59,291 nucleotides of DNA from Bacillota bacterium (GTDB taxonomy: Bacteria; Bacillota; Clostridia; Lachnospirales; Lachnospiraceae). The stretch covers positions 1-59,291 of the forward strand of contig JAEWJZ010000007.1 in assembly GCA_023386315.1 (NCBI GenBank). The letters are read 5' to 3'. Positions 1 to 59,291 of the stretch are shown one piece after another (positions within the stretch are counted from its first letter, which is position 1; every line of letters begins with the position of its first letter). Position numbers and translations under genes: made by a program. The notes below the pieces were generated by a model that saw nothing but the letters and a program-made list of their open reading frames with translations, did not search any database and was not told the DNA's origin.

Positions 1-346
1 TTGAGTAAGACAAATGGCCGCAGCTGCAAAGCCGAAAGGCTGCAGGTGAGGAAAGTCCGGGCTTCACAGGGCAGGATGCCAGATAACGTCTGGCGGAGGC
101 GACTCCAGGGAAAGTGCAACAGAAATAAACCGCCGCATCTGCGGTAAGGGTGGAAAGGTGGTGTAAGAGACCACCGCTCTCCTGGTAACAGGGGGGGGCC
201 ATGTAAACCCCATTCGAAGCAAGACCGAACAGGAAGCATAAGGCGGCCCGTCTGCTTCCGGGTAGGTCGCTTGAGCCTGCTGGCGACGGCAGGCCTAGAT
301 AGATGGCCATTCAACGACATAACCCGGCTTATCGTCTTACTCAAAG
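1..346 (+). ncRNA. rnpB: RNase P RNA, bacterial class A
   Basis: This is the catalytic RNA of ribonuclease P, which trims tRNA 5' leaders. The 5' bases 1-11 pair perfectly with 334-344 as helix P1. The conserved core is visible as GAGGAAAGTCCGGGC near 48-62 and the AGATAGATGGCCATTC and ACCCGGCTTAT blocks near 297-332. The class A layout and size of about 345 nt fit. The window opens at the edge of P1, so a few true 5' bases may lie outside it. Confidence 0.97.
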
Positions 347-372
347 CATTTAATAATGAAACAATAAACAGA

Positions 373-421
373 GGGTATCGCTGTATCACATTTCTGGTGA
401 TTTTGGCGATACCCTTTTTTT
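373..421 (+). terminator. Intrinsic terminator after rnpB
   Basis: The arms GGGTATCGC (373-381) and GCGATACCC (406-414) form a perfect 9-bp stem followed by a run of T. It sits between rnpB and the converging chemoreceptor gene. Confidence 0.85.
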
Positions 422-467
422 AAATCAGGTAAGCTGTCAGACGTTGTTACAGGAAAATAGAATACTG

Positions 468-2159
468 CTATATAATGTCTGATGAAGGATCCAGCTGGAA
501 CTGGTAAATAAGCTGATTTAAATTTTCTGCTTCTGCAGCCAGTTCCTCGCTGGCAGCGGAGCTTTCTTCCGCTGTGGCTGATGTGGTCTGTACAACAGTA
601 GAAATCTGGTCAATTTCATGACTGATTTTTTCCAGAGCAGCAGTCTGCAATAAGGAGGCTTCGGTAATTTTATTCATCAGTCCGGTTAACTGCTCAGATT
701 TAGTGAGAACAGTGTTTAAGGAACCTTTGGTATCATCAGCCATTTGTGCTCCGTTTATTATGGCGCTTAACGTGCGGTCAATCAGATACTGCGTCTTTTG
801 GGCAGATTCAGTACTTAAGGAAGCAAGACGGCGTACTTCATCAGCTACGACAGCAAATCCTTTTCCGGCAGCTCCGGCCCTGGCCGCCTCGACGGCTGCA
901 TTTAAGGCAAGAATATTTGTCTGAAAGGCGATACTCTCCATTGTTTTTATGATTCCGCCTATCTCACTGGAGTTATCGGAGATATCTTTCATCGCTGAAT
1001 TCAGTTCCATCATTCGGTCATTGCTTGTGCAGAGTTCCTCCTGTGTTTCAAGCAGCAGAGCGTTTGATTTTAAAATTCCGTCAGTGTTCTCTTTGATCTG
1101 GCCTGATATATGGCTTACTGTTTCAAAAAGCCGTTCAACGGAATCGGCCTGTTCTATGGCATTTTCCGCCAGAATCTGTGAACCCTGTGATACCTGTTCA
1201 GAGCCGTTTTTGACCTCCTGTGAGGCAGTCTGCACATGATTTAATGTAAGGTTTAAGGAATGCAGGATTGTTTCCATGGAGGTGCGTATAGGTGAAAAAC
1301 TTTTTCTGTAATCCATGCTGATTGTAACAGTCATATCTTTGTCTGCCATCTTTTTCAGCACCCCGGATATATCGTTTATGTAGAGATTCAGTGTTTTAAT
1401 TAGACTCCGGACATTGTCAGCAAGAACACCCAGCTCATCTCCTGCCTGGTAGGTGACATCAGTGTCTAATTCACCTGCAGCCAAAGCTGTGGTAGCAAGT
1501 TCCAGTTCCCTGATTGGTCCTGTAAGGCTTTTCGTCAGGCAGATGCATAATAAAACAATGGCAGATAATGTGATTGTAGTAAACAGAATGAGAACCGTAT
1601 AAATTCTTGCAGATTCTGTTTTCCCATCTGTATAAAACTGGCTTGCACGATTGATGGCTGCCTGTTCTAATTGACCGGCAATGTCACTGGCAGAAGCTGA
1701 ACTTGGTTCAAAGGAATCCATATAGATGCGGAAAGCATTGGCAGAGCTGCCTGATTTACTCAAATCAATAATTTCCTCAGTCATCTGATCGCGTTCCTTC
1801 TGAGAATCTATAATATGCGCCAGTTTTTCCTGACTTTCCGGTTGTGTCATGTTCTTTTGTAATAGTGAGGTTTTTTCATTGAGCCGGGCTGTTGATTGAT
1901 TAATTTCATCTTCCCATTTGGAAATATCATCTCCTTTTTTGCTCTGGATAATCAGAATCAGGTTTTTTTCAATTGTGCGTAAATCGTACCTGATATACAG
2001 TGTGGCATTGGATACTGTAAACGGGCGGTTATAAAAAGATGTAAAAGTTGTGTATAGTTTGTTCATTCCCCTGCCGGAGAGCAGGGCTGAGATAATAAAC
2101 AGGAGAAAAATTAATCCAAATGCTGCTGTGATTTTCTGACCTATTTTCCAATTTTTCAT
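468..2159 (-). CDS. Methyl-accepting chemotaxis protein
   Basis: A 563-residue membrane chemoreceptor. TM1 lies at about residues 11-28 and an extracytoplasmic helical sensor at about 29-184. TM2 is at about 185-208, followed by a HAMP linker and a long cytoplasmic signalling coiled coil. The hairpin tip that contacts CheA/CheW is seen in [18 protein letters not shown] and in [13 protein letters not shown]. The ribosome site AAGGAAAGGA precedes the ATG. It is the last gene of a leftward group with the transporter and the DUF6282 protein, 76 nt downstream of the former. It may sense the compound those genes handle, but that link is inference. Confidence 0.95.
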
Positions 2160-2235
2160 AAGACATCCTTTCCTTTGTAACGTAAGAAATAAGCAGCCAA
2201 AATAAAGATATTATTCTGGCTGCAGGCTTTTTCAT

Positions 2236-3531
2236 TTAAATAAACAGTGACGCAATAACATTAAAGATAGTAGCAGAGATGACACTGACAGGTACAGCAA
2301 CAAATAAAAGACGGGGGAACATGGCAGTGCGTTCTTCGTCAGTAGTACAGGTACCCAGAACCAGACTTCCGCCGGAAGAGAATGGGGAGATCGCTGAACT
2401 CTGTGCGCCGATTACAATGCTGCTGAAAATGATCAGCGGATTGATTCCAGTTGCAGCCGCCAGGGAAGGAACCAGCGGAAACAGTGCAGGACATACAACT
2501 CCAAGGGTGCTGGAAAAGAAGCTCATTACCGATCCGATCAGACTGAAGGCCACCGGAACCACATAAACCGGCAGACTGGAACCTGCCCAGGACGCCATTA
2601 AATCAAGGGTACCTGCCTCAATGGCTACGTTGATCAGCATGCCCACACCGCAGATCATGATAATGGTATTCCACGGAACCTTTTTGATGACCTCATCCTG
2701 AGGAGCCAGCTTAAAAAATAAAGCAACTGCTGAAAAAGCAATGGCTGTCAGACCAACATCTATTTTGCTGTTAACAAATGTTACAGCAGCAGAAGCCGGA
2801 AAGATGATGTGCAGGATGGGAAACAGCAGAACAGCTGTTATCATCACAATGATCAGAATAAGATTGATTTTTTGCTTTGAAGTAAATGCGTCCGGCTTTT
2901 CAAACACCATATTTTTTTGAACTTCTCTGTTTTTTCGCGTTATAAAGCGGAATATCACGATCAGTAAAAGAGAGAAGATAACACTCTCAATAAAGATTAC
3001 AGAAGTATAGTTAAATGAAACACTGGCATAATTATTTTCATCCATTAATCCTCTGAATACAATTCCGCTTCCGCTGGTCATGAAATTTGCTCCTGACAGA
3101 GCACCGCAGTTAACCGCTGCAGCTCCTACCATTTTATCCATTTTCGCTTCTTCACAGATTAACAGTGCAATTGGTGCCATAAATGCCATAACGGTAAAGA
3201 ACCCCGCACCTAATGCTGCGATTCCCGCGCTGGCAAAATAGAGAGCGAAGGGAAGAAGACCAGGGAATCTGCGGCAGGCATAAAGCAGATACCGGGCAGT
3301 TTTTTCCAGTGTCCCGTTTACCAGAGCAAAGTTATAGAAAAGTGAAACAGAGAATATTACAAACATGGTATTAACGGGCCATCCCCCAATTACCTTTTTT
3401 GGTGCTAACCCCAGAACAAAACAGCCTAGCAGATAGGCGAATATAATTGCGAAGATACCAGTATTAAAGCCTGTTTTGTACCCGATTATGATTGCAAGCG
3501 CAATTGCCGATACGATTAATATGTTTATCAT
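2236..3531 (-). CDS. MatC-like / SLC13-type anion permease
   Basis: A 431-residue integral membrane protein with about 11-12 hydrophobic segments. The N-terminal third resembles the dicarboxylate (malonate) carrier MatC domain, and the whole fits the ion-transporter superfamily of Na+-coupled dicarboxylate permeases. It starts 23 nt after the stop of the upstream DUF6282 gene with an AGAGGGG ribosome site, so the two are probably co-transcribed. The substrate cannot be read from the sequence; a small organic acid is the family expectation. Confidence 0.8.
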   Translation of the reverse strand: MINILIVSAIALAIIIGYKTGFNTGIFAIIFAYLLGCFVLGLAPKKVIGGWPVNTMFVIFSVSLFYNFALVNGTLEKTARYLLYACRRFPGLLPFALYFASAGIAALGAGFFTVMAFMAPIALLICEEAKMDKMVGAAAVNCGALSGANFMTSGSGIVFRGLMDENNYASVSFNYTSVIFIESVIFSLLLIVIFRFITRKNREVQKNMVFEKPDAFTSKQKINLILIIVMITAVLLFPILHIIFPASAAVTFVNSKIDVGLTAIAFSAVALFFKLAPQDEVIKKVPWNTIIMICGVGMLINVAIEAGTLDLMASWAGSSLPVYVVPVAFSLIGSVMSFFSSTLGVVCPALFPLVPSLAAATGINPLIIFSSIVIGAQSSAISPFSSGGSLVLGTCTTDEERTAMFPRLLFVAVPVSVISATIFNVIASLFI

Positions 3532-3554
3532 AAAACATAACCCCTCTTTTTGTT

Positions 3555-4430
3555 TTATTGACTTTCATCTGACGATATATCAAGTAGTTCTGACTGAATT
3601 GTATGAGTCATGTGGGTAACTTCTGAGTCCGGTACGCCGTTATCCACAAGATACTGCATATATTGTTCCATTGCAATTTCCCAGTTTGGATTTTCTACCT
3701 GTCCGCCGTCTGTGGAGACCATGACATTTTTATATCCGCATTCTTTTATGGCTTCCAGATTCACAGGCAGGTTGCTTTTATACTTTCCTCCTCCCAGAGG
3801 CTGGGCAAAGCAGTGTTCCAGAATAACACCGTAATCTTTTACAATTCGCACCTGATCAGTAATGTCCATGCCTACAAGCCACCATTCCGGATGAGTTACT
3901 ACTATTTTTTTAACTCCTGCATCTCTGGCGGCTTCTACAACCTGAAAACACTCTTCCGGAGATATATGGGCTGTTGCAAGTACTGCATTATAGTCCTTAA
4001 TCAGCTCAAAAATATCCCTTAATTCCGGCACGATTTTTGAATCTCTGATTACATCAATGCAGTCATCTGTGGACTGGTTCATTTTGAGCTTATGATTTCT
4101 TGCAGACTGTGTGGGAAGCCATATGACTTTTGCACCCAGTTTTAAGCCGCTTTCAACCGCAGCGGGGTTGATTCCTCCTATCTGTCTGTTTAAAGTTACG
4201 CTGCCGTACATGGTGAAGTCATTGTCACCGTTGTGCGTTAATTTGTTATGCTGGTTACATAAGTATGCCCGGTCCACGGTTGTGCCCTGGTGTGTTTTAA
4301 TTACAATTGCTCTGGCACCCACCTTTATGGCAGCTTCCATCAATTCGAAATCGTCATAAGCCCGGTGACGAATATCAGGATTTGAGTGGACGTGCATATC
4401 AATGATACCCCCTAAAGATACCTTACTCAT
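3555..4430 (-). CDS. DUF6282 family metal-dependent hydrolase-like protein
   Basis: A 291-residue protein opening with IIDMHVHSNPD, the HxH motif of amidohydrolase/PHP-type metal enzymes. Further candidate metal ligands are VIKTHQG, ATAHISPEE, VVTHPEWW and STDGG. It matches what I know as the DUF6282 family, whose reaction is not established. It is the first gene of the leftward operon, with an AAAGGAGA ribosome site. The divergent LysR gene suggests induction by a substrate that is imported by the permease and hydrolysed here. Confidence 0.75.
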   Translation of the reverse strand: MSKVSLGGIIDMHVHSNPDIRHRAYDDFELMEAAIKVGARAIVIKTHQGTTVDRAYLCNQHNKLTHNGDNDFTMYGSVTLNRQIGGINPAAVESGLKLGAKVIWLPTQSARNHKLKMNQSTDDCIDVIRDSKIVPELRDIFELIKDYNAVLATAHISPEECFQVVEAARDAGVKKIVVTHPEWWLVGMDITDQVRIVKDYGVILEHCFAQPLGGGKYKSNLPVNLEAIKECGYKNVMVSTDGGQVENPNWEIAMEQYMQYLVDNGVPDSEVTHMTHTIQSELLDISSDESQ

Positions 4431-4657
4431 TTAACATCTCCTTTCTTTTATCTGGCAACGATAGAGCTTTGTAGAAAATCATCAAATACACTTCTTGGGA
4501 AAAAAGAATATTTATGTTGTTTTGGCAGAAACTGATGATAATTTTTTCTGTATCTATAAAGTTGCACAAATAATAAGTCGATTCTATAATGAATATATTA
4601 TCGGTGCAATCTAAAATAAGTAATAGCTGATATCGGAAATACCGATGGGAGGTAAAA

Positions 4658-5578
4658 ATGGAACTGAAAGAATTGAGATATATTGTTACTCTGGCGGAAG
4701 AAGGCAGCATATCAAGAGCAGCAGACCGGCTGTTTATGGCCCAGTCCAGTCTGAGTCAGTTTTTACAGCAGTATGAGAAAGAGCTTGGAACTGCATTGTT
4801 TGCAAGGACTGCAAAAGGAATTCGTCCCACAACAGGAGGTGCGAGCTTTATAGAAAGCGCCAGACAGATTTTACTTCAGTACAGAAGAGCCGAAAATGAA
4901 TTATGGGACAGTGTAAATCTGGAGGGAGGAAGAATTATTTTTGGTATCAGTTCTTTTCGGGGCAGGTACATGCTTCCCGGCATTCTTGCCGACTTTCAGC
5001 ACAAGTACCCTAAGGTGAAGGTTGACATTGTAGAAGCAAACAGTATGGAACTGGAGGAAGAACTGACTGCAGGTAAGCTTGACCTGGCAGTGGTTGCACT
5101 GCCCGTTAACTTAAAAGGTAAAGTGGAGAAATTCTACAGGGATGAAGTTTTAATTGTCTGCAGTAAAAATCACCCGGCAATGAAATATGTATATCGGGAT
5201 GATAAAACAGGGCAGTGCCACATGGAACTAAAGGATGCCGCCATGTTTTCCTTCATACTCAGCGATTACAATACAATGCTTGGAACTATCAGCAGACAGC
5301 TGTTTGAAAAAGAAAATTTAAAAGTTCATTCGGATAACAGCAATATAACTGCAGCCCTGTCGGTGGGAATGGCAAGAGCCGGTCTTGGGCTTGCTTTTAC
5401 TTATCGGTCCTGTATGGAGGAGTATGAGGATACGGCTTATATATCGGTTGGCAGGCAGGGGATTTTTCTTGATCTGGCACTGGCCTGTTCCGTCATGGGA
5501 TATCAGTCTAAGGCTGTATTTGCTTTTGGCGATATGATTAAGGCAAGGTACAAAAAAAAACCGCTTCCGGTCAGTTAG
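4658..5578 (+). CDS. LysR family transcriptional regulator
   Basis: A 306-residue regulator with an N-terminal winged helix-turn-helix (about residues 1-60; EEGSISRAADRLFMAQSSLSQFLQQYE) and a two-lobed effector-binding domain (about 90-295). It is divergent from the DUF6282-permease-chemoreceptor operon, with 227 bp between starts, the usual layout for a LysR protein and its target. The ribosome site GGGAGGT precedes the ATG. Its 3' codons also hold the pyrBI terminator of the opposite strand. Confidence 0.93.
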   Translation: MELKELRYIVTLAEEGSISRAADRLFMAQSSLSQFLQQYEKELGTALFARTAKGIRPTTGGASFIESARQILLQYRRAENELWDSVNLEGGRIIFGISSFRGRYMLPGILADFQHKYPKVKVDIVEANSMELEEELTAGKLDLAVVALPVNLKGKVEKFYRDEVLIVCSKNHPAMKYVYRDDKTGQCHMELKDAAMFSFILSDYNTMLGTISRQLFEKENLKVHSDNSNITAALSVGMARAGLGLAFTYRSCMEEYEDTAYISVGRQGIFLDLALACSVMGYQSKAVFAFGDMIKARYKKKPLPVS

Positions 5579-5590
5579 GCAGGAAGCGGT
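5552..5590 (-). terminator. Terminator of pyrBI, inside the lysR 3' end
   Basis: Read on the minus strand, arms 5582-5590 and 5560-5568 form a 9-bp stem (ACCGCTTCC on its complement) followed by nine U from the A-run at 5552-5560. The same bases encode the KKKPLPVS tail of the LysR protein. Confidence 0.8.
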
Positions 5591-5602
5591 TCTGTTACAG
5601 CA

Positions 5603-6028
5603 TTATCTGCTGTATTTTTCTTCACAGTACATGCAGCGGTAGGTTTCCTTTTCCGCATCTGAGAGATAAAAAACATGGGGAAGGCCCTGTTCGATGGAAG
5701 TGATGCAGCGGGGGTTTTTGCACTGGATGATGTTCGTGATCTTCTGGGGAAGACTGAGTGTCTTCTTTTCTACAATTTGATTATCCCGGATAATGTTCAC
5801 CGTGATATTGTGATCAATATATCCGAGAATCTCCAGATTAATATGATCCATGCCGCCTTCTATTTTAATAATATCCTTTTTTCCCATTTTATTGCTTTTG
5901 GCATTTTTAATAATGGCCACCTGGCAGTCTAACTTGTCCAGTCCCAGATTATAATAAATCTCCAGACTTTTTCCTGCTTCAATATGGTCTAATACGATAC
6001 CTTCTTTTAATCCGCCGATATTTAACAT
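5603..6028 (-). CDS. pyrI: Aspartate carbamoyltransferase regulatory chain
   Basis: A 141-residue regulatory subunit that binds nucleotide effectors and docks on PyrB through a zinc site. The four zinc ligands are Cys103, Cys108, Cys132 and Cys135 (CKNPRC and CMYC). The start is preceded by GGAGGT and overlaps the 3' end of pyrB by 7 nt, so the two are translationally coupled. Length is normal for the family. Confidence 0.96.
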
Positions 6029-6945
6029 GGTTTATTTACCTCCAGTAATGTCATGATAAGAGCCATACGTACATAAACACCATACTGTGCCTGCTTAAAG
6101 TAGGCGGCCCGTTTATCATCATCAACTTCTACAGAGATCTCGTTGACTCTGGGAAGAGGGTGAAGTACATACATATCTTCCTTTGCCAGCTTCATTTTTT
6201 TCTTATCCAGAATGTAGCAGTCTTTTAAACGGATGTAATCTTCTTCATTGAAAAAGCGTTCCTTCTGTACACGTGTCATATACAGGATATCTAAATCCGG
6301 CATGGCATCGTCAAGACTGTCCATTTCAATAAATTCAATGTTGTTGGCCCTTAGCACATCTTCCCGGATGTATTCAGGTACCCGCAGTTCAGGGGGGGAA
6401 ATTAAGATGAATTTGATGTTTTTATATCTTACAAGAGCGTTAATGAGAGAGTGAACGGTACGGCCGAATTTCAAATCACCGCAAAGACCAATGGTTAAAT
6501 CGTTCAGACGGCCTTTTAAGGAACGAATAGAGAGTAAATCGGTAAGTGTCTGTGTGGGATGCTGATGTCCGCCGTCTCCTGCATTGATGACCGGAATACC
6601 GGAATGGCTGGCTGCGACTAATGGTGCGCCTTCTTTGGGGTGTCTCATTGCACAGATATCTGCGTAACAGGAGATGACCCGAATGGTATCAGCGACACTT
6701 TCTCCTTTGGAAGCAGAGCTCGAATCGGCAGAAGAAAAGCCAAGTACGCTGCCTCCTAAATTAAGCATGGCAGCCTCGAAACTCAAACGGGTTCTTGTAC
6801 TTGGCTCATAAAAAAGTGTCGCTAGTTTTTTTCCATTGCATACATGAGAATATTCCGGAAGATTATCTTCAATATCTTTTGCCAGATCAAGCAGCTGCCC
6901 GGTTTCTTCCAGACTGAAATCTAACGGGTTAAGTAAATGTCTCAT
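6022..6945 (-). CDS. pyrB: Aspartate carbamoyltransferase catalytic chain
   Basis: A 307-residue enzyme that makes N-carbamoyl-aspartate in pyrimidine synthesis. The carbamoyl-phosphate loop is STRTR (residues 49-53), the 80s-loop Ser/Lys lies in SSASKGES, and the substrate motif HPTQT is present. The ribosome site AAAGGAG precedes the ATG. A TATAAT-like -10 lies at 6991-6996 on the minus strand, with a weak -35. I see no PyrR-type attenuator in the short leader. Confidence 0.97.
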
Positions 6946-7106
6946 AAGAATCTCCTTTATCCACTGAGTTATGGTTTAAAATTCTATCCCATTATAAAGC
7001 ATACTTTGAAATATTTCCACTCTTTTTTTAAAAAATTTTAACAGACTTTTGGCAGGCTTCCCGGGGTGTAAGGAATATGTAAGGAAGATTAAGAAAATAA
7101 AGAATG

Positions 7107-7133
7107 CAGGATTTACCAATCCTGTTGTATAAT
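7107..7133 (+). promoter_or_regulatory. Promoter with spacer palindrome before the ABC operon
   Basis: A -10 hexamer TATAAT lies at 7128-7133. Just upstream is a perfect inverted repeat, CAGGATT (7107-7113) and AATCCTG (7118-7124), where the spacer should be; the -35 is poor. This placement suits an operator. The regulator is not in the window. Confidence 0.5.
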
Positions 7134-7167
7134 GTCATTGCGTGAATAAAACAAGGAGGATGCTTAA

Positions 7168-7908
7168 GTGGTGGAAAATAAGACACCTATGATTCAGGTT
7201 AAGGATCTTTATAAGGTGTATAAGGTGGGAGATACCAAAGTCTACGCACTAAACGGAGTAGACTTTACAATATATAAAGGTGAATTTTGCGCCATTGTGG
7301 GTCCGTCCGGCTCAGGGAAATCCACACTTTTAAATATGATGGCAGGTTTGGAAAAACCATCGAAGGGGGAAATTGTCATTGCAGGAAATCACATCGAAAA
7401 GCTTTCAGAGAATCAGCTGGTTGCATTCAGAAGAAAGCATGTGGGTTTTATTTTCCAGTCCTATAATCTGATTAAGACATTGAATGCGGTAGAGAATGTT
7501 GCACTTCCCCTGTCATTTCGTGGAGTACCGAAAAAAGTCCGGAATGAAAAGGCAAAACAATACATAAAGCTGGTAGGTTTGGAGAAACAGATGAACCATA
7601 TGGCAAACGAGATGTCGGGAGGGCAGCAGCAGCGTGTGGGAATTGCAAGAGCGCTTGCAGTTGATCCCAAGATTATTTTTGCGGATGAGCCGACCGGAAA
7701 TCTGGATTCCAAAACGACAAAAGAGGTTCTTAATCTGATGCAGAAGATTGTAAAAGAGCAGAATCAGACACTTGTCATGGTAACACACGATAATTATATA
7801 GCCAGGTTTGCAGACAGACAATTCCACATAGTGGATGGAAAGATATTTAAGATTGAGGAACAGCACCACGAGGATACAGAGGGGGATATGGAACATGTAC
7901 AGAGTTAA
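7168..7908 (+). CDS. ABC transporter ATP-binding protein (MacB/LolD type)
   Basis: A 246-residue ATPase with Walker A GPSGSGKS, signature MSGGQQQR, Walker B IIFADEPTG and H-loop VTHD. The start is GTG at 7168 (a second GTG follows), 8 nt after AAGGAGGA. The gene overlaps the next one by 14 nt, and the third gene is a FtsX-type permease, so the three form one transport or mechanotransmission complex at the membrane. Confidence 0.93.
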   Translation: MVENKTPMIQVKDLYKVYKVGDTKVYALNGVDFTIYKGEFCAIVGPSGSGKSTLLNMMAGLEKPSKGEIVIAGNHIEKLSENQLVAFRRKHVGFIFQSYNLIKTLNAVENVALPLSFRGVPKKVRNEKAKQYIKLVGLEKQMNHMANEMSGGQQQRVGIARALAVDPKIIFADEPTGNLDSKTTKEVLNLMQKIVKEQNQTLVMVTHDNYIARFADRQFHIVDGKIFKIEEQHHEDTEGDMEHVQS

Positions 7909-9730
7909 GAGGAAAATTGTATGGCTGCTTGCTGTGCTTATGGTGATTACAACAATACCGGCAACAGCTTTAGCACAATATGATTTAAGTAAAAATACCT
8001 ATATTGATGTGAAGAAGACTCCGTCTGGAAAGACAGGAGAGAATATTACCATCAACATGGTTTTTACCAATAATACTGGCAGTGATTTAGATGATGTGGC
8101 AGTGAGATTTGACAGGGATATCCCGGAACAGGAATACAAGGCTACGGAAGATGCGGAAGAGACCACAACGTATACTGGCTCCGTGTTTCCTTTCGAAATT
8201 TCCTCAAACACATTTGATAATAAAAAGCTGGGCAAAGTGAAAAGCGGCAGTTCTAAAACCTTCAGCCTTACTGCCAGAATCCGGAGAGATGTATCGGAAG
8301 GCTATTATTTAGTGCCCTTAGAGGTTGTTACAGATGCAAAGAAAAAAGATGACGGAGCACATGCATCCTATGAGAAGGTAAACATCTGGATTACGAAATC
8401 ATCCGCCACAACCTCTTCCGGAGCGAATGAAGGAACCATAAGCTTTGAGCTTGGAGAAGATCAGAGCACACCCTTCGGCACTTATCCGGAAGTCATGAAT
8501 TACAACATGAATGTCCGCAATTCCTCTAATTTAACTGCATTTGATGTGAATGTACGTATGGGGGTAAATCAGGACAGTACAAAATTCCCTTTTGATATCA
8601 ACGATGGAAATTATACCAAACATTACGACCGGATCGGGGGCGGGGAGACCATATCCGTGCCTTACAGCATGATGATCAGGAAAGATGTATACAGCGGATA
8701 TTATCCCATTACATTTACCATCGAATACCGGGACAGTACAGACGGTGATATCCAGAAGTCAGAAGAGACTTTCTTTGTAAAGGTTCAGAATAAGGATAAA
8801 GAGGAAGAGACAAAAGAGTTTAATGCCAACGACAGAACCAAGGCCAGGATTGTTGTTGACGGCTTTGAAACCAATCCGGAGAAGGTTTACGCCGGTGAGG
8901 AGTTTGAACTTACGCTGCATATGAAAAACGCTTCGGAGAGTGTTACTGCAAGCAACATTCTTTTTAATCTGGAGTCTGAAAAGGTGACGGAAAGTGCTGT
9001 GTTTACGACGGATGAAGGAAGCTCTTCCATCGTTGTGAATACCCTTGGGGCAGGTCAGACCACAGATGTGAAGGTAAAGCTCCGGGCTGGGGCCTGGGTG
9101 GACCAGAGAACCTATGGCCTGACCATTAATGAAAAATATGACAGCCCTGAATTTAAAAATGCGGAAGAAAAGATAACAGTTAATATACCGGTCAAACAGG
9201 TGGCACGCTTAAATACAGGAACCATCGATATCATGCCGGAATCAATAGCCGCAGGATCTGAAACCAACATTATGTTCCCTGTTAATAATACGGGCAAGGT
9301 TCTTCTTTATAATGTCATGGTGGCGTTTGTAGGAGATTCTATCCAGCAGACCACTACCTATATCGGTAATATTAAGCCAGGAGAAACCGGTAATGTAGAT
9401 GCCATGATTACGGGTACAACTCCCACAGCAGATGACGGAAAAATCAAGATTTTAATTACCTATGAAGATGAAAACGGAGTCGTCTCTGATCCGATAGAAA
9501 AAGAAGTCACACTGATGGTAACAGAGCCGGAAGAGACAGGGACGGATACAGGTGATATGGGCGAAATGCCTGCAGATGTACAGCCCACAGGTTTTGCAAA
9601 ATACAGTAAAATTCTTATCCCAGCCATTGGCGTATTAATCGCTGCAGGAGCCGGTGCCGCCTTTTTCTTCTGGAAAAGAAGAAAAAAGAAAAAGCTGGCA
9701 GCAGAAGAGGAATTAAACGATGAGATTTAG
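7895..9730 (+). CDS. Secreted CARDB/COG1361-like protein, membrane-anchored
   Basis: About 611 residues from the ATG at 7895, chosen because GAGGGGG lies just upstream and the protein then opens with a signal peptide (KRKIVWLLAVLMVITTIPATALA). The body is a series of beta-sandwich repeats with phrases such as NTGKVLLYNV and GNIKPGETGN, typical of CARDB/NEW3 domains. A C-terminal TM segment is followed by a basic tail (KRRKKKK). Sitting between the ATPase and permease genes, it is probably the extracytoplasmic partner of the transporter. Its function is not known. Confidence 0.8.
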   Translation: MYRVKRKIVWLLAVLMVITTIPATALAQYDLSKNTYIDVKKTPSGKTGENITINMVFTNNTGSDLDDVAVRFDRDIPEQEYKATEDAEETTTYTGSVFPFEISSNTFDNKKLGKVKSGSSKTFSLTARIRRDVSEGYYLVPLEVVTDAKKKDDGAHASYEKVNIWITKSSATTSSGANEGTISFELGEDQSTPFGTYPEVMNYNMNVRNSSNLTAFDVNVRMGVNQDSTKFPFDINDGNYTKHYDRIGGGETISVPYSMMIRKDVYSGYYPITFTIEYRDSTDGDIQKSEETFFVKVQNKDKEEETKEFNANDRTKARIVVDGFETNPEKVYAGEEFELTLHMKNASESVTASNILFNLESEKVTESAVFTTDEGSSSIVVNTLGAGQTTDVKVKLRAGAWVDQRTYGLTINEKYDSPEFKNAEEKITVNIPVKQVARLNTGTIDIMPESIAAGSETNIMFPVNNTGKVLLYNVMVAFVGDSIQQTTTYIGNIKPGETGNVDAMITGTTPTADDGKIKILITYEDENGVVSDPIEKEVTLMVTEPEETGTDTGDMGEMPADVQPTGFAKYSKILIPAIGVLIAAGAGAAFFFWKRRKKKKLAAEEELNDEI

Positions 9731-11078
9731 CGATTTGCTTTCCATGAGTGTGAACAATTTAAGACGGAGAAAGATGAGGACATTTTTAACTGTTCTGGGA
9801 GTTTTGATTGGTACAGCTTCCATAGTTGTTATGGTATCTCTGGGGATCGGTTTTAATGAACTTACCATGGAACAGTACGCTTCTTATGGAAGTCTGACTG
9901 AAGTCACTGTGTATTCCAATCAATCGTTTGGCGGAGATGGAAAGAACGAACCAAAGTACATGACGGATGATGTGATTGCCCAGTTTGGAAAACTGGATCA
10001 TGTAAAGGCGGCTTCCCCGCTTTTGCAGGCGGATACGATCATGAGCCAGGGGGCATATCAGGCGAATATCACTGTTATGGGAGTAACTCCGGAATATATG
10101 AAGAATATTTCTTTAAAACAGGGGCATCTTCCGGATAAAGGGAAAAAAGAGCTGCAGATGGTTGTTGGAAATATGGTCGCCAGGCAATTTAGCAACCCGA
10201 AAAGCAGAAGTCAGGATTTTTACGATGATCCAACCAAGATTCCTGATATTGATTTTATGAACAGACCCATTTTTGTGGTTTTTGACACGGATGCCTATTA
10301 TCAGGCTCAAAACGGCGGATCGGGTGACGGGAAAACTCCCGTCAAACCGCCTAAAAAATATCTGTTGAAGACAGCAGGTCTGGTAGCGGGAGGTGTGGAG
10401 GACTATAATAATTACAGTTACAATGTTTATGTAGATTTGGAAGCACTAAAATCCCAGTTAAAGCAGATTTTTAAGAAGAAACCCATTCCCAATCAGCCTA
10501 CCAATAAAAAGGGTAAGCCTTACGGCTATTTTATCTATGACCAGGCGGTTGTGGAGGTGGACGATATGGCCAATGTAACGGATGTTCAAAAAGCTATTAC
10601 AGATATGGGATATCAGGCAAACAGCAATATGGAATGGCTGGAACAGTCCCAGAAGCAGGCTAAGATGGTTCAGGCTCTGCTTGGCGGAATCGGAACGGTA
10701 TCCTTATTTGTTGCAGCAATCGGAATTGCCAATACCATGATGATGTCCATCTATGAAAGAACCAAGGAGATCGGAATTTTAAAGGTACTGGGGCTTGATA
10801 TGAATCATATCAGAGACATGTTTCTTCTGGAATCCGGATTTATCGGTTTTCTTGGAGGCGTAACGGGAATTGTATTCAGTTACGGGGTTTCTTTTCTCAT
10901 AAACCGTTTTCTGGCAGGCCGTTTTATGCCGGATATGCCTGGAGATTTATCCAGAATACCGGTGTGGCTGTCTCTGGCTGCCGTAGGCTTTTCTGTTTTT
11001 GTAGGCATGGCTGCCGGATTCTTCCCATCACTGAGAGCCATGAAACTGAGTCCTCTTGCTGCCATCCGCAACGAGTAA
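9720..11078 (+). CDS. MacB/FtsX-type ABC permease
   Basis: A 452-residue permease. It has an N-terminal TM (MRTFLTVLGVLIGTASIVVM), a large extracytoplasmic MacB-PCD-like domain (about 45-320), and three C-terminal TMs in a FtsX domain (YERTKEIGILKVLGL). It overlaps the upstream gene by 11 nt, so it is translated from the same message. The MacB fold couples ATP hydrolysis to work outside the membrane rather than simple import. Confidence 0.92.
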   Translation: MRFSDLLSMSVNNLRRRKMRTFLTVLGVLIGTASIVVMVSLGIGFNELTMEQYASYGSLTEVTVYSNQSFGGDGKNEPKYMTDDVIAQFGKLDHVKAASPLLQADTIMSQGAYQANITVMGVTPEYMKNISLKQGHLPDKGKKELQMVVGNMVARQFSNPKSRSQDFYDDPTKIPDIDFMNRPIFVVFDTDAYYQAQNGGSGDGKTPVKPPKKYLLKTAGLVAGGVEDYNNYSYNVYVDLEALKSQLKQIFKKKPIPNQPTNKKGKPYGYFIYDQAVVEVDDMANVTDVQKAITDMGYQANSNMEWLEQSQKQAKMVQALLGGIGTVSLFVAAIGIANTMMMSIYERTKEIGILKVLGLDMNHIRDMFLLESGFIGFLGGVTGIVFSYGVSFLINRFLAGRFMPDMPGDLSRIPVWLSLAAVGFSVFVGMAAGFFPSLRAMKLSPLAAIRNE

Positions 11079-11106
11079 AGCTATGTAATAAAATTAAAAA
11101 AAGACC

Positions 11107-11135
11107 TTGCATTTTTCGGAGGAATCATTTATTAT
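11107..11135 (+). promoter_or_regulatory. Sigma-A-like promoter of purO-purH
   Basis: TTGCAT (11107-11112), a 17-bp spacer and TATTAT (11130-11135). This puts the transcript start about at 11142, exactly where the riboswitch begins. Confidence 0.7.
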
Positions 11136-11141
11136 GTTAAA

Positions 11142-11246
11142 CAAGGTACGTGCAACTGGCGGATAAGTGGAGAAAACCACGGGGAGCACGTTACATTCAG
11201 AAGCCGACCGCCTGGGCACCGCTATGGGATGTCCAGGCGGTTTTTT
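11142..11246 (+). promoter_or_regulatory. ZTP (pfl) riboswitch with terminator
   Basis: The ZTP/ZMP aptamer consensus is clear: ACTGGCGG at 11155-11162, the hairpin GTGG/CCAC, GGGGAGCACG, then CCGACCGCCTGGGC ending about 11217. The 3' strand CCGCCTGG (11208-11215) can instead pair with CCAGGCGG (11233-11240), followed by six T, making a terminator. ZMP/ZTP binding should stabilise the aptamer and let transcription continue. ZMP is the substrate of the downstream PurH, so the logic is substrate induction. Confidence 0.95.
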
Positions 11247-11278
11247 GCGTTTTTATTGATGAAGGAGGACTAGGAGTC

Positions 11279-11992
11279 ATGAATTTGGTTTCTTTGAAGG
11301 ATGATTTAACGAACAATTCCTATCCGGGAAGAGGGATAATTATCGGCAAATCCCCTGATGGCAGGAAGGCAGTAACAGCCTATTTTATCATGGGAAGAAG
11401 TGTCAACAGCCGCAATCGTGTATTTGTGGAAGATGGGGATGGAATCCGTACCCAGGCTCACGATCCTTCAAAATTGTCAGATCCCAGTCTGATTATCTAT
11501 GCTCCGGTTCGTGTCATGGGCAACAAAACAATTGTGACAAACGGAGATCAGACAGACACCATCTATAAAGGAATGGATTTTCAGCTGACGTTTGAGCAGA
11601 CACTTCGCAGCAGGGAATTTGAGCCGGACAGTCCCAATTATACTCCCCGTATATCCGGTATTATGCATTTGGAGGATGGAAGATTTAACTATGCCATGTC
11701 TATATTAAAAAGCAACAATGGAGATCCATCTGCCTGCAACCGCTTCACCTTTGCCTATGAAAATCCAGTACCAGGAGAAGCCCACTTCATTCATACCTAT
11801 ATGCATGACGGCAATCCGCTGCCAAGCTTTGAAGGGGAACCAAAACTGGTGGAAGTTTTGGATGACCAGGGTGAGTTCACTTCCATGATCTGGGAAAGTC
11901 TGAATGAAGAGAATAAGGTATCGTTGTTTGTTCGTTATATTGATCTTGTAACAGGGGAATTTAAGACCCGGATAATAAATAAGAATAAATAG
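11279..11992 (+). CDS. purO: IMP cyclohydrolase, PurO-like
   Basis: About 237 residues from ATG 11279, chosen for the GAAGGAGGA site upstream; longer in-frame starts would run back into the riboswitch. It matches the stand-alone IMP cyclohydrolase family first known from archaea, which closes FAICAR to IMP, the last purine step. Motifs include NSYPGRGIIIG and MGRSVNSRNRVF. It is followed 14 nt later by a formyltransferase-only PurH, so the two activities fused in most bacterial PurH proteins are separate genes here. Confidence 0.85.
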   Translation: MNLVSLKDDLTNNSYPGRGIIIGKSPDGRKAVTAYFIMGRSVNSRNRVFVEDGDGIRTQAHDPSKLSDPSLIIYAPVRVMGNKTIVTNGDQTDTIYKGMDFQLTFEQTLRSREFEPDSPNYTPRISGIMHLEDGRFNYAMSILKSNNGDPSACNRFTFAYENPVPGEAHFIHTYMHDGNPLPSFEGEPKLVEVLDDQGEFTSMIWESLNEENKVSLFVRYIDLVTGEFKTRIINKNK

Positions 11993-12006
11993 CAGGAGCG
12001 CAAAAG

Positions 12007-13185
12007 ATGAATGAATTAGAATTAAAATATGGATGTAACCCCAATCAGAAGCCATCAAGAATCTATATGGCAGATGGATCCGATCTGCCCATAACCGTAT
12101 TGAGCGGAAAACCCGGATATATTAATTTTTTGGATGCATTTAATGGCTGGCAGCTGGTAAAAGAGTTAAAGGAGGCCACTGGTCTGCCTGCAGCTGCCTC
12201 TTTTAAGCACGTTTCTCCCGCAGGTGCAGCAGTAGGACTTCCCTTAAGCCCCGTTTTAAAAAAGATCTACTGGGTTGAGGATATGGGGGAGCTTTCGCCT
12301 CTTGCCTGTGCTTACGCCAGAGCCAGGGGAGCTGACCGCATGTCTTCCTTTGGTGATTATATTTCCCTGTCAGATCCTTGTGATGAGGATACGGCAAAGA
12401 TCATAAAGAGAGAGGTGTCAGACGGAGTTATTGCTCCTGGTTATACACCGGAAGCTCTGGATATTTTAAAATCCAAAAAGAACGGCAATTATAATGTTAT
12501 TTTAATTGATCCGGAATATTCTCCGGAGCACATAGAGAAAAAGCAGGTTTACGGAGTTACGTTTGAACAGGGAAGAAATGAAATTAAGATCGGCCGGGAA
12601 CTGCTGGAAAACAGAGTGACTCAGAATAAGGAGATTCCTAAAGCTGCTGAGATAGATTTAATAATCTCTTTGATTACGTTAAAATACACCCAGTCCAATT
12701 CCGTCTGCTATGCAAAGGACGGACAGGCAATAGGAATCGGAGCCGGACAGCAGTCCCGCGTCCACTGTACCAGACTGGCGGGCAGCAAAGCGGATAACTG
12801 GTATTTAAGGCAGGCACCAAAGGTGCTTGAACTTCCATTTCTTGAAAATATCCGCCGTGCAGACAGGGATAATGCTATTGACGTTTATATCGGTGAGGAT
12901 TATATGGATGTATTGGCAGACGGCAGATGGGAGCTGGTGTTTAAGGAAAAGCCCCCGGTTTTTTCGACAGAGGAAAAAAGGCAGTGGCTTGATCAGTTAT
13001 CTGATGTATCTCTTGGATCTGATGCATTTTTCCCATTTGGAGATAACATTGACCGGGCATTTAAAAGCGGTGTGAAGTACGTTGTTCAGCCGGGCGGCTC
13101 CGTAAGGGATGATCAGGTGATTGAAACCTGTGACAAATACGGTATGGTAATGGCATTTAATGGAATCCGCCTGTTCCATCATTAA
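12007..13185 (+). CDS. purH: AICAR formyltransferase (PurH transformylase part only)
   Basis: A 392-residue protein covering only the transformylase half of PurH. The motifs ELKYGCNPNQKPS, ASFKHVSPAGAAVG and IGAGQQSRVHC are present. It transfers formate from 10-formyl-THF to AICAR (ZMP). It lacks the N-terminal MGS-like cyclohydrolase domain of bifunctional PurH, a job taken by the upstream PurO. Both are under the ZTP riboswitch. Confidence 0.94.
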   Translation: MNELELKYGCNPNQKPSRIYMADGSDLPITVLSGKPGYINFLDAFNGWQLVKELKEATGLPAAASFKHVSPAGAAVGLPLSPVLKKIYWVEDMGELSPLACAYARARGADRMSSFGDYISLSDPCDEDTAKIIKREVSDGVIAPGYTPEALDILKSKKNGNYNVILIDPEYSPEHIEKKQVYGVTFEQGRNEIKIGRELLENRVTQNKEIPKAAEIDLIISLITLKYTQSNSVCYAKDGQAIGIGAGQQSRVHCTRLAGSKADNWYLRQAPKVLELPFLENIRRADRDNAIDVYIGEDYMDVLADGRWELVFKEKPPVFSTEEKRQWLDQLSDVSLGSDAFFPFGDNIDRAFKSGVKYVVQPGGSVRDDQVIETCDKYGMVMAFNGIRLFHH

Positions 13186-13201
13186 TAAAATATGACTGAA
13201 G

Positions 13202-13229
13202 GGATCGGACTGGTGTCCGGTCCTTTTTT
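13202..13229 (+). terminator. Terminator of purO-purH
   Basis: GGATCGGAC (13202-13210), loop TGGT, GTCCGGTCC (13215-13223), then six T. The stem is 9 bp with one G-U pair. Confidence 0.85.
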
Positions 13230-13237
13230 AACGGCTC

Positions 13238-13266
13238 TACTTTACATAAAAATATTATGTAAAGTA
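13238..13266. repeat. Perfect 12-bp inverted repeat upstream of sigK
   Basis: TACTTTACATAA (13238-13249) and its exact complement (13255-13266) flank a 5-nt A/T spacer. There is no T-run beyond it, so it looks more like a protein-binding dyad than a terminator. It lies about 110 bp before the sigK start. Confidence 0.6.
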
Positions 13267-13316
13267 AAACGAATAGTCTGAGAAAAAATAAGTACCAGCC
13301 TATATTTTTTGTAAAA

Positions 13317-13345
13317 GCACTTTAAAGGCTGGCGCGGCATAAAAT
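13317..13345 (+). promoter_or_regulatory. Candidate sigma-E promoter of sigK
   Basis: GCACTTT (13317-13323), 14 bp, CATAAAAT (13338-13345). Compared with the mother-cell sigma-E consensus (about GCATATT, 14 bp, CATACAnT), the -10 has one mismatch and the -35 two. sigK is a sigma-E-regulon gene in other sporeformers, so the assignment is plausible but not proven. Confidence 0.45.
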
Positions 13346-13374
13346 AGGATTAAGTAAGTTTAAGGTGGCTTTCT

Positions 13375-13650
13375 TTGAAAACTTTTCCCAAACCTTTAAC
13401 TGCGCGAGAGGAACGAGAGTGTCTGGAACGATACCAGGAAGGGGATCAGGAGGCGAGAGCCACACTCATCGAGCGTAATATGCGTCTTGTGGCCCATGTT
13501 GCAAAAAAGTATCAGAATACAGACTATGATATGGAAGATCTCCTGTCCGTGGGGACTATCGGGTTAATCAAAGCTGTTAATACCTTTCATCCGGACAGAG
13601 GATCAAGGCTGGCCACTTATGCGGCGAAATGTGTGGAGAATGAGATCCTA
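13375..13650 (+). CDS. sigK: sigK segment 1 of 3: SigK regions 2.1-2.4
   Basis: 92 codons from a TTG start (AAGGTGG 6 nt upstream; an in-frame stop at 13351-13353 excludes a longer form). The product matches the first half of sporulation sigma-K: KPLTAREERECLERY, LIERNMRLVAHVAKKY, DMEDLLSVGTIGLIKAV and LATYAAKCVENEIL. There is no hydrophobic pro-sequence, unlike B. subtilis pro-sigma-K but as reported for C. difficile. The reading frame leaves sigK homology at the AATGAGATCCTA repeat and stops two codons later (TCA TAA) inside element 1. Alone it lacks all -35-binding parts and cannot act as a sigma factor. Confidence 0.95.
13639..13650 (+). repeat. Left attachment site of element 1 (12-bp direct repeat)
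   Basis: AATGAGATCCTA, identical to 21515-21526. It encodes Asn-Glu-Ile-Leu of SigK. It contains AATGA, the core I recall for the B. subtilis skin element, which interrupts the same codons. Confidence 0.95.
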
Positions 13651-14526
13651 TCATAACGGCTTCTGAAACCCGTTATGCCGGTTTCTGTATTGAGCAGGTG
13701 AAATTCCCATATTTTTTCTGAAAACCTTAGAAAAATAATTGCTGTTGGAGTATCCGCATTCAGCTGCAATTTCCTCCAGACCCATGGACGTATTAAAAAG
13801 AAGGGATATAGCGTGTTCCAGACGGAGACTGGTTAGATATTTTATAGGAGAGTGTCCTGTCTGTAAATGAAACTGTCTGGTTAAATGGGGAAGACTCACA
13901 TCAAGTTCCCGGCACATCTGAGAGAGCCCGATTTGGTATTTATAGTTTTTCTGAAGCCACGCTGCAGCATCTTCCACACAGGCATTTTTGGTGGATTTTA
14001 GGGGCGTTTCCAGTTCTCTCATAAGCAGGGTCAGAAATTTATATAAAAAGATTCCGCTGTCGTAACGAACGTATTTTTTTCCTGCTTTCACAGCCTGGAA
14101 TTCCTCTAAAAATAATAATATGGCCTGACTTGTATTAGCAATAGAAAAAAATTTTCCTGCCAGAGCCTGAATTCGCTTAAAAAAATAATGGCCCATCTCC
14201 CCGTCAAAATGTATGTAAAAGTAGTTCCATGAACAATTTTCAGCCAGGTAGTATCTGCTGAAGTCGGGAAATGTAATAAAAAAAGCATTTCCAGGGGAAA
14301 GAATGTAAGTCTGGCCCTCTGTTTCAAACATTCCGCTTCCATCTAACGTATACTGAAACAAATAGCCCGAATAACCGCTGCGATTATAATTTTGAAAATC
14401 ATAGGATTCATTGCTCCTCTGTTCCATACCAAAATCCCAGAGAAAAAGGGGAGCATTCCATTGTCTGTCTATATCGAGAAAACCAAATGTCTGGCAAGAT
14501 TCATTCATCAAAAAATTACCCTCCAT
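13651..14526 (-). CDS. AraC family transcriptional regulator
   Basis: A 291-residue protein with an N-terminal cupin-like sensing domain (about 20-165; GYLFQYTLDGSGMFETEG) and two C-terminal helix-turn-helix units (about 185-285). These end with the AraC signature AAECGYSNSNYFSKVFRKNMGISPAQYR. It is divergent from the GH27 gene, so control of that enzyme by its sugar is likely. Its TGA stop directly abuts the left attachment repeat of element 1. Confidence 0.93.
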   Translation of the reverse strand: MEGNFLMNESCQTFGFLDIDRQWNAPLFLWDFGMEQRSNESYDFQNYNRSGYSGYLFQYTLDGSGMFETEGQTYILSPGNAFFITFPDFSRYYLAENCSWNYFYIHFDGEMGHYFFKRIQALAGKFFSIANTSQAILLFLEEFQAVKAGKKYVRYDSGIFLYKFLTLLMRELETPLKSTKNACVEDAAAWLQKNYKYQIGLSQMCRELDVSLPHLTRQFHLQTGHSPIKYLTSLRLEHAISLLFNTSMGLEEIAAECGYSNSNYFSKVFRKNMGISPAQYRNRHNGFQKPL

Positions 14527-14543
14527 GTATCGTGTTCTTACTC

Positions 14544-14571
14544 TTGTAATAGATTACCCAGTTGTTATAAT
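14544..14571 (+). promoter_or_regulatory. Promoter of the GH27 gene
   Basis: TTGTAA (14544-14549), 16 bp, TATAAT (14566-14571), with TG one base before the -10 (extended -10). Confidence 0.6.
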
Positions 14572-14613
14572 GATATCAGATTTATCAATAATTTACCAGG
14601 AAAGGATATGTAT

Positions 14614-15906
14614 ATGAGCAGAAATTTATCATCAGAAAAACCTCCCATGGGATGGAACAGCTATGACTATTATGATACGGCAGTAACAGAACGTGAGGTC
14701 AGGGATAATGCTGAATATATGTCACAGAATTTAAAAGAATATGGCTGGGAATATATCGTGGTTGACATACAGTGGTATGCCCATAATGCCGGAACCAGAC
14801 GGGAACAGTGCCAGTATATCCCCTTTGGGCAGATTGAGATTGATGAATACTCCAGACTCTGGCCGTGTCCAGACCGTTTTCCGTCTTCCTCGGGAGGTCA
14901 GGGTTTTAAACCACTGGCTGATTATATCCATGAACTGGGCTTAAAATTTGGAATTCACATCATGAGGGGTATTCCCCGTATAGCAGCTCATAACTGCATG
15001 AAAATAATGAATACAGATATAACAGCAGACAGGATTTCAGATCCTTATTCCATCTGCTCCTGGAATCCGGATATGTATGGAGTAATTCCACGGGCAGAGG
15101 GGGCCCAGGCGTATTATGATTCTATTTTTCAACTGTATGCCCAGTGGGGAGTGGATTTCATCAAATGCGATGATATCTGCCGTATGGATGCAGCGTCTGC
15201 AAAAGAAGAGATACGTATGCTTCATGATGCAATCAAAAACAGCGGAAGGCAGATGGTACTCAGCCTGTCACCAGGACCTGCACGTCTTGATGAGGCATGG
15301 CATTATGAAACTTACGCTAATATGTGGCGGATTACCGATGATTTCTGGGATGACTGGAATCTGTTAAAACAGATGTTTGTTCGCTGCGAACATTGGCAGA
15401 ATCATGTGAGTTCAGGAAACTACCCGGATTGTGATATGCTTCCGGTAGGTATGCTGGGAAAAGGCTTCGGCGATGAGAGAATGACCCGGTTTACAAAGGA
15501 TGAGCAGATTACTATGATGACTCTGTGGTGTATATTCCGTTCTCCGCTGATGATTGGCGCTGAACTGACTCTGATGGATAAATGGACGTTGGAACTGCTT
15601 AGAAATCCGGAAGTTTTAGCCCTTCTCAGTGACAAATGCAAAGCATCACAGCTTGCGCGCAATGCGGATCGGTGTATCTGGCACAGCAGCCATAAGGAAA
15701 ATGGTTTCAACTATCTGGCTGTATTCAATCTTTCTGAGGAGGAAAGTGAGATTGTCATTCCGCCCTGTCTGTTAAATATAGAAGATTTTAAAGATATCTG
15801 TTTTAAAGAACTTTGGACAGGTGAAACATTTACTTGTAAAACAAAGGATCTGGTATTAAAAGTACCTGGTCACGGAGCAAACCTTTGCCGGTTCCAGGGA
15901 ACCTGA
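14614..15906 (+). CDS. GH27-like alpha-galactosidase
   Basis: About 430 residues from ATG 14614, chosen because AGGAAAGG lies 8 nt upstream; the ATG at 14608 would be too close. It opens with PPMGWNSYDYYDT as in GH27/GH36 clan D enzymes. The likely nucleophile Asp is in FIKCDD and the acid/base Asp in RITDDFWDDW. A small C-terminal beta domain follows the barrel. No signal peptide, so it acts in the cytoplasm on imported oligosaccharide. It could cleave another alpha-linked sugar of clan D. The divergent AraC gene is the likely regulator; no sugar transporter accompanies it. Confidence 0.85.
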   Translation: MSRNLSSEKPPMGWNSYDYYDTAVTEREVRDNAEYMSQNLKEYGWEYIVVDIQWYAHNAGTRREQCQYIPFGQIEIDEYSRLWPCPDRFPSSSGGQGFKPLADYIHELGLKFGIHIMRGIPRIAAHNCMKIMNTDITADRISDPYSICSWNPDMYGVIPRAEGAQAYYDSIFQLYAQWGVDFIKCDDICRMDAASAKEEIRMLHDAIKNSGRQMVLSLSPGPARLDEAWHYETYANMWRITDDFWDDWNLLKQMFVRCEHWQNHVSSGNYPDCDMLPVGMLGKGFGDERMTRFTKDEQITMMTLWCIFRSPLMIGAELTLMDKWTLELLRNPEVLALLSDKCKASQLARNADRCIWHSSHKENGFNYLAVFNLSEEESEIVIPPCLLNIEDFKDICFKELWTGETFTCKTKDLVLKVPGHGANLCRFQGT

Positions 15907-15914
15907 CTTTGAAA

Positions 15915-15946
15915 GACATGGGAGTGAGAATATTCCCATGTCTTTT
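15915..15946 (+). terminator. Terminator after the GH27 gene
   Basis: GACATGGGA (15915-15923) pairs with TCCCATGTC (15934-15942), followed by T4C. Confidence 0.75.
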
Positions 15947-15983
15947 TCATATATATAAAAAAATAAGACAGGGGGGATGAAAA

Positions 15984-16448
15984 ACGAAACTGATCGCTGT
16001 TGGCAGCCGGCTGATGAAGGATGACGGGATTGGACTTATCGTTGCACAGGAGATGGAAAAACGGTTCCATAATTCAGAACTGGAAATAATCTATGGAGAA
16101 ACCGATAGTGAGGGATGTTTTTATTCTATGAATCCCGAGGATTTTATACTGATTTTAGATGCTATGACATCTGGAGAACGGCCGGGTACTGTGAAAATAT
16201 TTTCCTTAAACGAGCTTATGGACCAGGGAACGAATCTGTCCATGCAACACGACATGAGTTTTCTGGATCTGATGAAACTTTACAGATGTTCCGTAAAAGG
16301 ATACTTAATTGGGATTGAGGCTTCCCGGATTGTTCCAGGCCTTGAGCTAAGTCCTGCCCTTTCCAGGCAGCTTCCGGAAATTTGCAGAGAAACAGAAGAT
16401 ATTATAAGAGGTATTCTGTCAGAAGAAGTAAAGCGGGAAACAGAATGA
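15984..16448 (+). CDS. [NiFe]-hydrogenase maturation protease (HycI/HyaD-like)
   Basis: This endopeptidase removes the C-terminal tail of the hydrogenase large subunit after nickel insertion. Family motifs are the N-terminal strand KLIAVGSRLMKDDGIG (Asp/Glu for nickel sensing), the central IYGETDSEG, ILILDAMTSG and the HDMSFLDLM segment. The first in-frame ATG is 16014, but that would remove the essential first strand and has no ribosome site. Upstream in the same frame the homology runs back to an ACG at 15984, 7 nt after GGGGGG. Either ACG is used or an ATG has mutated. An out-of-frame ATG at 15977 also exists. The large subunit it should process is encoded about 1.7 kb downstream. Confidence 0.75.
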   Translation, partial: TKLIAVGSRLMKDDGIGLIVAQEMEKRFHNSELEIIYGETDSEGCFYSMNPEDFILILDAMTSGERPGTVKIFSLNELMDQGTNLSMQHDMSFLDLMKLYRCSVKGYLIGIEASRIVPGLELSPALSRQLPEICRETEDIIRGILSEEVKRETE

Positions 16449-16470
16449 AGTGCCTTCTTGTACAAAAAAT

Positions 16471-16602
16471 ATGGAAATAAGGCTTAAAAGGCAGGCTTGC
16501 ACATATATTCTAACAGATAAGCGCCATCTGATCATAGCAGTTCATCCTTTAACCAGACAGAGTGATGATGATTTGGCGTTTCTTCAGAGATTTGACCGGT
16601 GA
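16471..16602 (+). CDS. Possible 43-residue small protein
   Basis: ATG 16471 to TGA 16600-16602, reading MEIRLKRQACTYILTDKRHL and ending DDDLAFLQRFDR. It lies between the protease and the cytochrome b5 gene in the same direction. No clear ribosome site is seen and I recognise no family. It could be a small accessory protein of the hydrogenase cluster or chance. Confidence 0.3.
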   Translation: MEIRLKRQACTYILTDKRHLIIAVHPLTRQSDDDLAFLQRFDR

Positions 16603-16637
16603 ATAGGAAACATAAAAACGGGTAAGGAGGTTTAAAT

Positions 16638-17297
16638 ATGGAAATGGATTTGCTAATGACATATCTTGTAAGCAGTTTAAAGAGATTAAATGCTGATGTG
16701 GAGAAACTTCGCTCTAATCAATACAACAGCGATGATGTACTGGATCACTTAAGCAGTGAATTAATTATGCTGCAGAATCATGTCTATTATTTCGGACAGA
16801 TGCAGGAGAAAGGTTTATTTGCCAGTCAGATGGACGATCAGGCAAGAGGACTGACAGGATGCCAAATGGGACCGACAGGAGGTCAAATGGGACCGACGGG
16901 TGTGCCAATGGGCTCAACAGGTGCAGGCCCAACAGGAGGTCCAACAGGTGCAGGCCCAACCGGCGGTGAAACGGGAGGCCCAACCGGCGGTGAAACAGGA
17001 GGAGCAACAGGAGGAGAGCAGCCGGGAGAAATCCCAGAGCCAGAACCCCTGACCTATTTTACACCGGAGCAGCTGTCACAATATGATGGAAGAAACGGTG
17101 CTCCGGCTTATGTTGCAGTCAATGGAGTAGTCTATAATGTAACCAATAACCGGTTATGGTCAGGAGGAAATCATTTCTGGGGGCTGTCTGCAGGAAGGGA
17201 TTTAAGCGTAGAGTTTGCATCCTGTCATCCGGGAGCAATGGTTTTAAGTGTGCTGCCGGTTGTAGGGTACATGATTCAGGAACAGGGGGAGCAATAA
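16638..17297 (+). CDS. Collagen-like linker protein with C-terminal cytochrome b5 domain
   Basis: A 219-residue protein in three parts. Residues 1-66 are helical and coiled-coil-like. Residues 71-130 are low complexity, made of GPTGG, GAGPTG and GETGG units. Residues 138-212 match the cytochrome b5-like heme/steroid-binding fold (YFTPEQLSQYDGRNGAPAYV, VNGVVYNVT, HFWGLSAGRDLS, FASCHPG). His179 and His197 are the candidate heme ligands. No signal peptide. It ends 3 nt before the hydrogenase small subunit, so it may carry electrons to or from that enzyme. The ribosome site is AAGGAGG. Confidence 0.8.
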   Translation: MEMDLLMTYLVSSLKRLNADVEKLRSNQYNSDDVLDHLSSELIMLQNHVYYFGQMQEKGLFASQMDDQARGLTGCQMGPTGGQMGPTGVPMGSTGAGPTGGPTGAGPTGGETGGPTGGETGGATGGEQPGEIPEPEPLTYFTPEQLSQYDGRNGAPAYVAVNGVVYNVTNNRLWSGGNHFWGLSAGRDLSVEFASCHPGAMVLSVLPVVGYMIQEQGEQ

Positions 17298-17300
17298 TCA

Positions 17301-18194
17301 TTGAAGGGAGAACATTCATGTCCTTTTCAGGAGTTTAAATTAAAGGAAACCACACATCTGGTATCCAGGGCAATGGAGGAAATCGGAAGCCAGAAGCTGA
17401 CAAAGCCTAATCTGGTATGGCTGGAGCTGGATGGATGCACAGGAAATACCATTTCCCTGCTTGACGGTCAGAATCCGGATTTTCAGTATCTTATGACACA
17501 GATGACAAACTTTATTTACAGCAACAGTTTGATTGCATCTGAGGGCTCAGAAGCGATGGATCAGCTGTTCGATATGATTGGAAATGAGTATATACTCGCA
17601 GTAGAGGGAGCTGTTTCCAGGAAGGACAATGGGCTGTATCATATTATTGGACGTCATGAGGAGAAAGAAGTGACAGGTCTGGAAGCTGCAATCAGGCTGG
17701 GAGAACATGCCTCCCATATCATTGCAGTTGGAGACTGTGCATCTTATGGTGGGGTATCGGCAGCAAGACCGAATCCGGCAGACTGCACTGGAATTTCAGA
17801 TGTTGTGGACAGGAAAGTGATTAAGCTGACGGGATGTCCCTGCCATCCGGACTGGCTAATGGGAACAGTGGCATATTTAATTCTTTACGGGGAACCGCCT
17901 CTGGACGATATGGACCGGCCGTTGATGTTCTATGGCATAACAATTCATGATCGCTGTCCCAGAAGATCTTATTTTGACGAGGGCATTTTTGCGACAAAGC
18001 TGGGAGAAGAGACTTGTATGTTCATGCTGGGGTGCAGGGGGCCAGTGACCCAGACGGACTGCCCGATTCGCCAATGGAACGGGCACGTAAACTGGCCGGT
18101 GGGAGATGACACTCCCTGCATCGGATGTGCTCAGTTTGGATTTCCGGATGCCATGGAGCCTTTCATCACTTATGATACCATGAGGGAGGAATAA
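17301..18194 (+). CDS. [NiFe]-hydrogenase small subunit with altered proximal cluster site
   Basis: A 297-residue iron-sulfur subunit starting at TTG 17301 (GGGGGA upstream; there is no earlier ATG). Recognisable blocks are GDCASYGG, KLTGCPCHPDW, IHDRCPRRSYFDEGIFA and the C-terminal Cys-rich CMFMLGCRGPV...CPIRQWNG...CIGCAQFGFPD. The first proximal-cluster motif, usually CxGC, reads C46-T-G-N49, so one cysteine ligand is replaced by Asn. No Tat signal and no C-terminal anchor, so the enzyme should be cytoplasmic. It is followed 1 nt later by the large subunit. No hypABCDEF genes are in the window; these must be elsewhere for the enzyme to mature. Confidence 0.9.
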   Translation: MKGEHSCPFQEFKLKETTHLVSRAMEEIGSQKLTKPNLVWLELDGCTGNTISLLDGQNPDFQYLMTQMTNFIYSNSLIASEGSEAMDQLFDMIGNEYILAVEGAVSRKDNGLYHIIGRHEEKEVTGLEAAIRLGEHASHIIAVGDCASYGGVSAARPNPADCTGISDVVDRKVIKLTGCPCHPDWLMGTVAYLILYGEPPLDDMDRPLMFYGITIHDRCPRRSYFDEGIFATKLGEETCMFMLGCRGPVTQTDCPIRQWNGHVNWPVGDDTPCIGCAQFGFPDAMEPFITYDTMREE

Positions 18195-18195
18195 T

Positions 18196-19572
18196 ATGGC
18201 GGAGACAATTATTATCAATCCGGTTACCAGAATCAACGGTTTTATGGAAATAGAAGCAGTGGTGGGAAATAATGCCGTGACAGATGCAAAGACAAAAGGA
18301 CTGATGTTTCGCGGATTTGAAAAGATGCTTACAGGCAGAAGTCCATTGGATGCAGTGTATTTTACACAGCGTATCTGTGGAATCTGCTCCACAGCCCATT
18401 CTATGGCTGCCTCTTTAGCCCTGGAAGATGCCCTTGGGATTGTTCCGTCAGAGCAGGGCAGGTATGTAAGGGATCTGCTTCATGCCTGTGAATTTCTGCA
18501 GAATCATCTAAGGCATCTTTACCAGTATACTCTTCCGGACTATGTGAAACTGCCGGAGGGTTATCCTCTCTTTAAAACAGATCACAACGATTACAGGCTG
18601 CCCAAAGAGGTTAATACACGCCTGGTAAATGATTATTTTGAATCTCTGGAATACAGCAGGAATGCCCATAAAATGTTAGCCATTCTGGGAGGAAAGGCAC
18701 CTCACAATCATGGAGTATTTATAGGCGGAATCACGTCACCTGTTACAGTTGATATGATTATTGCCATTAAATCAATTTTATTCGGGATTGAACAGTTTAT
18801 AACGGAAAAAATGCTGCCGGATGTGTATGAAATTGCCGCTTATTATCCGGAATATTATCATTTTGGAGGCGGCTATCGTAATCTTTTAACCTATGGCTGC
18901 TTTGATCATTATAAAGAGCTTGGGACTTTATACGTTGACCCATATGTTTATACAAATGAACAGTATTCCCATTTTGATCCGGCACTTATCGCCCAGTCAG
19001 ACGAATATGCGTGGTTTAATGAAGCGGATGAACCGGACAGGAATAAGCCGGACGCCTATTCCTGGATCAGAGCCCCCAGATACAACGGGATGCCTTTTGA
19101 AGTGGGACCGTTAGCAAGACAATGGCTGTCTGGAGAGTACAGACATGGGATATCTGTTATGGACAGAACCATTGCCAGGGTTCTGGAAGCAAAGAAAATC
19201 ACACAGATCATGAATACTCTTTTGGAAAATCTCATTCCCGATGTGCCGATGCAGCAGGAGTATACAGTACCGGAACATGCTTATGGAACAGGTCTGATTG
19301 ATACAACCCGCGGAGCACTTGGCCACTGGCTGACGATTGAAAACAGGAAAATCCTGTTCTACCAGATTATTACTCCTTCCGCCTGGAACCTATCCACTCA
19401 GACAGGACAAAGAAAGGGAACAGCAGAACAGGCACTTATGGGTGCCCCGGTGAAAGAAGAGAGTATGCCGGTGGAGATAGGGAGAATCATAAGATCCTTT
19501 GATCCCTGCGTTTCCTGTGCCACTCACGTGTTCGCTCCGGGAAAATGGGATAAAATTATTCAGGTTGTTTAA
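18196..19572 (+). CDS. [NiFe]-hydrogenase large subunit
   Basis: A 458-residue catalytic subunit carrying the Ni-Fe site. N-terminal ligands are in RICGICS (Cys61, Cys64) and C-terminal ligands in DPCVSCATH (Cys438, Cys441). Cleavage after His444 by the maturation protease would release a 14-residue tail, VFAPGKWDKIIQVV. All four cysteines are present, so the gene looks intact. It resembles group 1 uptake-type subunits in overall plan; the subgroup cannot be set by eye. Its last 17 nt overlap the converging 62-residue gene. Confidence 0.94.
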   Translation: MAETIIINPVTRINGFMEIEAVVGNNAVTDAKTKGLMFRGFEKMLTGRSPLDAVYFTQRICGICSTAHSMAASLALEDALGIVPSEQGRYVRDLLHACEFLQNHLRHLYQYTLPDYVKLPEGYPLFKTDHNDYRLPKEVNTRLVNDYFESLEYSRNAHKMLAILGGKAPHNHGVFIGGITSPVTVDMIIAIKSILFGIEQFITEKMLPDVYEIAAYYPEYYHFGGGYRNLLTYGCFDHYKELGTLYVDPYVYTNEQYSHFDPALIAQSDEYAWFNEADEPDRNKPDAYSWIRAPRYNGMPFEVGPLARQWLSGEYRHGISVMDRTIARVLEAKKITQIMNTLLENLIPDVPMQQEYTVPEHAYGTGLIDTTRGALGHWLTIENRKILFYQIITPSAWNLSTQTGQRKGTAEQALMGAPVKEESMPVEIGRIIRSFDPCVSCATHVFAPGKWDKIIQVV

Positions 19573-19744
19573 GCACCTGAGTACTTTCTGCTTTTATTGC
19601 GTCTAACAGCGCTTTTTTCTGGTCATTTGGGCAGTGAAGCAGGCGGACTGACTGCATAAGTACCTGATTATGAATGACGGCTGCCCTTCTGCCAAGTTCT
19701 TTTTTATCTTCCTCAGTCTGGGGATTATATACGATCATATTCAT
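19556..19744 (-). CDS. 62-residue protein with sigma-E-like promoter; candidate excision factor
   Basis: A small charged helical protein (MNMIVYNPQTEEDKKELGRR..., then VRLLHCPNDQKKALLDAIKA). I recognise no family. It converges on the hydrogenase large-subunit gene and is divergent from the serine recombinase. AAGG stands 8 nt before the ATG. Upstream on its strand is a close match to a mother-cell sigma-E promoter. In C. difficile a small sigma-E-dependent protein is reported as the recombination directionality factor of skin excision. Position, size and promoter make this the best candidate for that role here, by inference only. Confidence 0.55.
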   Translation of the reverse strand: MNMIVYNPQTEEDKKELGRRAAVIHNQVLMQSVRLLHCPNDQKKALLDAIKAESTQVLKQPE

Positions 19745-19774
19745 AGAGAATGCCTTACAATTCAGGGTTTATAT

Positions 19775-19805
19775 ATTTGTATGTTATTCTGCGTGTCCGG
19801 TATGT
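19775..19805 (-). promoter_or_regulatory. Candidate sigma-E promoter of the 62-residue gene
   Basis: On the minus strand: ACATACC (19799-19805), 15 bp, then CATACAAAT (19775-19783). The -10 is a perfect CATACAnT. The predicted start is about 23 nt before the ATG at 19744. Confidence 0.5.
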
Positions 19806-19845
19806 TTGAGGACTCGCTTTCCATGAGAAAACAAGGAGGATTTGT

Positions 19846-21519
19846 GTGGTGGAAGACAGAAATCAACCATTTGCCATATATTCCAGAAAATCCAAATTTA
19901 CCGGGAAAGGGGAAAGCATCGGCAATCAGATTGAACTTTGCAGACAATATATCACGGCTCATTACGGGGAAAGCATAGCGGACAGTGCCATGATTTTTGA
20001 AGATGAGGGCTTTTCCGGAGGAAATTTAGAGCGCCCCCGGTTTCAGCAAATGATGAAAGAGGCGAAAAAAAAGAACATCTCAGCCATTGTATGCTATCGT
20101 CTTGACCGTATCAGCCGTAATATCGGTGATTTTGCTAACCTGATTGGAGAACTGAATGATCTGGATATTTCATTTATTTCAATTAAAGAGCAGTTTGATA
20201 CATCTTCGCCCATGGGAAGGGCCATGATGTATATCGCTTCTGTATTTTCCCAGCTGGAGAGGGAAACCATTGCAGAACGGATCCGGGATAATATGCATGA
20301 GCTCTCTAAAAGCGGAAGGTGGCTTGGAGGAAACACCCCAACCGGTTACCAGTCTGAACGGGTGACATCGGTTACCATTGACGGAAAGCAGAAAAAGGCA
20401 TATAAGCTGAAACGGATTCCGGAAGAGGCGAAGCTGGTAAAACGGATATATGAGAAGTTTCTGGAGACCGGTTCCCTCACACAGACAGAGACTTATCTTA
20501 TACAGAATGGATATAAAACAAAACAGGGACGGTTATTCAGCCGTTTTGCAATTAAGGGAATTCTTATGAATCCGGTATATATGATTGCAGATCAGGAAGC
20601 TTATGAATATCTGAAGGAGAAAAAGGTGGAACTTTTTGCAGACCGGTCTGATTTTAAGGGCATCCATGGTGTCATCGCATATAACCGGACCTTACAAAAG
20701 CAGGGAAAAGCCCATGAGATGAAAGATATGGAAGAATGGATTGTGTCAATCGGTAAACATGAGGGATTGATCCCGGGGGCGCAGTGGGTCAGCGTCCAGC
20801 GTCAGCTGGAACGGAATAAATCAAAAAATTACCGCAGGCCCAGAAGTAATGTGGCACTTCTTTCCGGTATTCTTATCTGTGGAGCATGCCATGATTATAT
20901 GCGTCCCAAGCTTTCCGGCAGGTATAATGACAGGGGAGAACAGATCTATTCCTACCTCTGTTCCATGAAAGAAAAAAGCCGCATGAAATGCTGTACAATG
21001 AAGAACGCAAATGGAAATGTACTGGACAGCATGGTAATTGAAGAATTAAAAAAAATTTCGGAAGATAAGAAGGAATTTGTGAAACAACTGGAAGAGGTCA
21101 GAAAACAGCTTCAGGAAGAAAAACAGGATTATGAGATGGATTTAAGCCGTTTGGAAGAGGGGCTTTTACAGACAGGAAAAGAGATTGAAGGTCTTGTTGC
21201 CTCTTTAAAGACTGCCGGAGGAACGGCGGCGGGGGATTATATAGTCAGACAGATCGATGAACTGCATAAAAAGAAAGAACAAATTCTTTTTCAGATAGGC
21301 ACATGTAAGGAAACCGCCATGGGTAAAGAACTGACTGCTCTGGAATTTGACCTGCAAAAAGAAATGCTTTCCAATTTTGAAAAGACTGTGGATCGAATGG
21401 ATGTAGAACAGAAACGTGCGGCTATACGGATATTAGTGAAGCAGGCTGTCTGGGATGGAGAAAACGTTCATCTTTATCTTTTCGGTTCCATGGAGCCGTC
21501 CTGTGACTCTAGCAAATGA
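19846..21519 (+). CDS. Large serine recombinase of element 1 (SpoIVCA-like)
   Basis: A 557-residue recombinase; GTG start at 19846 or 19849 after AAGGAGGA. The N-terminal resolvase domain holds the catalytic Ser16 (YSRKS), the arginine motif CYRLDRISRN, and the helix E region VFSQLERETIAERIRDN. A recombinase domain (about 160-300), a zinc ribbon (ICGACHDYM...CSMKEKSRMKCC) and a long coiled coil (about 400-500) follow. This layout and its place at the right end, pointing into the next sigK piece, match SpoIVCA of other skin elements. Its TGA stop (21517-21519) lies inside the attachment repeat. Confidence 0.96.
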   Translation: MVEDRNQPFAIYSRKSKFTGKGESIGNQIELCRQYITAHYGESIADSAMIFEDEGFSGGNLERPRFQQMMKEAKKKNISAIVCYRLDRISRNIGDFANLIGELNDLDISFISIKEQFDTSSPMGRAMMYIASVFSQLERETIAERIRDNMHELSKSGRWLGGNTPTGYQSERVTSVTIDGKQKKAYKLKRIPEEAKLVKRIYEKFLETGSLTQTETYLIQNGYKTKQGRLFSRFAIKGILMNPVYMIADQEAYEYLKEKKVELFADRSDFKGIHGVIAYNRTLQKQGKAHEMKDMEEWIVSIGKHEGLIPGAQWVSVQRQLERNKSKNYRRPRSNVALLSGILICGACHDYMRPKLSGRYNDRGEQIYSYLCSMKEKSRMKCCTMKNANGNVLDSMVIEELKKISEDKKEFVKQLEEVRKQLQEEKQDYEMDLSRLEEGLLQTGKEIEGLVASLKTAGGTAAGDYIVRQIDELHKKKEQILFQIGTCKETAMGKELTALEFDLQKEMLSNFEKTVDRMDVEQKRAAIRILVKQAVWDGENVHLYLFGSMEPSCDSSK

Positions 21520-21526
21520 GATCCTA
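21515..21526 (+). repeat. Right attachment site of element 1 (12-bp direct repeat)
   Basis: AATGAGATCCTA, identical to 13639-13650. In the predicted circle junction, AGCCGT (21494-21499) and ACGGCT (13656-13661) form an inverted repeat whose centre falls on the first two bases, AA, of this repeat. Confidence 0.95.
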
Positions 21527-21817
21527 ATGCTCCTTCGTGCTAATAAAAAATATTCAAAAGAGGTTTCTTTATATGAACCCATCGGTGTAGACAAGGATGG
21601 AGAAACAGTGAGTCTTCTTGATGTGATCGAAATGGAGAATAAGGAAACGTTGGAGACAATCATACTAAAGCAGGATATCAAGGAACTTTATGAAGTTTTT
21701 GATTCCTGTTTAAAGGACAACGAAAAGACGATCATCGGCATGCGCTATGGACTTCATGGAGGCAGGGAATACACACAGAGGGAGATTGCAGATCTCATGG
21801 GAATTTCGAGATCCTAC
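21527..21817 (+). CDS. sigK: sigK segment 2 of 3: linker and first half of region 4.2
   Basis: 97 codons continuing SigK after segment 1: MLLRANKKYSKEVSLYEPIG, VDKDGETVSLLDVI, DNEKTIIGMRYGL and YTQREIADLMGISRSY. The open frame starts further left (21455) inside the recombinase gene, but that part is not SigK-like. After RSY the frame leaves homology: it reads SAVIIGIKNRL and stops at 21853, where SigK proteins continue VSRxEKxAL. The break is in the recognition helix of the region 4.2 helix-turn-helix, at TAC 21815-21817. Removing element 1 alone would thus give a SigK with a garbled -35-binding helix. Confidence 0.94.
21815..21816 (+). other. Left crossover dinucleotide of element 2
   Basis: TA of the Tyr codon TAC. 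Joining here to TA at 33964-33965 restores ISRSY-VSRLEKKAL in frame. The inner flank carries GCTGTC (21821-21826), half of the attP dyad. Confidence 0.85.
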
Positions 21818-22008
21818 TCTGCTGTCATAATAGGGATAAAAAACAGGCTTTAAAATTTTGGTACAATGGAAATATAAGATTATGTCGAAAAAAAATATAT
21901 TTTGCAAATATTTGTAAAATTACGCATAATACAATGTATTGTCAAATAAAAGTAGAAAAAACTTGCTTATTGGCTTTGTACATGTTACTATAAACCTGTA
22001 AATATTAA

Positions 22009-22021
22009 CCAATTAATTGTG
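22009..22021 (+). repeat. Shared 13-mer before the deacetylase gene
   Basis: CCAATTAATTGTG, repeated exactly at 26480-26492 before the ABC ATPase gene. Both copies are about 30 bp before a start codon. Possibly a common operator within element 2. Confidence 0.4.
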
Positions 22022-22048
22022 ATGTTCAACTCATAAGGGGGAATTTGT

Positions 22049-22711
22049 ATGAAGCGAAAAGCAAGATTTTTACTGACTTCCGTGTTGGTCCTGACAATTG
22101 GAGTACTAAAATTTACAAATGTTTACGCCCAGGATCAGGCAGCTGATATGAAAGCGGCTGCTAATGCGGGAAATGTGTACCTGACCTTCGATGACGGTCC
22201 CAACAATGCTACTTCACAGACACTGATATCCAATCTTAAAAATGCAGGATGTTACCGCGCAACCTTATTTGTCTGGGGCAACAGGATTGCCGGCAACCAG
22301 TTTGCATGGAATGCCTATTTAAACTCAGGATTCAGTCTTCAGAATCACAGCTGGACCCATTCTTACATGAGCAACTGGAGCTATCAGCAGGTTTACAATG
22401 ATTTCCAGCAATGCAGCCAGGCGATTCAAAATGCCGGCAAGCCCAGACCCACCAAGGTGAGGCTGCCTTATCTTTACAGCAATAATACAATTACTCAGGC
22501 ATGCTCAGCACTGGGTCTGTCCATTGTTACCCCCACTGTCTATACCAGCGACTGGGAAGGAGCAAGTACAGAGACAATTATCAATTCCTGTAACAACCTG
22601 CAGGCTGGAGGAAATCCGCTCATGCATGATTCTTATCAGAATACTCTAAGAGCTGTACCCACCATAGTAAATAACTTAAAGAATCGTGGTTTTGGCTTTG
22701 CACAGTATTAA
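22049..22711 (+). CDS. Secreted polysaccharide deacetylase (CE4/NodB)
   Basis: A 220-residue protein with a signal peptide (about 1-28, ending VYA). The NodB domain has motif 1 TFDDGPN, motif 2 HSWTH (metal His pair) and motif 3 RLPYLYSN; a late His is in LMHDSY. It would remove acetyl groups from peptidoglycan, chitin-like or xylan polymers outside the cell. Motif 3 lacks the usual RxPY spacing Gly but is otherwise normal. First cargo gene of element 2, alone with its own terminator; GGGGG ribosome site. Confidence 0.9.
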   Translation: MKRKARFLLTSVLVLTIGVLKFTNVYAQDQAADMKAAANAGNVYLTFDDGPNNATSQTLISNLKNAGCYRATLFVWGNRIAGNQFAWNAYLNSGFSLQNHSWTHSYMSNWSYQQVYNDFQQCSQAIQNAGKPRPTKVRLPYLYSNNTITQACSALGLSIVTPTVYTSDWEGASTETIINSCNNLQAGGNPLMHDSYQNTLRAVPTIVNNLKNRGFGFAQY

Positions 22712-22730
22712 TTCGTACATAACTCATATA

Positions 22731-22759
22731 CGCTGCCTTTTTTTATGGGCAGCGTTTTT
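22731..22759 (+). terminator. Terminator of the deacetylase gene
   Basis: CGCTGCC (22731-22737) pairs with GGCAGCG (22748-22754), then T5. Confidence 0.8.
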
Positions 22760-22785
22760 ATTCACTGGATGAAAAGGGGAAGAAC

Positions 22786-24573
22786 ATGATTAAAAAGCTT
22801 TGGTTGCCTTTCTTGCTTGTAATCTCTTTTGTTATTGCAGCTATTATTTTCTTCAAAGGAGAAAATTCCAGGACCTGGGAGCAGGTTAATGGTCCATATG
22901 GAGGATATATTCATTGTATGGCAGTGGAAGATCAAAAGGTTTTTGCAGGTACTCAGGGAAATGGCGTATTTTTTTCCTCGGACCATGGAAAAAACTGGAA
23001 GCCGGTTAATTCGGGTTTAACAAACAGCAATATCTATTCTCTGGCAGTCAACGGAAACAATATTTTTGCGGGCACAAACGGGGGTATTTTTGTCTCACCT
23101 GTAGAAAAGATCAGCTGGAGGTCCATAGATCCCAAATGGGAGGATATTATGGTATTCTCTCTTGCAGCTGATAATGAGTATCTCTATGCAGGCACCAGCA
23201 GAGGTTTCTTTTACTCAGCAGACAACGGTTTAAACTGGAATGAAGCCAGTCAGGGATTAACTTCAGGTGAAGTAAAAGCAATTGTGGTAATTGGTACAGA
23301 TATATTTGCAGGAACAGAGGACAGGGGCATCTTTCGTTCTCCCGATCATGGTGTTAGCTGGTATGAGGTTAACGCTGGCATGACCACGCTGCAGGTCAAT
23401 TCCCTTGCAGTAAGTGAATCGGTAATTTATGCAGGCACAGCAGGCAAAGGAGTATTTGTTTCAACAGATAAAGGGGAAAGCTGGCAGGCACTGAACCGGG
23501 GGCTGGACAGTAAAAACGTCAATTCCATTACTGTGAGAAAAAACAGTGTTTTTGCCGGTACTGAGGAGGGGATATTTCTCTTTGAAGGAACAGGCTGGAA
23601 AGCGGTCAATAAAGGATTGGAAAATCCTTATGTATATTCCCTGATTGCAGATGATTCCGGCATTTATGCAGGTACTGACGGCGGCGGTGTATTTTTCTCA
23701 GCTGACAATGGGACAAGCTGGAATAAAACAAATCAGGGATTAATTAATACCCATGTCAGTTCATTTGCTGTCTCTGATTCTGATATTTTTGCGGGAACCA
23801 GCGGGGCAGGGGTGTTTATATCCGGAGATGGCGGAATGAACTGGAAGGAAGCCGGATCAGGAATAACAAATCCCTTTGTATTTACTCTTACTGTAAATGA
23901 TTCCGGCATTTATGCGGGAACCAATGGCGGAGGAATTTATAAATCTACGGATCATGGCAATACATGGCAGGCAGTCAATGTAGGGCTGACCAATCCATTT
24001 GTTTATTGTCTTGCAGTCAATGGAACAGACATTTATGCCGGGACATTCGGAGGGGGTATCTTTTGTTCCAATGATAATGGAAACAGCTGGATAAGCATAA
24101 ATCAGGATTTGAAAAATTACTATATCAGTTCCTTTGCTGTAAGTGGTTCGGACATTTATGCGGGAACATTTGGAGGAGGAGTATACCGCTCCTCCAATCA
24201 CGGGAAGAATTGGGAGGAGGTGAACAGCGGATTGACCAACGGCCAGATTTTTTCACTGACTGGCAATGATTCATTTATTATAGCGGCGACACCCGGCGAC
24301 GGAGTTTTCGTGTCTGCGGACAGAGGAGACAGCTGGAAATCAGTCAATTCCGGTCTGGCAAGCGGAAATATTAATTCACTTGCTGTTAGAAAATCAACAG
24401 TTTTTGCCGGGACCTACGGAGGCGGTATGTTTCAGTCTCTTGATAAGGGAAAGAACTGGAATGAATTTAACTCTGGTCTGGAATCAATTGATGTCTATTC
24501 AATCTTAATCGGTGATAAGCGGATACTGGCAGGGACAAGCGGCAGAGGGATCTGGGTAAGGGCTGGTAAATAA
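22786..24573 (+). CDS. BNR/Asp-box beta-propeller protein, membrane-anchored
   Basis: A 595-residue protein with an N-terminal anchor (LWLPFLLVISFVIAAIIFF) and about 13 tandem repeats of roughly 43 residues. Each follows the plan IYAGTxGGGVFxSxDxGxxWxxVNxGLTN, the S/T-x-D-x-G-x-x-W Asp-box of sialidases and Ycf48/VPS10-type propellers. No catalytic residues of a sialidase are evident, so it is probably a binding or scaffold protein on the cell surface. It follows the deacetylase gene by 75 nt in the same direction, beyond that gene's terminator. Confidence 0.85.
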   Translation: MIKKLWLPFLLVISFVIAAIIFFKGENSRTWEQVNGPYGGYIHCMAVEDQKVFAGTQGNGVFFSSDHGKNWKPVNSGLTNSNIYSLAVNGNNIFAGTNGGIFVSPVEKISWRSIDPKWEDIMVFSLAADNEYLYAGTSRGFFYSADNGLNWNEASQGLTSGEVKAIVVIGTDIFAGTEDRGIFRSPDHGVSWYEVNAGMTTLQVNSLAVSESVIYAGTAGKGVFVSTDKGESWQALNRGLDSKNVNSITVRKNSVFAGTEEGIFLFEGTGWKAVNKGLENPYVYSLIADDSGIYAGTDGGGVFFSADNGTSWNKTNQGLINTHVSSFAVSDSDIFAGTSGAGVFISGDGGMNWKEAGSGITNPFVFTLTVNDSGIYAGTNGGGIYKSTDHGNTWQAVNVGLTNPFVYCLAVNGTDIYAGTFGGGIFCSNDNGNSWISINQDLKNYYISSFAVSGSDIYAGTFGGGVYRSSNHGKNWEEVNSGLTNGQIFSLTGNDSFIIAATPGDGVFVSADRGDSWKSVNSGLASGNINSLAVRKSTVFAGTYGGGMFQSLDKGKNWNEFNSGLESIDVYSILIGDKRILAGTSGRGIWVRAGK

Positions 24574-24587
24574 GCTCTATAGAACTG

Positions 24588-24639
24588 GATCTTTCATTGC
24601 AATTGCATGAATGATCACATATAATTGCAATGAAAGATC
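24588..24639. repeat. Perfect 17-bp inverted repeat
   Basis: GATCTTTCATTGCAATT (24588-24604) and its exact complement (24623-24639) around an 18-nt loop. It lies between the BNR gene and the response-regulator gene. No T-run follows, so it is either a Rho-independent-like stem lacking U or a protein site. Confidence 0.75.
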
Positions 24640-24692
24640 ATAAATGCAGCCAGTCAATATACATATTCACAATATAAAATGTTTGGAGAAAA

Positions 24693-25379
24693 ATGAGTAA
24701 GATATTATTGCTTGAAGATGATTTAAGTTTAATTAACGGACTTTCCTATGCTTTAAAAAAGCAGGGGTATGATCTGGATATTGCGCGTTCGGTGAGAGAA
24801 GCCAATGCAGAGTGGGCAGATGGAAAATACGATTTATTAATTTTGGATGTGTCTCTGCCTGATGGATCAGGGTTTGAATTTTGTGAAAAAGTGCGCCGGA
24901 TATCCAAAGTACCTATTATATTTTTGACCGCTTTTGACGAGGAAACGGATATTGTCATGGGTCTTGATATGGGTGGTGATGATTATATTACCAAGCCCTT
25001 TAAACTTGGGGTGCTTATATCAAGAATCAATGCTTTGCTGCGAAGGGCAAAGCACTTTGAGACCACAGAAACAGAATTGGCTTCTAATGGTATACAGGTG
25101 CTGCTGCTGCAGGGACAGGCTTATAAGAGGCAAAAGCCATTGGATCTGACTGCAGTGGAATATCGGCTGCTCTGCCTTTTTATGCAAAATCCAAATCTAA
25201 TTCTGACAAAAGATACGATTTTAGATAAACTGTGGGATAATGAGGGGGACTATATTGACGAAAATACATTGAACGTTTATATACGCAGGCTGCGGCTGAA
25301 AATTGAAGATGAACCTGGCAACCCGCAGATGGTGCTGACAATCAGACGTATGGGTTATAAATGGAATATAATTGATTGA
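24693..25379 (+). CDS. OmpR-family response regulator
   Basis: A 228-residue regulator. The receiver domain (1-118) has the acidic pair EDD, phospho-acceptor DVSLPDGSG and Lys in ITKPF. The winged-helix DNA-binding domain is at about 130-228 (LTAVEYRLLCLFMQNP; DENTLNVYIRRLRLKIE). The histidine kinase gene follows 9 nt later and an ABC transporter after that, the arrangement of Bce-type sensing and detoxification modules. Element 2 cargo. Confidence 0.94.
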   Translation: MSKILLLEDDLSLINGLSYALKKQGYDLDIARSVREANAEWADGKYDLLILDVSLPDGSGFEFCEKVRRISKVPIIFLTAFDEETDIVMGLDMGGDDYITKPFKLGVLISRINALLRRAKHFETTETELASNGIQVLLLQGQAYKRQKPLDLTAVEYRLLCLFMQNPNLILTKDTILDKLWDNEGDYIDENTLNVYIRRLRLKIEDEPGNPQMVLTIRRMGYKWNIID

Positions 25380-25388
25380 GGTGGCGGA

Positions 25389-26426
25389 ATGAAAATTTTT
25401 ACGACCGCAGAAATTAAAAATTTTTTTATTCGGGAATTTTTAATACTAGGCTGTTTTATGCTCCTGATCCAGTTGATTTCGTGGCGTTTTTGCGGAAAAT
25501 TAATGATTGAATATTTTATTCTCTCTTTATTGCTGGCGGTATGTATTTTAAGCAGTTCTTTGTTTTATTTCCGGAAGCAAAATAAAATCATTGAACAGGC
25601 TGCTTCGCAGGTAAACTCATTCCTGTCAGGCAATACCAGCATCAATATTGACTGCAATCATGAAGGCGAATTGTATAAATTGTTTCATGCAGTTAATACA
25701 CTTGCTTCCGTACTGAATGCACAGGCCGCCAAAGAACAGGAGATGAAGGAGTTTTTAAAGGCGATCATTTCGGATATTTCCCACCAGTTAAAAACCCCAT
25801 TGGCTGCGCTTAATATCTACAACGGGCTTTTGCAGGATGAATCCATGGATATGGCAGCAATACAGGAATTTGTTTCGCTGTCCGAGCAGGAGCTGGACAG
25901 GATCGAGGTACTGGTTCAGAATCTGTTAAAACTATCCAGGTTAGATGCAGGAACAATTGTTGTTGAGAAAAAAGCAGAAAACATAGCCGAAATGATGAAT
26001 GGTATTAAATCCCGGTTTGAATTTCAGGCCAGTGAGGAACAAAAGATCATTTCCTTACAGGGTTCAAAAACCTCTTCGCTTTTTTGTGATAAGAACTGGA
26101 TAGCGGAGGCGGTCGGAAATTTAATAAAAAATGCACTTGATCATACTGGTGCGGGCTGCCTCATTGAAATTGAATGGAAAGAGCTGCCATCTGTGATACA
26201 GATTAAGGTCCGGGATAATGGCAGCGGTATTCATCAGGAAGACATCTATCATATTTTTAAGCGATTTTACCGCAGCCGCTTTTCAAGAGATGTGCAGGGG
26301 CTTGGACTTGGGCTTCCTCTTGCAAAAGCGATTATAGAGGCACACAATGGAACCATTTCCGTAAATAGCGTTCTGGGTGAGGGAAGTACTTTTACCATGT
26401 GTTTTCCAAATATTACTAAAATGTAA
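25389..26426 (+). CDS. Sensor histidine kinase
   Basis: A 345-residue kinase with two TM segments near the N-terminus (about 17-35 and 39-60) and almost no extracytoplasmic loop, as in intramembrane-sensing kinases. The H-box is ISDISHQLKTPLAALNIY, with N-box NLIKNALDHT, G1 DNGSGI and G2 GLGLGLPLAKAI. Kinases of this kind often sense through the partner ABC transporter. Paired with the upstream regulator. Confidence 0.93.
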   Translation: MKIFTTAEIKNFFIREFLILGCFMLLIQLISWRFCGKLMIEYFILSLLLAVCILSSSLFYFRKQNKIIEQAASQVNSFLSGNTSINIDCNHEGELYKLFHAVNTLASVLNAQAAKEQEMKEFLKAIISDISHQLKTPLAALNIYNGLLQDESMDMAAIQEFVSLSEQELDRIEVLVQNLLKLSRLDAGTIVVEKKAENIAEMMNGIKSRFEFQASEEQKIISLQGSKTSSLFCDKNWIAEAVGNLIKNALDHTGAGCLIEIEWKELPSVIQIKVRDNGSGIHQEDIYHIFKRFYRSRFSRDVQGLGLGLPLAKAIIEAHNGTISVNSVLGEGSTFTMCFPNITKM

Positions 26427-26479
26427 TCTAAGATTCATGTGCGGGTAATGAAACAATGCTATTCTAACATTGGATTAAG

Positions 26480-26492
26480 CCAATTAATTGTG
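26480..26492 (+). repeat. Shared 13-mer before the ABC ATPase gene
   Basis: CCAATTAATTGTG, the second copy of the motif at 22009-22021. Located 33 bp before the chosen ATG. Confidence 0.4.
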
Positions 26493-26525
26493 TGAAATCA
26501 ATTGTTTAGAAAGGTGTGGCAGATT

Positions 26526-27209
26526 ATGAGTTTATTAGAAATCAGTGCTCTTTGTAAAACCTATGGTTCAGGAGAAACGGCAGTTGAGGCATTAAAAAAT
26601 GTGAATTTTACTGTTCCGAAAGGTGAGTTTATTGCAGTAGTGGGTGAATCGGGTTCTGGAAAAAGTACATTACTGAACATGATAGGCGCACTTGACATGC
26701 CATCGTCAGGTAAAGTGATGATAGCCGGAAAAAATATTTTCCAGATGAAGGATGAGGAACTGACCATATTTCGCCGCAGAAATATCGGATTTATCTTTCA
26801 GGCATTTAACTTAATACCGGAACTCAATGTAGAGCAGAACATTGTTTTTCCTCTATTGCTTGATTACCAGAAACCGGACCCGGAATACGTAGAAGAAATA
26901 CTTTCTGTACTATCTTTAAAAGACAGACGAAACCATCTGCCGCGTCAGCTGTCCGGAGGCCAGCAGCAGCGGGTGGCCATCGGAAGAGCTCTGATTGCGC
27001 GTCCTATGTTAATTCTTGCTGATGAACCCACAGGAAATTTAGATACTCAAAATAGTGCTGAAGTAATAGCACTTTTAAAGACAGCATCGAAACGTTACCA
27101 GCAGACGATAATCATGATTACTCATAACAGGGGCCTGGCTTCTGCAGCTGACCGGGTTTTAGAGGTGACGGACGGCATACTTACTGATCTGGGGAGGTAT
27201 GTTCAATGA
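26526..27209 (+). CDS. ABC transporter ATP-binding protein (element 2)
   Basis: About 227 residues from ATG 26526, chosen because AAAGGTG lies 9 nt upstream; a TTG at 26502 is a poorer option. Walker A GESGSGKS, signature LSGGQQQR, Walker B ILADEPTG and H-loop THN are present. It overlaps the permease gene by 4 nt (ATGA). It energises the FtsX-type permease and is probably induced by the two-component system next door. Confidence 0.93.
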
Positions 27210-29524
27210 ATAACTATCTTTCCCTTGTTTTTCAATATGCCAGAGTACACAAAAGGAAAAGCCGGCTGACGGTGATATGCATTACTGTATCAGTTATGCT
27301 GGTGACAACTATTTTTGGAATGGCAGATATGAGCTTAAGATCCCAGACAGATGAGGCAATCCGCCGCTATGGCAACTGGCATGCCATCATATCTGATCTT
27401 CCGGATAATCTTGCTGTAAAAATAGGAAAACGGCAGGATATAAATGTGGCCGGGTATCTTGGTATGGCTGCAGATACAACCTATAAGGGGAAGGAATTAA
27501 TTGTACAGAGCAGCAGCGAGGAGCTTGCCAGGCAGATGAATTTAAGTGTGACAAACGGACACTATCCGGCTTCTGCCCGGGAGGCCTTGCTGGACAGACC
27601 GGCGATGGAACAATTTAACCTTTCTATTGGAGACTGGATAGAGGTTGCTTTTAGCGATGGGCAGGTACGGAAGTATCAGATAAGCGGAATGTATCGGGAT
27701 TATTCTACTTTAAAAGGATCGGATGCTCACGGTCTGCAGTTATCACCAGAGGGAATGCGTGAACTTCCGGCCGGCCAGTATAAGGAGTTTTTTTATATTC
27801 AATTTAAAAACAAAGTAAATATTAATGAAGCTCTCTCACAGCTGAAAGCGGAATATCAATTGTCTGATAAGCAGGTTTCAACAAATGTGATGCTTCTGGG
27901 GTTAATGGGACAGAGTGATAATTCGACCATGCTGTCGGTTTATCTTACTGCAGGTATTTTATTCGTCCTCGTTTTACTGGCAGGCGTTTTCATGATTGCC
28001 AGCAGTTTTAATATGAGTATATTGGAACGAACTCAGTTTTTTGGCCTGCTGCGCTGCCTGGGCGCGACAAAAAAACAGATTAGACGCTATGTCAGGCTGG
28101 AAGGTCTTCAGTATTGCCTGAGAGCGATTCCGGCAGGGGTATTAGCCGGCAGTATCATACTATGGATAGCAATTGCCGTTCTCAATGGATTAAATTCCCA
28201 GTACCTTCCAGTCATGCCCATGTTTAAGATCAGTTTACCGGGGATTCTTGCCGGTGCAGGGACCGGAATAATCGTAGTGATGATTGCTTCTGATGCACCG
28301 GCAAAACATGCGGCTAAGGTTTCGCCCCAGGAGGCAGTTACAGGCAATATCAATCAATTTAATAATTACAGTATTACAAAAGCATCAAATACAAAGCTGT
28401 TTCCTGTTGATATAGCGATGGGTTTAAACCATGCTTTTTCAAATACCAAAAGCATGATATTAATTTCCGGATCTTTTGCAATCAGCATTATTCTCTTTTT
28501 GTGTTTTACGATCCTTGTTACCTTCATGAATCATGCTTTAAGTCCTTTAAAGCCATATGCTCCTGATATGACACTGGAAGGAGATCAGAATACAGCACTG
28601 CTGAATCACTCTCTGAAAGAAAGCCTTAAATCACTTCCTTATGTAAAAAATGTGTATGGGAGAATGTTCTATACCAATATCCAGGCCAGCGATAAAAATG
28701 GAGCAAATACAGCAACCCTTGTTTCCTATGATGAACCCCAGTTTCAATGGGCGAAGGAGGCACTGATTTCGGGCGATATTGATCAGGTGCAGAATGGAAA
28801 CGGTGTACTGGTGGATTACGGGTATTTAGAACGATTTGGCTGGAAGATCGGAGATGTAGTTACGCTGAATATCGGAGCAATACCATATAAAGTAAAAGTT
28901 GATGGAATTGTATCAGGAGTTCCCTTTGATTCTGTGAACGGGGAATGGATCATCGTCTGTTCCGAATCTACGTTTACTGCACTGACCGGTATTTCTGACT
29001 ATAAAGTCATTGATATGCAGGTATCACAGGATATATCTGATCAGGTCAGACAAAAGCTTCCCGCCCGGATAAAGCTTCTTGATTTGCAGCAGCACAACAA
29101 TGAAGTCCGTACCGGTTATTTTGCGATGGCTGTATTTGTATATGGATTTTTACTGGTAATAGCTTTTGTCGCACTGATTAATATTATTAATACGGTTAAT
29201 GCCAGTGTGTCTGGCAGAATGAATCATTATGGAGTCATGCGCGCAGTTGGTATGTCCGGCGGGCAGTTAAAGCGGGTAGTTATGGCAGAGGCAGCTGCAT
29301 ATGCCATAACCGGCAGCATTACGGGAGGCATTTGGGGGCTTCTTTTACACCGGATCTTCTTTAACATGTTAATTACTGCAAACTGGGGCCAAAATTGGCA
29401 GCCGCCTTTACTCGTCCTGAGTATTATAATTTCAGCCGCCATATTAACAACCTTTGCGGCGGCAATTTCACCAACAAAGAAGATGGAAGAAATGGTGATT
29501 GTGAATGTAGTGAATGCATGGTAA
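27206..29524 (+). CDS. FtsX/MacB-type ABC permease, two FtsX domains
   Basis: A 772-residue permease with a TM near the N-terminus, a first extracytoplasmic domain (about 45-240), three TMs of FtsX domain 1 (about 245-370), a further TM, a second extracytoplasmic domain (about 440-620) and three C-terminal TMs of FtsX domain 2 (YGVMRAVGMSGGQLKRVVM). Such long permeases act in antimicrobial-peptide resistance or lipoprotein-type export; the substrate is unknown. Confidence 0.9.
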   Translation: MNNYLSLVFQYARVHKRKSRLTVICITVSVMLVTTIFGMADMSLRSQTDEAIRRYGNWHAIISDLPDNLAVKIGKRQDINVAGYLGMAADTTYKGKELIVQSSSEELARQMNLSVTNGHYPASAREALLDRPAMEQFNLSIGDWIEVAFSDGQVRKYQISGMYRDYSTLKGSDAHGLQLSPEGMRELPAGQYKEFFYIQFKNKVNINEALSQLKAEYQLSDKQVSTNVMLLGLMGQSDNSTMLSVYLTAGILFVLVLLAGVFMIASSFNMSILERTQFFGLLRCLGATKKQIRRYVRLEGLQYCLRAIPAGVLAGSIILWIAIAVLNGLNSQYLPVMPMFKISLPGILAGAGTGIIVVMIASDAPAKHAAKVSPQEAVTGNINQFNNYSITKASNTKLFPVDIAMGLNHAFSNTKSMILISGSFAISIILFLCFTILVTFMNHALSPLKPYAPDMTLEGDQNTALLNHSLKESLKSLPYVKNVYGRMFYTNIQASDKNGANTATLVSYDEPQFQWAKEALISGDIDQVQNGNGVLVDYGYLERFGWKIGDVVTLNIGAIPYKVKVDGIVSGVPFDSVNGEWIIVCSESTFTALTGISDYKVIDMQVSQDISDQVRQKLPARIKLLDLQQHNNEVRTGYFAMAVFVYGFLLVIAFVALINIINTVNASVSGRMNHYGVMRAVGMSGGQLKRVVMAEAAAYAITGSITGGIWGLLLHRIFFNMLITANWGQNWQPPLLVLSIIISAAILTTFAAAISPTKKMEEMVIVNVVNAW

Positions 29525-29543
29525 TTGAATAATTTCTGTATGG

Positions 29544-29587
29544 AAAGCGGTTAGAGTATAATTAATTACTTTAACCGCTTTTTTTTA
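29544..29587 (+). terminator. Terminator after the element 2 ABC operon
   Basis: AAAGCGGTTA (29544-29553) pairs with TAACCGCTTT (29572-29581), then T through 29586. Confidence 0.85.
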
Positions 29588-29628
29588 TTATCGGTGCAGC
29601 TGTCAAAGTTCCGTGCTGCTCCTTTCGG

Positions 29629-29658
29629 TAATAGGACAATCCGCGGTTTTCATAGAGT
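29629..29658 (+). promoter_or_regulatory. Candidate sigma-E-like promoter of the recombinase module
   Basis: TAATAGG (29629-29635), 15 bp, CATAGAGT (29651-29658). One -10 mismatch to CATACAnT, and the same 15-bp spacing as the candidate before the 62-residue gene of element 1. Similar leader sequence occurs, as I recall, in other Lachnospiraceae recombinase modules that have nothing to do with sporulation, so this is weak. Confidence 0.3.
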
Positions 29659-29688
29659 TATATGAAAGACCGGCAAAGAGGTGAGCGA

Positions 29689-29940
29689 ATGCTGACTGCA
29701 GATGAATTACAGCAGTTACGTGCAATTGATCCATCCAGTATTGATATAGATACATTAGTGGACATTTGCTCTGTAAAAATAAACACGGCACTGCCAAAAG
29801 AAGAACGGATGGCTGATTTTATCAGACAGATTAAAAACCCATATCTTTTTAAGTGCGGGGACATGGTAATCCAATGTGTATTTTCAGATACGGAGACTAC
29901 TTTAAATGACCGGCTAAAGCAGTATTTAAAAAATGTATAA
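29689..29940 (+). CDS. DUF6870-like small protein upstream of the recombinase trio
   Basis: About 83 residues from ATG 29689 (AGAGGTG just upstream; the ATG at 29662 has no ribosome site). It reads MLTADELQQLRAIDPSSIDI, then LVDI and a C-terminal LFKCGDMVIQCVFSD. Similar small proteins often stand beside recombinase modules of integrative elements. It is the first gene of the recombinase operon, so it is a candidate accessory or directionality factor for element 2. That role is inference. Confidence 0.7.
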   Translation: MLTADELQQLRAIDPSSIDIDTLVDICSVKINTALPKEERMADFIRQIKNPYLFKCGDMVIQCVFSDTETTLNDRLKQYLKNV

Positions 29941-29980
29941 CGCAGATCAGCGATGCAAGAGCTGGTGAAATGAGGTTTTT

Positions 29981-31621
29981 ATGGTTTTATCTGATGGTAG
30001 TAGAAAATATAAAGCAGCAATCTATATCCGGGTATCAAAAGACGACGGAGATAAAATGGAGAGCAACAGCATTTCAAATCAAAGGACGTTAATCCGGTCA
30101 TTTTTACAGAATAAGCCTGAAATTGAGATCTGCTCGGAACGGATCGATGACGGATACAGCGGGGTATCCTTTGACAGACCTGCCGTGAGAGAAATGCTGC
30201 GTGATATCCGGGAAGGATCTGTTAATTGCGTTGTTGTAAAGGATTTGTCCCGTTTCGGAAGAAATTATATTGAAACCGGCCGTTATATTGAGCAGGTATT
30301 CCCGTTTATGGGAGTACGTTTTATTGCCATTAACGATGGCTTTGACAGCGCCAGTAAACTGAGCCAGTCAGATGGTATGATTATTCCCTTTAAGAATCTG
30401 ATTAATGATGCGTATAGCCGGGATATTTCTATTAAAGTACGAAGCGGACAGAATATACGCCGCAGACAGGGGGATTATATAGGGGCATTTCCGCTGTATG
30501 GGTATTTTCGGTCAGCGGAAAATAAGTATAAGCTGGTAATAGACGATTACGCAGCAATGACAATCCGCGACATATTTAAATGGAAAATTCAGGGCATGAG
30601 CAATCAGGGTATTGCCAGACGTCTCAATGCTATGGGTATTTTATCACCGCTGGAGTACAAACGGATGCTGGGGTGGGCTTACAGCACTTCTTTCCAGCTT
30701 CATCCGGTGGCAAAATGGTCTGCCGCTTCTGTTCTCCGTGTTTTGAAAAATGAAATTTATACCGGAACCATGATACAGGGAAAGGAAAGCAGCCCCAACT
30801 ACAAAATAAAAAAAAGATTCAAAAAGCCCCCAGCCCAGTGGATGAAAGTAGCTGACACACACCAGGCGATTATCTCAGATGATGATTTTGCCCTGGTAAA
30901 ACGGCTGCTGGCTGCTGATACGAGAACTGCACCGGAAAATGATGATCTTCATCTGTTTTCCGGTTTGCTGCAGTGCGGAAGCTGCCATCATGGTATGATT
31001 AGAAGACCTGTTAAATCCGGCGGCAAAACCTATGTTTATTACGTATGCAGGACACAAAAAACAGACAGGAAAAAATGCACGGGCAGAAGCCGGATCGGCG
31101 AACTTAAATTAACCGCCTGTGTGCTGGAAGTGCTGCAAAAACTGATCCATACGGCCTGTGAGATGGATGAGATTCTGGATTACATAGATGCGTTACCCTT
31201 AAAACAGGATGACGTACAAAAAACAGACTTGCGTATTCAAAAAAAACAGGAAGAGTACAGCCACTGTCAAAAAAATATTTTGGAGCTTTATGAAGATTAT
31301 AAAAAGGGAATTGTAAACCGGGATAACTACTTTGCATGGAAATCAAATTATGAAGAGAACTGCAGGCAGATAAAAGAGGCGGTCAAAATATTAAATGAGG
31401 AACGATGGAATCTTTTCAATAATTATGAATTGCAAAACGGATGGATTGAGGAATTCAGAAAATATAAAGAGATCAGGGAGCTGACACGTCCGCTGCTGGC
31501 GTCACTGATTGAAAAAATTGAAGTAACTGATAAAAATACGCTGCGGGTTTATTTTACTTTTTCCACAGAGTTTGAAAGAGTATACCATACAGGAGGTGAT
31601 TTTACTGGCAAGACCAAATAG
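29981..31621 (+). CDS. Serine recombinase 1 of the element 2 trio
   Basis: A 546-residue large serine recombinase. Catalytic Ser19 lies in YIRVSKDD and the arginine motif in VVKDLSRFGRN. It has a recombinase domain with PLYGYFRS and a zinc ribbon (LLQCGSCHHGM...YVCRTQKTDRKKC), and a C-terminal coiled coil. This is the only one of the three with a full zinc ribbon plus coiled coil. It overlaps the next gene. Confidence 0.95.
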   Translation: MVLSDGSRKYKAAIYIRVSKDDGDKMESNSISNQRTLIRSFLQNKPEIEICSERIDDGYSGVSFDRPAVREMLRDIREGSVNCVVVKDLSRFGRNYIETGRYIEQVFPFMGVRFIAINDGFDSASKLSQSDGMIIPFKNLINDAYSRDISIKVRSGQNIRRRQGDYIGAFPLYGYFRSAENKYKLVIDDYAAMTIRDIFKWKIQGMSNQGIARRLNAMGILSPLEYKRMLGWAYSTSFQLHPVAKWSAASVLRVLKNEIYTGTMIQGKESSPNYKIKKRFKKPPAQWMKVADTHQAIISDDDFALVKRLLAADTRTAPENDDLHLFSGLLQCGSCHHGMIRRPVKSGGKTYVYYVCRTQKTDRKKCTGRSRIGELKLTACVLEVLQKLIHTACEMDEILDYIDALPLKQDDVQKTDLRIQKKQEEYSHCQKNILELYEDYKKGIVNRDNYFAWKSNYEENCRQIKEAVKILNEERWNLFNNYELQNGWIEEFRKYKEIRELTRPLLASLIEKIEVTDKNTLRVYFTFSTEFERVYHTGGDFTGKTK

Positions 31622-32633
31622 AAATAATCGTGATCTGCTGGAATCCGTTTCTTTGGACAAAGCCTGTATATCAACTTACAATACCGCTGTTTATGCCAGG
31701 CTTTCCATTGAAGATAATGGATGCGGCAGCGATTCCATTAAAAACCAGATTGAGATGATAAAAAACTATATAGCAGAAAAAAAAGAGCTGACTCTTCATT
31801 CTATATTTTACGATAACGGTATGACAGGTACTAATTTTGACAGACCGGGATTCGCAGCCATGCTTGAGGAAATTAAGAAGGGCAATATCAATTGTGTTGC
31901 AGTGAAGGATCTTTCCCGTTTTGGGAGAAACTATATGGAGGCGGGAAATTATCTGGAAAAAATTTTCCCATTCCTGGGGGTGCGGTTTATATCCATTAAT
32001 GATAATTATGACAGTATTTCTGTTACATCCAATGACGAACTGGTTCTTTCACTCAAAAATATCTGTCATCATATTTATGCAAAGGATATTTCGCGTAAAA
32101 TATGCACGGTATTTGAAACGAAAAAGAAACAGGGGTTGTTTCTGGGAAGATTTGCGCCCTACGGATATAAAAAATCCGATAACAACAGATATAAACTGGA
32201 GATAGACGAAGAAACGGCCGGCATAGTACGTGATATATTTAAAATGCGTCTGGAAGGGATCAGTGCTGCTGAAATTGCACGAATCTTAAATGAACAGGGA
32301 ACTGCTTCCTATAGCAGGCTTCTGTATGAAAGGGGGTTCATTAAGGGAACCAGGGGAGAAGCCCTGTCTCACTGGTCCGGCGGTTCGGTCCTGGGTATCT
32401 TGAAAAATCCGGTTTATTGCGGCTGTATGGTGGAGCGTAAAAGTGATTCTGCTTATTACAAAGGGGGACAAAAGATCGAAATCCCAAAATCAGAATGGAA
32501 TTACATCGAAAATACACATAAAGCAATTATTGATAAGGCTGCTTTTGATAAGGTCCGGCAGTTAATTGAGATTTCAGGCAAGGCTGCAGGCAGGAAGAAG
32601 TCTGGGTCCAACAGCATGAGGCCGTCAGGATGA
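31605..32633 (+). CDS. Serine recombinase 2 of the element 2 trio (short)
   Basis: About 342 residues if translation starts at CTG 31605, after AGGAGGTGA; a TTG at 31572 would precede that site. Catalytic Ser34 lies in YARLSIED, with VKDLSRFGRNYMEAGNYLE, HHIYAKDISRKI and FAPYGYKK. The protein ends soon after the recombinase domain, with no zinc ribbon or coiled coil. Overlaps recombinase 3 by 4 nt (ATGA). The catalytic residues look intact, so it is probably a working subunit of a heteromeric recombinase rather than a relic. Confidence 0.9.
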   Translation: MARPNRNNRDLLESVSLDKACISTYNTAVYARLSIEDNGCGSDSIKNQIEMIKNYIAEKKELTLHSIFYDNGMTGTNFDRPGFAAMLEEIKKGNINCVAVKDLSRFGRNYMEAGNYLEKIFPFLGVRFISINDNYDSISVTSNDELVLSLKNICHHIYAKDISRKICTVFETKKKQGLFLGRFAPYGYKKSDNNRYKLEIDEETAGIVRDIFKMRLEGISAAEIARILNEQGTASYSRLLYERGFIKGTRGEALSHWSGGSVLGILKNPVYCGCMVERKSDSAYYKGGQKIEIPKSEWNYIENTHKAIIDKAAFDKVRQLIEISGKAAGRKKSGSNSMRPSG

Positions 32634-33916
32634 GCGGGCAATACGTAACCGCTCTCTATCTGCGGATATCGGATGAGGATAATAATTCAGGGGAAGCCCG
32701 TGAGAGTGAAAGTATATCCGGCCAGCGGCTTTTGCTCACTGATTTTGTCCGCGGGCATAGAGAACTTTCCGGCAGCCGGATTATCGAACTGGTGGATGAT
32801 GGTTTCAGCGGTACGAATTTTGACCGCCCTGGGATAAAAAAATTACTGGAAATGGCAAAGTTACACCAGGTCAATTGTATTGTTGTTAAGGATTTTTCCA
32901 GATTTGGAAGGAATTATCTTGAAGCAGGAAATTATCTGGAACAGATCTTTCCATTTCTCGGCATACGGTTTTTATCGGTGAATGATCATTTTGACAGCTT
33001 TGAGAATATAGGAGCGGCAGGAGCCATTGAAGTTGGTTTTAAGAATATCATTCATGAGGCATACAGTAAGGATCTTTCGGAGAAGATAAGAAGTGTACGG
33101 CGGATGATGGCAAAACAGGGAAAGTTTGTGACAGCTTTTGCGCCGTATGGTTATAAAAAGGCAGAAAAGAGTAAAAACCAGCTGCTTGTGGATGAGGAGT
33201 GTGCGGTTGTTGTCAGACGCATTTTTGAATTGTTCTTAAGCGGAATGGGAAGTACATCCATCGCCTGTTTATTGAATAATGAAGGAATTCCTTCCCCGTA
33301 TATGGTACGCAGACAGCGGAAAGAAAAGTTCCGCTGCACCGGTTGCAAGAAAGAAACACACTGGACAGCAGGAACGGTTACCAGAATATTGTCCGACCAG
33401 AGATATGTGGGAGATGCGGTATATGGTAAGGTCGCGCCAAAAGAGACAGGGAGCAAAAAGGATGTCCGTATTCCGGAAGAAAACTGGATCATTGTACCAG
33501 ATGCACACCCGGGTATTGTGATACGGGAAATATTTGAAGCTGCCAGGTCCCTTAAAAAGAAGTACAGAGTACATGAAAGCAGGAACAGAGCTGACTGCAT
33601 TGCAGGACATCTGCAGGACTCACAACTGGAAACGGCTATCCTTACCTGTTTACAACTGCTGGTACTTTTAGTACAAAAAGGTGACAAAGCAGCAAAACAG
33701 AGTGATGCATTTAAACTGTACAGGCGGTTTAAAGCAGGAAAGATATCGGAAGATATCTTTGTTAAAAAAACTACAGATATAGAAACAGAGCTTTTGCACA
33801 TTCGTTTTCCTCATTTGCATGAGGAAGCAATGAAAGAGTTTCTATTGGCTTTCCATGTTGAAGCCGATGGAAAAGTTATCATTGTATGGAGTTTCCGGGA
33901 TCCATATCAGTTGTAG
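32630..33916 (+). CDS. Serine recombinase 3 of the element 2 trio
   Basis: A 428-residue serine recombinase. Catalytic Ser14 lies in YLRISDED, with VVKDFSRFGRNYLEAGNYLE, HEAYSKDLSEKI and FAPYGYKKAE. A short Cys pair (CTGCKK) lies in the DNA-binding domain; the usual zinc ribbon is missing and a brief helical tail follows. It ends 48 nt before the right attachment TA, the edge position typical of the recombinase that excises an element. High similarity of the Ser and Arg motifs across all three suggests duplication. Confidence 0.93.
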   Translation: MSGQYVTALYLRISDEDNNSGEARESESISGQRLLLTDFVRGHRELSGSRIIELVDDGFSGTNFDRPGIKKLLEMAKLHQVNCIVVKDFSRFGRNYLEAGNYLEQIFPFLGIRFLSVNDHFDSFENIGAAGAIEVGFKNIIHEAYSKDLSEKIRSVRRMMAKQGKFVTAFAPYGYKKAEKSKNQLLVDEECAVVVRRIFELFLSGMGSTSIACLLNNEGIPSPYMVRRQRKEKFRCTGCKKETHWTAGTVTRILSDQRYVGDAVYGKVAPKETGSKKDVRIPEENWIIVPDAHPGIVIREIFEAARSLKKKYRVHESRNRADCIAGHLQDSQLETAILTCLQLLVLLVQKGDKAAKQSDAFKLYRRFKAGKISEDIFVKKTTDIETELLHIRFPHLHEEAMKEFLLAFHVEADGKVIIVWSFRDPYQL

Positions 33917-33963
33917 CGGAGAATGAGAGAGAAAAATTTTTTGTCCTTAACAAGACAGCCGAA

Positions 33964-33965
33964 TA
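33964..33965 (+). other. Right crossover dinucleotide of element 2
   Basis: TA at the start of sigK segment 3. The inner flank carries GACAGC (33954-33959), four bases from the TA, mirroring GCTGTC at the left end. Confidence 0.85.
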
Positions 33966-33966
33966 T

Positions 33967-34032
33967 GTATCAAGACTTGAAAAAAAAGCACTGGAACGGC
34001 TTAGAACAGAATTGAAAAGAAATGGGATATAA
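33967..34032 (+). CDS. sigK: sigK segment 3 of 3: recognition helix and C-terminus
   Basis: 21 codons and a stop: VSRLEKKALERL, then RTELKRNGI. This is the usual end of SigK, following ISRSY in intact proteins. The open frame to its left has no start and no homology (KTAEY precedes). It is too short to be called by a gene finder, so the gene would normally be annotated as truncated. Added to segments 1 and 2 it gives 92 + 97 + 21 = 210 residues, close to C. difficile SigK size. Confidence 0.93.
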   Translation, partial: VSRLEKKALERLRTELKRNGI

Positions 34033-34091
34033 TAAGTTGATTCCTCTTTCTTCATTTGATACAATAATAAAAAACAGTCGAAGGAAAAAAC

Positions 34092-34658
34092 ATGAGTGTA
34101 AAAAAGAACAAAGAAGTGGAAGAGCCTCTAAGCTTAAAGAGGGAGCTGTTTGAATGGCTGAAGATTATTATCATTGCAGCGGTTATTGCATTTTTTATTA
34201 ATACGTTTCTTATTGCCAACAGCAAGGTACCAAGCGGGTCCATGGAGACAACAATCATGACAGGGGACCGGCTCATCGGTTCAAGACTGGCTTACCGGTT
34301 TAAGGAAGAACCCAAAAGGGGAGATGTGGTTATATTTGATCACATGACTGGTCCTGGAAATGAAGAGATTCATCTGGTTAAGCGGATTATCGGACTGCCG
34401 GGTGAAACCGTTGACATTAAGAATAATCATGTTTATATTAATCAGTCCCAGACTCCTCTTGAGGAACCATATTTAAAGGAACCCATGGAATCAGAGGATT
34501 ATCATTTCAACATACCGGACGGTTGTTATCTGATGCTTGGAGATAACCGGAATAATTCAGCTGATGCCAGATACTGGAGTGACCCTTATGTACCGGAGGA
34601 TAAAATACTGGCGAGGGTATTGTTCCGCTATTATCCCGGAATTAAAAAAATCAGTTAG
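34092..34658 (+). CDS. lepB: Signal peptidase I
   Basis: A 188-residue membrane protease that removes signal peptides outside the membrane. One N-terminal TM (about 23-43), catalytic Ser50 in VPSGSMETT and general-base Lys97 in HLVKRIIG. The box GDNRNNSADARYW is also present. AAGGAAAA ribosome site. It lies 60 bp after the end of sigK on the undisturbed chromosome. Confidence 0.96.
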   Translation: MSVKKNKEVEEPLSLKRELFEWLKIIIIAAVIAFFINTFLIANSKVPSGSMETTIMTGDRLIGSRLAYRFKEEPKRGDVVIFDHMTGPGNEEIHLVKRIIGLPGETVDIKNNHVYINQSQTPLEEPYLKEPMESEDYHFNIPDGCYLMLGDNRNNSADARYWSDPYVPEDKILARVLFRYYPGIKKIS

Positions 34659-34724
34659 CTGTATTCTGGTGCCAAACCAATTGCCTGTGAATATATTAAA
34701 ATAAAAAGGGTAGATCGATGAAAT

Positions 34725-35345
34725 ATGCGTAATATTTTCATTCTGGTTCTGGCGCTGAGTACGGATACGTTTGTTGCCAGTATTGCTTATGGTGCAAACC
34801 GGGTAGGCATTTCATGGATAAAGGTAATTGCAGCCAATGTAATCTGCAGCGGCTGTCTGGGGGCAGCGCTGTTATTCGGCAATGTGATTGACAATTTTGT
34901 ACCGGAAACATTCGCAAAGGGAGCAGGCTTTTCCTGTTTATTCTTTTTGGGAGTGATGAAGCTGCTGGACTATACCATTAAAAAATACATTAATAGTCAT
35001 GTCCATGTTCATAAAGATCTGACTTTTTCCGTTTCAGGGCTTAGTATTATTATTAATATATACGGAAACCCTATGGCGGCTGACTGGGATGATTCAAAAA
35101 CGCTGTCATGGAAAGAGACGGTTATGTTTTCATTTGCAATGTCTATTGACAGCCTGGTTGCAGGTGCTCTGTCCGGTTTTTTAATGATCAATCCGGGGTT
35201 TGCAGCACTGGCGGCACTTTTAGTAGGAATTGCCGTGATGTATACCGGACTTTTTCTGGGGAAACGGCTTGCTGCACTAAGAGGCTGGGACCTATCCTGG
35301 CTAAGTGGAGTTCTGTTTCTGTTTCTTGCTTTTAGTAAGCTTTAA
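34725..35345 (+). CDS. ytaF: Sporulation membrane protein YtaF (MntP-like)
   Basis: A 206-residue membrane protein with six hydrophobic segments and two MntP-type half repeats (LALSTDTFVASIAYG and FAMSIDSLVAGALSG, each with an Asp in the membrane). The insert YGNPMAADWDDS between the halves is characteristic of YtaF. Its role in sporulation is not well defined; the MntP relation suggests cation export. Confidence 0.88.
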   Translation: MRNIFILVLALSTDTFVASIAYGANRVGISWIKVIAANVICSGCLGAALLFGNVIDNFVPETFAKGAGFSCLFFLGVMKLLDYTIKKYINSHVHVHKDLTFSVSGLSIIINIYGNPMAADWDDSKTLSWKETVMFSFAMSIDSLVAGALSGFLMINPGFAALAALLVGIAVMYTGLFLGKRLAALRGWDLSWLSGVLFLFLAFSKL

Positions 35346-35350
35346 AAAGA

Positions 35351-35379
35351 TTGACATTTCCCAAAAACTTTGCTATAGT
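35351..35379 (+). promoter_or_regulatory. Sigma-A promoter of the licT-nag operon
   Basis: TTGACA (35351-35356), 17 bp, TATAGT (35374-35379). Near-consensus. Confidence 0.85.
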
Positions 35380-35399
35380 TAAAACAAGTGAATAGTAAT

Positions 35400-35481
35400 C
35401 GGGTTGTTACTGGAAAGCAGGCAAAACCAATTTTGATTAAGAAAATAACATTTTATTTTCATAGTCAAAGTTGGTTTTTTT
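35400..35481 (+). promoter_or_regulatory. LicT/BglG antiterminator site (RAT) with terminator
   Basis: A RAT-type hairpin sequence at 35400-35428 (GGGTTGTTACTGG... GGCAAAACC) overlaps the terminator stem CCAATTTTGA (35427-35436) and TCAAAGTTGG (35465-35474), which is followed by T7. Binding of the downstream antiterminator should block the terminator, so the operon controls itself. Confidence 0.9.
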
Positions 35482-35499
35482 ATTGATAAGAGGTAATCT

Positions 35500-36327
35500 A
35501 TGAATATTGATAAAATTATTAATAACAATATTGTAACTGCACTGGATCCGGATGGCAAGGAAGTGGTCATCATGGGCAGAGGAATCGGTTTTGGCACTAA
35601 GGCGGGCCGCCCGGTCGCAGAGAGCAAAATTGAAAAAACCTTCCGGTTAGACAGCCAGAACAGTCTGGATCAGTTTAAGGAACTGCTTGTGAAGCTTCCG
35701 CTTGAACACATCAAGGCGTCGGCGGAAATCATTGCTTATGCGAAAAGTGTATTAAACAGGACTTTGAATCAGAATATATATATCACACTGACTGATCATA
35801 TAAGTTTCGCGATTCACCGCTTTAAGGAAAACATGTTTTTTTCAAATCCCATTCTCAGTGAAATTAAGACATTTTACAAAGAAGAGTATTTAATCGGCGA
35901 ATATGCGGTTGCACTGATTGAGAGAAGCGTGGGAGTCAGGCTTCCGGTAGATGAGGCTGGATTTATAGCGATGCATATTGTAAATGCAGAACTCAATACA
36001 GCTATGAACAAGACGATCGATATGACTAATCTGATTCAGAATGGGGTAAAAATAGTAAAAGAATTCTTTGCCATGGAACCGGACGAGGGATCCTTAAGTT
36101 ATCAGAGGTTTATTACCCATTTAAGATTTCTTGCCCAGCGAATTCTTACCGGAGAATTGTTAAACAGCGCAAATACAGAATTCAGTAATATCATAGCAGG
36201 AATGTATCCGGAAGAATATGAGTGCAGTTTAAAAATTAAGGAATATATAATTGAGTCATATCATCATGATGTAACAGAGGAGGAAACTGCATATCTGGCA
36301 GTTCATATCAAAAGAATGAGGCTCTAG
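35500..36327 (+). CDS. licT: BglG/LicT family transcriptional antiterminator
   Basis: A 275-residue protein with the RNA-binding CAT domain (1-58; NNIVTALDPDGKEVVIMGRGIGF) and two PTS regulation domains (about 65-170 and 171-275). PRD histidines are seen in DHISFAIHRF, FIAMHIVNAE, FITHLRFLAQR and YLAVHIKRM. Phosphorylation of these by HPr/EII tells it whether sugar is present. It binds the RAT in its own leader and so controls the PTS genes that follow; the sugar is inferred from the EIIBC gene. Confidence 0.94.
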   Translation: MNIDKIINNNIVTALDPDGKEVVIMGRGIGFGTKAGRPVAESKIEKTFRLDSQNSLDQFKELLVKLPLEHIKASAEIIAYAKSVLNRTLNQNIYITLTDHISFAIHRFKENMFFSNPILSEIKTFYKEEYLIGEYAVALIERSVGVRLPVDEAGFIAMHIVNAELNTAMNKTIDMTNLIQNGVKIVKEFFAMEPDEGSLSYQRFITHLRFLAQRILTGELLNSANTEFSNIIAGMYPEEYECSLKIKEYIIESYHHDVTEEETAYLAVHIKRMRL

Positions 36328-36348
36328 AAGAAAGGGGAACCAATCGGC

Positions 36349-36852
36349 ATGTTTGAAGCGTGGAAGAAGCATTTAAAAAGAGGGGGAGTTAAAAGGGAGG
36401 AAATATTTGCACCTGTGGAAGGAATGGCAGTCCCGTTAAGTGAAGTAAAGGATCCTGCATTCAGTGAGGAGATTCTGGGAAAAGGAATCGCTATAATCCC
36501 TTCAAAAGGAAGAATTGTGGCTCCGGTAAATGGAGTGCTGTCAGTTATGTTTGAGACAATGCATGCAGTCAGCATTACTGCAGATAACGGAGCAGAGGTA
36601 ATGATCCATGTGGGTCTTGATACGGTGAAATTAAAAGGGGAAGGATACCGGTCCTTTAAAAAACAGGGAGATGCAGTAAAAGCAGGGGAGCTACTGCTGG
36701 AATTTGAACTGGAGGAGATTAGAAAGAAAGGGTATGACTTAATCACACCGGTCATTATTTTAAATACAGGGGAGTTTCCGGATATGGAATGTCATGTTGG
36801 TAAAAAAGTAATGGAGCTGGAACCAGTTATTGAATTGCAGGTGGTTAAATGA
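36349..36852 (+). CDS. PTS EIIA component, glucose family (Crr-like)
   Basis: A 167-residue soluble phosphocarrier. Active-site His87 lies in VMIHVGLDTV and the supporting His72 in ETMHAVSIT; APVEGMAVPLSEV and TPVIILN are family blocks. It passes phosphate from HPr to the EIIB domain of the EIIBC encoded 300 nt downstream. Overlaps the HPr-like gene by 4 nt. Confidence 0.94.
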   Translation: MFEAWKKHLKRGGVKREEIFAPVEGMAVPLSEVKDPAFSEEILGKGIAIIPSKGRIVAPVNGVLSVMFETMHAVSITADNGAEVMIHVGLDTVKLKGEGYRSFKKQGDAVKAGELLLEFELEEIRKKGYDLITPVIILNTGEFPDMECHVGKKVMELEPVIELQVVK

Positions 36853-37103
36853 GGGAGTATCGATATGAAATAGAGGATCCCATGGGGCTTCATGCCAGAC
36901 CGGCCTCTAAGATTTTTATGGAGGCAGGGAAATATATGTGCACCATAGAGGCTTACTGGGGTTTACAAAAGGCGGACTGTAAAAGCCTCCTGGCTATTAT
37001 GGGGCTTGGAGCAAAAAAAGGGGATGTCCTTGTCTTCCGCTTTGAGGGAGAGGATGAAGAGGCTGCGTATTACGCAATACGGTCTGTTCTGGATAAAAGG
37101 TGA
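36849..37103 (+). CDS. HPr family phosphocarrier
   Basis: An 84-residue HPr. His15 (GLHARPA) is the phosphotransfer site and Ser46 (CKSLLAIMGLG) the HPr-kinase site. The region before Ser46 has unusual aromatics (EAYWGLQKADC). A dedicated HPr inside a sugar operon suggests a second copy besides the general ptsH, or a specialised one. Translationally coupled to EIIA. Confidence 0.93.
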   Translation: MREYRYEIEDPMGLHARPASKIFMEAGKYMCTIEAYWGLQKADCKSLLAIMGLGAKKGDVLVFRFEGEDEEAAYYAIRSVLDKR

Positions 37104-37175
37104 TCGTAACCTGCTTATCCGCAGGTATGGATAAAAAATGTCCGGCAGGACAAAAAAAGAAAGGGGTTTCTTTTT

Positions 37176-38645
37176 ATGATGAAGTATTTGCAAAAACTAG
37201 GTAAATCGTTGATGCTTCCGGTAGCATGTCTTCCGGCAGCAGGTATCCTGATGGGGATTGGATACTGGATTGCCCCAAGCATAATTTCCGGGCAAGGGAC
37301 CGCTACAGGAGTCTGGTCCGTTATTGCTGCTTTTTTAATTAAAGCTGGAGCAGCAATTATTGACAATCTGCCAATTCTCTTTGCTGTCGGTGTAGGTATA
37401 GGGATGTCCGATGACCAGGAGGGTACTTCCGCACTTGCAGCTCTTGTCTCCTGGCTGATGATCACGACTATTCTTTCAACAGGAACAGTTGCCTTGTTAA
37501 TGAAAATTGACGCATCTCAGGTAAATCCAGCTTTTGGTAAGATTGCAAATCCGTGTATTGGTATTATATCAGGTCTTATCGGTGCAAACTGCTATAATAA
37601 GTTTAAGAAAACCAAGCTTCCTGATGCGTTGGCGTTTTTCAGCGGTAAGCGCTCTGTTGCAATTGTTACTGCCTTGTCGTCTTTGGTAGTCAGTATTGTA
37701 TTGTTCTTCGTATGGCCGGCTATTTATTCTGCAATCGTTGCATTTGGTGAAATGATTCTAAGTCTGGGACCTGTTGGAGCTGGTCTTTATGGATTTTTTA
37801 ACCGCCTGCTCATTCCGCTTGGCCTTCATCATGCACTGAATGCTGTGTTCTGGTTTGACCTTGCCGGAGTGAATGATATCGGTAAATTCTGGGGTACAGC
37901 AGAAGGCGGAATATTAGGTCAGACTGGTCAGTATATGTCGGGATTTTTCCCTGTCATGATGTTCGGCCTTCCGGCGGCGACTCTGGCTATGTACCATACT
38001 GCAAAACCAGGAAAAAAGAAAATGGTATATGGATTATTTTTCTCAGCCGCATTGTGTTCTTTCTTTACAGGTATTACGGAGCCTATTGAATTTGCTTTCA
38101 TGTTCCTTGCTCCTGGACTTTACTTAATCCACGCAGGTTTAACAGCCATTTCGATGACAATCATTGCTATACTTCCTGTACGTGCAGGCTTTTTCTTCAG
38201 TGCAGGTTTTGTTGACTGGTTCTTAAGCTTCAAAGCACCATTTGCGGAGAACTCATGGCTGCTCATCCCAATCGGTATTGCTTATGGTGCTGTTTACTAC
38301 ATCATATTCCGTTTGGCAATCCCGTTATTTAATTTTAAAACACCTGGCCGGGAAGATGATGATGAGGAAGTTAATGAGAGTACATTGACTCTTGCTAATA
38401 ATGACTATACAGCTGTTGCTTCCATCATTCTGGAAGGACTTGGCGGTAAGGATAATATCACCAGTATTGATGCCTGCATTACCAGATTAAGACTGGAAAT
38501 TGCTGACTACACTAAGGTAAATGAAAAAAAGATTAAATCTGCCGGTGTGGCAGGAGTCATCCGTCCTGGTAAGAACAGCGTTCAGGTTGTGGTCGGAACT
38601 CAGGTTCAGCACGTTGCAGATGAATTTAAAAAGCTTTGTAAATAA
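37176..38645 (+). CDS. nagE: PTS N-acetylglucosamine EIIBC
   Basis: A 489-residue permease with about ten TM segments of the EIIC domain (1-390) and a C-terminal EIIB domain (about 410-489) with phosphorylatable Cys434 (SIDACITRLRL). The EIIC signature LLIPLGLHHALNAVFWFDLAGVNDIGKFW (split here as read) and SFFTGITEPIEFAF is close to B. subtilis NagP, so GlcNAc is the likely substrate, though other glucose-family sugars are possible. The EIIA needed is the separate upstream gene. Confidence 0.92.
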   Translation: MMKYLQKLGKSLMLPVACLPAAGILMGIGYWIAPSIISGQGTATGVWSVIAAFLIKAGAAIIDNLPILFAVGVGIGMSDDQEGTSALAALVSWLMITTILSTGTVALLMKIDASQVNPAFGKIANPCIGIISGLIGANCYNKFKKTKLPDALAFFSGKRSVAIVTALSSLVVSIVLFFVWPAIYSAIVAFGEMILSLGPVGAGLYGFFNRLLIPLGLHHALNAVFWFDLAGVNDIGKFWGTAEGGILGQTGQYMSGFFPVMMFGLPAATLAMYHTAKPGKKKMVYGLFFSAALCSFFTGITEPIEFAFMFLAPGLYLIHAGLTAISMTIIAILPVRAGFFFSAGFVDWFLSFKAPFAENSWLLIPIGIAYGAVYYIIFRLAIPLFNFKTPGREDDDEEVNESTLTLANNDYTAVASIILEGLGGKDNITSIDACITRLRLEIADYTKVNEKKIKSAGVAGVIRPGKNSVQVVVGTQVQHVADEFKKLCK

Positions 38646-38660
38646 TATTGGGCTGAAAGG

Positions 38661-38706
38661 GGCTGTCGCACTAACGATTTTTATCGCTGGTGCGTGGCTC
38701 TTTTTC
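38661..38706 (+). terminator. Terminator of the licT-nag operon
   Basis: A long imperfect stem with CGCAC (38667-38671) and GTGCG (38690-38694) outside CGAT/ATCG, closed by GGGCTG and TGGCTC, followed by T5C. Confidence 0.7.
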
Positions 38707-38810
38707 TTTGCTATTGGAGTAATTCTTATGAAAGCAAGTGACAGTATTTCACAGGTGTGGTAAAATAGTCGGGGTTTAAAGAATAGACACGTTGGGATTG
38801 GAGTAGGATC

Positions 38811-39971
38811 ATGCAGTATACAATACCTCACTATTACCGAAGTTTTCATTGCATCGCAGATCATTGCAGTGATACCTGCTGTGCGGGCTGGGCAATTATG
38901 ATTGATGATGCTTCTATAAAAAAATACAGAGCACAGTCGGGTTCACTGGGCGGAAAGCTATTAAATGGAGTTGACTGGAAGAATGGATGTTTTAAACAGA
39001 ACGATGGAAGATGCGCATTTTTAAACGATATGAATCTCTGTGATATTTACAAAGACGGAGGCCCTTCCATGCTCTGTAAAACCTGCAGGGAATATCCAAG
39101 GCATACGGAAGAATACGAAGGCGTCCGTGAATTCTCCCTGTCAATGTCCTGTGAAGAAGCGGCCAGGCTCATCCTCGGTTTAAAAGAACCGGTTCGTTTT
39201 CTTACAAAGGAAGATGACAGAGAGGAGACTTATCCTGAGTTTGATTTCTTTCTTTATTCCAAGCTGATGGATGTGAGGGAGGAGATATTTTCTCTTTTAC
39301 AGAATCGGAACTGGGAGATTTCCCTTCGGGCAGCCATGATTCTGGGATTGGGACATGATTTACAAAGAAGAATCAGGGACGGGAAGCTGTATGAGACCGA
39401 ACAACTGATCATCAGATACAGGCAGTCTGGGTGTGAAGAGTATTTCCGGATAAAAACACAGGAGTATGCTGTATCTCATGGAGAACGCTATAAAAGAATG
39501 AAAAAATGGTTTTCTCTTTTTGACAAGCTGGAAGTTTTAAATCAGGGATGGCCGGTTTATATTGAGGAGTTAAAGACTCTGCTTTTTGAGCAGGGACCAG
39601 ATCAGTATGGGAAGATAAGAGAGGGGTTTTTTGAATATTTAGAGACAGTACCGCAAAGAAAGAGAGAGTGGAATCAGTGGCTGGAACAGCTCCTGGTCTA
39701 TTTCGTTTATACGTATTTCTGCGGAACTGTTTATGATAAGCAGCCCTATGTGAAAGTAAAGATGGCTGTTGTCAATACCATATTAATAGAAGAACTGGTG
39801 CTGGCAATTTATATCAGAAATGCAGGCTGTCTTACTTTTGATGATTTCGCCCGGCTGGTCCACAGATTTTCCAGAGAGATTGAACATTCTGATGTAAATC
39901 TGAATACGCTGGAGAACTCTTTCAGAACAGAAGAAGTATACAGCCTGAAAGATATTCTCAGGGTATTATAA
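38811..39971 (+). CDS. fliB: FliB-like lysine-N-methylase
   Basis: A 386-residue protein opening with the Cys cluster HCSDTCCAGW, then CAFLNDMNLCDIY, MLCKTCREYPR and SMSCEEAARL. This is the plan of flagellin lysine-N-methylase FliB, probably an Fe-S enzyme using SAM. It methylates flagellin in Salmonella; similar genes occur widely in clostridia, where the target is not proven. No flagellar genes are nearby. Confidence 0.88.
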   Translation: MQYTIPHYYRSFHCIADHCSDTCCAGWAIMIDDASIKKYRAQSGSLGGKLLNGVDWKNGCFKQNDGRCAFLNDMNLCDIYKDGGPSMLCKTCREYPRHTEEYEGVREFSLSMSCEEAARLILGLKEPVRFLTKEDDREETYPEFDFFLYSKLMDVREEIFSLLQNRNWEISLRAAMILGLGHDLQRRIRDGKLYETEQLIIRYRQSGCEEYFRIKTQEYAVSHGERYKRMKKWFSLFDKLEVLNQGWPVYIEELKTLLFEQGPDQYGKIREGFFEYLETVPQRKREWNQWLEQLLVYFVYTYFCGTVYDKQPYVKVKMAVVNTILIEELVLAIYIRNAGCLTFDDFARLVHRFSREIEHSDVNLNTLENSFRTEEVYSLKDILRVL

Positions 39972-39980
39972 GGAGTGCAT

Positions 39981-40412
39981 ATGAAGAGGAAACATAAGCT
40001 TTTTCACGGAGCAGTCTGGTACATTCTGGGTTTGATATCCATATACTGTATCCTGATGTTTACCGTAACCGGAGGGATCTGTCCAATGCGGGGACTGCTT
40101 GGCATTCCCTGTCCGGCCTGCGGAAGTACCCGGGCAATGCTTCTTTTCGCAAAAGGGGATTTTATCGGAGGCATGAGAATGAATCCTTCGGCACCCCTTC
40201 TTTTTCTCACTCTGATCAATGAGATCCGTATCTGCTATTTCAGGAGAGGAAATAAGAAAACTGCCGCATTCCTTCTGGTCATGAGTGTGACCGTTTCCCT
40301 GGCGGTCTATCTGGTTCGTATGAAATTGTATTTTCCATATACGGAACCTTACATAATGGAACAGAAGTCTCTGCTGTTTCGTTTCCTTCAGCTGCATCGG
40401 GGTCTGCAATAA
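39981..40412 (+). CDS. DUF2752 membrane protein
   Basis: About 143 residues from ATG 39981 (AAGGAG 5 nt upstream). Three to four TM segments and the family motif CPACGSTRA. Function unknown. Starts 9 nt after the FliB-like gene, so both are on one transcript. Confidence 0.85.
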   Translation: MKRKHKLFHGAVWYILGLISIYCILMFTVTGGICPMRGLLGIPCPACGSTRAMLLFAKGDFIGGMRMNPSAPLLFLTLINEIRICYFRRGNKKTAAFLLVMSVTVSLAVYLVRMKLYFPYTEPYIMEQKSLLFRFLQLHRGLQ

Positions 40413-40502
40413 TAATTTTTGAGTAATTCTACCATTTATTGACAATTTGTGATATAATTTGACTGTTACAAAAATACTTTTGATTTACCAAGGAGGAAAA
40501 GT

Positions 40503-40790
40503 ATGGAGAACTACAACAATGATAGTGTTCAGGGAGCTCAGAATTCATATTCTGTATCAGACCCGAACAAAAGTGTTATGAGTATGGGTGAATGGCTCCT
40601 TACCCTGATTGTCATGGCAATTCCATGTGTGAATATCGTGATGATGCTGGTATGGGGATTCGGAAGCGGTAATGAAAACCGCAAGAATTTCTGCAGAGCA
40701 AATTTAATCATTGCTGCAATCCAGACGGTGCTTATAATTATATGCTATGCAGTATTTGCAGCTAGTATTGTAGCGGCAATGGGATATTAA
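40503..40790 (+). CDS. Small membrane protein
   Basis: A 95-residue protein: a polar Asn/Ser-rich N-terminus (1-30), then two TM segments (LLTLIVMAIPCVNIVMMLVWGF and LIIAAIQTVLIIICYAVFAASIV) joined by GSGNENRKNFCRA. This plan recurs in clostridial small proteins of unknown role. AAGGAGGAAAAG ribosome site and its own terminator. Confidence 0.75.
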   Translation: MENYNNDSVQGAQNSYSVSDPNKSVMSMGEWLLTLIVMAIPCVNIVMMLVWGFGSGNENRKNFCRANLIIAAIQTVLIIICYAVFAASIVAAMGY

Positions 40791-40839
40791 TCTTACTGCC
40801 ATGAAGCACCCTGATTCCAGTGTGAATCTGTAAAAATAA

Positions 40840-40870
40840 CCGCAGATCAGAAATCTGCGGCTATTTTTTT
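40840..40870. terminator. Terminator between the small membrane gene and lrgB
   Basis: CCGCAGAT (40840-40847) pairs with ATCTGCGG (40853-40860), then CTA and T7. The complementary strand has a shorter U-run, so it may serve both converging units. Confidence 0.8.
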
Positions 40871-40911
40871 CAGATATTCTCATGGCTTAAGAATTACCTT
40901 TCAACATCTGC

Positions 40912-41604
40912 CTAAATAAAATTAGCAAAGATTGAGGCAAATACAACCGTACAAAGTCCTGAGGTGGCAATTGCCAGACTGCTCATGGCACCTTCGATTT
41001 CTCCTATTTCCATAGCCTTAGTCGTGCCTACTGCATGGGAGGCAGAACCGATGGCAATGCCAACAGCAACCGGATCTGTTATCTTACATATCCGGCAGAC
41101 TGTTTCTGCTATGATGCTGCCTGATATTCCGGTTACAATAATACTGGCAACCGTGATTGTCACAAACCCTTTCATCTCCTCTGAAATTCCCATTGCAATG
41201 GCGGTAGTGATGGATTTAGGCAAAAATGTTACATATTCCTGATGGTTTAAGCCAAAAACTAATGCCAGAAGCAAAACCGTACACATGGTGGTGAGCACAC
41301 CTGTAAGGGTCCCTGCAATGATTGCTTTGGAATGTTTTTTTAACAGGTTAAGCTGACGGTATAAAGGTACAGCCAGGCAGACGGTCGCTGGGGTTAAAAG
41401 ATAACTGATGTATTTTGCACTCTCATTATATACCTTATAATCGATCTTAAAGACAGATAAAAAAGCCATAACGATAATAATTGAGATTAACAGCGGATTA
41501 AAGACAGCCAGTTTAAACCGTTTCTTAAGCTGGACCCCCATTTCATAGCTGACAAGGCTTAGAACGGATCCGAAGAATAAAAAGTCACTGATTGTATGAT
41601 TCAT
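40912..41604 (-). CDS. lrgB: LrgB family membrane protein
   Basis: About 230 residues from the ATG at 41602-41604 (AGAAAGGA upstream), rather than a longer form that overlaps lrgA. It has about seven TM segments and the family motifs LPKSITTAIAMGISE and GSASHAVGTTKAMEIGE. LrgAB are tied to murein-hydrolase export or pyruvate/metabolite transport in other Firmicutes. Overlaps lrgA by 20 nt. Confidence 0.92.
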   Translation of the reverse strand: MNHTISDFLFFGSVLSLVSYEMGVQLKKRFKLAVFNPLLISIIIVMAFLSVFKIDYKVYNESAKYISYLLTPATVCLAVPLYRQLNLLKKHSKAIIAGTLTGVLTTMCTVLLLALVFGLNHQEYVTFLPKSITTAIAMGISEEMKGFVTITVASIIVTGISGSIIAETVCRICKITDPVAVGIAIGSASHAVGTTKAMEIGEIEGAMSSLAIATSGLCTVVFASIFANFI

Positions 41605-41968
41605 CCTTTGTTCCTTTCTTCTTTTTATCAGTTTCAATAAAAAACTGAGTTACTTTTCCGGTCATTGCCATAACTATAACAGTGGAGAGAAGTGTAATAA
41701 CCAGAAATGGCAGGAGAATTGGCTGAAGGGAACCCCACGAATCCAATAGTCCCACTGCAGCCGGAATAAACAGCATGGGCATAATCTCCAGTAAAAAGTT
41801 ACTGACATCCTCAACTGCTTCCAATGGAATCAGTTTCGTGTTTAAGCCAAGCAGCATAAGAATAAGACCATAGATACTCGCAGGTACAGGAAGTGGTACA
41901 AACAGATGAATCACTTCTCCTGCAAGTGAAATAAATAAAATAATGCCGAATTGTCTGATGTGTTTCAT
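41585..41968 (-). CDS. lrgA: LrgA/CidA family holin-like protein
   Basis: About 127 residues from the ATG at 41966-41968 (CAGGAGG upstream). Four TM segments, with LFVPLPVPASIYGLILMLLGL and MPMLFIPAAVGLL of the CidA/LrgA family. Works with LrgB in the membrane. First gene of the lrgAB pair. Confidence 0.92.
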   Translation of the reverse strand: MKHIRQFGIILFISLAGEVIHLFVPLPVPASIYGLILMLLGLNTKLIPLEAVEDVSNFLLEIMPMLFIPAAVGLLDSWGSLQPILLPFLVITLLSTVIVMAMTGKVTQFFIETDKKKKGTKDESYNQ

Positions 41969-42108
41969 GATAAAGCCTCCTGTATTTCCTGTCGAAAATT
42001 CAACTATGCTTAATCCTATACGCAAATCTTCCGGTTGTCAAATGATTTTATAAAAATTAAGAGTAAGAAATATTATAAGTACTTATAAATTCAAAGGAGT
42101 AATAAGAT

Positions 42109-42630
42109 ATGTTATATCAGATAGAATTTGCCATCCTGTATGCCCTGCAGTCTCTGCATAGTCCATGGCTTGATCCGATAATGGTCCGCATCACCAGCCT
42201 GGGAGACCATGGATTTATCTGGATTTTAACAGGGGTTGTACTTGCCTGTATTCCCAAAACCAGAAAAACAGGGATCAGTGTTTTGCTAAGTCTGGCAGTT
42301 GGACTGCTTTTGGGAAACATGATACTTAAAAATCTCATTCACAGGCCCAGACCCTGCTGGATTGATACCCAGATTATTCTTTTGATTCAGAATCCAAAAG
42401 ATTATTCGTTCCCTTCGGGCCATACCCTTGCTTCATTTGAAGGTGCCCTCAGCATCTGGCTTTACAATAAGAAACTGGCAGTCCCCTTCCTTATCCTGGC
42501 AGTTCTGATTACATTTTCCCGAATGTATCTGTTTGTTCACTTTCCCACTGACGTTTTGGGAGGAGCGGTACTTGGTACGTTTATAGCGCTGTATGTACAC
42601 CATATAATAGAACGAAACAGTGTGTGCTGA
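42109..42630 (+). CDS. PAP2 family phosphatase
   Basis: A 173-residue membrane phosphatase with about five TM segments and all three active-site motifs: KNLIHRPRP, FPSGHT and SRMYLFVHFPTD. Probably an undecaprenyl-diphosphate or lipid-phosphate phosphatase, the known role of short PAP2 proteins in bacteria. Confidence 0.92.
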   Translation: MLYQIEFAILYALQSLHSPWLDPIMVRITSLGDHGFIWILTGVVLACIPKTRKTGISVLLSLAVGLLLGNMILKNLIHRPRPCWIDTQIILLIQNPKDYSFPSGHTLASFEGALSIWLYNKKLAVPFLILAVLITFSRMYLFVHFPTDVLGGAVLGTFIALYVHHIIERNSVC

Positions 42631-42639
42631 AAAAAGCAC

Positions 42640-42667
42640 TTGCTTTCTGTAAAATCTATGTTATACT
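42640..42667 (+). promoter_or_regulatory. Promoter of folT
   Basis: TTGCTT (42640-42645), 16 bp, TATACT (42662-42667). Confidence 0.6.
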
Positions 42668-42692
42668 GATGGCGATACAAAACTAAATAAAA

Positions 42693-42794
42693 AGTCGCAG
42701 AGTAGACTTGTGTGCGTTAAGTGCCAGCTGAACAGGGAGTTGTCAGCAGGACGAAAAGATTTTCTTGCGGTACACGAGTCGCATCCCGCTGCAC
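42693..42794 (+). promoter_or_regulatory. Tetrahydrofolate (THF) riboswitch
   Basis: The THF aptamer consensus is present: GCAGAGTAGA at the 5' side of P1, GCGTTAAGTG, GAACAGGGAGTTG, GACGAAAAG, CTTGCGGTACACG and GCATCCCGCTGC closing P1. It precedes the folate transporter gene folT. Downstream, a CTCC stretch near 42813-42816 could pair with the GGAGG at 42840-42845, suggesting translational control, which I have not folded. Confidence 0.92.
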
Positions 42795-42854
42795 CAGAAG
42801 ATAGGTGTCTTATCTCCGGTCGTAGTCTGAGGTCTGCAAAGGAGGTATTTTTTT

Positions 42855-43427
42855 ATGAAAAAATTCGTCACTTTGTTCACCGATTCTTACAGAGAGCTGA
42901 AATCTGTAAGAACAATCACTGCCGCAGCCATGTTTGCCGCAGTCGCCATTATTTTGGATATGTTCTCCATTCAGCTGGGAAGCTACATTAAGATCACATT
43001 CTCATCTATTCCCAATGGAATCATTTCCTACTTATTCGGTCCGGTAGTGGGCGGACTGTTTTCCGGAAGCCTTGATGTGCTGAAGTATTTATTAAAACCC
43101 ACCGGCGCCTTCTTCCCTGGCTTTACCCTGGTTACTGCCCTGGCAGGAATCCTGTATGGCATTCTGTATTACAGAAAGCCTGTTACCTTAAGAAGAATTT
43201 TTATATCCAAGCTGGTGGTCATGCTGATCTGCAACGTGATATTAAACACCCTTTGTCTCTCCATGCTTTATGGAAAAGGATTTATGGTGCTGCTGCCGGC
43301 AAGAGCGCTGAAAAATCTGGTTATGTGGCCCATTGATTCCATAATTTTCTATACGCTGCTTAAGACCATGGAATCCATAGGAGTTTTCCGCACGATCCGG
43401 AGTGCGCATCTGCTTCGGACAAAATAA
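42855..43427 (+). CDS. folT: Folate ECF transporter S component
   Basis: A 190-residue S component with about six TM segments, with IKITFSSIPNGIISYLFGPVVGG and KPTGAFFPGFTLVTALAGILYG characteristic of FolT. It binds folate and docks on the shared EcfAAT module, not in this window. The THF riboswitch upstream fixes the substrate assignment. AAAGGAGG ribosome site. Confidence 0.94.
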   Translation: MKKFVTLFTDSYRELKSVRTITAAAMFAAVAIILDMFSIQLGSYIKITFSSIPNGIISYLFGPVVGGLFSGSLDVLKYLLKPTGAFFPGFTLVTALAGILYGILYYRKPVTLRRIFISKLVVMLICNVILNTLCLSMLYGKGFMVLLPARALKNLVMWPIDSIIFYTLLKTMESIGVFRTIRSAHLLRTK

Positions 43428-43436
43428 TGATTGAGA

Positions 43437-43466
43437 CCCCGGGGAGTAAAAATACCCCGGGGTTTT
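43437..43466 (+). terminator. Terminator of folT
   Basis: CCCCGGGG (43437-43444) and CCCCGGGG (43455-43462) pair, then T4. Confidence 0.8.
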
Positions 43467-43535
43467 AAAATACATAGACATAAGGCGGATTTCGTAATAT
43501 AATCTTAAGTGTATGCTTTTAGACAGGAGGAATGA

Positions 43536-44378
43536 ATGATGAGCGATAGCAGCTGTACTCATAATTGCAGTACTTGCGGAGAAAGTTGCGGAAGCAGGGA
43601 GGAAGCGCAGACAAGTTTTCTGGAGCCTCTTAATCCTTCCAGTATTGTAAAAAAGGTAATTGGAGTGGTTAGCGGGAAGGGCGGCGTAGGTAAATCGCTG
43701 GTAACTTCCATGATGGCAGTTGGTATGAATGGAAAGGGATATAAAACAGCGATCCTGGATGCGGATATTACAGGACCCTCCATACCGAAGGCATTTGGTT
43801 TAACGGATATAGGTGTTGGAATGACTCCTAACGGACTGATGATTCCGGCAGTCAGCTCCACGGGAATTGAAGTGATGTCAGCTAATTTAATTCTGGATCA
43901 CGAGACAGATCCGGTAATCTGGAGAGGACCGGTTATCGCCGGGGCAGTAAAACAGTTCTGGCAGGAAACTCTTTGGGAAAATATAGATTATATGTTTGTG
44001 GATATGCCCCCTGGAACGGGTGATGTGCCTTTAACAGTATTCCAGTCACTTCCTGTTGATGGCATTATTATAGTGACATCTCCCCAGGAGCTGGTTTCCA
44101 TGATCGTTGGTAAGGCAGTGAATATGGCAAAGAAGATGAATATTCCCATTCTGGGACTTGTGGAGAATATGAGCTATTTAACCTGCCCTGACTGCGGAAA
44201 ACAGATTGCAGTATTTGGAGAAAGCCATATTGATGAAGTGGCTGAAAAATACGGTGTGGATGTACTGGCCAGGATTCCCATTGATTCTAAGATTGCGTCT
44301 GCAGTCGATGCAGGAACTGTGGAATATTTGGAGGCGCCATGGCTTAAAAAGGCAGTTGATACAGCAGAGGCGGTTTAA
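43536..44378 (+). CDS. Mrp/NBP35 family P-loop ATPase, Fe-S carrier
   Basis: A 280-residue ATPase. The N-terminal Cys group CTHNCSTCGESC resembles NBP35. Deviant Walker A SGKGGVGKS (46-54), switch I DADITGPSIP, FVDMPPGTGD and the C-terminal CPDC that binds the bridging Fe-S cluster at the dimer interface. Role: assembly or carriage of Fe-S clusters in the cytoplasm. Confidence 0.93.
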   Translation: MMSDSSCTHNCSTCGESCGSREEAQTSFLEPLNPSSIVKKVIGVVSGKGGVGKSLVTSMMAVGMNGKGYKTAILDADITGPSIPKAFGLTDIGVGMTPNGLMIPAVSSTGIEVMSANLILDHETDPVIWRGPVIAGAVKQFWQETLWENIDYMFVDMPPGTGDVPLTVFQSLPVDGIIIVTSPQELVSMIVGKAVNMAKKMNIPILGLVENMSYLTCPDCGKQIAVFGESHIDEVAEKYGVDVLARIPIDSKIASAVDAGTVEYLEAPWLKKAVDTAEAV

Positions 44379-44404
44379 CCGGAACTGCTTTTTGAGGTAT
44401 AAGA

Positions 44405-45115
44405 ATGAATATTAGTATGAACCCTAACAGTGAACTGAATCAGTCAATTGTGAAAGTTCCAAATCTTGCATCAGTTCCGGATCCTTTAATAAAGCAGGCC
44501 TATCAGTTTCAGGAAGCCATGATGATGTACACCTGTGCCATCAGAGAGGTTAAGACGAAGCTGGAAGTTTTAAACGACGAGCTGTCGGTGAGAAACTCCA
44601 GAAATCCCATTGAGCTGATAAAGTCCAGAGTGAAAAAGCCGGTCAGCATTGTGGAAAAGCTAAAACGCAGGGACCTTCCGGTTTCTTTAGAGTCCATGAT
44701 GGAGAATTTGGATGATGTGGCAGGAATCCGCGTAATCTGTTCTTTTCTTGATGATATTTATGCAGTGGCAGAAATGCTTGCCCGTCAGGACGATGTTCAT
44801 ATTATCGCCATTAAGGATTATATCAGCCAGCCTAAAAGCAATGGATACCGCAGTTATCATATGATAATTGAGATTCCTGTTTTTTTCTCTGATCAGAAGA
44901 AGTGGATGCGGGTGGAGGTTCAGATCCGGACCATGGCTATGGATTTCTGGGCAAGCCTGGATCATCAGCTGAAATATAAGAAAGAAATGCAGGATTATTC
45001 CCAGGAGATCAGTGATGAACTGCAGGAATGTGCAGACGTGATTGCCCAGACCGATGAGAAGATGCTAAGTATCAGAAAGCGGATTGAGGAACAGGGAATT
45101 ACTGTTACAAAATAA
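44405..45115 (+). CDS. Small alarmone synthetase (RelQ/YjbM type)
   Basis: A 236-residue stand-alone (p)ppGpp synthetase without hydrolase or regulatory domains. Motifs: DDVAGIRVICSF, IKDYISQPKSNGYRSYH and EVQIRTMAMDFWASLDHQLKYK. It transfers pyrophosphate from ATP to GDP/GTP. It starts 26 nt after the Mrp gene in the same direction. Confidence 0.94.
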   Translation: MNISMNPNSELNQSIVKVPNLASVPDPLIKQAYQFQEAMMMYTCAIREVKTKLEVLNDELSVRNSRNPIELIKSRVKKPVSIVEKLKRRDLPVSLESMMENLDDVAGIRVICSFLDDIYAVAEMLARQDDVHIIAIKDYISQPKSNGYRSYHMIIEIPVFFSDQKKWMRVEVQIRTMAMDFWASLDHQLKYKKEMQDYSQEISDELQECADVIAQTDEKMLSIRKRIEEQGITVTK

Positions 45116-45119
45116 AGAA

Positions 45120-45178
45120 AATAAGGGACAGGCTGTTACGGTGATGGTGAACCGTAGCAGCTTATCCCTTATTTTTAT
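45120..45178. terminator. Bidirectional terminator
   Basis: AATAAGGGA (45120-45128) pairs with TCCCTTATT (45165-45173), with an inner TACGGT/ACCGTA stem and T-runs on both strands. It separates the alarmone synthetase from the converging kinase gene. Confidence 0.85.
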
Positions 45179-46431
45179 TGAGAATGGGAGAGGACTGGCA
45201 GTGTTACGGTAAATATGGTTCCCGTTTCTGCGCTGCTGGCAACACTTATTTTTCCCTTGTGGCGTTCAATAATGGTTTTGGCGATAGAAAGTCCCAGTCC
45301 GTAGCCGCCTTCTTTCCGGACTCTGGATTTATCGGTGCGGTAAAAACGTTCAAAAATGTGCTTTTGTTCTGTTGGTGAAATGATTTCTCCCGTATTGACA
45401 ATCGTGAAAACCCCATGCCCGGCCTGCCTTTTTAATCCAACGGATACAGAACCATTTACTCCGGCATATTTGCAGGCATTGTCCAGAAGAATGGTGATTA
45501 ACTGTTTTAGCTGGGTTTCGCTGCCTTCTAAAAAAATATCAGATTCAATGTCATTATCAAGAGTAACCTTGCTTTCAAAAGCAACAGATTCAAAGAGCAG
45601 TACACCGTTTAAAACCAGTTCACTGAAATTTAAAGGCAGTTTTGTGATCTGGACCGCTTCCACGGACTCCGCATCCGAGCGGGCGAGAAAAAGAAGCTCT
45701 TCCACAAGCTGTTTCATCCGGTCGGCCTCTTCCTTTGTATTTATAAGCCATTTCTCCTGTTCCTTTATCGTACGATCTTTATGAGAAAATAAAATCTGTA
45801 AATTCGCAAGTATGACAGTGAGGGGAGTTTTTAATTCGTGGGATGCATCCGCTATAAACTGGTTTTGCTGTTCCCATGCTTTTTCCACAGGCTTTAAAGC
45901 CAGGCGGGAAAGAAAGAGACTTAAAAGGAAAAATAAAATCATGGCGTAACAAAATACCAGTAAGCAGTTCACCAGTAAAACCTCCAGGGAGTCACGTTCA
46001 TAGCTTTGATCTGCAAATCCGATTTTCGTTCCATTCCTTACAGAGACTTTCATATAACGGAGAGAATAATCTTTTAGATATCCTTCCGGGGAACCGGAAT
46101 CATTGACCAGTTTTATTAAAGATGAGGCTAACTCATTGGAAACAGTGATGTTATTTTCCTCGATATTTTCAATGGTATTATCTGAATTCAAAGTTATTAC
46201 AAATACCGGGATGACCGGGATTGGATTTTGTTTCGGCCGCTTTCCATATTCCACTTTGTCCGGTGGTATCGGAAATCGCTCATGATTCACGGTCTGGATG
46301 AGAGCCATGGAGGTATCCCGCATAATCCGCCTCCGGTTTGAAAGGTAAAAGGCTCCCAGGACTACGGCCAGTATGCTGATGACAAAGCCCATATTAGTGA
46401 GTATGAACCTGATTCTTAATTTCTTAATCAT
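45175..46431 (-). CDS. Sensor histidine kinase (divergent from macAB-like operon)
   Basis: A 418-residue kinase: TM1 (about 8-30), an extracytoplasmic domain of about 120 residues, TM2 (about 152-178), H-box FIADASHELKTPLTVILANL, N-box LLDNACKYAG and G2 YGLGLSIAKTI. Overlaps its regulator gene by 4 nt. Likely senses an envelope signal and controls the divergent SLH/MacAB-like export operon. Confidence 0.93.
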   Translation of the reverse strand: MIKKLRIRFILTNMGFVISILAVVLGAFYLSNRRRIMRDTSMALIQTVNHERFPIPPDKVEYGKRPKQNPIPVIPVFVITLNSDNTIENIEENNITVSNELASSLIKLVNDSGSPEGYLKDYSLRYMKVSVRNGTKIGFADQSYERDSLEVLLVNCLLVFCYAMILFFLLSLFLSRLALKPVEKAWEQQNQFIADASHELKTPLTVILANLQILFSHKDRTIKEQEKWLINTKEEADRMKQLVEELLFLARSDAESVEAVQITKLPLNFSELVLNGVLLFESVAFESKVTLDNDIESDIFLEGSETQLKQLITILLDNACKYAGVNGSVSVGLKRQAGHGVFTIVNTGEIISPTEQKHIFERFYRTDKSRVRKEGGYGLGLSIAKTIIERHKGKISVASSAETGTIFTVTLPVLSHSQ

Positions 46432-47102
46432 CTGGATTCCTCCAGGCGGTATCCCACTTTTCGAACAGTTGTGATTTCTGTTTTCGAACCCAGAAAGTTA
46501 AACTTTTTGCGCAGAAATGAGATATACGCTTCTACGTTATTATCCTCCGCATCAGAATCAGATCCCCATACCCGGTTGATTAAAGTATCCTTTGATATGA
46601 TCTTTCCCAGGTTGCTCATAAGGATTCTTAACACTTCAAATTCTTTATAACCCAGATGAATGGATTTGGTGCCGCAGCATAAGTCGTTGTTGGACAGATT
46701 TAATTTAAGGTCTCCAAACGTCATTTCTTCCACAAGCACTTCTCCCTGCCTGCGTGAAAGCGCCCGGATGCGGGCCAGAAGTTCTTCCGGAATAAATGGC
46801 TTTGTCATATAATCATCGGCTCCCTTATCCAGCCCGGTTACTTTATCACGTATGTTGTCACGGGCTGTAAGCATGAGGATGGGAGTTTGTATTCTGGCTT
46901 CACGAAGCTTCTCAACAATCTGAAATCCATTCTCACCAGGGAGCATCACATCCAGAATAATCACATCATATTCTCCGGACAGACCGCAGTATAATCCGTC
47001 TTTTCCGTTATAAACAAGATCCGTCTGATAATGCTGCTCTTTCATAATCTGTCCCATGGCTTCCGCCAGTCTGACTTCATCCTCCACAATTAACAGCTTC
47101 AT
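46428..47102 (-). CDS. OmpR-family response regulator
   Basis: A 224-residue regulator with receiver (VEDE, DVMLPGENGF, MTKPFIP) and C-terminal winged helix (LGYKEFEVLRILM; NNVEAYISFLRKKF). It is divergent from the SLH/MacA/MacB operon, whose upstream region carries two pairs of 11-bp-spaced repeats that would suit binding of an OmpR-type dimer. Confidence 0.95.
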   Translation of the reverse strand: MKLLIVEDEVRLAEAMGQIMKEQHYQTDLVYNGKDGLYCGLSGEYDVIILDVMLPGENGFQIVEKLREARIQTPILMLTARDNIRDKVTGLDKGADDYMTKPFIPEELLARIRALSRRQGEVLVEEMTFGDLKLNLSNNDLCCGTKSIHLGYKEFEVLRILMSNLGKIISKDTLINRVWGSDSDAEDNNVEAYISFLRKKFNFLGSKTEITTVRKVGYRLEESR

Positions 47103-47263
47103 GGTTAAGTTCTCCTTTGCTTTGTTTTATATAGGAACTTATTACTGGTTATTATAGCCTTTAAAGCGTTTTTAAGCAATGCAGTGCCTGCTTTTTATTA
47201 TAATGGTACAATCTTAAATTAAGCTGAAACAGCAGATAAAAGGCGGCGGTTTCGTTCGGGTTT

Positions 47264-47319
47264 ATTTCAGGTTAATTTCAGTCTGCCATCACAAAGCCAT
47301 CACAACGATCTGTTAAGAT
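47264..47319 (+). promoter_or_regulatory. Phased direct repeats and -10 before the SLH-macAB operon
   Basis: ATTTCAG at 47264-47270 and 47275-47281, then CATCACAA at 47287-47294 and 47298-47305; both pairs are spaced exactly 11 bp. A -10-like TAAGAT is at 47314-47319. One-turn direct repeats are the usual operator form for OmpR-type regulators. Confidence 0.55.
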
Positions 47320-47354
47320 AATAAGAAATCTTATAAAGGAGAGGAGAAACCTGA

Positions 47355-48446
47355 ATGAATGCACGAAGAGCAGCGGCTTCTCTTGCAGTTGTTTTGGCTG
47401 CAACGGCGGTTACACCGATGAGAGCGGAGGCATCAGCCAATTTTGATTTAAGAAAAAAAGTCATCGGTATATCGGGGATCATGAATACGACCAATACCGA
47501 TATGACTGTCACACGAGGGGAATTTGCCTCCATGCTGGTGAATGCTTCCTCTTACCGAAGCACAGTGAGCAGTTTAAGCAATACTTCTGTATTTGCAGAC
47601 GTGCCCAGAGATAATGAATATTCAGCTCAGATCCGGATTGCTGCAGAACAGGGGTGGATGAATGGTTATCTGGGAGGGTTGTTTAAACCGGATGAATACA
47701 TAACGCTTCAGGATGCGGTGAAAGGAGTTCTGGCATTATTGGGATATAAGAATTCGGATTTTACCGGTGACCAGTCGGGATCCAGACTTTCCAAGTATCA
47801 TTTTCTTGAATTAGATGAAAACATTAATAAAGAAGCCCAGGAAGTGATGCAAAAGGATGACTGTATTAATCTGTTTTATAATCTGTTGAAAACCAACAAT
47901 ACCTCCGGCTCTATGTATGGAAAGATTTTAGACTGTGAATTGACCGAAGACGGTGAAATTAATCCATTTACCATGGTTGATAACAGTTTAAAGGGGCCGA
48001 GAGTGGTAAGAAGCAAGAGCAGTCTGAACAATTATCTGCCCTTTAAACTCAGTGCAGCCAATGTGTATCTGGATGGGGATGCAGTGACCAATTCCAGTGA
48101 TGCCATTACTGCGGCACTGGAAAGTTCAGATGGAGTTCTCGTCTATTATCATTCATTATCCAAAACAGTGTGGCTTTATACCGTTGGAACTGAAAATGAA
48201 AGCGGACGTTCCGCGGTATTTGGTGAAATAACAAATGTAGTATATAATTCCACCGATTTAATGAATCCCAGTGCGATAATTCTTGATGATGGAAATACCT
48301 ATACGCTCACCAGCACCGAGATGCAGTTCGCATTTTCATCTTATGGAGATTTGAGAGTCGGAGATACCGTTACTCTTGTTTATACGCTTTCCACCGACAA
48401 TAACGGAGATGAAACAAGGACTGTCATTGATTATATAGAAGATTAG
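47355..48446 (+). CDS. Secreted SLH-domain protein
   Basis: A 363-residue protein with a signal peptide (1-27, ending AEASA) and two S-layer homology domains (about 45-150; TVTRGEFASMLVNA, FADVPRDNEYSAQIRIAAEQGWMNGY cut by eye, FKPDEYITLQDAVKGVLALLGY). The C-terminal part (about 200-363) is beta-rich and unrecognised. SLH domains bind secondary cell-wall polymer. As first gene of the operon it may tether or extend the MacA-like adaptor in the wall. Confidence 0.85.
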   Translation: MNARRAAASLAVVLAATAVTPMRAEASANFDLRKKVIGISGIMNTTNTDMTVTRGEFASMLVNASSYRSTVSSLSNTSVFADVPRDNEYSAQIRIAAEQGWMNGYLGGLFKPDEYITLQDAVKGVLALLGYKNSDFTGDQSGSRLSKYHFLELDENINKEAQEVMQKDDCINLFYNLLKTNNTSGSMYGKILDCELTEDGEINPFTMVDNSLKGPRVVRSKSSLNNYLPFKLSAANVYLDGDAVTNSSDAITAALESSDGVLVYYHSLSKTVWLYTVGTENESGRSAVFGEITNVVYNSTDLMNPSAIILDDGNTYTLTSTEMQFAFSSYGDLRVGDTVTLVYTLSTDNNGDETRTVIDYIED

Positions 48447-48460
48447 CGGGAGAGACCGGA

Positions 48461-50227
48461 ATGAAAAAGATCATCCAGAAAATTTTAAGAACTGATCAGA
48501 AAAAAAGAAAAGGAAAGAAAAAGCAGATTCTAATCCTTCTGATCCTGATTCTTGCTGCACTTGCAGGACTCTATTTTGCAATATCATACAAAAAGAGCAG
48601 GCTGGCAGACGCAGAAGCGAAAAAAGTCAAAACAGCAGTTGTAACAAAAAGAGACATCTCTTCCAAATTATCTTCCTCCGGCACCATTTCTCCAAAGGAC
48701 ACGTATGATATCACCTCACTGGCAGAGGGAGAAGTCATTGAGGCGAATTTTGAAGAGGGGGATGAGGTAGAAAAAGGCCAGATCTTATACCGGATTGACA
48801 GCTCGTCAGCGGAGAGCCAGCTGACCTCAGCCAACAGTTCCCTTGAAAGAGCGCAGGAAAGTTACCAGGTCGCATTGGATAATTATAATGATGCTTTAAA
48901 TGATTATAGCGGAAATACATATAAATCTACGGAAACGGGATACATCAGCTCTCTGTCCATAAAAGAAGGAGACAAAATAAGTGATAAAACTGAAATTGCC
49001 TCCATCGTAGATGACAGCGTCATGAAAATCAAGCTTCCATTTCTTTCTGGAGAGGCAGCCCAGATACCAGCGGGAAGTCCTGCGGTCTTAACTCTGGTGG
49101 ATACGGGAGAACAGGTGGACGGAACGGTTGTTTCAGTAGGAAATATGGATGTGACACTGACAGGAGGACGTATTGTCCGTTATGTCACCATTGAAGTTTC
49201 AAATCCGGGAGGACTGACAAAAGATTCTTCAGCGACGGCAACAGCGGGTGGTTTTGCATGCAGCATGGAAGGGGCTTTTGAAGCAAAGCTTGAAACCACC
49301 ATGAAAGCAGATCTTCCGGCAGGAGTGGAGGTAGGCGCGCTGCTTGTACACGAGGGAGATTACGTGACCAAGGGCACACCTGTTTTCACCATGGAGAACA
49401 AAAGTGCGTCAGCGCTCATTCGTACTTATAAGGATGCTCTGGATAAAGCGGAATCTTCATTGGAATCCGCAAAGAATTCCCTTGAAAACACTCAGGAAAC
49501 CTACGATAATTATACGATTACTGCCCCCATATCAGGTAAAGTGATCACAAAAAGTATCAAGGTGGGAGATAAGATTACAAAAAGCTCCAGCGGAAGTACC
49601 ACACTTGCAACGATCTATGACATGTCAAATTATACCTTCGAAATGAGTGTGGATGAGCTGGATGTCAAATCGGTGGCAGTGGGGCAGAACGTAACAATAA
49701 CTGCCGACGCAGTAAGCGGAAAGTCATTTTCCGGTACAGTCACCAATGTAAGTCTGAAAAGCACCACAACCGACGGAGTGACAAATTATCCAGTTACCAT
49801 CACACTAAATGATGGTATGGATGATCTTCTTCCTGGCATGAACGTAGATGGAATCATAGTTCTCAATGAAGCCGATGATGTACTTACAATACCGGCAGAT
49901 GCGCTGATACGGGGGAATTATGTCTATGTAAAGGATGATACTGTAAAAGAGGCGAAAGGAAATATCCCTGCAGGATTTAAAGAGGTTGAAGTAAAAACCG
50001 GAATTATCAATGATGATTATGTAGAGATAACTTCAGGTCTTTCAGAAAATCAGGAAGTTTATGTTGCGCAGACAACGGTAAGCACCAGTAAAACTACCGG
50101 TATGCAGGGAGAAATGGGAGGTCCCCCGGTAGGAATGGGCGGCGCCATGGAAGGCGGAGGACGAAACGGCGGTGGAAATAACAGCGGCAGAAACAGCGGC
50201 GGAGGCGGCCAGTCCCGGTCAAAATAA
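48461..50227 (+). CDS. MacA/HlyD-like membrane-fusion adaptor
   Basis: A 588-residue adaptor: N-terminal TM (about 22-42), a biotinyl-lipoyl-like domain duplicated around two coiled coils, beta-barrel domains, and a Gly/Asn-rich tail (GGGRNGGGNNSGRNSGGGGQ). In monoderms such proteins pair with MacB permeases to move peptides, antibiotics or lipids outward. It lies 14 nt after the SLH gene and 16 nt before the ATPase gene. Confidence 0.9.
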   Translation: MKKIIQKILRTDQKKRKGKKKQILILLILILAALAGLYFAISYKKSRLADAEAKKVKTAVVTKRDISSKLSSSGTISPKDTYDITSLAEGEVIEANFEEGDEVEKGQILYRIDSSSAESQLTSANSSLERAQESYQVALDNYNDALNDYSGNTYKSTETGYISSLSIKEGDKISDKTEIASIVDDSVMKIKLPFLSGEAAQIPAGSPAVLTLVDTGEQVDGTVVSVGNMDVTLTGGRIVRYVTIEVSNPGGLTKDSSATATAGGFACSMEGAFEAKLETTMKADLPAGVEVGALLVHEGDYVTKGTPVFTMENKSASALIRTYKDALDKAESSLESAKNSLENTQETYDNYTITAPISGKVITKSIKVGDKITKSSSGSTTLATIYDMSNYTFEMSVDELDVKSVAVGQNVTITADAVSGKSFSGTVTNVSLKSTTTDGVTNYPVTITLNDGMDDLLPGMNVDGIIVLNEADDVLTIPADALIRGNYVYVKDDTVKEAKGNIPAGFKEVEVKTGIINDDYVEITSGLSENQEVYVAQTTVSTSKTTGMQGEMGGPPVGMGGAMEGGGRNGGGNNSGRNSGGGGQSRSK

Positions 50228-50243
50228 TGAGGAGGAATGAACT

Positions 50244-50951
50244 GTGGCAGAACCCTTGATTGAGTTGAAGGAAATCTACAAGGTATACCGGATGGGAGAG
50301 GAAGAGGTGCGTGCTAACGACGGAGTGACCATGACCATATTCCGGGGTGAATTTGTTGCCATTGTAGGAAAATCGGGAAGCGGCAAGTCCACTCTCATGA
50401 ATATTATCGGCGCCCTGGATGTTCCCAGTGATGGCCAGTATCTCTTAGGCGGGGAAGACGTGGGAAGCATGTCGGACAATCAGCTGGCACAGATACGAAA
50501 TAAAATGATTGGCTTTATTTTTCAGCAGTATAATCTGCTTCCCAGATTAAATCTTCTGGAGAATGTGGAGCTGCCGCTGCTCTATTCAGGAGCCGGCACC
50601 GAAGAACGGAAAGAACGTTCCATGGCCTCCTTAGAACGGGTGGGACTGGCAGAAAAGTGGAAAAATCTCCCAAGTCAGCTGTCCGGAGGCCAGCAGCAAA
50701 GAGTGTCCATAGCCAGAGCTCTGGCTGGAAATCCATCCCTGATTCTGGCAGATGAACCCACAGGAGCCTTAGACTCCAAAACCAGCCGGGATGTGCTCGA
50801 TTTTTTAAAGGAACTAAATGATGAAGGAAACACCATTGTGATGATAACCCATGACAGCTCCATTGCCTTGGAGGCACGGCGTGTGATCAGGGTGCATGAT
50901 GGCAAGATTAATTTTGATGGAGACGTAAATGAATATTCTGCAATCCTTTAA
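50244..50951 (+). CDS. MacB-type ABC ATPase
   Basis: A 235-residue ATPase starting at GTG 50244 (GAGGAGG upstream). Walker A GKSGSGKS, signature LSGGQQQR, Walker B ILADEPTG and H-loop MITHD. Overlaps the permease gene by 23 nt. Confidence 0.94.
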   Translation: MAEPLIELKEIYKVYRMGEEEVRANDGVTMTIFRGEFVAIVGKSGSGKSTLMNIIGALDVPSDGQYLLGGEDVGSMSDNQLAQIRNKMIGFIFQQYNLLPRLNLLENVELPLLYSGAGTEERKERSMASLERVGLAEKWKNLPSQLSGGQQQRVSIARALAGNPSLILADEPTGALDSKTSRDVLDFLKELNDEGNTIVMITHDSSIALEARRVIRVHDGKINFDGDVNEYSAIL

Positions 50952-52113
50952 AATGGCTCTGAAAAGTATCTGGAGTAATAAAATGCGTTCCTTTCTTACC
51001 ATGCTGGGGATTATTATCGGTGTTGCATCGGTCATAATTCTGGTCAGTCTTGTTAACGGGCAGATGTCCTATATGAAGGACAGCTTTACTAGCATGGGTA
51101 CCAATCAGATGACGGTCCGTCTAACTAATTTAACAACCAGATATGCAGACGCAGATGAGATGTACTGGTTTTATAATGACAACCGGGATTTGTTCTCCCA
51201 TATGACGCCAAGCGTGTCCGTAAGTGCCACCTTAAAATACGGAACAGAGTCTCTGGAGGATACGACAATAACCGGAGTCAGTGAAGAATATTTAGACATG
51301 AAGGATCAGACTCTGGATGCAGGACGTTTTATTTCCTATTCCGATATTGCTTCCAGGCAGAAGGTATGTGTGGCAGGCTATTATGTTGCATGGAAATTAT
51401 ATGGAAGTGTGGATAATGCCTTAGATAAAACAATTAAAATAAATGGCAGTGCCTACCGGATTGTAGGTGTGATTTCCAGACAGGATGAGGATGAGCTGGA
51501 AGAGGGAGGGACGGATGATATCCTATACCTTCCATACAGCAGTGCGGCGAAGATGAACAATACCGCCCGTATCAGCAGCTATGTGTTTGCAACAGCAGAT
51601 ACGGACTATACGGCGAAAGCCAAGGAATCTCTGGAAACATTTCTGATGGGTATTTACAAAGATGACAGTCTTTTCCGGGTCACTGCCATGAGTGAAATGC
51701 TGGAATCCTTAGATTCCATGATTGCCATGATGTCCATGGTTCTGGGCGGGATTGCCGGAATTTCACTTCTGGTGGCAGGTGTGGGAGTCATGAATATTAT
51801 GCTGGTATCAGTGACAGAGCGGACGAGGGAGATTGGAATAAGAAAGGCTCTGGGAGCAAAGAAGATTCACATTATGCAGCAGTTTGTAATCGAAGCGGCT
51901 GTTACCAGTTCTCTTGGCGGAGTGGTGGGTATTGCAGCAGGTTCAGTGGCAACCACCATAGTCGGGGCTGCCATGGGGATCACTGCAACACCAACGCCGG
52001 GCGCGGTTATTGTCTCTTTCAGTGTATCGGTGGGAATCGGACTTTTGTTTGGATACATGCCGGCCAGCCGTGCCGCTAATTTAAGTCCCATTGATGCGCT
52101 TCGCAGTGATTAA
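50929..52113 (+). CDS. MacB-type ABC permease
   Basis: A 394-residue permease: N-terminal TM (MRSFLTMLGIIIGVASVIILV), MacB periplasmic-core-like domain (about 45-250), and three TMs with the FtsX motif TERTREIGIRKALGAKK. Forms a MacB dimer with the upstream ATPase and the MacA-like adaptor. Confidence 0.94.
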   Translation: MNILQSFKMALKSIWSNKMRSFLTMLGIIIGVASVIILVSLVNGQMSYMKDSFTSMGTNQMTVRLTNLTTRYADADEMYWFYNDNRDLFSHMTPSVSVSATLKYGTESLEDTTITGVSEEYLDMKDQTLDAGRFISYSDIASRQKVCVAGYYVAWKLYGSVDNALDKTIKINGSAYRIVGVISRQDEDELEEGGTDDILYLPYSSAAKMNNTARISSYVFATADTDYTAKAKESLETFLMGIYKDDSLFRVTAMSEMLESLDSMIAMMSMVLGGIAGISLLVAGVGVMNIMLVSVTERTREIGIRKALGAKKIHIMQQFVIEAAVTSSLGGVVGIAAGSVATTIVGAAMGITATPTPGAVIVSFSVSVGIGLLFGYMPASRAANLSPIDALRSD

Positions 52114-52128
52114 CAAAAGAATAATTTC

Positions 52129-52157
52129 TTGCAAATCTGTCATAGGAGTGATACTAT
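52129..52157 (+). promoter_or_regulatory. Promoter of the M19 dipeptidase gene
   Basis: TTGCAA (52129-52134), 17 bp, TACTAT (52152-52157). Confidence 0.7.
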
Positions 52158-52170
52158 TTGCATAGGTACC

Positions 52171-52201
52171 AAAGGAGTAGCTCTGTAAGGGCTGCTCCTT
52201 T
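52171..52201 (+). other. 5'-leader hairpin of the M19 dipeptidase gene
   Basis: AAAGGAGTAGC (52171-52181) pairs with GCTGCTCCTTT (52191-52201), one T-G/G mismatch position, in the untranslated leader. No T-run follows. Role unknown. Confidence 0.45.
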
Positions 52202-52241
52202 CGGGCGTCAGAGAATCTATGTTACTGGAAAGGATTAGAAC

Positions 52242-53234
52242 ATGAAAGTTGCAGATATGCATTGTGATACCATAGCGGAGCTTTATTACAGAAGACAGGC
52301 AGGAAAAGACTGCTCTATTTTAAAAAATGACTGTCATATTGATTTGGAGAGAATGAAAAAAGGAAATTACTGTCTGCAGAATTTTGCCCTGTTTACGGAA
52401 CTGACAAAGCATGAACGACCGTACGAATACTGCATGAAGCTGCTGGATTTATTTTACACGGAGCTGGAGGGATATGGGGATTTAATCGGAATTGTAAGGT
52501 CATTTAAAGACATTGAAAAGAACCGGAAAGAAGGAAAAATGTCTGCCATGTTAACCATTGAAGAGGGCGGCGTCTGTCAGGGGGAAATTGCTTTTCTGCG
52601 TAATTTTTACCGCCTGGGAGTCCGTATGATGACTCTTACATGGAATCATATCAATGAACTGGCTTATCCAAACAGGATCCGGATTGAGAAGGAAGAGGCT
52701 TTTTTTGAACCGGAAACAGAACACGGGCTGACAGAAACAGGGATTGCTTTTGTGGAGGAGATGGAAAGGCTGGGCATGATCATTGATGTGTCCCATTTAT
52801 CCGATGCAGGAATTTATGATGTATTCCGTCACACGAAGAAGCCGTTTGTGGCAAGCCATTCCAATGCCAGAACCGTAGCTTCCAACCCCAGAAATTTAAC
52901 AGATGAGATGATTAAAATGCTTGCAGAGCGGGGAGGAGTTACCGGAATTAATTTTTGCGGTGATTTTCTTCATGACTGGAAGAAAGGGGAGAAGTCGTTA
53001 AGCCGGATTGAGGATATGGTCTCCCACATAAAGCATTTAAAGCAGACCGGAGGTATCGGCTGCATCGGTCTTGGATCGGATTTTGACGGAATCGGAGGAG
53101 AACTGGAGATGAAATCTCCGGAGGATCTGCCGCTTTTAGAGGCTTATATGAAAAAAGAAGGCTTTCATGAGGCTGAAATTGAAGCTGTTTTTTATGGCAA
53201 TGTTCTCCGTGTATACAAAGATATTTTACAATAA
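52242..53234 (+). CDS. Membrane dipeptidase, peptidase family M19
   Basis: A 330-residue zinc dipeptidase. Metal-ligand motifs: MHCDT, the bridging Glu in TIEEGG, DVSHLSD and ASHSNAR, and LGSDFDGIGG near the end. No signal peptide, so it works in the cytoplasm. Cleaves dipeptides, often with D-residues. Single-gene unit with its own promoter. Confidence 0.94.
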   Translation: MKVADMHCDTIAELYYRRQAGKDCSILKNDCHIDLERMKKGNYCLQNFALFTELTKHERPYEYCMKLLDLFYTELEGYGDLIGIVRSFKDIEKNRKEGKMSAMLTIEEGGVCQGEIAFLRNFYRLGVRMMTLTWNHINELAYPNRIRIEKEEAFFEPETEHGLTETGIAFVEEMERLGMIIDVSHLSDAGIYDVFRHTKKPFVASHSNARTVASNPRNLTDEMIKMLAERGGVTGINFCGDFLHDWKKGEKSLSRIEDMVSHIKHLKQTGGIGCIGLGSDFDGIGGELEMKSPEDLPLLEAYMKKEGFHEAEIEAVFYGNVLRVYKDILQ

Positions 53235-53242
53235 GATAAAAA

Positions 53243-53296
53243 TTTACATAAATTTTACATTCATATGTATAATACTTTACATAGATTTGATATGAT
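53243..53296 (+). promoter_or_regulatory. Candidate Pho boxes and promoter of the Na/Pi-phoBR operon
   Basis: TTTACAT occurs at 53243-53249, 53254-53260 and 53276-53282, with start spacings of 11 and 22 bp, so all lie on one helix face. A -10-like TATGAT is at 53291-53296, placing the repeats across about -60 to -20, where PhoP binds in Bacillus (TTAACA-like repeats, about 11-bp period). Confidence 0.6.
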
Positions 53297-53337
53297 ACTT
53301 ACAAAACATGATTTATCATGAAATACGGGAGGAAAAT

Positions 53338-54993
53338 ATGTCAATAACAGATATACAAATGTTATTTAAGTTTATCGGAGGGTTGGGGATGTTCCTTTAT
53401 GGAATGGATGCCATGGCTGATGGACTTCAAAAATCTGCTGGACATAAGATGCAGCAGCTGCTTGGTGCATTAACAAGCAACCGGCTGATGGGAGTTTTGT
53501 TAGGAACCGGAATTACAGCTATTATACAGAGCAGTTCGGCCACTACGGTTATGGTGGTTGGATTTGTTAATGCGGGAATTATGAATCTGCAGCAGGCAGT
53601 TGGCATTATTATGGGAGCCAATATCGGAACAACCGTTACCAGCTGGATCGTTTCCATGAGTGAGTGGGGAGAGATGTTAAAGCCGGAATTCTTCGCTCCT
53701 GCACTGGTGGGAGTAGGCGCTGTTTTCAGCCTGTTTTCAAAGAATGAAAAGAAAAAGCAGATTGGTGAAATACTGGTTGGATTTGGTGTCTTATTTATCG
53801 GACTGGGTTTTATGTCTGCCTCCATTACTCCTTACAGGAATGCTCCTATTTTTGGACAGGCATTTTCCGTACTGGGCAGAAATCCGATTCTGGGAATTCT
53901 TGCGGGACTTGTGGTAACAGGAATTATACAAAGCTCTTCTGCATCTGTTGGTATACTGCAGACTCTTGCTTTAAACGGTATAGTAAACTGGCAGTCTGCT
54001 ATTTTTATTACACTCGGTCAGAATATCGGCACCTGTGTAACGGCACTTCTTTCCAGTCTGGGCGCGAATCGAACAGCAAAGCGTGCGGCAGCCATTCATT
54101 TGATGTTTAATGTTGCGGGGGCTTTCATATTTGGTATTATCATGTTTATTTTATTTCAGATGAACCCTGTGCTGGCTTCTTCCAGAATCAGCAGTGTGGA
54201 AATATCTATTTTTCATACCGTTTTTAATGTAACCAATACAATTTTGCTGTTTCCTTTTGCCGGACTTCTGGTGAAGGCTTCCGGTTTCTTTGTCAGAGGA
54301 AAGGAGAAAGAAGAAGCATCTGATTCCGAAAGTGAAATGAAGCGTCACTTAGACGATCGAATTCTGGAAACACCTTCTTTTGCCATAGAGAATGTAAACC
54401 ATGAAGTCGTTAATATGGGTTACGCAGCTCTTGAGAATTTTGATGTGGCAGCTGACGCATTACTCACCAGTAATTTATCTGAGATAAAACAGGTGGAAAA
54501 ACTGGAACAGAAAATTGATAATTATGAAAAATTACTAACCGATTATTTAATTAAAATCAACAATCAGTCATTAAATGAAGAACAGCATATCCTGGTTAAA
54601 AATCTCTTTTACACGATCAGCGATTTTGAACGGATCAGTGATCATTGTGAAAACTTATCTGAGCTGGCTACGGAGAAAGCAAACCGCAATATTATTTTCT
54701 CCCAGGAAGCAGAAAGCGAAATGAAGGAAATGTTAAAGGCTGTCCGCGCCTCTTTGGAACATGCAATTAAAGCCAGAGAAACCTCTGACATGTCAGAGGT
54801 TCGTTCCGTGGTTCAGTGCGAGGAGAATGTAGACAGTCTGGAAGAAGAATTAAGAGAACGCCATATTGAACGACTATCCACTCAATCCTGTAAACCGGAA
54901 AATGGAGTTGTATTCCTGGATGCATTAAGCAATTTGGAGAGAATTTCTGATCATGCCCATAATATTGCAGGTTATGTAAAAGAAGAAATATAA
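53338..54993 (+). CDS. Na/Pi cotransporter family protein with PhoU-like tail
   Basis: About 551 residues from ATG 53338 (GGGAGGAAAAT upstream). The two inverted Na/Pi repeats carry IIQSSSATT and IIQSSSASV, the family signature; about eight TMs fill residues 1-310. A PhoU-like helical domain follows (about 340-551). Imports or exports phosphate with Na+. It precedes a PhoB/PhoR-like pair and Pho-box-like repeats, so it is probably phosphate-controlled. Confidence 0.92.
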   Translation: MSITDIQMLFKFIGGLGMFLYGMDAMADGLQKSAGHKMQQLLGALTSNRLMGVLLGTGITAIIQSSSATTVMVVGFVNAGIMNLQQAVGIIMGANIGTTVTSWIVSMSEWGEMLKPEFFAPALVGVGAVFSLFSKNEKKKQIGEILVGFGVLFIGLGFMSASITPYRNAPIFGQAFSVLGRNPILGILAGLVVTGIIQSSSASVGILQTLALNGIVNWQSAIFITLGQNIGTCVTALLSSLGANRTAKRAAAIHLMFNVAGAFIFGIIMFILFQMNPVLASSRISSVEISIFHTVFNVTNTILLFPFAGLLVKASGFFVRGKEKEEASDSESEMKRHLDDRILETPSFAIENVNHEVVNMGYAALENFDVAADALLTSNLSEIKQVEKLEQKIDNYEKLLTDYLIKINNQSLNEEQHILVKNLFYTISDFERISDHCENLSELATEKANRNIIFSQEAESEMKEMLKAVRASLEHAIKARETSDMSEVRSVVQCEENVDSLEEELRERHIERLSTQSCKPENGVVFLDALSNLERISDHAHNIAGYVKEEI

Positions 54994-55032
54994 CAAACGG
55001 ATTTAACTTTTTTGAGACAGAAAGGAGAATGT

Positions 55033-55722
55033 ATGGAACGAATCTATGTAGTGGAAGATGATGATAATATCAGGGATTTAATAAAAATTGCCCTGGAAGG
55101 CTTTGGGTATGAGGTATCTTCCTATGAGATGGCAGAGGAAGCTCTAAAGCACATGGAAACCGAGAAACCGGCGCTGGCAGTCTTTGATCTCATGCTTCCC
55201 GGCATGGACGGGATGTCAGCAATACGCAGAATCCGGAAAAATGATTTGTTAAAAGACATTCCCATTCTTGTCCTGACTGCAAAGGACCGGGAGTTTGATA
55301 AGGTGGCCGGTCTAGATGGCGGTGCAGATGATTATATGACAAAGCCCTTTGGTGTCATGGAGCTGGCAGCGCGCATTCGCAGCCTTCTGCGCAGGAGCTC
55401 AAAAAACCAGGGATCTGAGGACGAGCTGGAGCAGTACTGTCTGAACTTAAACAAAAAGACCAGAGAGGTTTATTGTGACGGAGTTAAAGTCGAGCTTACA
55501 TTAAAAGAGTTTGATTTACTGCAGTATTTAATGGAGAATCACAATAAGGTCGTTACCAGAGATGAACTTCTCAATCATATCTGGGGTTATGATTATGACG
55601 GAGAAACAAGAACTCTTGATATGCATATCCGGACACTGAGACAGAAACTGGGAGACAATGGCGGTTCCTGTATCAAGACAGTCCGTGGAGTAGGATATCG
55701 TTTTATTAAGACGGAAGAATAG
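55033..55722 (+). CDS. PhoB/PhoP-like response regulator
   Basis: About 229 residues from ATG 55033 (AAAGGAG 8 nt upstream; the TTG at 55012 lies before that site). Receiver VEDDDN, DLMLPGMDGM, MTKPFGV; winged helix LTLKEFDLLQYLMEN and TRTLDMHIRTLRQKLG. With the kinase that follows it should control the phosphate response. Confidence 0.93.
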   Translation: MERIYVVEDDDNIRDLIKIALEGFGYEVSSYEMAEEALKHMETEKPALAVFDLMLPGMDGMSAIRRIRKNDLLKDIPILVLTAKDREFDKVAGLDGGADDYMTKPFGVMELAARIRSLLRRSSKNQGSEDELEQYCLNLNKKTREVYCDGVKVELTLKEFDLLQYLMENHNKVVTRDELLNHIWGYDYDGETRTLDMHIRTLRQKLGDNGGSCIKTVRGVGYRFIKTEE

Positions 55723-55762
55723 TGAAAAAGGCATGCTGCATAAAATAGCTGATGGAGGTATT

Positions 55763-57166
55763 ATGAAACAGGCGATTTTTGTAAAATTTATTCAGATTAT
55801 ACTTGTGGTGCTGGTACTGAGCAGTTCCATATTTTATATTGCCTCCAGCAGTGCGCTGCTTAAAAATTCCCAAAAGGATATGAAATATACATTAAAGGCT
55901 ATGGATGAGGTTCTTGATTATACCGGTGATTTAGAAAAGGAAATCGGAGAACTAAAGCCCACGTTAAGCGAAAACCATAGCCGTTTCACCGTCATTTGCT
56001 TAGATGGAACTGTAGCGGCCGATACTGGAGAAGTACCGGTCGCTTCTTTGGATAATCATGGAGACAGAGAAGAGGTGAAGGAGGCGCTGGCGCAAGGGGA
56101 AGGCACCTCCAGACGTTATTCAAATACATTAAAGAAAAATATGCTCTATGTGGCTGTCCGGTCATCCAAAGGAGATTACATTCTCCGAATGGCGGTTCCC
56201 TATACTGGTATGAAAGAAAACTTAATGCTCCTTCTTCCTGCTGTGTGGCTGAGCTTCCTCGCCGCAATCATGTATTCTGCTTTTTCAGCGGACAGTTTTG
56301 CTGAGTCAATTACACGGCCGCTTAAGGAAATTTCCCAGGAAATGCTGAAAGTAAACGGGGATTATACGGATCTTTCCTTTGAAACGTATCAATATCCGGA
56401 AATTAATATTATCGCAGAAACTACCACCAGAATGTCAAAGAATGTAAAGGAGTATCTAAACCAGATTGAACGGGAAAAGCAGATCCGCCAGGAATTTTTC
56501 AGCAATGCTTCTCATGAATTAAAGACTCCCATTACTTCCGTGCAGGGCTATGCAGAACTTCTGGAGAGCGGGATCATACAGGATGAAGAGCAGAAGGCTG
56601 ATTTTATCAAGCGGATTAAAAAAGAAGCGGGGAATATGAATAATCTGATTAATGATATCCTTATGATATCCCGTCTTGAAACAAAAGAAGCAGAGGTTTT
56701 AAAAAGCGATGTTCGCCTTTCCATACTGGTGCAGGATATTATCGAATCACTGGAACCGCTTGCTGCTTCCCACGAAGTCCTGATCCATATGGACTGCAGG
56801 CCGGTCTGTATCTATGCCAATGGTCAGCAGATGAAGGAATTGATTGGCAATCTGCTCAGCAATGCGGTAAAATACAATAAACCGGGCGGAGAGGTATGGA
56901 TCACAGTGAGGGAAGAAGACCGCAATGTGATTATCCGGGTAAAAGATAACGGAATGGGAATTCCAAAAGAATCTCTTGGACGTATATTTGAACGGTTCTA
57001 CCGGGTTGATAAAGGGAGAAGCAAAAAGCAGGGCGGTACCGGTCTTGGACTGTCCATTGTAAAGCATATCGTGAATTTTTATCATGGTACCATTACGGTG
57101 GAATCAGCCATTGATGTTGGAACGGAATTTATGGTTAAAATTCCGGTTCAGGGAAAAAAACTATAG
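55763..57166 (+). CDS. PhoR-like sensor histidine kinase
   Basis: About 467 residues from ATG 55763 (GGAGGT upstream). TM1 (about 8-28), an extracytoplasmic domain, TM2 (about 155-175), HAMP-like linker, H-box FFSNASHELKTPITSVQGYAE, N-box LLSNAVKYNK, G2 GTGLGLSIVKHIV. Matches PhoR in plan. Confidence 0.92.
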   Translation: MKQAIFVKFIQIILVVLVLSSSIFYIASSSALLKNSQKDMKYTLKAMDEVLDYTGDLEKEIGELKPTLSENHSRFTVICLDGTVAADTGEVPVASLDNHGDREEVKEALAQGEGTSRRYSNTLKKNMLYVAVRSSKGDYILRMAVPYTGMKENLMLLLPAVWLSFLAAIMYSAFSADSFAESITRPLKEISQEMLKVNGDYTDLSFETYQYPEINIIAETTTRMSKNVKEYLNQIEREKQIRQEFFSNASHELKTPITSVQGYAELLESGIIQDEEQKADFIKRIKKEAGNMNNLINDILMISRLETKEAEVLKSDVRLSILVQDIIESLEPLAASHEVLIHMDCRPVCIYANGQQMKELIGNLLSNAVKYNKPGGEVWITVREEDRNVIIRVKDNGMGIPKESLGRIFERFYRVDKGRSKKQGGTGLGLSIVKHIVNFYHGTITVESAIDVGTEFMVKIPVQGKKL

Positions 57167-57197
57167 AAATGCCGGTTAAGGCAGGAGGTGTACGGGT

Positions 57198-58085
57198 ATG
57201 GAAAAATTTGTTTTAACGTGTTGTTCTACAGCAGATATGAAAAAAGAATTTTTTGAAAGCCGCAAAATTCCTTATGTATGCTTTCATTATACCATGGACG
57301 GAGTTACTTATCCCGATGACCTGGGGGAAAGTATCCCATTTGAAGAATTCTATGATCGGATTGATAAAGGGGCAGCTCCCTATACCTCTCAGGTAAATGT
57401 TGAGGAATACTGTAATTTCTTTGAACCGATTTTAAAAGAAGGAAAGGATATTCTGCATCTGACCCTGTCTTCCGGTATTTCCGGGACTTATAATTCTGCC
57501 TGTGCGGCCGGAGCCGAGATGCGGCAGAAATATCCGGAAAGAACCATTATCATACTGGATTCTCTTGGGGCATCCTCCGGCTATGGGCTTTTAACCGATG
57601 CGGCGGCAGATTTGCGTGATAAAGGAGCGACGCTGGAAGCGGCGGCAGAGTGGGTCATGAATAACCGGCTTTCCGTACACCATTGGTTTTTCTCAACGGA
57701 TCTTACCAGTTTTAAACGGGGAGGGAGGATATCTGCAACCTCAGCCATGCTGGGAACTGTTTTAAATATCTGCCCTCTCATGAACATTGATGATACTGGA
57801 CATCTGATACCAAGACAGAAAATACGCACAAAAAAAAGAGCCATTCAGGAAATGGTAAAGATGATGGAACTCCATGTCCAAAATGGCTCCCGCTACAACG
57901 GAAAATGCGTGATTGCACATTCTGCCTGCGAGGCTGATGCAAAAGAGGTGGCAGCACTTATTGAGGCGCGTTTCCCCATGCTCGCAGGTAACATAATCAT
58001 AAACAGCATTGGCTGTGTAATCGGCTCCCATACAGGTCCCGGAACTGTGGCATTATTCTTTTTTGGAGACAAAAGAGCTGATTAG
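57198..58085 (+). CDS. DegV family fatty-acid-binding protein
   Basis: A 295-residue DegV protein, with TSQVNVEEY, LTLSSGISGTYNSA, LDSLGASSGYG and FKRGGRISATSAMLGTVLNICPLM (read in parts). It binds a fatty acid; FakB members present it to the kinase FakA. Whether this copy is a FakB is not clear. GCAGGAGGTG ribosome site. Confidence 0.93.
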   Translation: MEKFVLTCCSTADMKKEFFESRKIPYVCFHYTMDGVTYPDDLGESIPFEEFYDRIDKGAAPYTSQVNVEEYCNFFEPILKEGKDILHLTLSSGISGTYNSACAAGAEMRQKYPERTIIILDSLGASSGYGLLTDAAADLRDKGATLEAAAEWVMNNRLSVHHWFFSTDLTSFKRGGRISATSAMLGTVLNICPLMNIDDTGHLIPRQKIRTKKRAIQEMVKMMELHVQNGSRYNGKCVIAHSACEADAKEVAALIEARFPMLAGNIIINSIGCVIGSHTGPGTVALFFFGDKRAD

Positions 58086-58089
58086 ATGT

Positions 58090-58440
58090 TTAATTACCGA
58101 TGATCTGGGCTATCATACGATTGGGCAGGCAGACGATGCTTTCTCCTGTGTGCTCAATCGTGCCCTGGTGAATACAGATTTTGTCCGGGCAGGTTGCATC
58201 GGAAACGTGCACTTTACCGCCCTGGATTACAATGCGGTTGGTGCCTCCCTGGTACCCGTTCACTAAAACTTCTGTATCATGGTTTAAATCCAGAGTTTCC
58301 ACAACTTTGCCATCTACGGTAATTTCCAGATATCCCGCAGATTTTGAAAAAATGATCTGGTTCGCAATAAGAAGTATGAATGATATTGCTAGAATTACAA
58401 CAATTAATAAGACTTCTTTTTTATGTTTTTTTATTTCCAT
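58090..58440 (-). CDS. NusG domain II-containing membrane protein
   Basis: A 116-residue protein: an N-terminal TM (VLLIVVILAISFILLIANQIIF) and a NusG-II beta domain outside (YLEITVDGKVVETLDL, VHVSDATCPDKICIHQG, CLPNRMIAQI). Usually found next to FMN-binding and Gx-transporter genes in anaerobes. Divergent from the FMN-binding gene. Confidence 0.88.
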   Translation of the reverse strand: MEIKKHKKEVLLIVVILAISFILLIANQIIFSKSAGYLEITVDGKVVETLDLNHDTEVLVNGYQGGTNRIVIQGGKVHVSDATCPDKICIHQGTIEHTGESIVCLPNRMIAQIIGN

Positions 58441-58624
58441 TTCTGACAGGTCCTCTTACTTATTTTCTATTATCAATAAACAGAATTTGAAAAATAAATT
58501 CTGCTTCATTATAACACATAATCCTGATTCCTTCCAAAAGATAATTAAAATTTTATAAAATCATTGTCGTAGTCCTGCGGGGTATGTTAAGATAAAGTCA
58601 AACTTTATAAAAGCAGGAGGATAT

Positions 58625-59291
58625 ATGAATAAAAGTAACGCAAATGCTAAAAGAAACGGGTATATTGGATTAGGAGCTATGATTTTACTGGCTGGCGCTA
58701 CTGTTTTTGGAACAGATCCACTTTATAAGGCGATTGACAGCAGTGTTAGACCGGAAATCTATGTTCCGGGTACCTATACAGGTACTGCGAGAGGCTACGG
58801 CGGGATTGTCACCGCAGATGTAACAGTATCAGGAAAAACGATTGATTCCATTGCTGTAAATGGAGAAAAGGAAACTCTTCTCAGTATGGTATTGCCAGGA
58901 CTAACGGATTCTATCATTGCAAAGCAGTCTGCAGAAGTGGATGCCGTTTCAGGAGCGACTCTCAGCAGCAATGCCATTAAAGAGGCAGTGGATCAGGCGC
59001 TTGCAAAAGCAAGGGGAGAGGAGCAGGAAACGGTACCGGAGACAACTGAAGAGGCAGCTGAGGCGCCTTCTTCTTTAAAGGATGGAACCTACACCTATGA
59101 ATCACCGGAATTTGACAAGAACGGATTCAAAGACCAGGTGAGTATGACAGTTAAGGATAACGCGATTACAGCGGTTACCTGGGACGGCATAAAGGAAGAC
59201 GGAACCAAAAAGAGCCAGCTTTCCATGGATGGAAAGTATGTCATGACAGAAAAAGGTCTTAAGTGGCATGAACAGGCGGAAGCAGTGGTCG
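58625..59291 (+). CDS. FMN-binding domain protein, cut by window end
   Basis: 222 codons are visible; the gene continues outside. N-terminal signal anchor (GYIGLGAMILLAGATVFG), an FMN-binding domain with DAVSGATLSSNAI (the SGAT site where ApbE attaches FMN to Thr), an acidic linker of Glu/Thr/Pro/Ala, and the start of a second domain. Extracytoplasmic flavoprotein, likely part of electron transfer. GCAGGAGG ribosome site. Confidence 0.88.
   Translation, partial: MNKSNANAKRNGYIGLGAMILLAGATVFGTDPLYKAIDSSVRPEIYVPGTYTGTARGYGGIVTADVTVSGKTIDSIAVNGEKETLLSMVLPGLTDSIIAKQSAEVDAVSGATLSSNAIKEAVDQALAKARGEEQETVPETTEEAAEAPSSLKDGTYTYESPEFDKNGFKDQVSMTVKDNAITAVTWDGIKEDGTKKSQLSMDGKYVMTEKGLKWHEQAEAVV

Follow-up and report, generated by a model that had tools for sequence, protein, structure and literature searches.

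How is sigma-K made from a gene that lies in three pieces, and are the two insertions that separate these pieces one regulatory device or two? The window discussed here, by which we mean the whole stretch of 59,291 nucleotides that was analysed, comes from a Lacrimispora (Lachnospiraceae). Its sigK gene is cut by two elements, so that the protein can apparently be made only after two precise deletions.

One sigma-K protein in three segments

When the three sigK segments of Table 1 are joined at their crossover points, a single in-frame SigK of 210 residues without a pro-sequence is obtained. The initial annotation had proposed such a continuous 210-residue protein, and indeed its positions are confirmed and the joined frame is uninterrupted; the segments lie where it placed them, although their exact bounds differ, being defined by crossover points and not by the ends of open reading frames. 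At the first joint a 5-bp repeat, AATGA, occurs at 13639-13643 and 21515-21519, and the two alternative frames run into a stop within 10 codons or fewer. At the second joint the repeat is a TA pair (21815-21816 and 33964-33965), with which the Tyr codon of RSY/VSR begins. Both insertions are inside coding sequence, and on the joined reading a precise excision of both elements is predicted to restore the frame.

The joined protein was compared with SigK families, as had been suggested earlier. It does best against the NCBIfam SigK model NF004471 (294.2 bits, cut-off 252), falls slightly below the cut-off of TIGR02846 (292.4 bits against 298.65), and scores 242.6 bits with the SigE model. On the 227 positions of TIGR02846, segment 1 occupies 24-114 and segment 2 occupies 115-210. 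The view that the second element interrupts the -35 recognition helix also holds, with the TA inside region 4.2. All three segments are under selection. For the short third segment the selection is purifying: the comparison of the window with the related locus L005 gives 8 synonymous and 0 nonsynonymous differences (P 1.2e-5), and that of L011 with L012, both carriers of two elements, gives 12 and 2 (P 1.1e-6).

Table 1. Features of the interrupted sigK locus (positions in the window)
Feature	Position	Strand	Remarks
sigK promoter block	13300..13374	+	GTAAAAGCACTTT...CATAAAAT and ribosome-binding site AAGGTGG, TTG start next; near-invariant in 13/13 aligned loci, upstream DNA variable
sigK segment 1	13375..13643	+	region 2, residues 1-90; 3' end is attL1 core AATGA 13639-13643
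Element 1, core to core	13639..21514		7876 bp; site 1 empty in Hungatella loci L016, L017 and others
AraC-type regulator	13651..14526	-	cargo; Pfam HTH_18, AraC_binding
Alpha-galactosidase (Melibiase_2)	14392..15906	+	cargo; true start probably downstream of 14392, since near relatives have 429-432 aa
HycI hydrogenase maturation protease	16014..16448	+	cargo
Protein with C-terminal cytochrome b5-like domain	16638..17297	+	cargo
NiFe hydrogenase small subunit	17301..18194	+	cargo
NiFe hydrogenase large subunit	18196..19572	+	cargo
62-aa protein	19556..19744	-	divergent from REC1; candidate directionality factor of element 1
Promoter-like block of 62-aa gene	19777..19805	-	ACATACCGGACACGCAGAATAACATACAA; sigma-E-like -10, SpoIIID-like GGACA
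REC1, large serine recombinase	19846..21519	+	YSRKS catalytic motif; TGA stop inside AATGA core
sigK segment 2	21515..21816	+	regions 3 to 4.2; from attR1 core AATGA to attL2 TA 21815-21816
Element 2, TA to TA	21815..33963		12149 bp
Polysaccharide deacetylase	22049..22711	+	cargo; also in L005, L011, L012
BNR/sortilin-like propeller protein	22786..24573	+	cargo; also in L005, L011, L012
Response regulator, histidine kinase, ABC ATPase, FtsX permease block	24693..29524	+	not in element 2 of L005, L011, L012
Promoter-like block of DUF6870-REC2 operon	29630..29654	+	ATAGGACAATC...CATA, upstream of the operon
DUF6870 small protein	29662..29940	+	Pfam PF21757; likely start ATG 29689; candidate directionality factor of element 2
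REC2a, serine recombinase	29981..31621	+	full-length, large
REC2b, serine recombinase	31572..32633	+	catalytic motif present; without zinc-ribbon tail in window
REC2c, serine recombinase	32630..33916	+	catalytic motif present; without zinc-ribbon tail in window
sigK segment 3	33964..34032	+	TA core, VSRLEKKALERLRTELKRNGI and stop; second half of -35 recognition helix-turn-helix

Two elements and their excision modules

Rightward serine recombinase genes at the end of each gap had been pointed out before, and this is indeed the arrangement, with one in element 1 and three in element 2. All four have complete catalytic motifs; the tails of REC2b and REC2c are lost in L005 as well as in the window. 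Relatives of REC1 share only 22-30% identity with the REC2 proteins of the window, and the two elements differ in their cores and arms. The core of element 1 is AATGA, as in the skin element of B. subtilis, and the centre of attP1 is identical in all 11 loci that were resolved among the 12 tried. The dyad arms of attP2 match at 14-18 of 25 positions in seven copies, where 2000 random trials gave a mean of 7.8 and a maximum of 15. Among the Pfam matches of the scanned open reading frames of both elements there are no phage structural families. The attP1 pattern had no match in viral contigs. An attP2-like match was found in the viral contig L131, whose 12180 bp are near the length of element 2; this contig was rejected as an excised circle, given that it shows no BLASTN similarity to the window; the match resembles a short hairpin and looks like chance.

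Each element carries a small gene that may encode its directionality factor. The 62-aa gene of element 1 is present in 15 of the 20 loci examined (13 whole and 2 more by their first codons), minimal elements included; a relative of the cytochrome b5-like-domain protein, too, is retained even in the shortest copies (L014, L015). An alignment of 12 sequences of the 62-aa protein was made; it has no match in Pfam, NCBIfam or PHROG, and its model consists of two helices (pLDDT 84.9). In element 2, a DUF6870 relative stands upstream of REC2a in all seven sigK site-2 elements examined; the model of this protein is weak (pLDDT 69.2).

A conserved block of similar make-up, CATA/GGACA/CATA, is part of both excision modules; it is labelled here according to what we take to be the sigma-E -10 and SpoIIID (GGACA) consensus forms. 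Before the 62-aa gene, CATAYA is found in 15/15 loci and GGACA in 14/15. In the sigK site-2 elements the 10-mer ATAGGACAAT is kept in 7/7 (with one substitution in L171), and CATA follows in 6/7. The sigma-E-like pattern is not enriched within the window (5 found, 3.0 expected), and only conservation speaks for it. We also considered whether the GGACA motif is exclusive to sigK elements, and it is not: ATAGGACAA occurs at five of ten other recombinase-cluster loci outside sigK, and TAGGACA at a sixth. Given that similar conserved blocks precede both small candidate genes, one signal, sigma-E/SpoIIID, may turn both keys. The "two-key lock" of the initial annotation is thus supported as to two elements, but probably not as to two independent signals.

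Distribution among relatives and signs of excision

It had been proposed to look among relatives for sigK with none, one or both elements, and all three states were seen. Element 1 is present in 24 of 25 Lacrimispora genomes, in 18 of the 25 alone and in 6 of those 24 together with element 2; L040 has element 2 without element 1, and the Hungatella loci have neither element in sigK. Both elements stand together in sigK on a single contig of L011 (isolate 12(A)), of L012 (L. algidixylanolytica SPL73) and of G026 (one contig of 4.5 Mb), while in L005 the contig ends inside element 1. L011 and G026 hardly differ (99.6% in host genes). The L011 assembly is apparently a long-read one ("quiver"). 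An attR1 pattern with one mismatch allowed matches 52 genomes, but it also catches intact sigK (TAGAAAATGA); therefore only the nine genomes with an exact match were counted. A family-wide SigK search, in which SigE and SigK are mixed, was left out of the frequencies. No second match of SigK grade was seen in six genomes, one of which (G004) has a weaker sigma factor at 39%, nor in three more that are fragmentary for such a search. G001 and G003, both double carriers, each have only one other full-length relative, a 48-49% match, that of G003 scoring as SigE, and in the double carrier G002 no other full-length relative is among the matches listed.

The divergence of element 2 follows that of its hosts. 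Between the window and L005 the identities are 88.3% for host genes, 84.4% for REC1 and 82.0% for element 2; between G001 and G002 they are 82.8, 75.8 and 74.6%. Hence element 2 looks long resident. Its recent transfer between the lineages of the window and L005 was rejected, as it is less alike than the hosts are. Simple parsimony would prefer three gains of element 2, whereas the divergence pattern prefers one old gain followed by repeated clean loss. The predicted empty site 2 differs from the sequence of L004 at 2 of 60 positions, neither of them closer than 14 bases to the joint.

In two draft assemblies, one for each element, contig breaks fall precisely on the crossovers that were predicted. 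In L. defluvii PI-S10-B5A the contigs join exactly at AATGA in four of four pairings, and element 1 is a separate contig of 7842 bp. In G007 an 8176-bp contig corresponds to element 2 from TA to TA; it shares exactly 95 bp with the segment-3 contig, ending at the last base before the crossover. These breaks suggest that excised circles of both elements exist in cells, although rare spontaneous excision in growing cells could also be the source of such branching contigs. Given that the recombinases are unrelated, that cores and arms differ, that the elements occur independently, that empty sites are precise and that contigs break exactly at crossovers, two independent excisable elements in one sigK are the best reading and a supported one. 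The same evidence supports the earlier claim that two separate excisions are needed.

Proposed assembly of sigK and known systems

We consider it quite probable that this sigK, with two intervening elements that are not nested, is a gene repaired during development. Broken at two points, it would be inactive in vegetative cells and in the germ line. Sigma-E, together with SpoIIID, would in the mother cell switch on the 62-aa protein of element 1 and the DUF6870 protein of element 2, the latter in an operon with the REC2 recombinases. The joint at AATGA, between segments 1 and 2, would then be made by REC1, and that at TA, between segments 2 and 3, by the REC2 system, with REC2a as the likeliest enzyme; each element would exit as a circle, and full-length sigma-K would appear only after the double excision. 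Since this sigma-K has no pro-sequence, DNA rearrangement would be its main post-transcriptional brake. We infer the timing, the cell type, the REC2 protein that acts, the identities of the directionality factors and the occurrence of both excisions in one cell.

It could be argued that only element 1 is developmental, of the skin type, and that element 2 is an ordinary three-recombinase mobile element residing in sigK and excised sporadically, off the sporulation schedule, so that sporulation in double carriers would be poor or would have to wait for its loss. Element 1 is indeed found in almost the whole genus and element 2 only here and there, REC2a-like recombinases, often clustered, are common elsewhere in Lachnospiraceae genomes, and four of the ten clusters fetched have no promoter-like motif in any form. 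However, element 2 appears to have stayed long with its hosts, selection maintains segment 3 in double carriers, the promoter-like 10-mer is kept in every sigK site-2 element, and relatives of the recombinase trio also adjoin a split spoVB-like gene. In our opinion this makes the sporadic scenario unlikely. We find it highly improbable that sigK is dead in double carriers, which would no longer make normal spores. Three tandem fragments would certainly receive a truncated annotation, but selection acts on all three, the sigK promoter block is conserved, none of the four recombinases has lost a catalytic motif, contigs break exactly at crossovers, and the genus is generally spore-forming, according to the available parts of PMC11316579 and PMC12578346.

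Excision of element 1 alone would leave a SigK of 200 residues ending in RSYSAVIIGIKNRL, with half of region 4.2, and such an intermediate might matter: until element 2 exits, it could bind to core RNA polymerase, either competing or acting as a partial sigma factor. The frame does reach a stop shortly past attL2 in the window, L096 and L104, but the extra residues follow from the sequence of the att half-site, without any need for selection, and a role for this product is, to our mind, very unlikely. To an assembly chimera, finally, we give practically no credence, because the arrangement recurs in L011, G026, L012 and, with its contig end, L005. Misassembly, named earlier as grounds for refutation, is thereby ruled out for these relatives; the argument covers them, and not the window itself.

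Returning to a sigK repaired by two excisions, we are somewhat inclined towards a broader proposal. Relatives of element 2 adjoin the 5' part of a spoVB-like gene, split at profile position 279 in four of the six genomes searched, and so appear to split that gene, with all spoVB matches, including those of intact copies, below the curated cut-off of the family. According to this proposal, sigK would be a DNA AND gate, in which two unrelated recombinase systems act under the same sigma-E/SpoIIID-type promoters and both have to remove their element to let the late mother-cell programme begin, and element 2 would represent an undescribed three-recombinase, non-phage family specialised in mother-cell sporulation genes (sigK region 4.2 and a spoVB-like gene), which enters genomes that have the ancestral skin-site element and departs from them cleanly.

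The sigK of the window is the first candidate we found of one sporulation gene requiring two independent DNA excisions. Given cultivated isolates with both elements (L011, L012), members of the genus with one, and Hungatella loci with none, one can test, by comparing single and double carriers in sporulation timing and fidelity, the old question whether such elements regulate or are parasites that the host tolerates. There is also a practical side. Gene callers may report this sigK as truncated and overlook the 22-codon third piece, and genome surveys may therefore wrongly class such strains as non-sporulating.

Element 1 resembles skin of B. subtilis (SpoIVCA) and, in B. cereus AH820 and J7, the sigK insertions of the AATGA type: it shares with them its site in sigK, its AATGA core, its one large serine recombinase and a frame that excision restores. 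As far as the excerpts of PMC10745906 describe, AATGA is the core of the B. subtilis element, and sigK insertions without AATGA also exist; element 2, with its TA core, is not of the AATGA type. Unlike the B. subtilis/B. cereus skin type, element 1 has its recombinase gene at the 3' side and no phage structural family in the scanned open reading frames, and the interrupted sigK has no pro-sequence and is followed by a second element. In skinCd of C. difficile, the available text of PMC5025042 describes a recombinase, CD1231, and a directionality factor, CD1234, under sigma-E and SpoIIID. By that description, our locus shares with skinCd the missing pro-sequence and a recombinase immediately upstream of the 3' part of sigK, and we propose a further parallel in a small directionality factor (here a candidate) with a sigma-E promoter and a SpoIIID box. 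The skinCd site differs from that of the B. subtilis skin element and therefore from that of element 1, and a single element is described there, against two here.

The closest likeness to element 2, by description and not by recombinase sequence, is with gin, a non-phage element with three serine recombinase genes in gerE, a late mother-cell gene of B. cereus ATCC 10987; there the required recombinase gene, girC, is separate from the operon girAB (PMC5595907, in the part available). Element 2 likewise is non-phage and has three serine recombinases in a sporulation gene, but these are all in tandem behind DUF6870, and the target is sigK and not gerE. As to two elements in one gene, the initial annotation knew of no described case. 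This stands for sporulation genes, of which we found no doubly interrupted example in the literature searched, but not for genes in general: in heterocyst-forming cyanobacteria, 10 of 87 interrupted genes have more than one element and the nifD of Rivularia has four, as given in the accessible portion of PMC4874684. Although the phylum, the cell type and the genes are different, sigK in the window, judged from structure and distribution, is like nifD and other heterocyst genes in having several independently excisable elements within one gene of a terminal cell.

A sigK gene in three pieces

The window has a G+C content of 42.6%. The 96-residue query taken from sigK segment 2 is matched with 100% identity in eight loci, L. 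xylanisolvens and L. amygdalina among them, and across host genes the closest locus in our tree is that of L. amygdalina PI-S10-A1B (L004, 95.5%). In our reading of the sequence, the window is Lacrimispora DNA.

The initial annotation had proposed that three segments encode a single SigK of 210 residues, and this is borne out. Joined at the common AATGA and TA, the segments stay in frame and give a protein of exactly that length, whose score as SigK is well above its score as SigE. The match to the SigK profile begins only at position 25, thus there is no pro-sequence. The sigK promoter block is almost unchanging in all 13 aligned loci. Excision of element 1 alone is predicted to yield a 200-residue product that contains only half of region 4.2, and excision of element 2 alone a 93-residue stump. 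In our opinion, the doubly interrupted sigK is well supported by these comparisons.

Coordinates and contents of the split sigK gene and its two elements
Feature	Position in window	Description
sigK start	13375	TTG; downstream of ribosome site and promoter block
sigK segment 1	break after 13643	
sigK segment 2	21515 to 21816	
sigK segment 3	33964-34032	end of sigK
Element 1 cargo		AraC regulator, alpha-galactosidase, hydrogenase protease, cytochrome-b5-domain protein, NiFe hydrogenase subunits; then REC1
NiFe hydrogenase and maturation protease	16014-19572	carried within sigK-intervening element 1
REC1 stop codon	21517-21519	within AATGA recombination core
Element 2 central TA	21815-21816, 33964-33965	its own complement
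Element 2 cargo		polysaccharide deacetylase and propeller protein; common to L005, L011, L012
Element 2 two-component and ABC/FtsX block		in window; absent from L005, L011, L012
Element 2 further genes		small DUF6870 protein; three serine recombinases in tandem

Segment 3 comprises 21 sense codons and lies about 7 to 12 kb away from the rest of sigK. Between the window and the relative's locus L005 it shows 8 synonymous and 0 nonsynonymous changes (P 1.2e-5 under neutrality); the double carriers L011 and L012 differ in it by 12 and 2 (P 1.1e-6 under neutrality). Segments 1 and 2 are similarly biased toward synonymous change wherever changes are numerous enough; some of the segment changes could be older than the insertion. 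As to other sigma factors, the sole other full-length match in genomes G001 and G003 stands at 48-49%, the G003 copy being scored as SigE, and G002 has no other full-length one among the matches listed. The single carrier L. xylanisolvens ASCUSBR21 (G004) has an additional 39% SigK/SigE-like sigma factor in a 208-aa frame (G004:C1:513468-513965), with no counterpart among the matches listed for the other five genomes searched.

The elements, their joints and signs of excision

That each gap ends in serine recombinase genes also holds: element 1 (7876 bp) has one large enzyme, REC1, and element 2 (12149 bp) has three in tandem, REC2a, REC2b and REC2c, all of which retain the Y-x-R-x-S catalytic motif. 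The tails of REC2b and REC2c are missing from the window and from L005, whereas L011 and L012 encode both proteins at full length. The cargo of element 1 is variable between loci, and its hydrogenase genes would depart from the mother cell genome along with it. In L014 and L015 element 1 is reduced to about 2.7 kb, with REC1, a small divergent gene and a relative of the b5-domain protein as its sole contents; this form is a natural minimal excision module.

Element 1 has its AATGA core in common with the B. subtilis skin element, as described in PMC10745906. The position of the REC1 stop codon inside this core means that the recombinase gene is unaltered by excision. The site predicted for the circle forms a dyad about the AA of AATGA in all 11 loci that could be resolved of the 12 tried, and its arms match at 11-18 of 23 positions. 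Both arms of L031 depart from those of the other loci, yet one still mirrors the other at 17 of 23 positions, as would be expected of arms that bind a recombinase.

Element 2, too, has its crossover TA within a dyad: in seven copies, two of which are near twins, the arms match at 14-18 of 25 positions, whereas 2000 random trials averaged 7.8 and reached 15 at most. Since TA is self-complementary, the core alone is unable to set orientation, unlike the AA of element 1. The left half of the window's attL2 and the right half of its attR2 together give the uninterrupted site of L004 but for 2 of 60 positions, neither of them within 14 bases of the joint.

Two draft assemblies break exactly at these crossovers. 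The assembly of L. defluvii PI-S10-B5A (G011) has a contig ending in ...GAATGA, another beginning AATGAGATCC, and element 1 as a contig of 7842 bp; in each of the four pairings, among them that of the element-1 contig's end with its start, the overlap is the 5-bp core and nothing more. In G007 a contig of 8176 bp, starting TACTCAGC and ending ...ACAGACGAATA, is exactly element 2, and its end overlaps the segment-3 contig by exactly 95 bp, up to the last base before the crossover. Such breaks are the expected read-graph picture of coexisting integrated and circular forms, and so offer indirect indication of excision, whatever its timing.

Distribution among relatives

Relatives carrying one or both elements were indeed found. 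A scan of 80 loci gave both ends of a site-1 insertion in 13, both ends at site 2 in L005, L011, L012 and L040, and the left end only at site 2 in L056, L064 and L071; in L040 site 2 is interrupted and site 1 is not. Among 25 Lacrimispora genomes, segment 2 was recovered from 22, of which 21 have attR1 and the remaining one, G011, is broken at the core. Both G007 and G019 have attL1, and G014 gave no sigK match. Element 2 sits at site 2 in G001, G002, G003 and G026; it is also present in G007 (the exact contig) and G019 (attR2 and segment 3), segment 2 being absent from both contig sets. In total, element 1 occurs in 24/25 genomes, alone in 18/25 and with element 2 in 6/25. Across the family, 397 sampled genomes gave exact attR1 in nine and the attL2 pattern (<=2 mismatches) in two, both Lacrimispora.

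Element 2 may have been gained independently in separate lineages. Its divergence parallels that of host and REC1, and near relatives of the window and of L005 are without it; taken together, these sequence comparisons favour acquisition long ago followed by repeated clean loss.

Two further states were observed. In L037 (10286-11460) and L045 (10286-17790) a whole sigK 3' end is followed, 1.1 or 7.4 kb on, by a second one preceded by an attR2-like half site, as if element 2 had inserted there and the host gene had since recovered its 3' end. L066 (9982-10350) has attR1, and its sigK runs out of frame a few bases past the usual site 2 (VSQRR stop), the contig ending before any segment 3; this may be another element, inserted at a displaced position.

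Candidate control genes, related recombinases and known systems

A gene of 55-64 aa divergent from REC1 was found in 15/20 loci; the five misses (L031, L032, L035, L066, L077), where diverged forms were possibly overlooked, are all outside the genus, as is one match, L062. Its product is predicted to be a helix pair (pLDDT 84.9). It is preceded by ACATACCGGACACG...CATACAAAT, CATAYA being present in 15/15 loci and GGACA in 14/15. The DUF6870-REC2abc genes are preceded by ATAGGACAATC...CATA, the 10-mer in 7/7 site-2 elements (one substitution in L171) and CATA in 6/7; of these, L170 lacks segment 3 in the stretch examined, and the left end of L171 is on a separate contig. CATACA is a consensus form of the sigma-E -10 and RRACA that of the SpoIIID core. 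In C. difficile, PMC5025042 gives the SpoIIID box as KRTAACARK and describes CD1234, a 72-aa directionality factor dependent on sigma-E and SpoIIID. By analogy with CD1234, each of the small genes is a candidate for a directionality factor, and one common signal would trigger both excisions.

REC2-like clusters also occur elsewhere, and 7/10 of those examined have DUF6870-like proteins. Any form of the GGACA promoter-like motif is missing from 4/10, therefore some clusters are not of the element-2 kind. In four genomes (G422, G423, G428, G429) a match to spore_V_B (profile TIGR02900) is divided between contigs, one piece covering profile positions 1/2-279 and the other 279-460 or further; within about 120 bases of the 5' piece lie REC2-like recombinases (in L172-L174 and on contig G422:C48), three of them in each genome but G422, which has two matches. 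The match is whole in G001 and G005. No match in the six genomes, whole copies included, reaches the TIGR02900 cut-off; two of the split pieces, scanned singly, both have spore_V_B as best family, and each genome has a second, intact spoVB-like gene. Relatives of element 2 thus appear to split another sporulation gene as well. Site 2 of sigK is interrupted as well in G422 and G423.

Single sigK insertions are described in Bacillus, C. difficile, C. tetani, C. perfringens and Alicyclobacillus (PMC10745906, PMC5025042, PMC5553647, PMC13141910), an element in yabG (PMC10747680), a non-phage element with three recombinases in gerE (PMC5595907), and cyanobacterial genes with several elements (PMC4874684). 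The earlier impression that no sporulation gene with two elements had been described agrees with the titles and abstract openings among the papers listed, none of which mentions such a gene; the literature searched mostly excludes subscription papers. Hence single sigK insertions and multi-element cyanobacterial genes are already known, and two elements in one sporulation gene appear to be what is new here.
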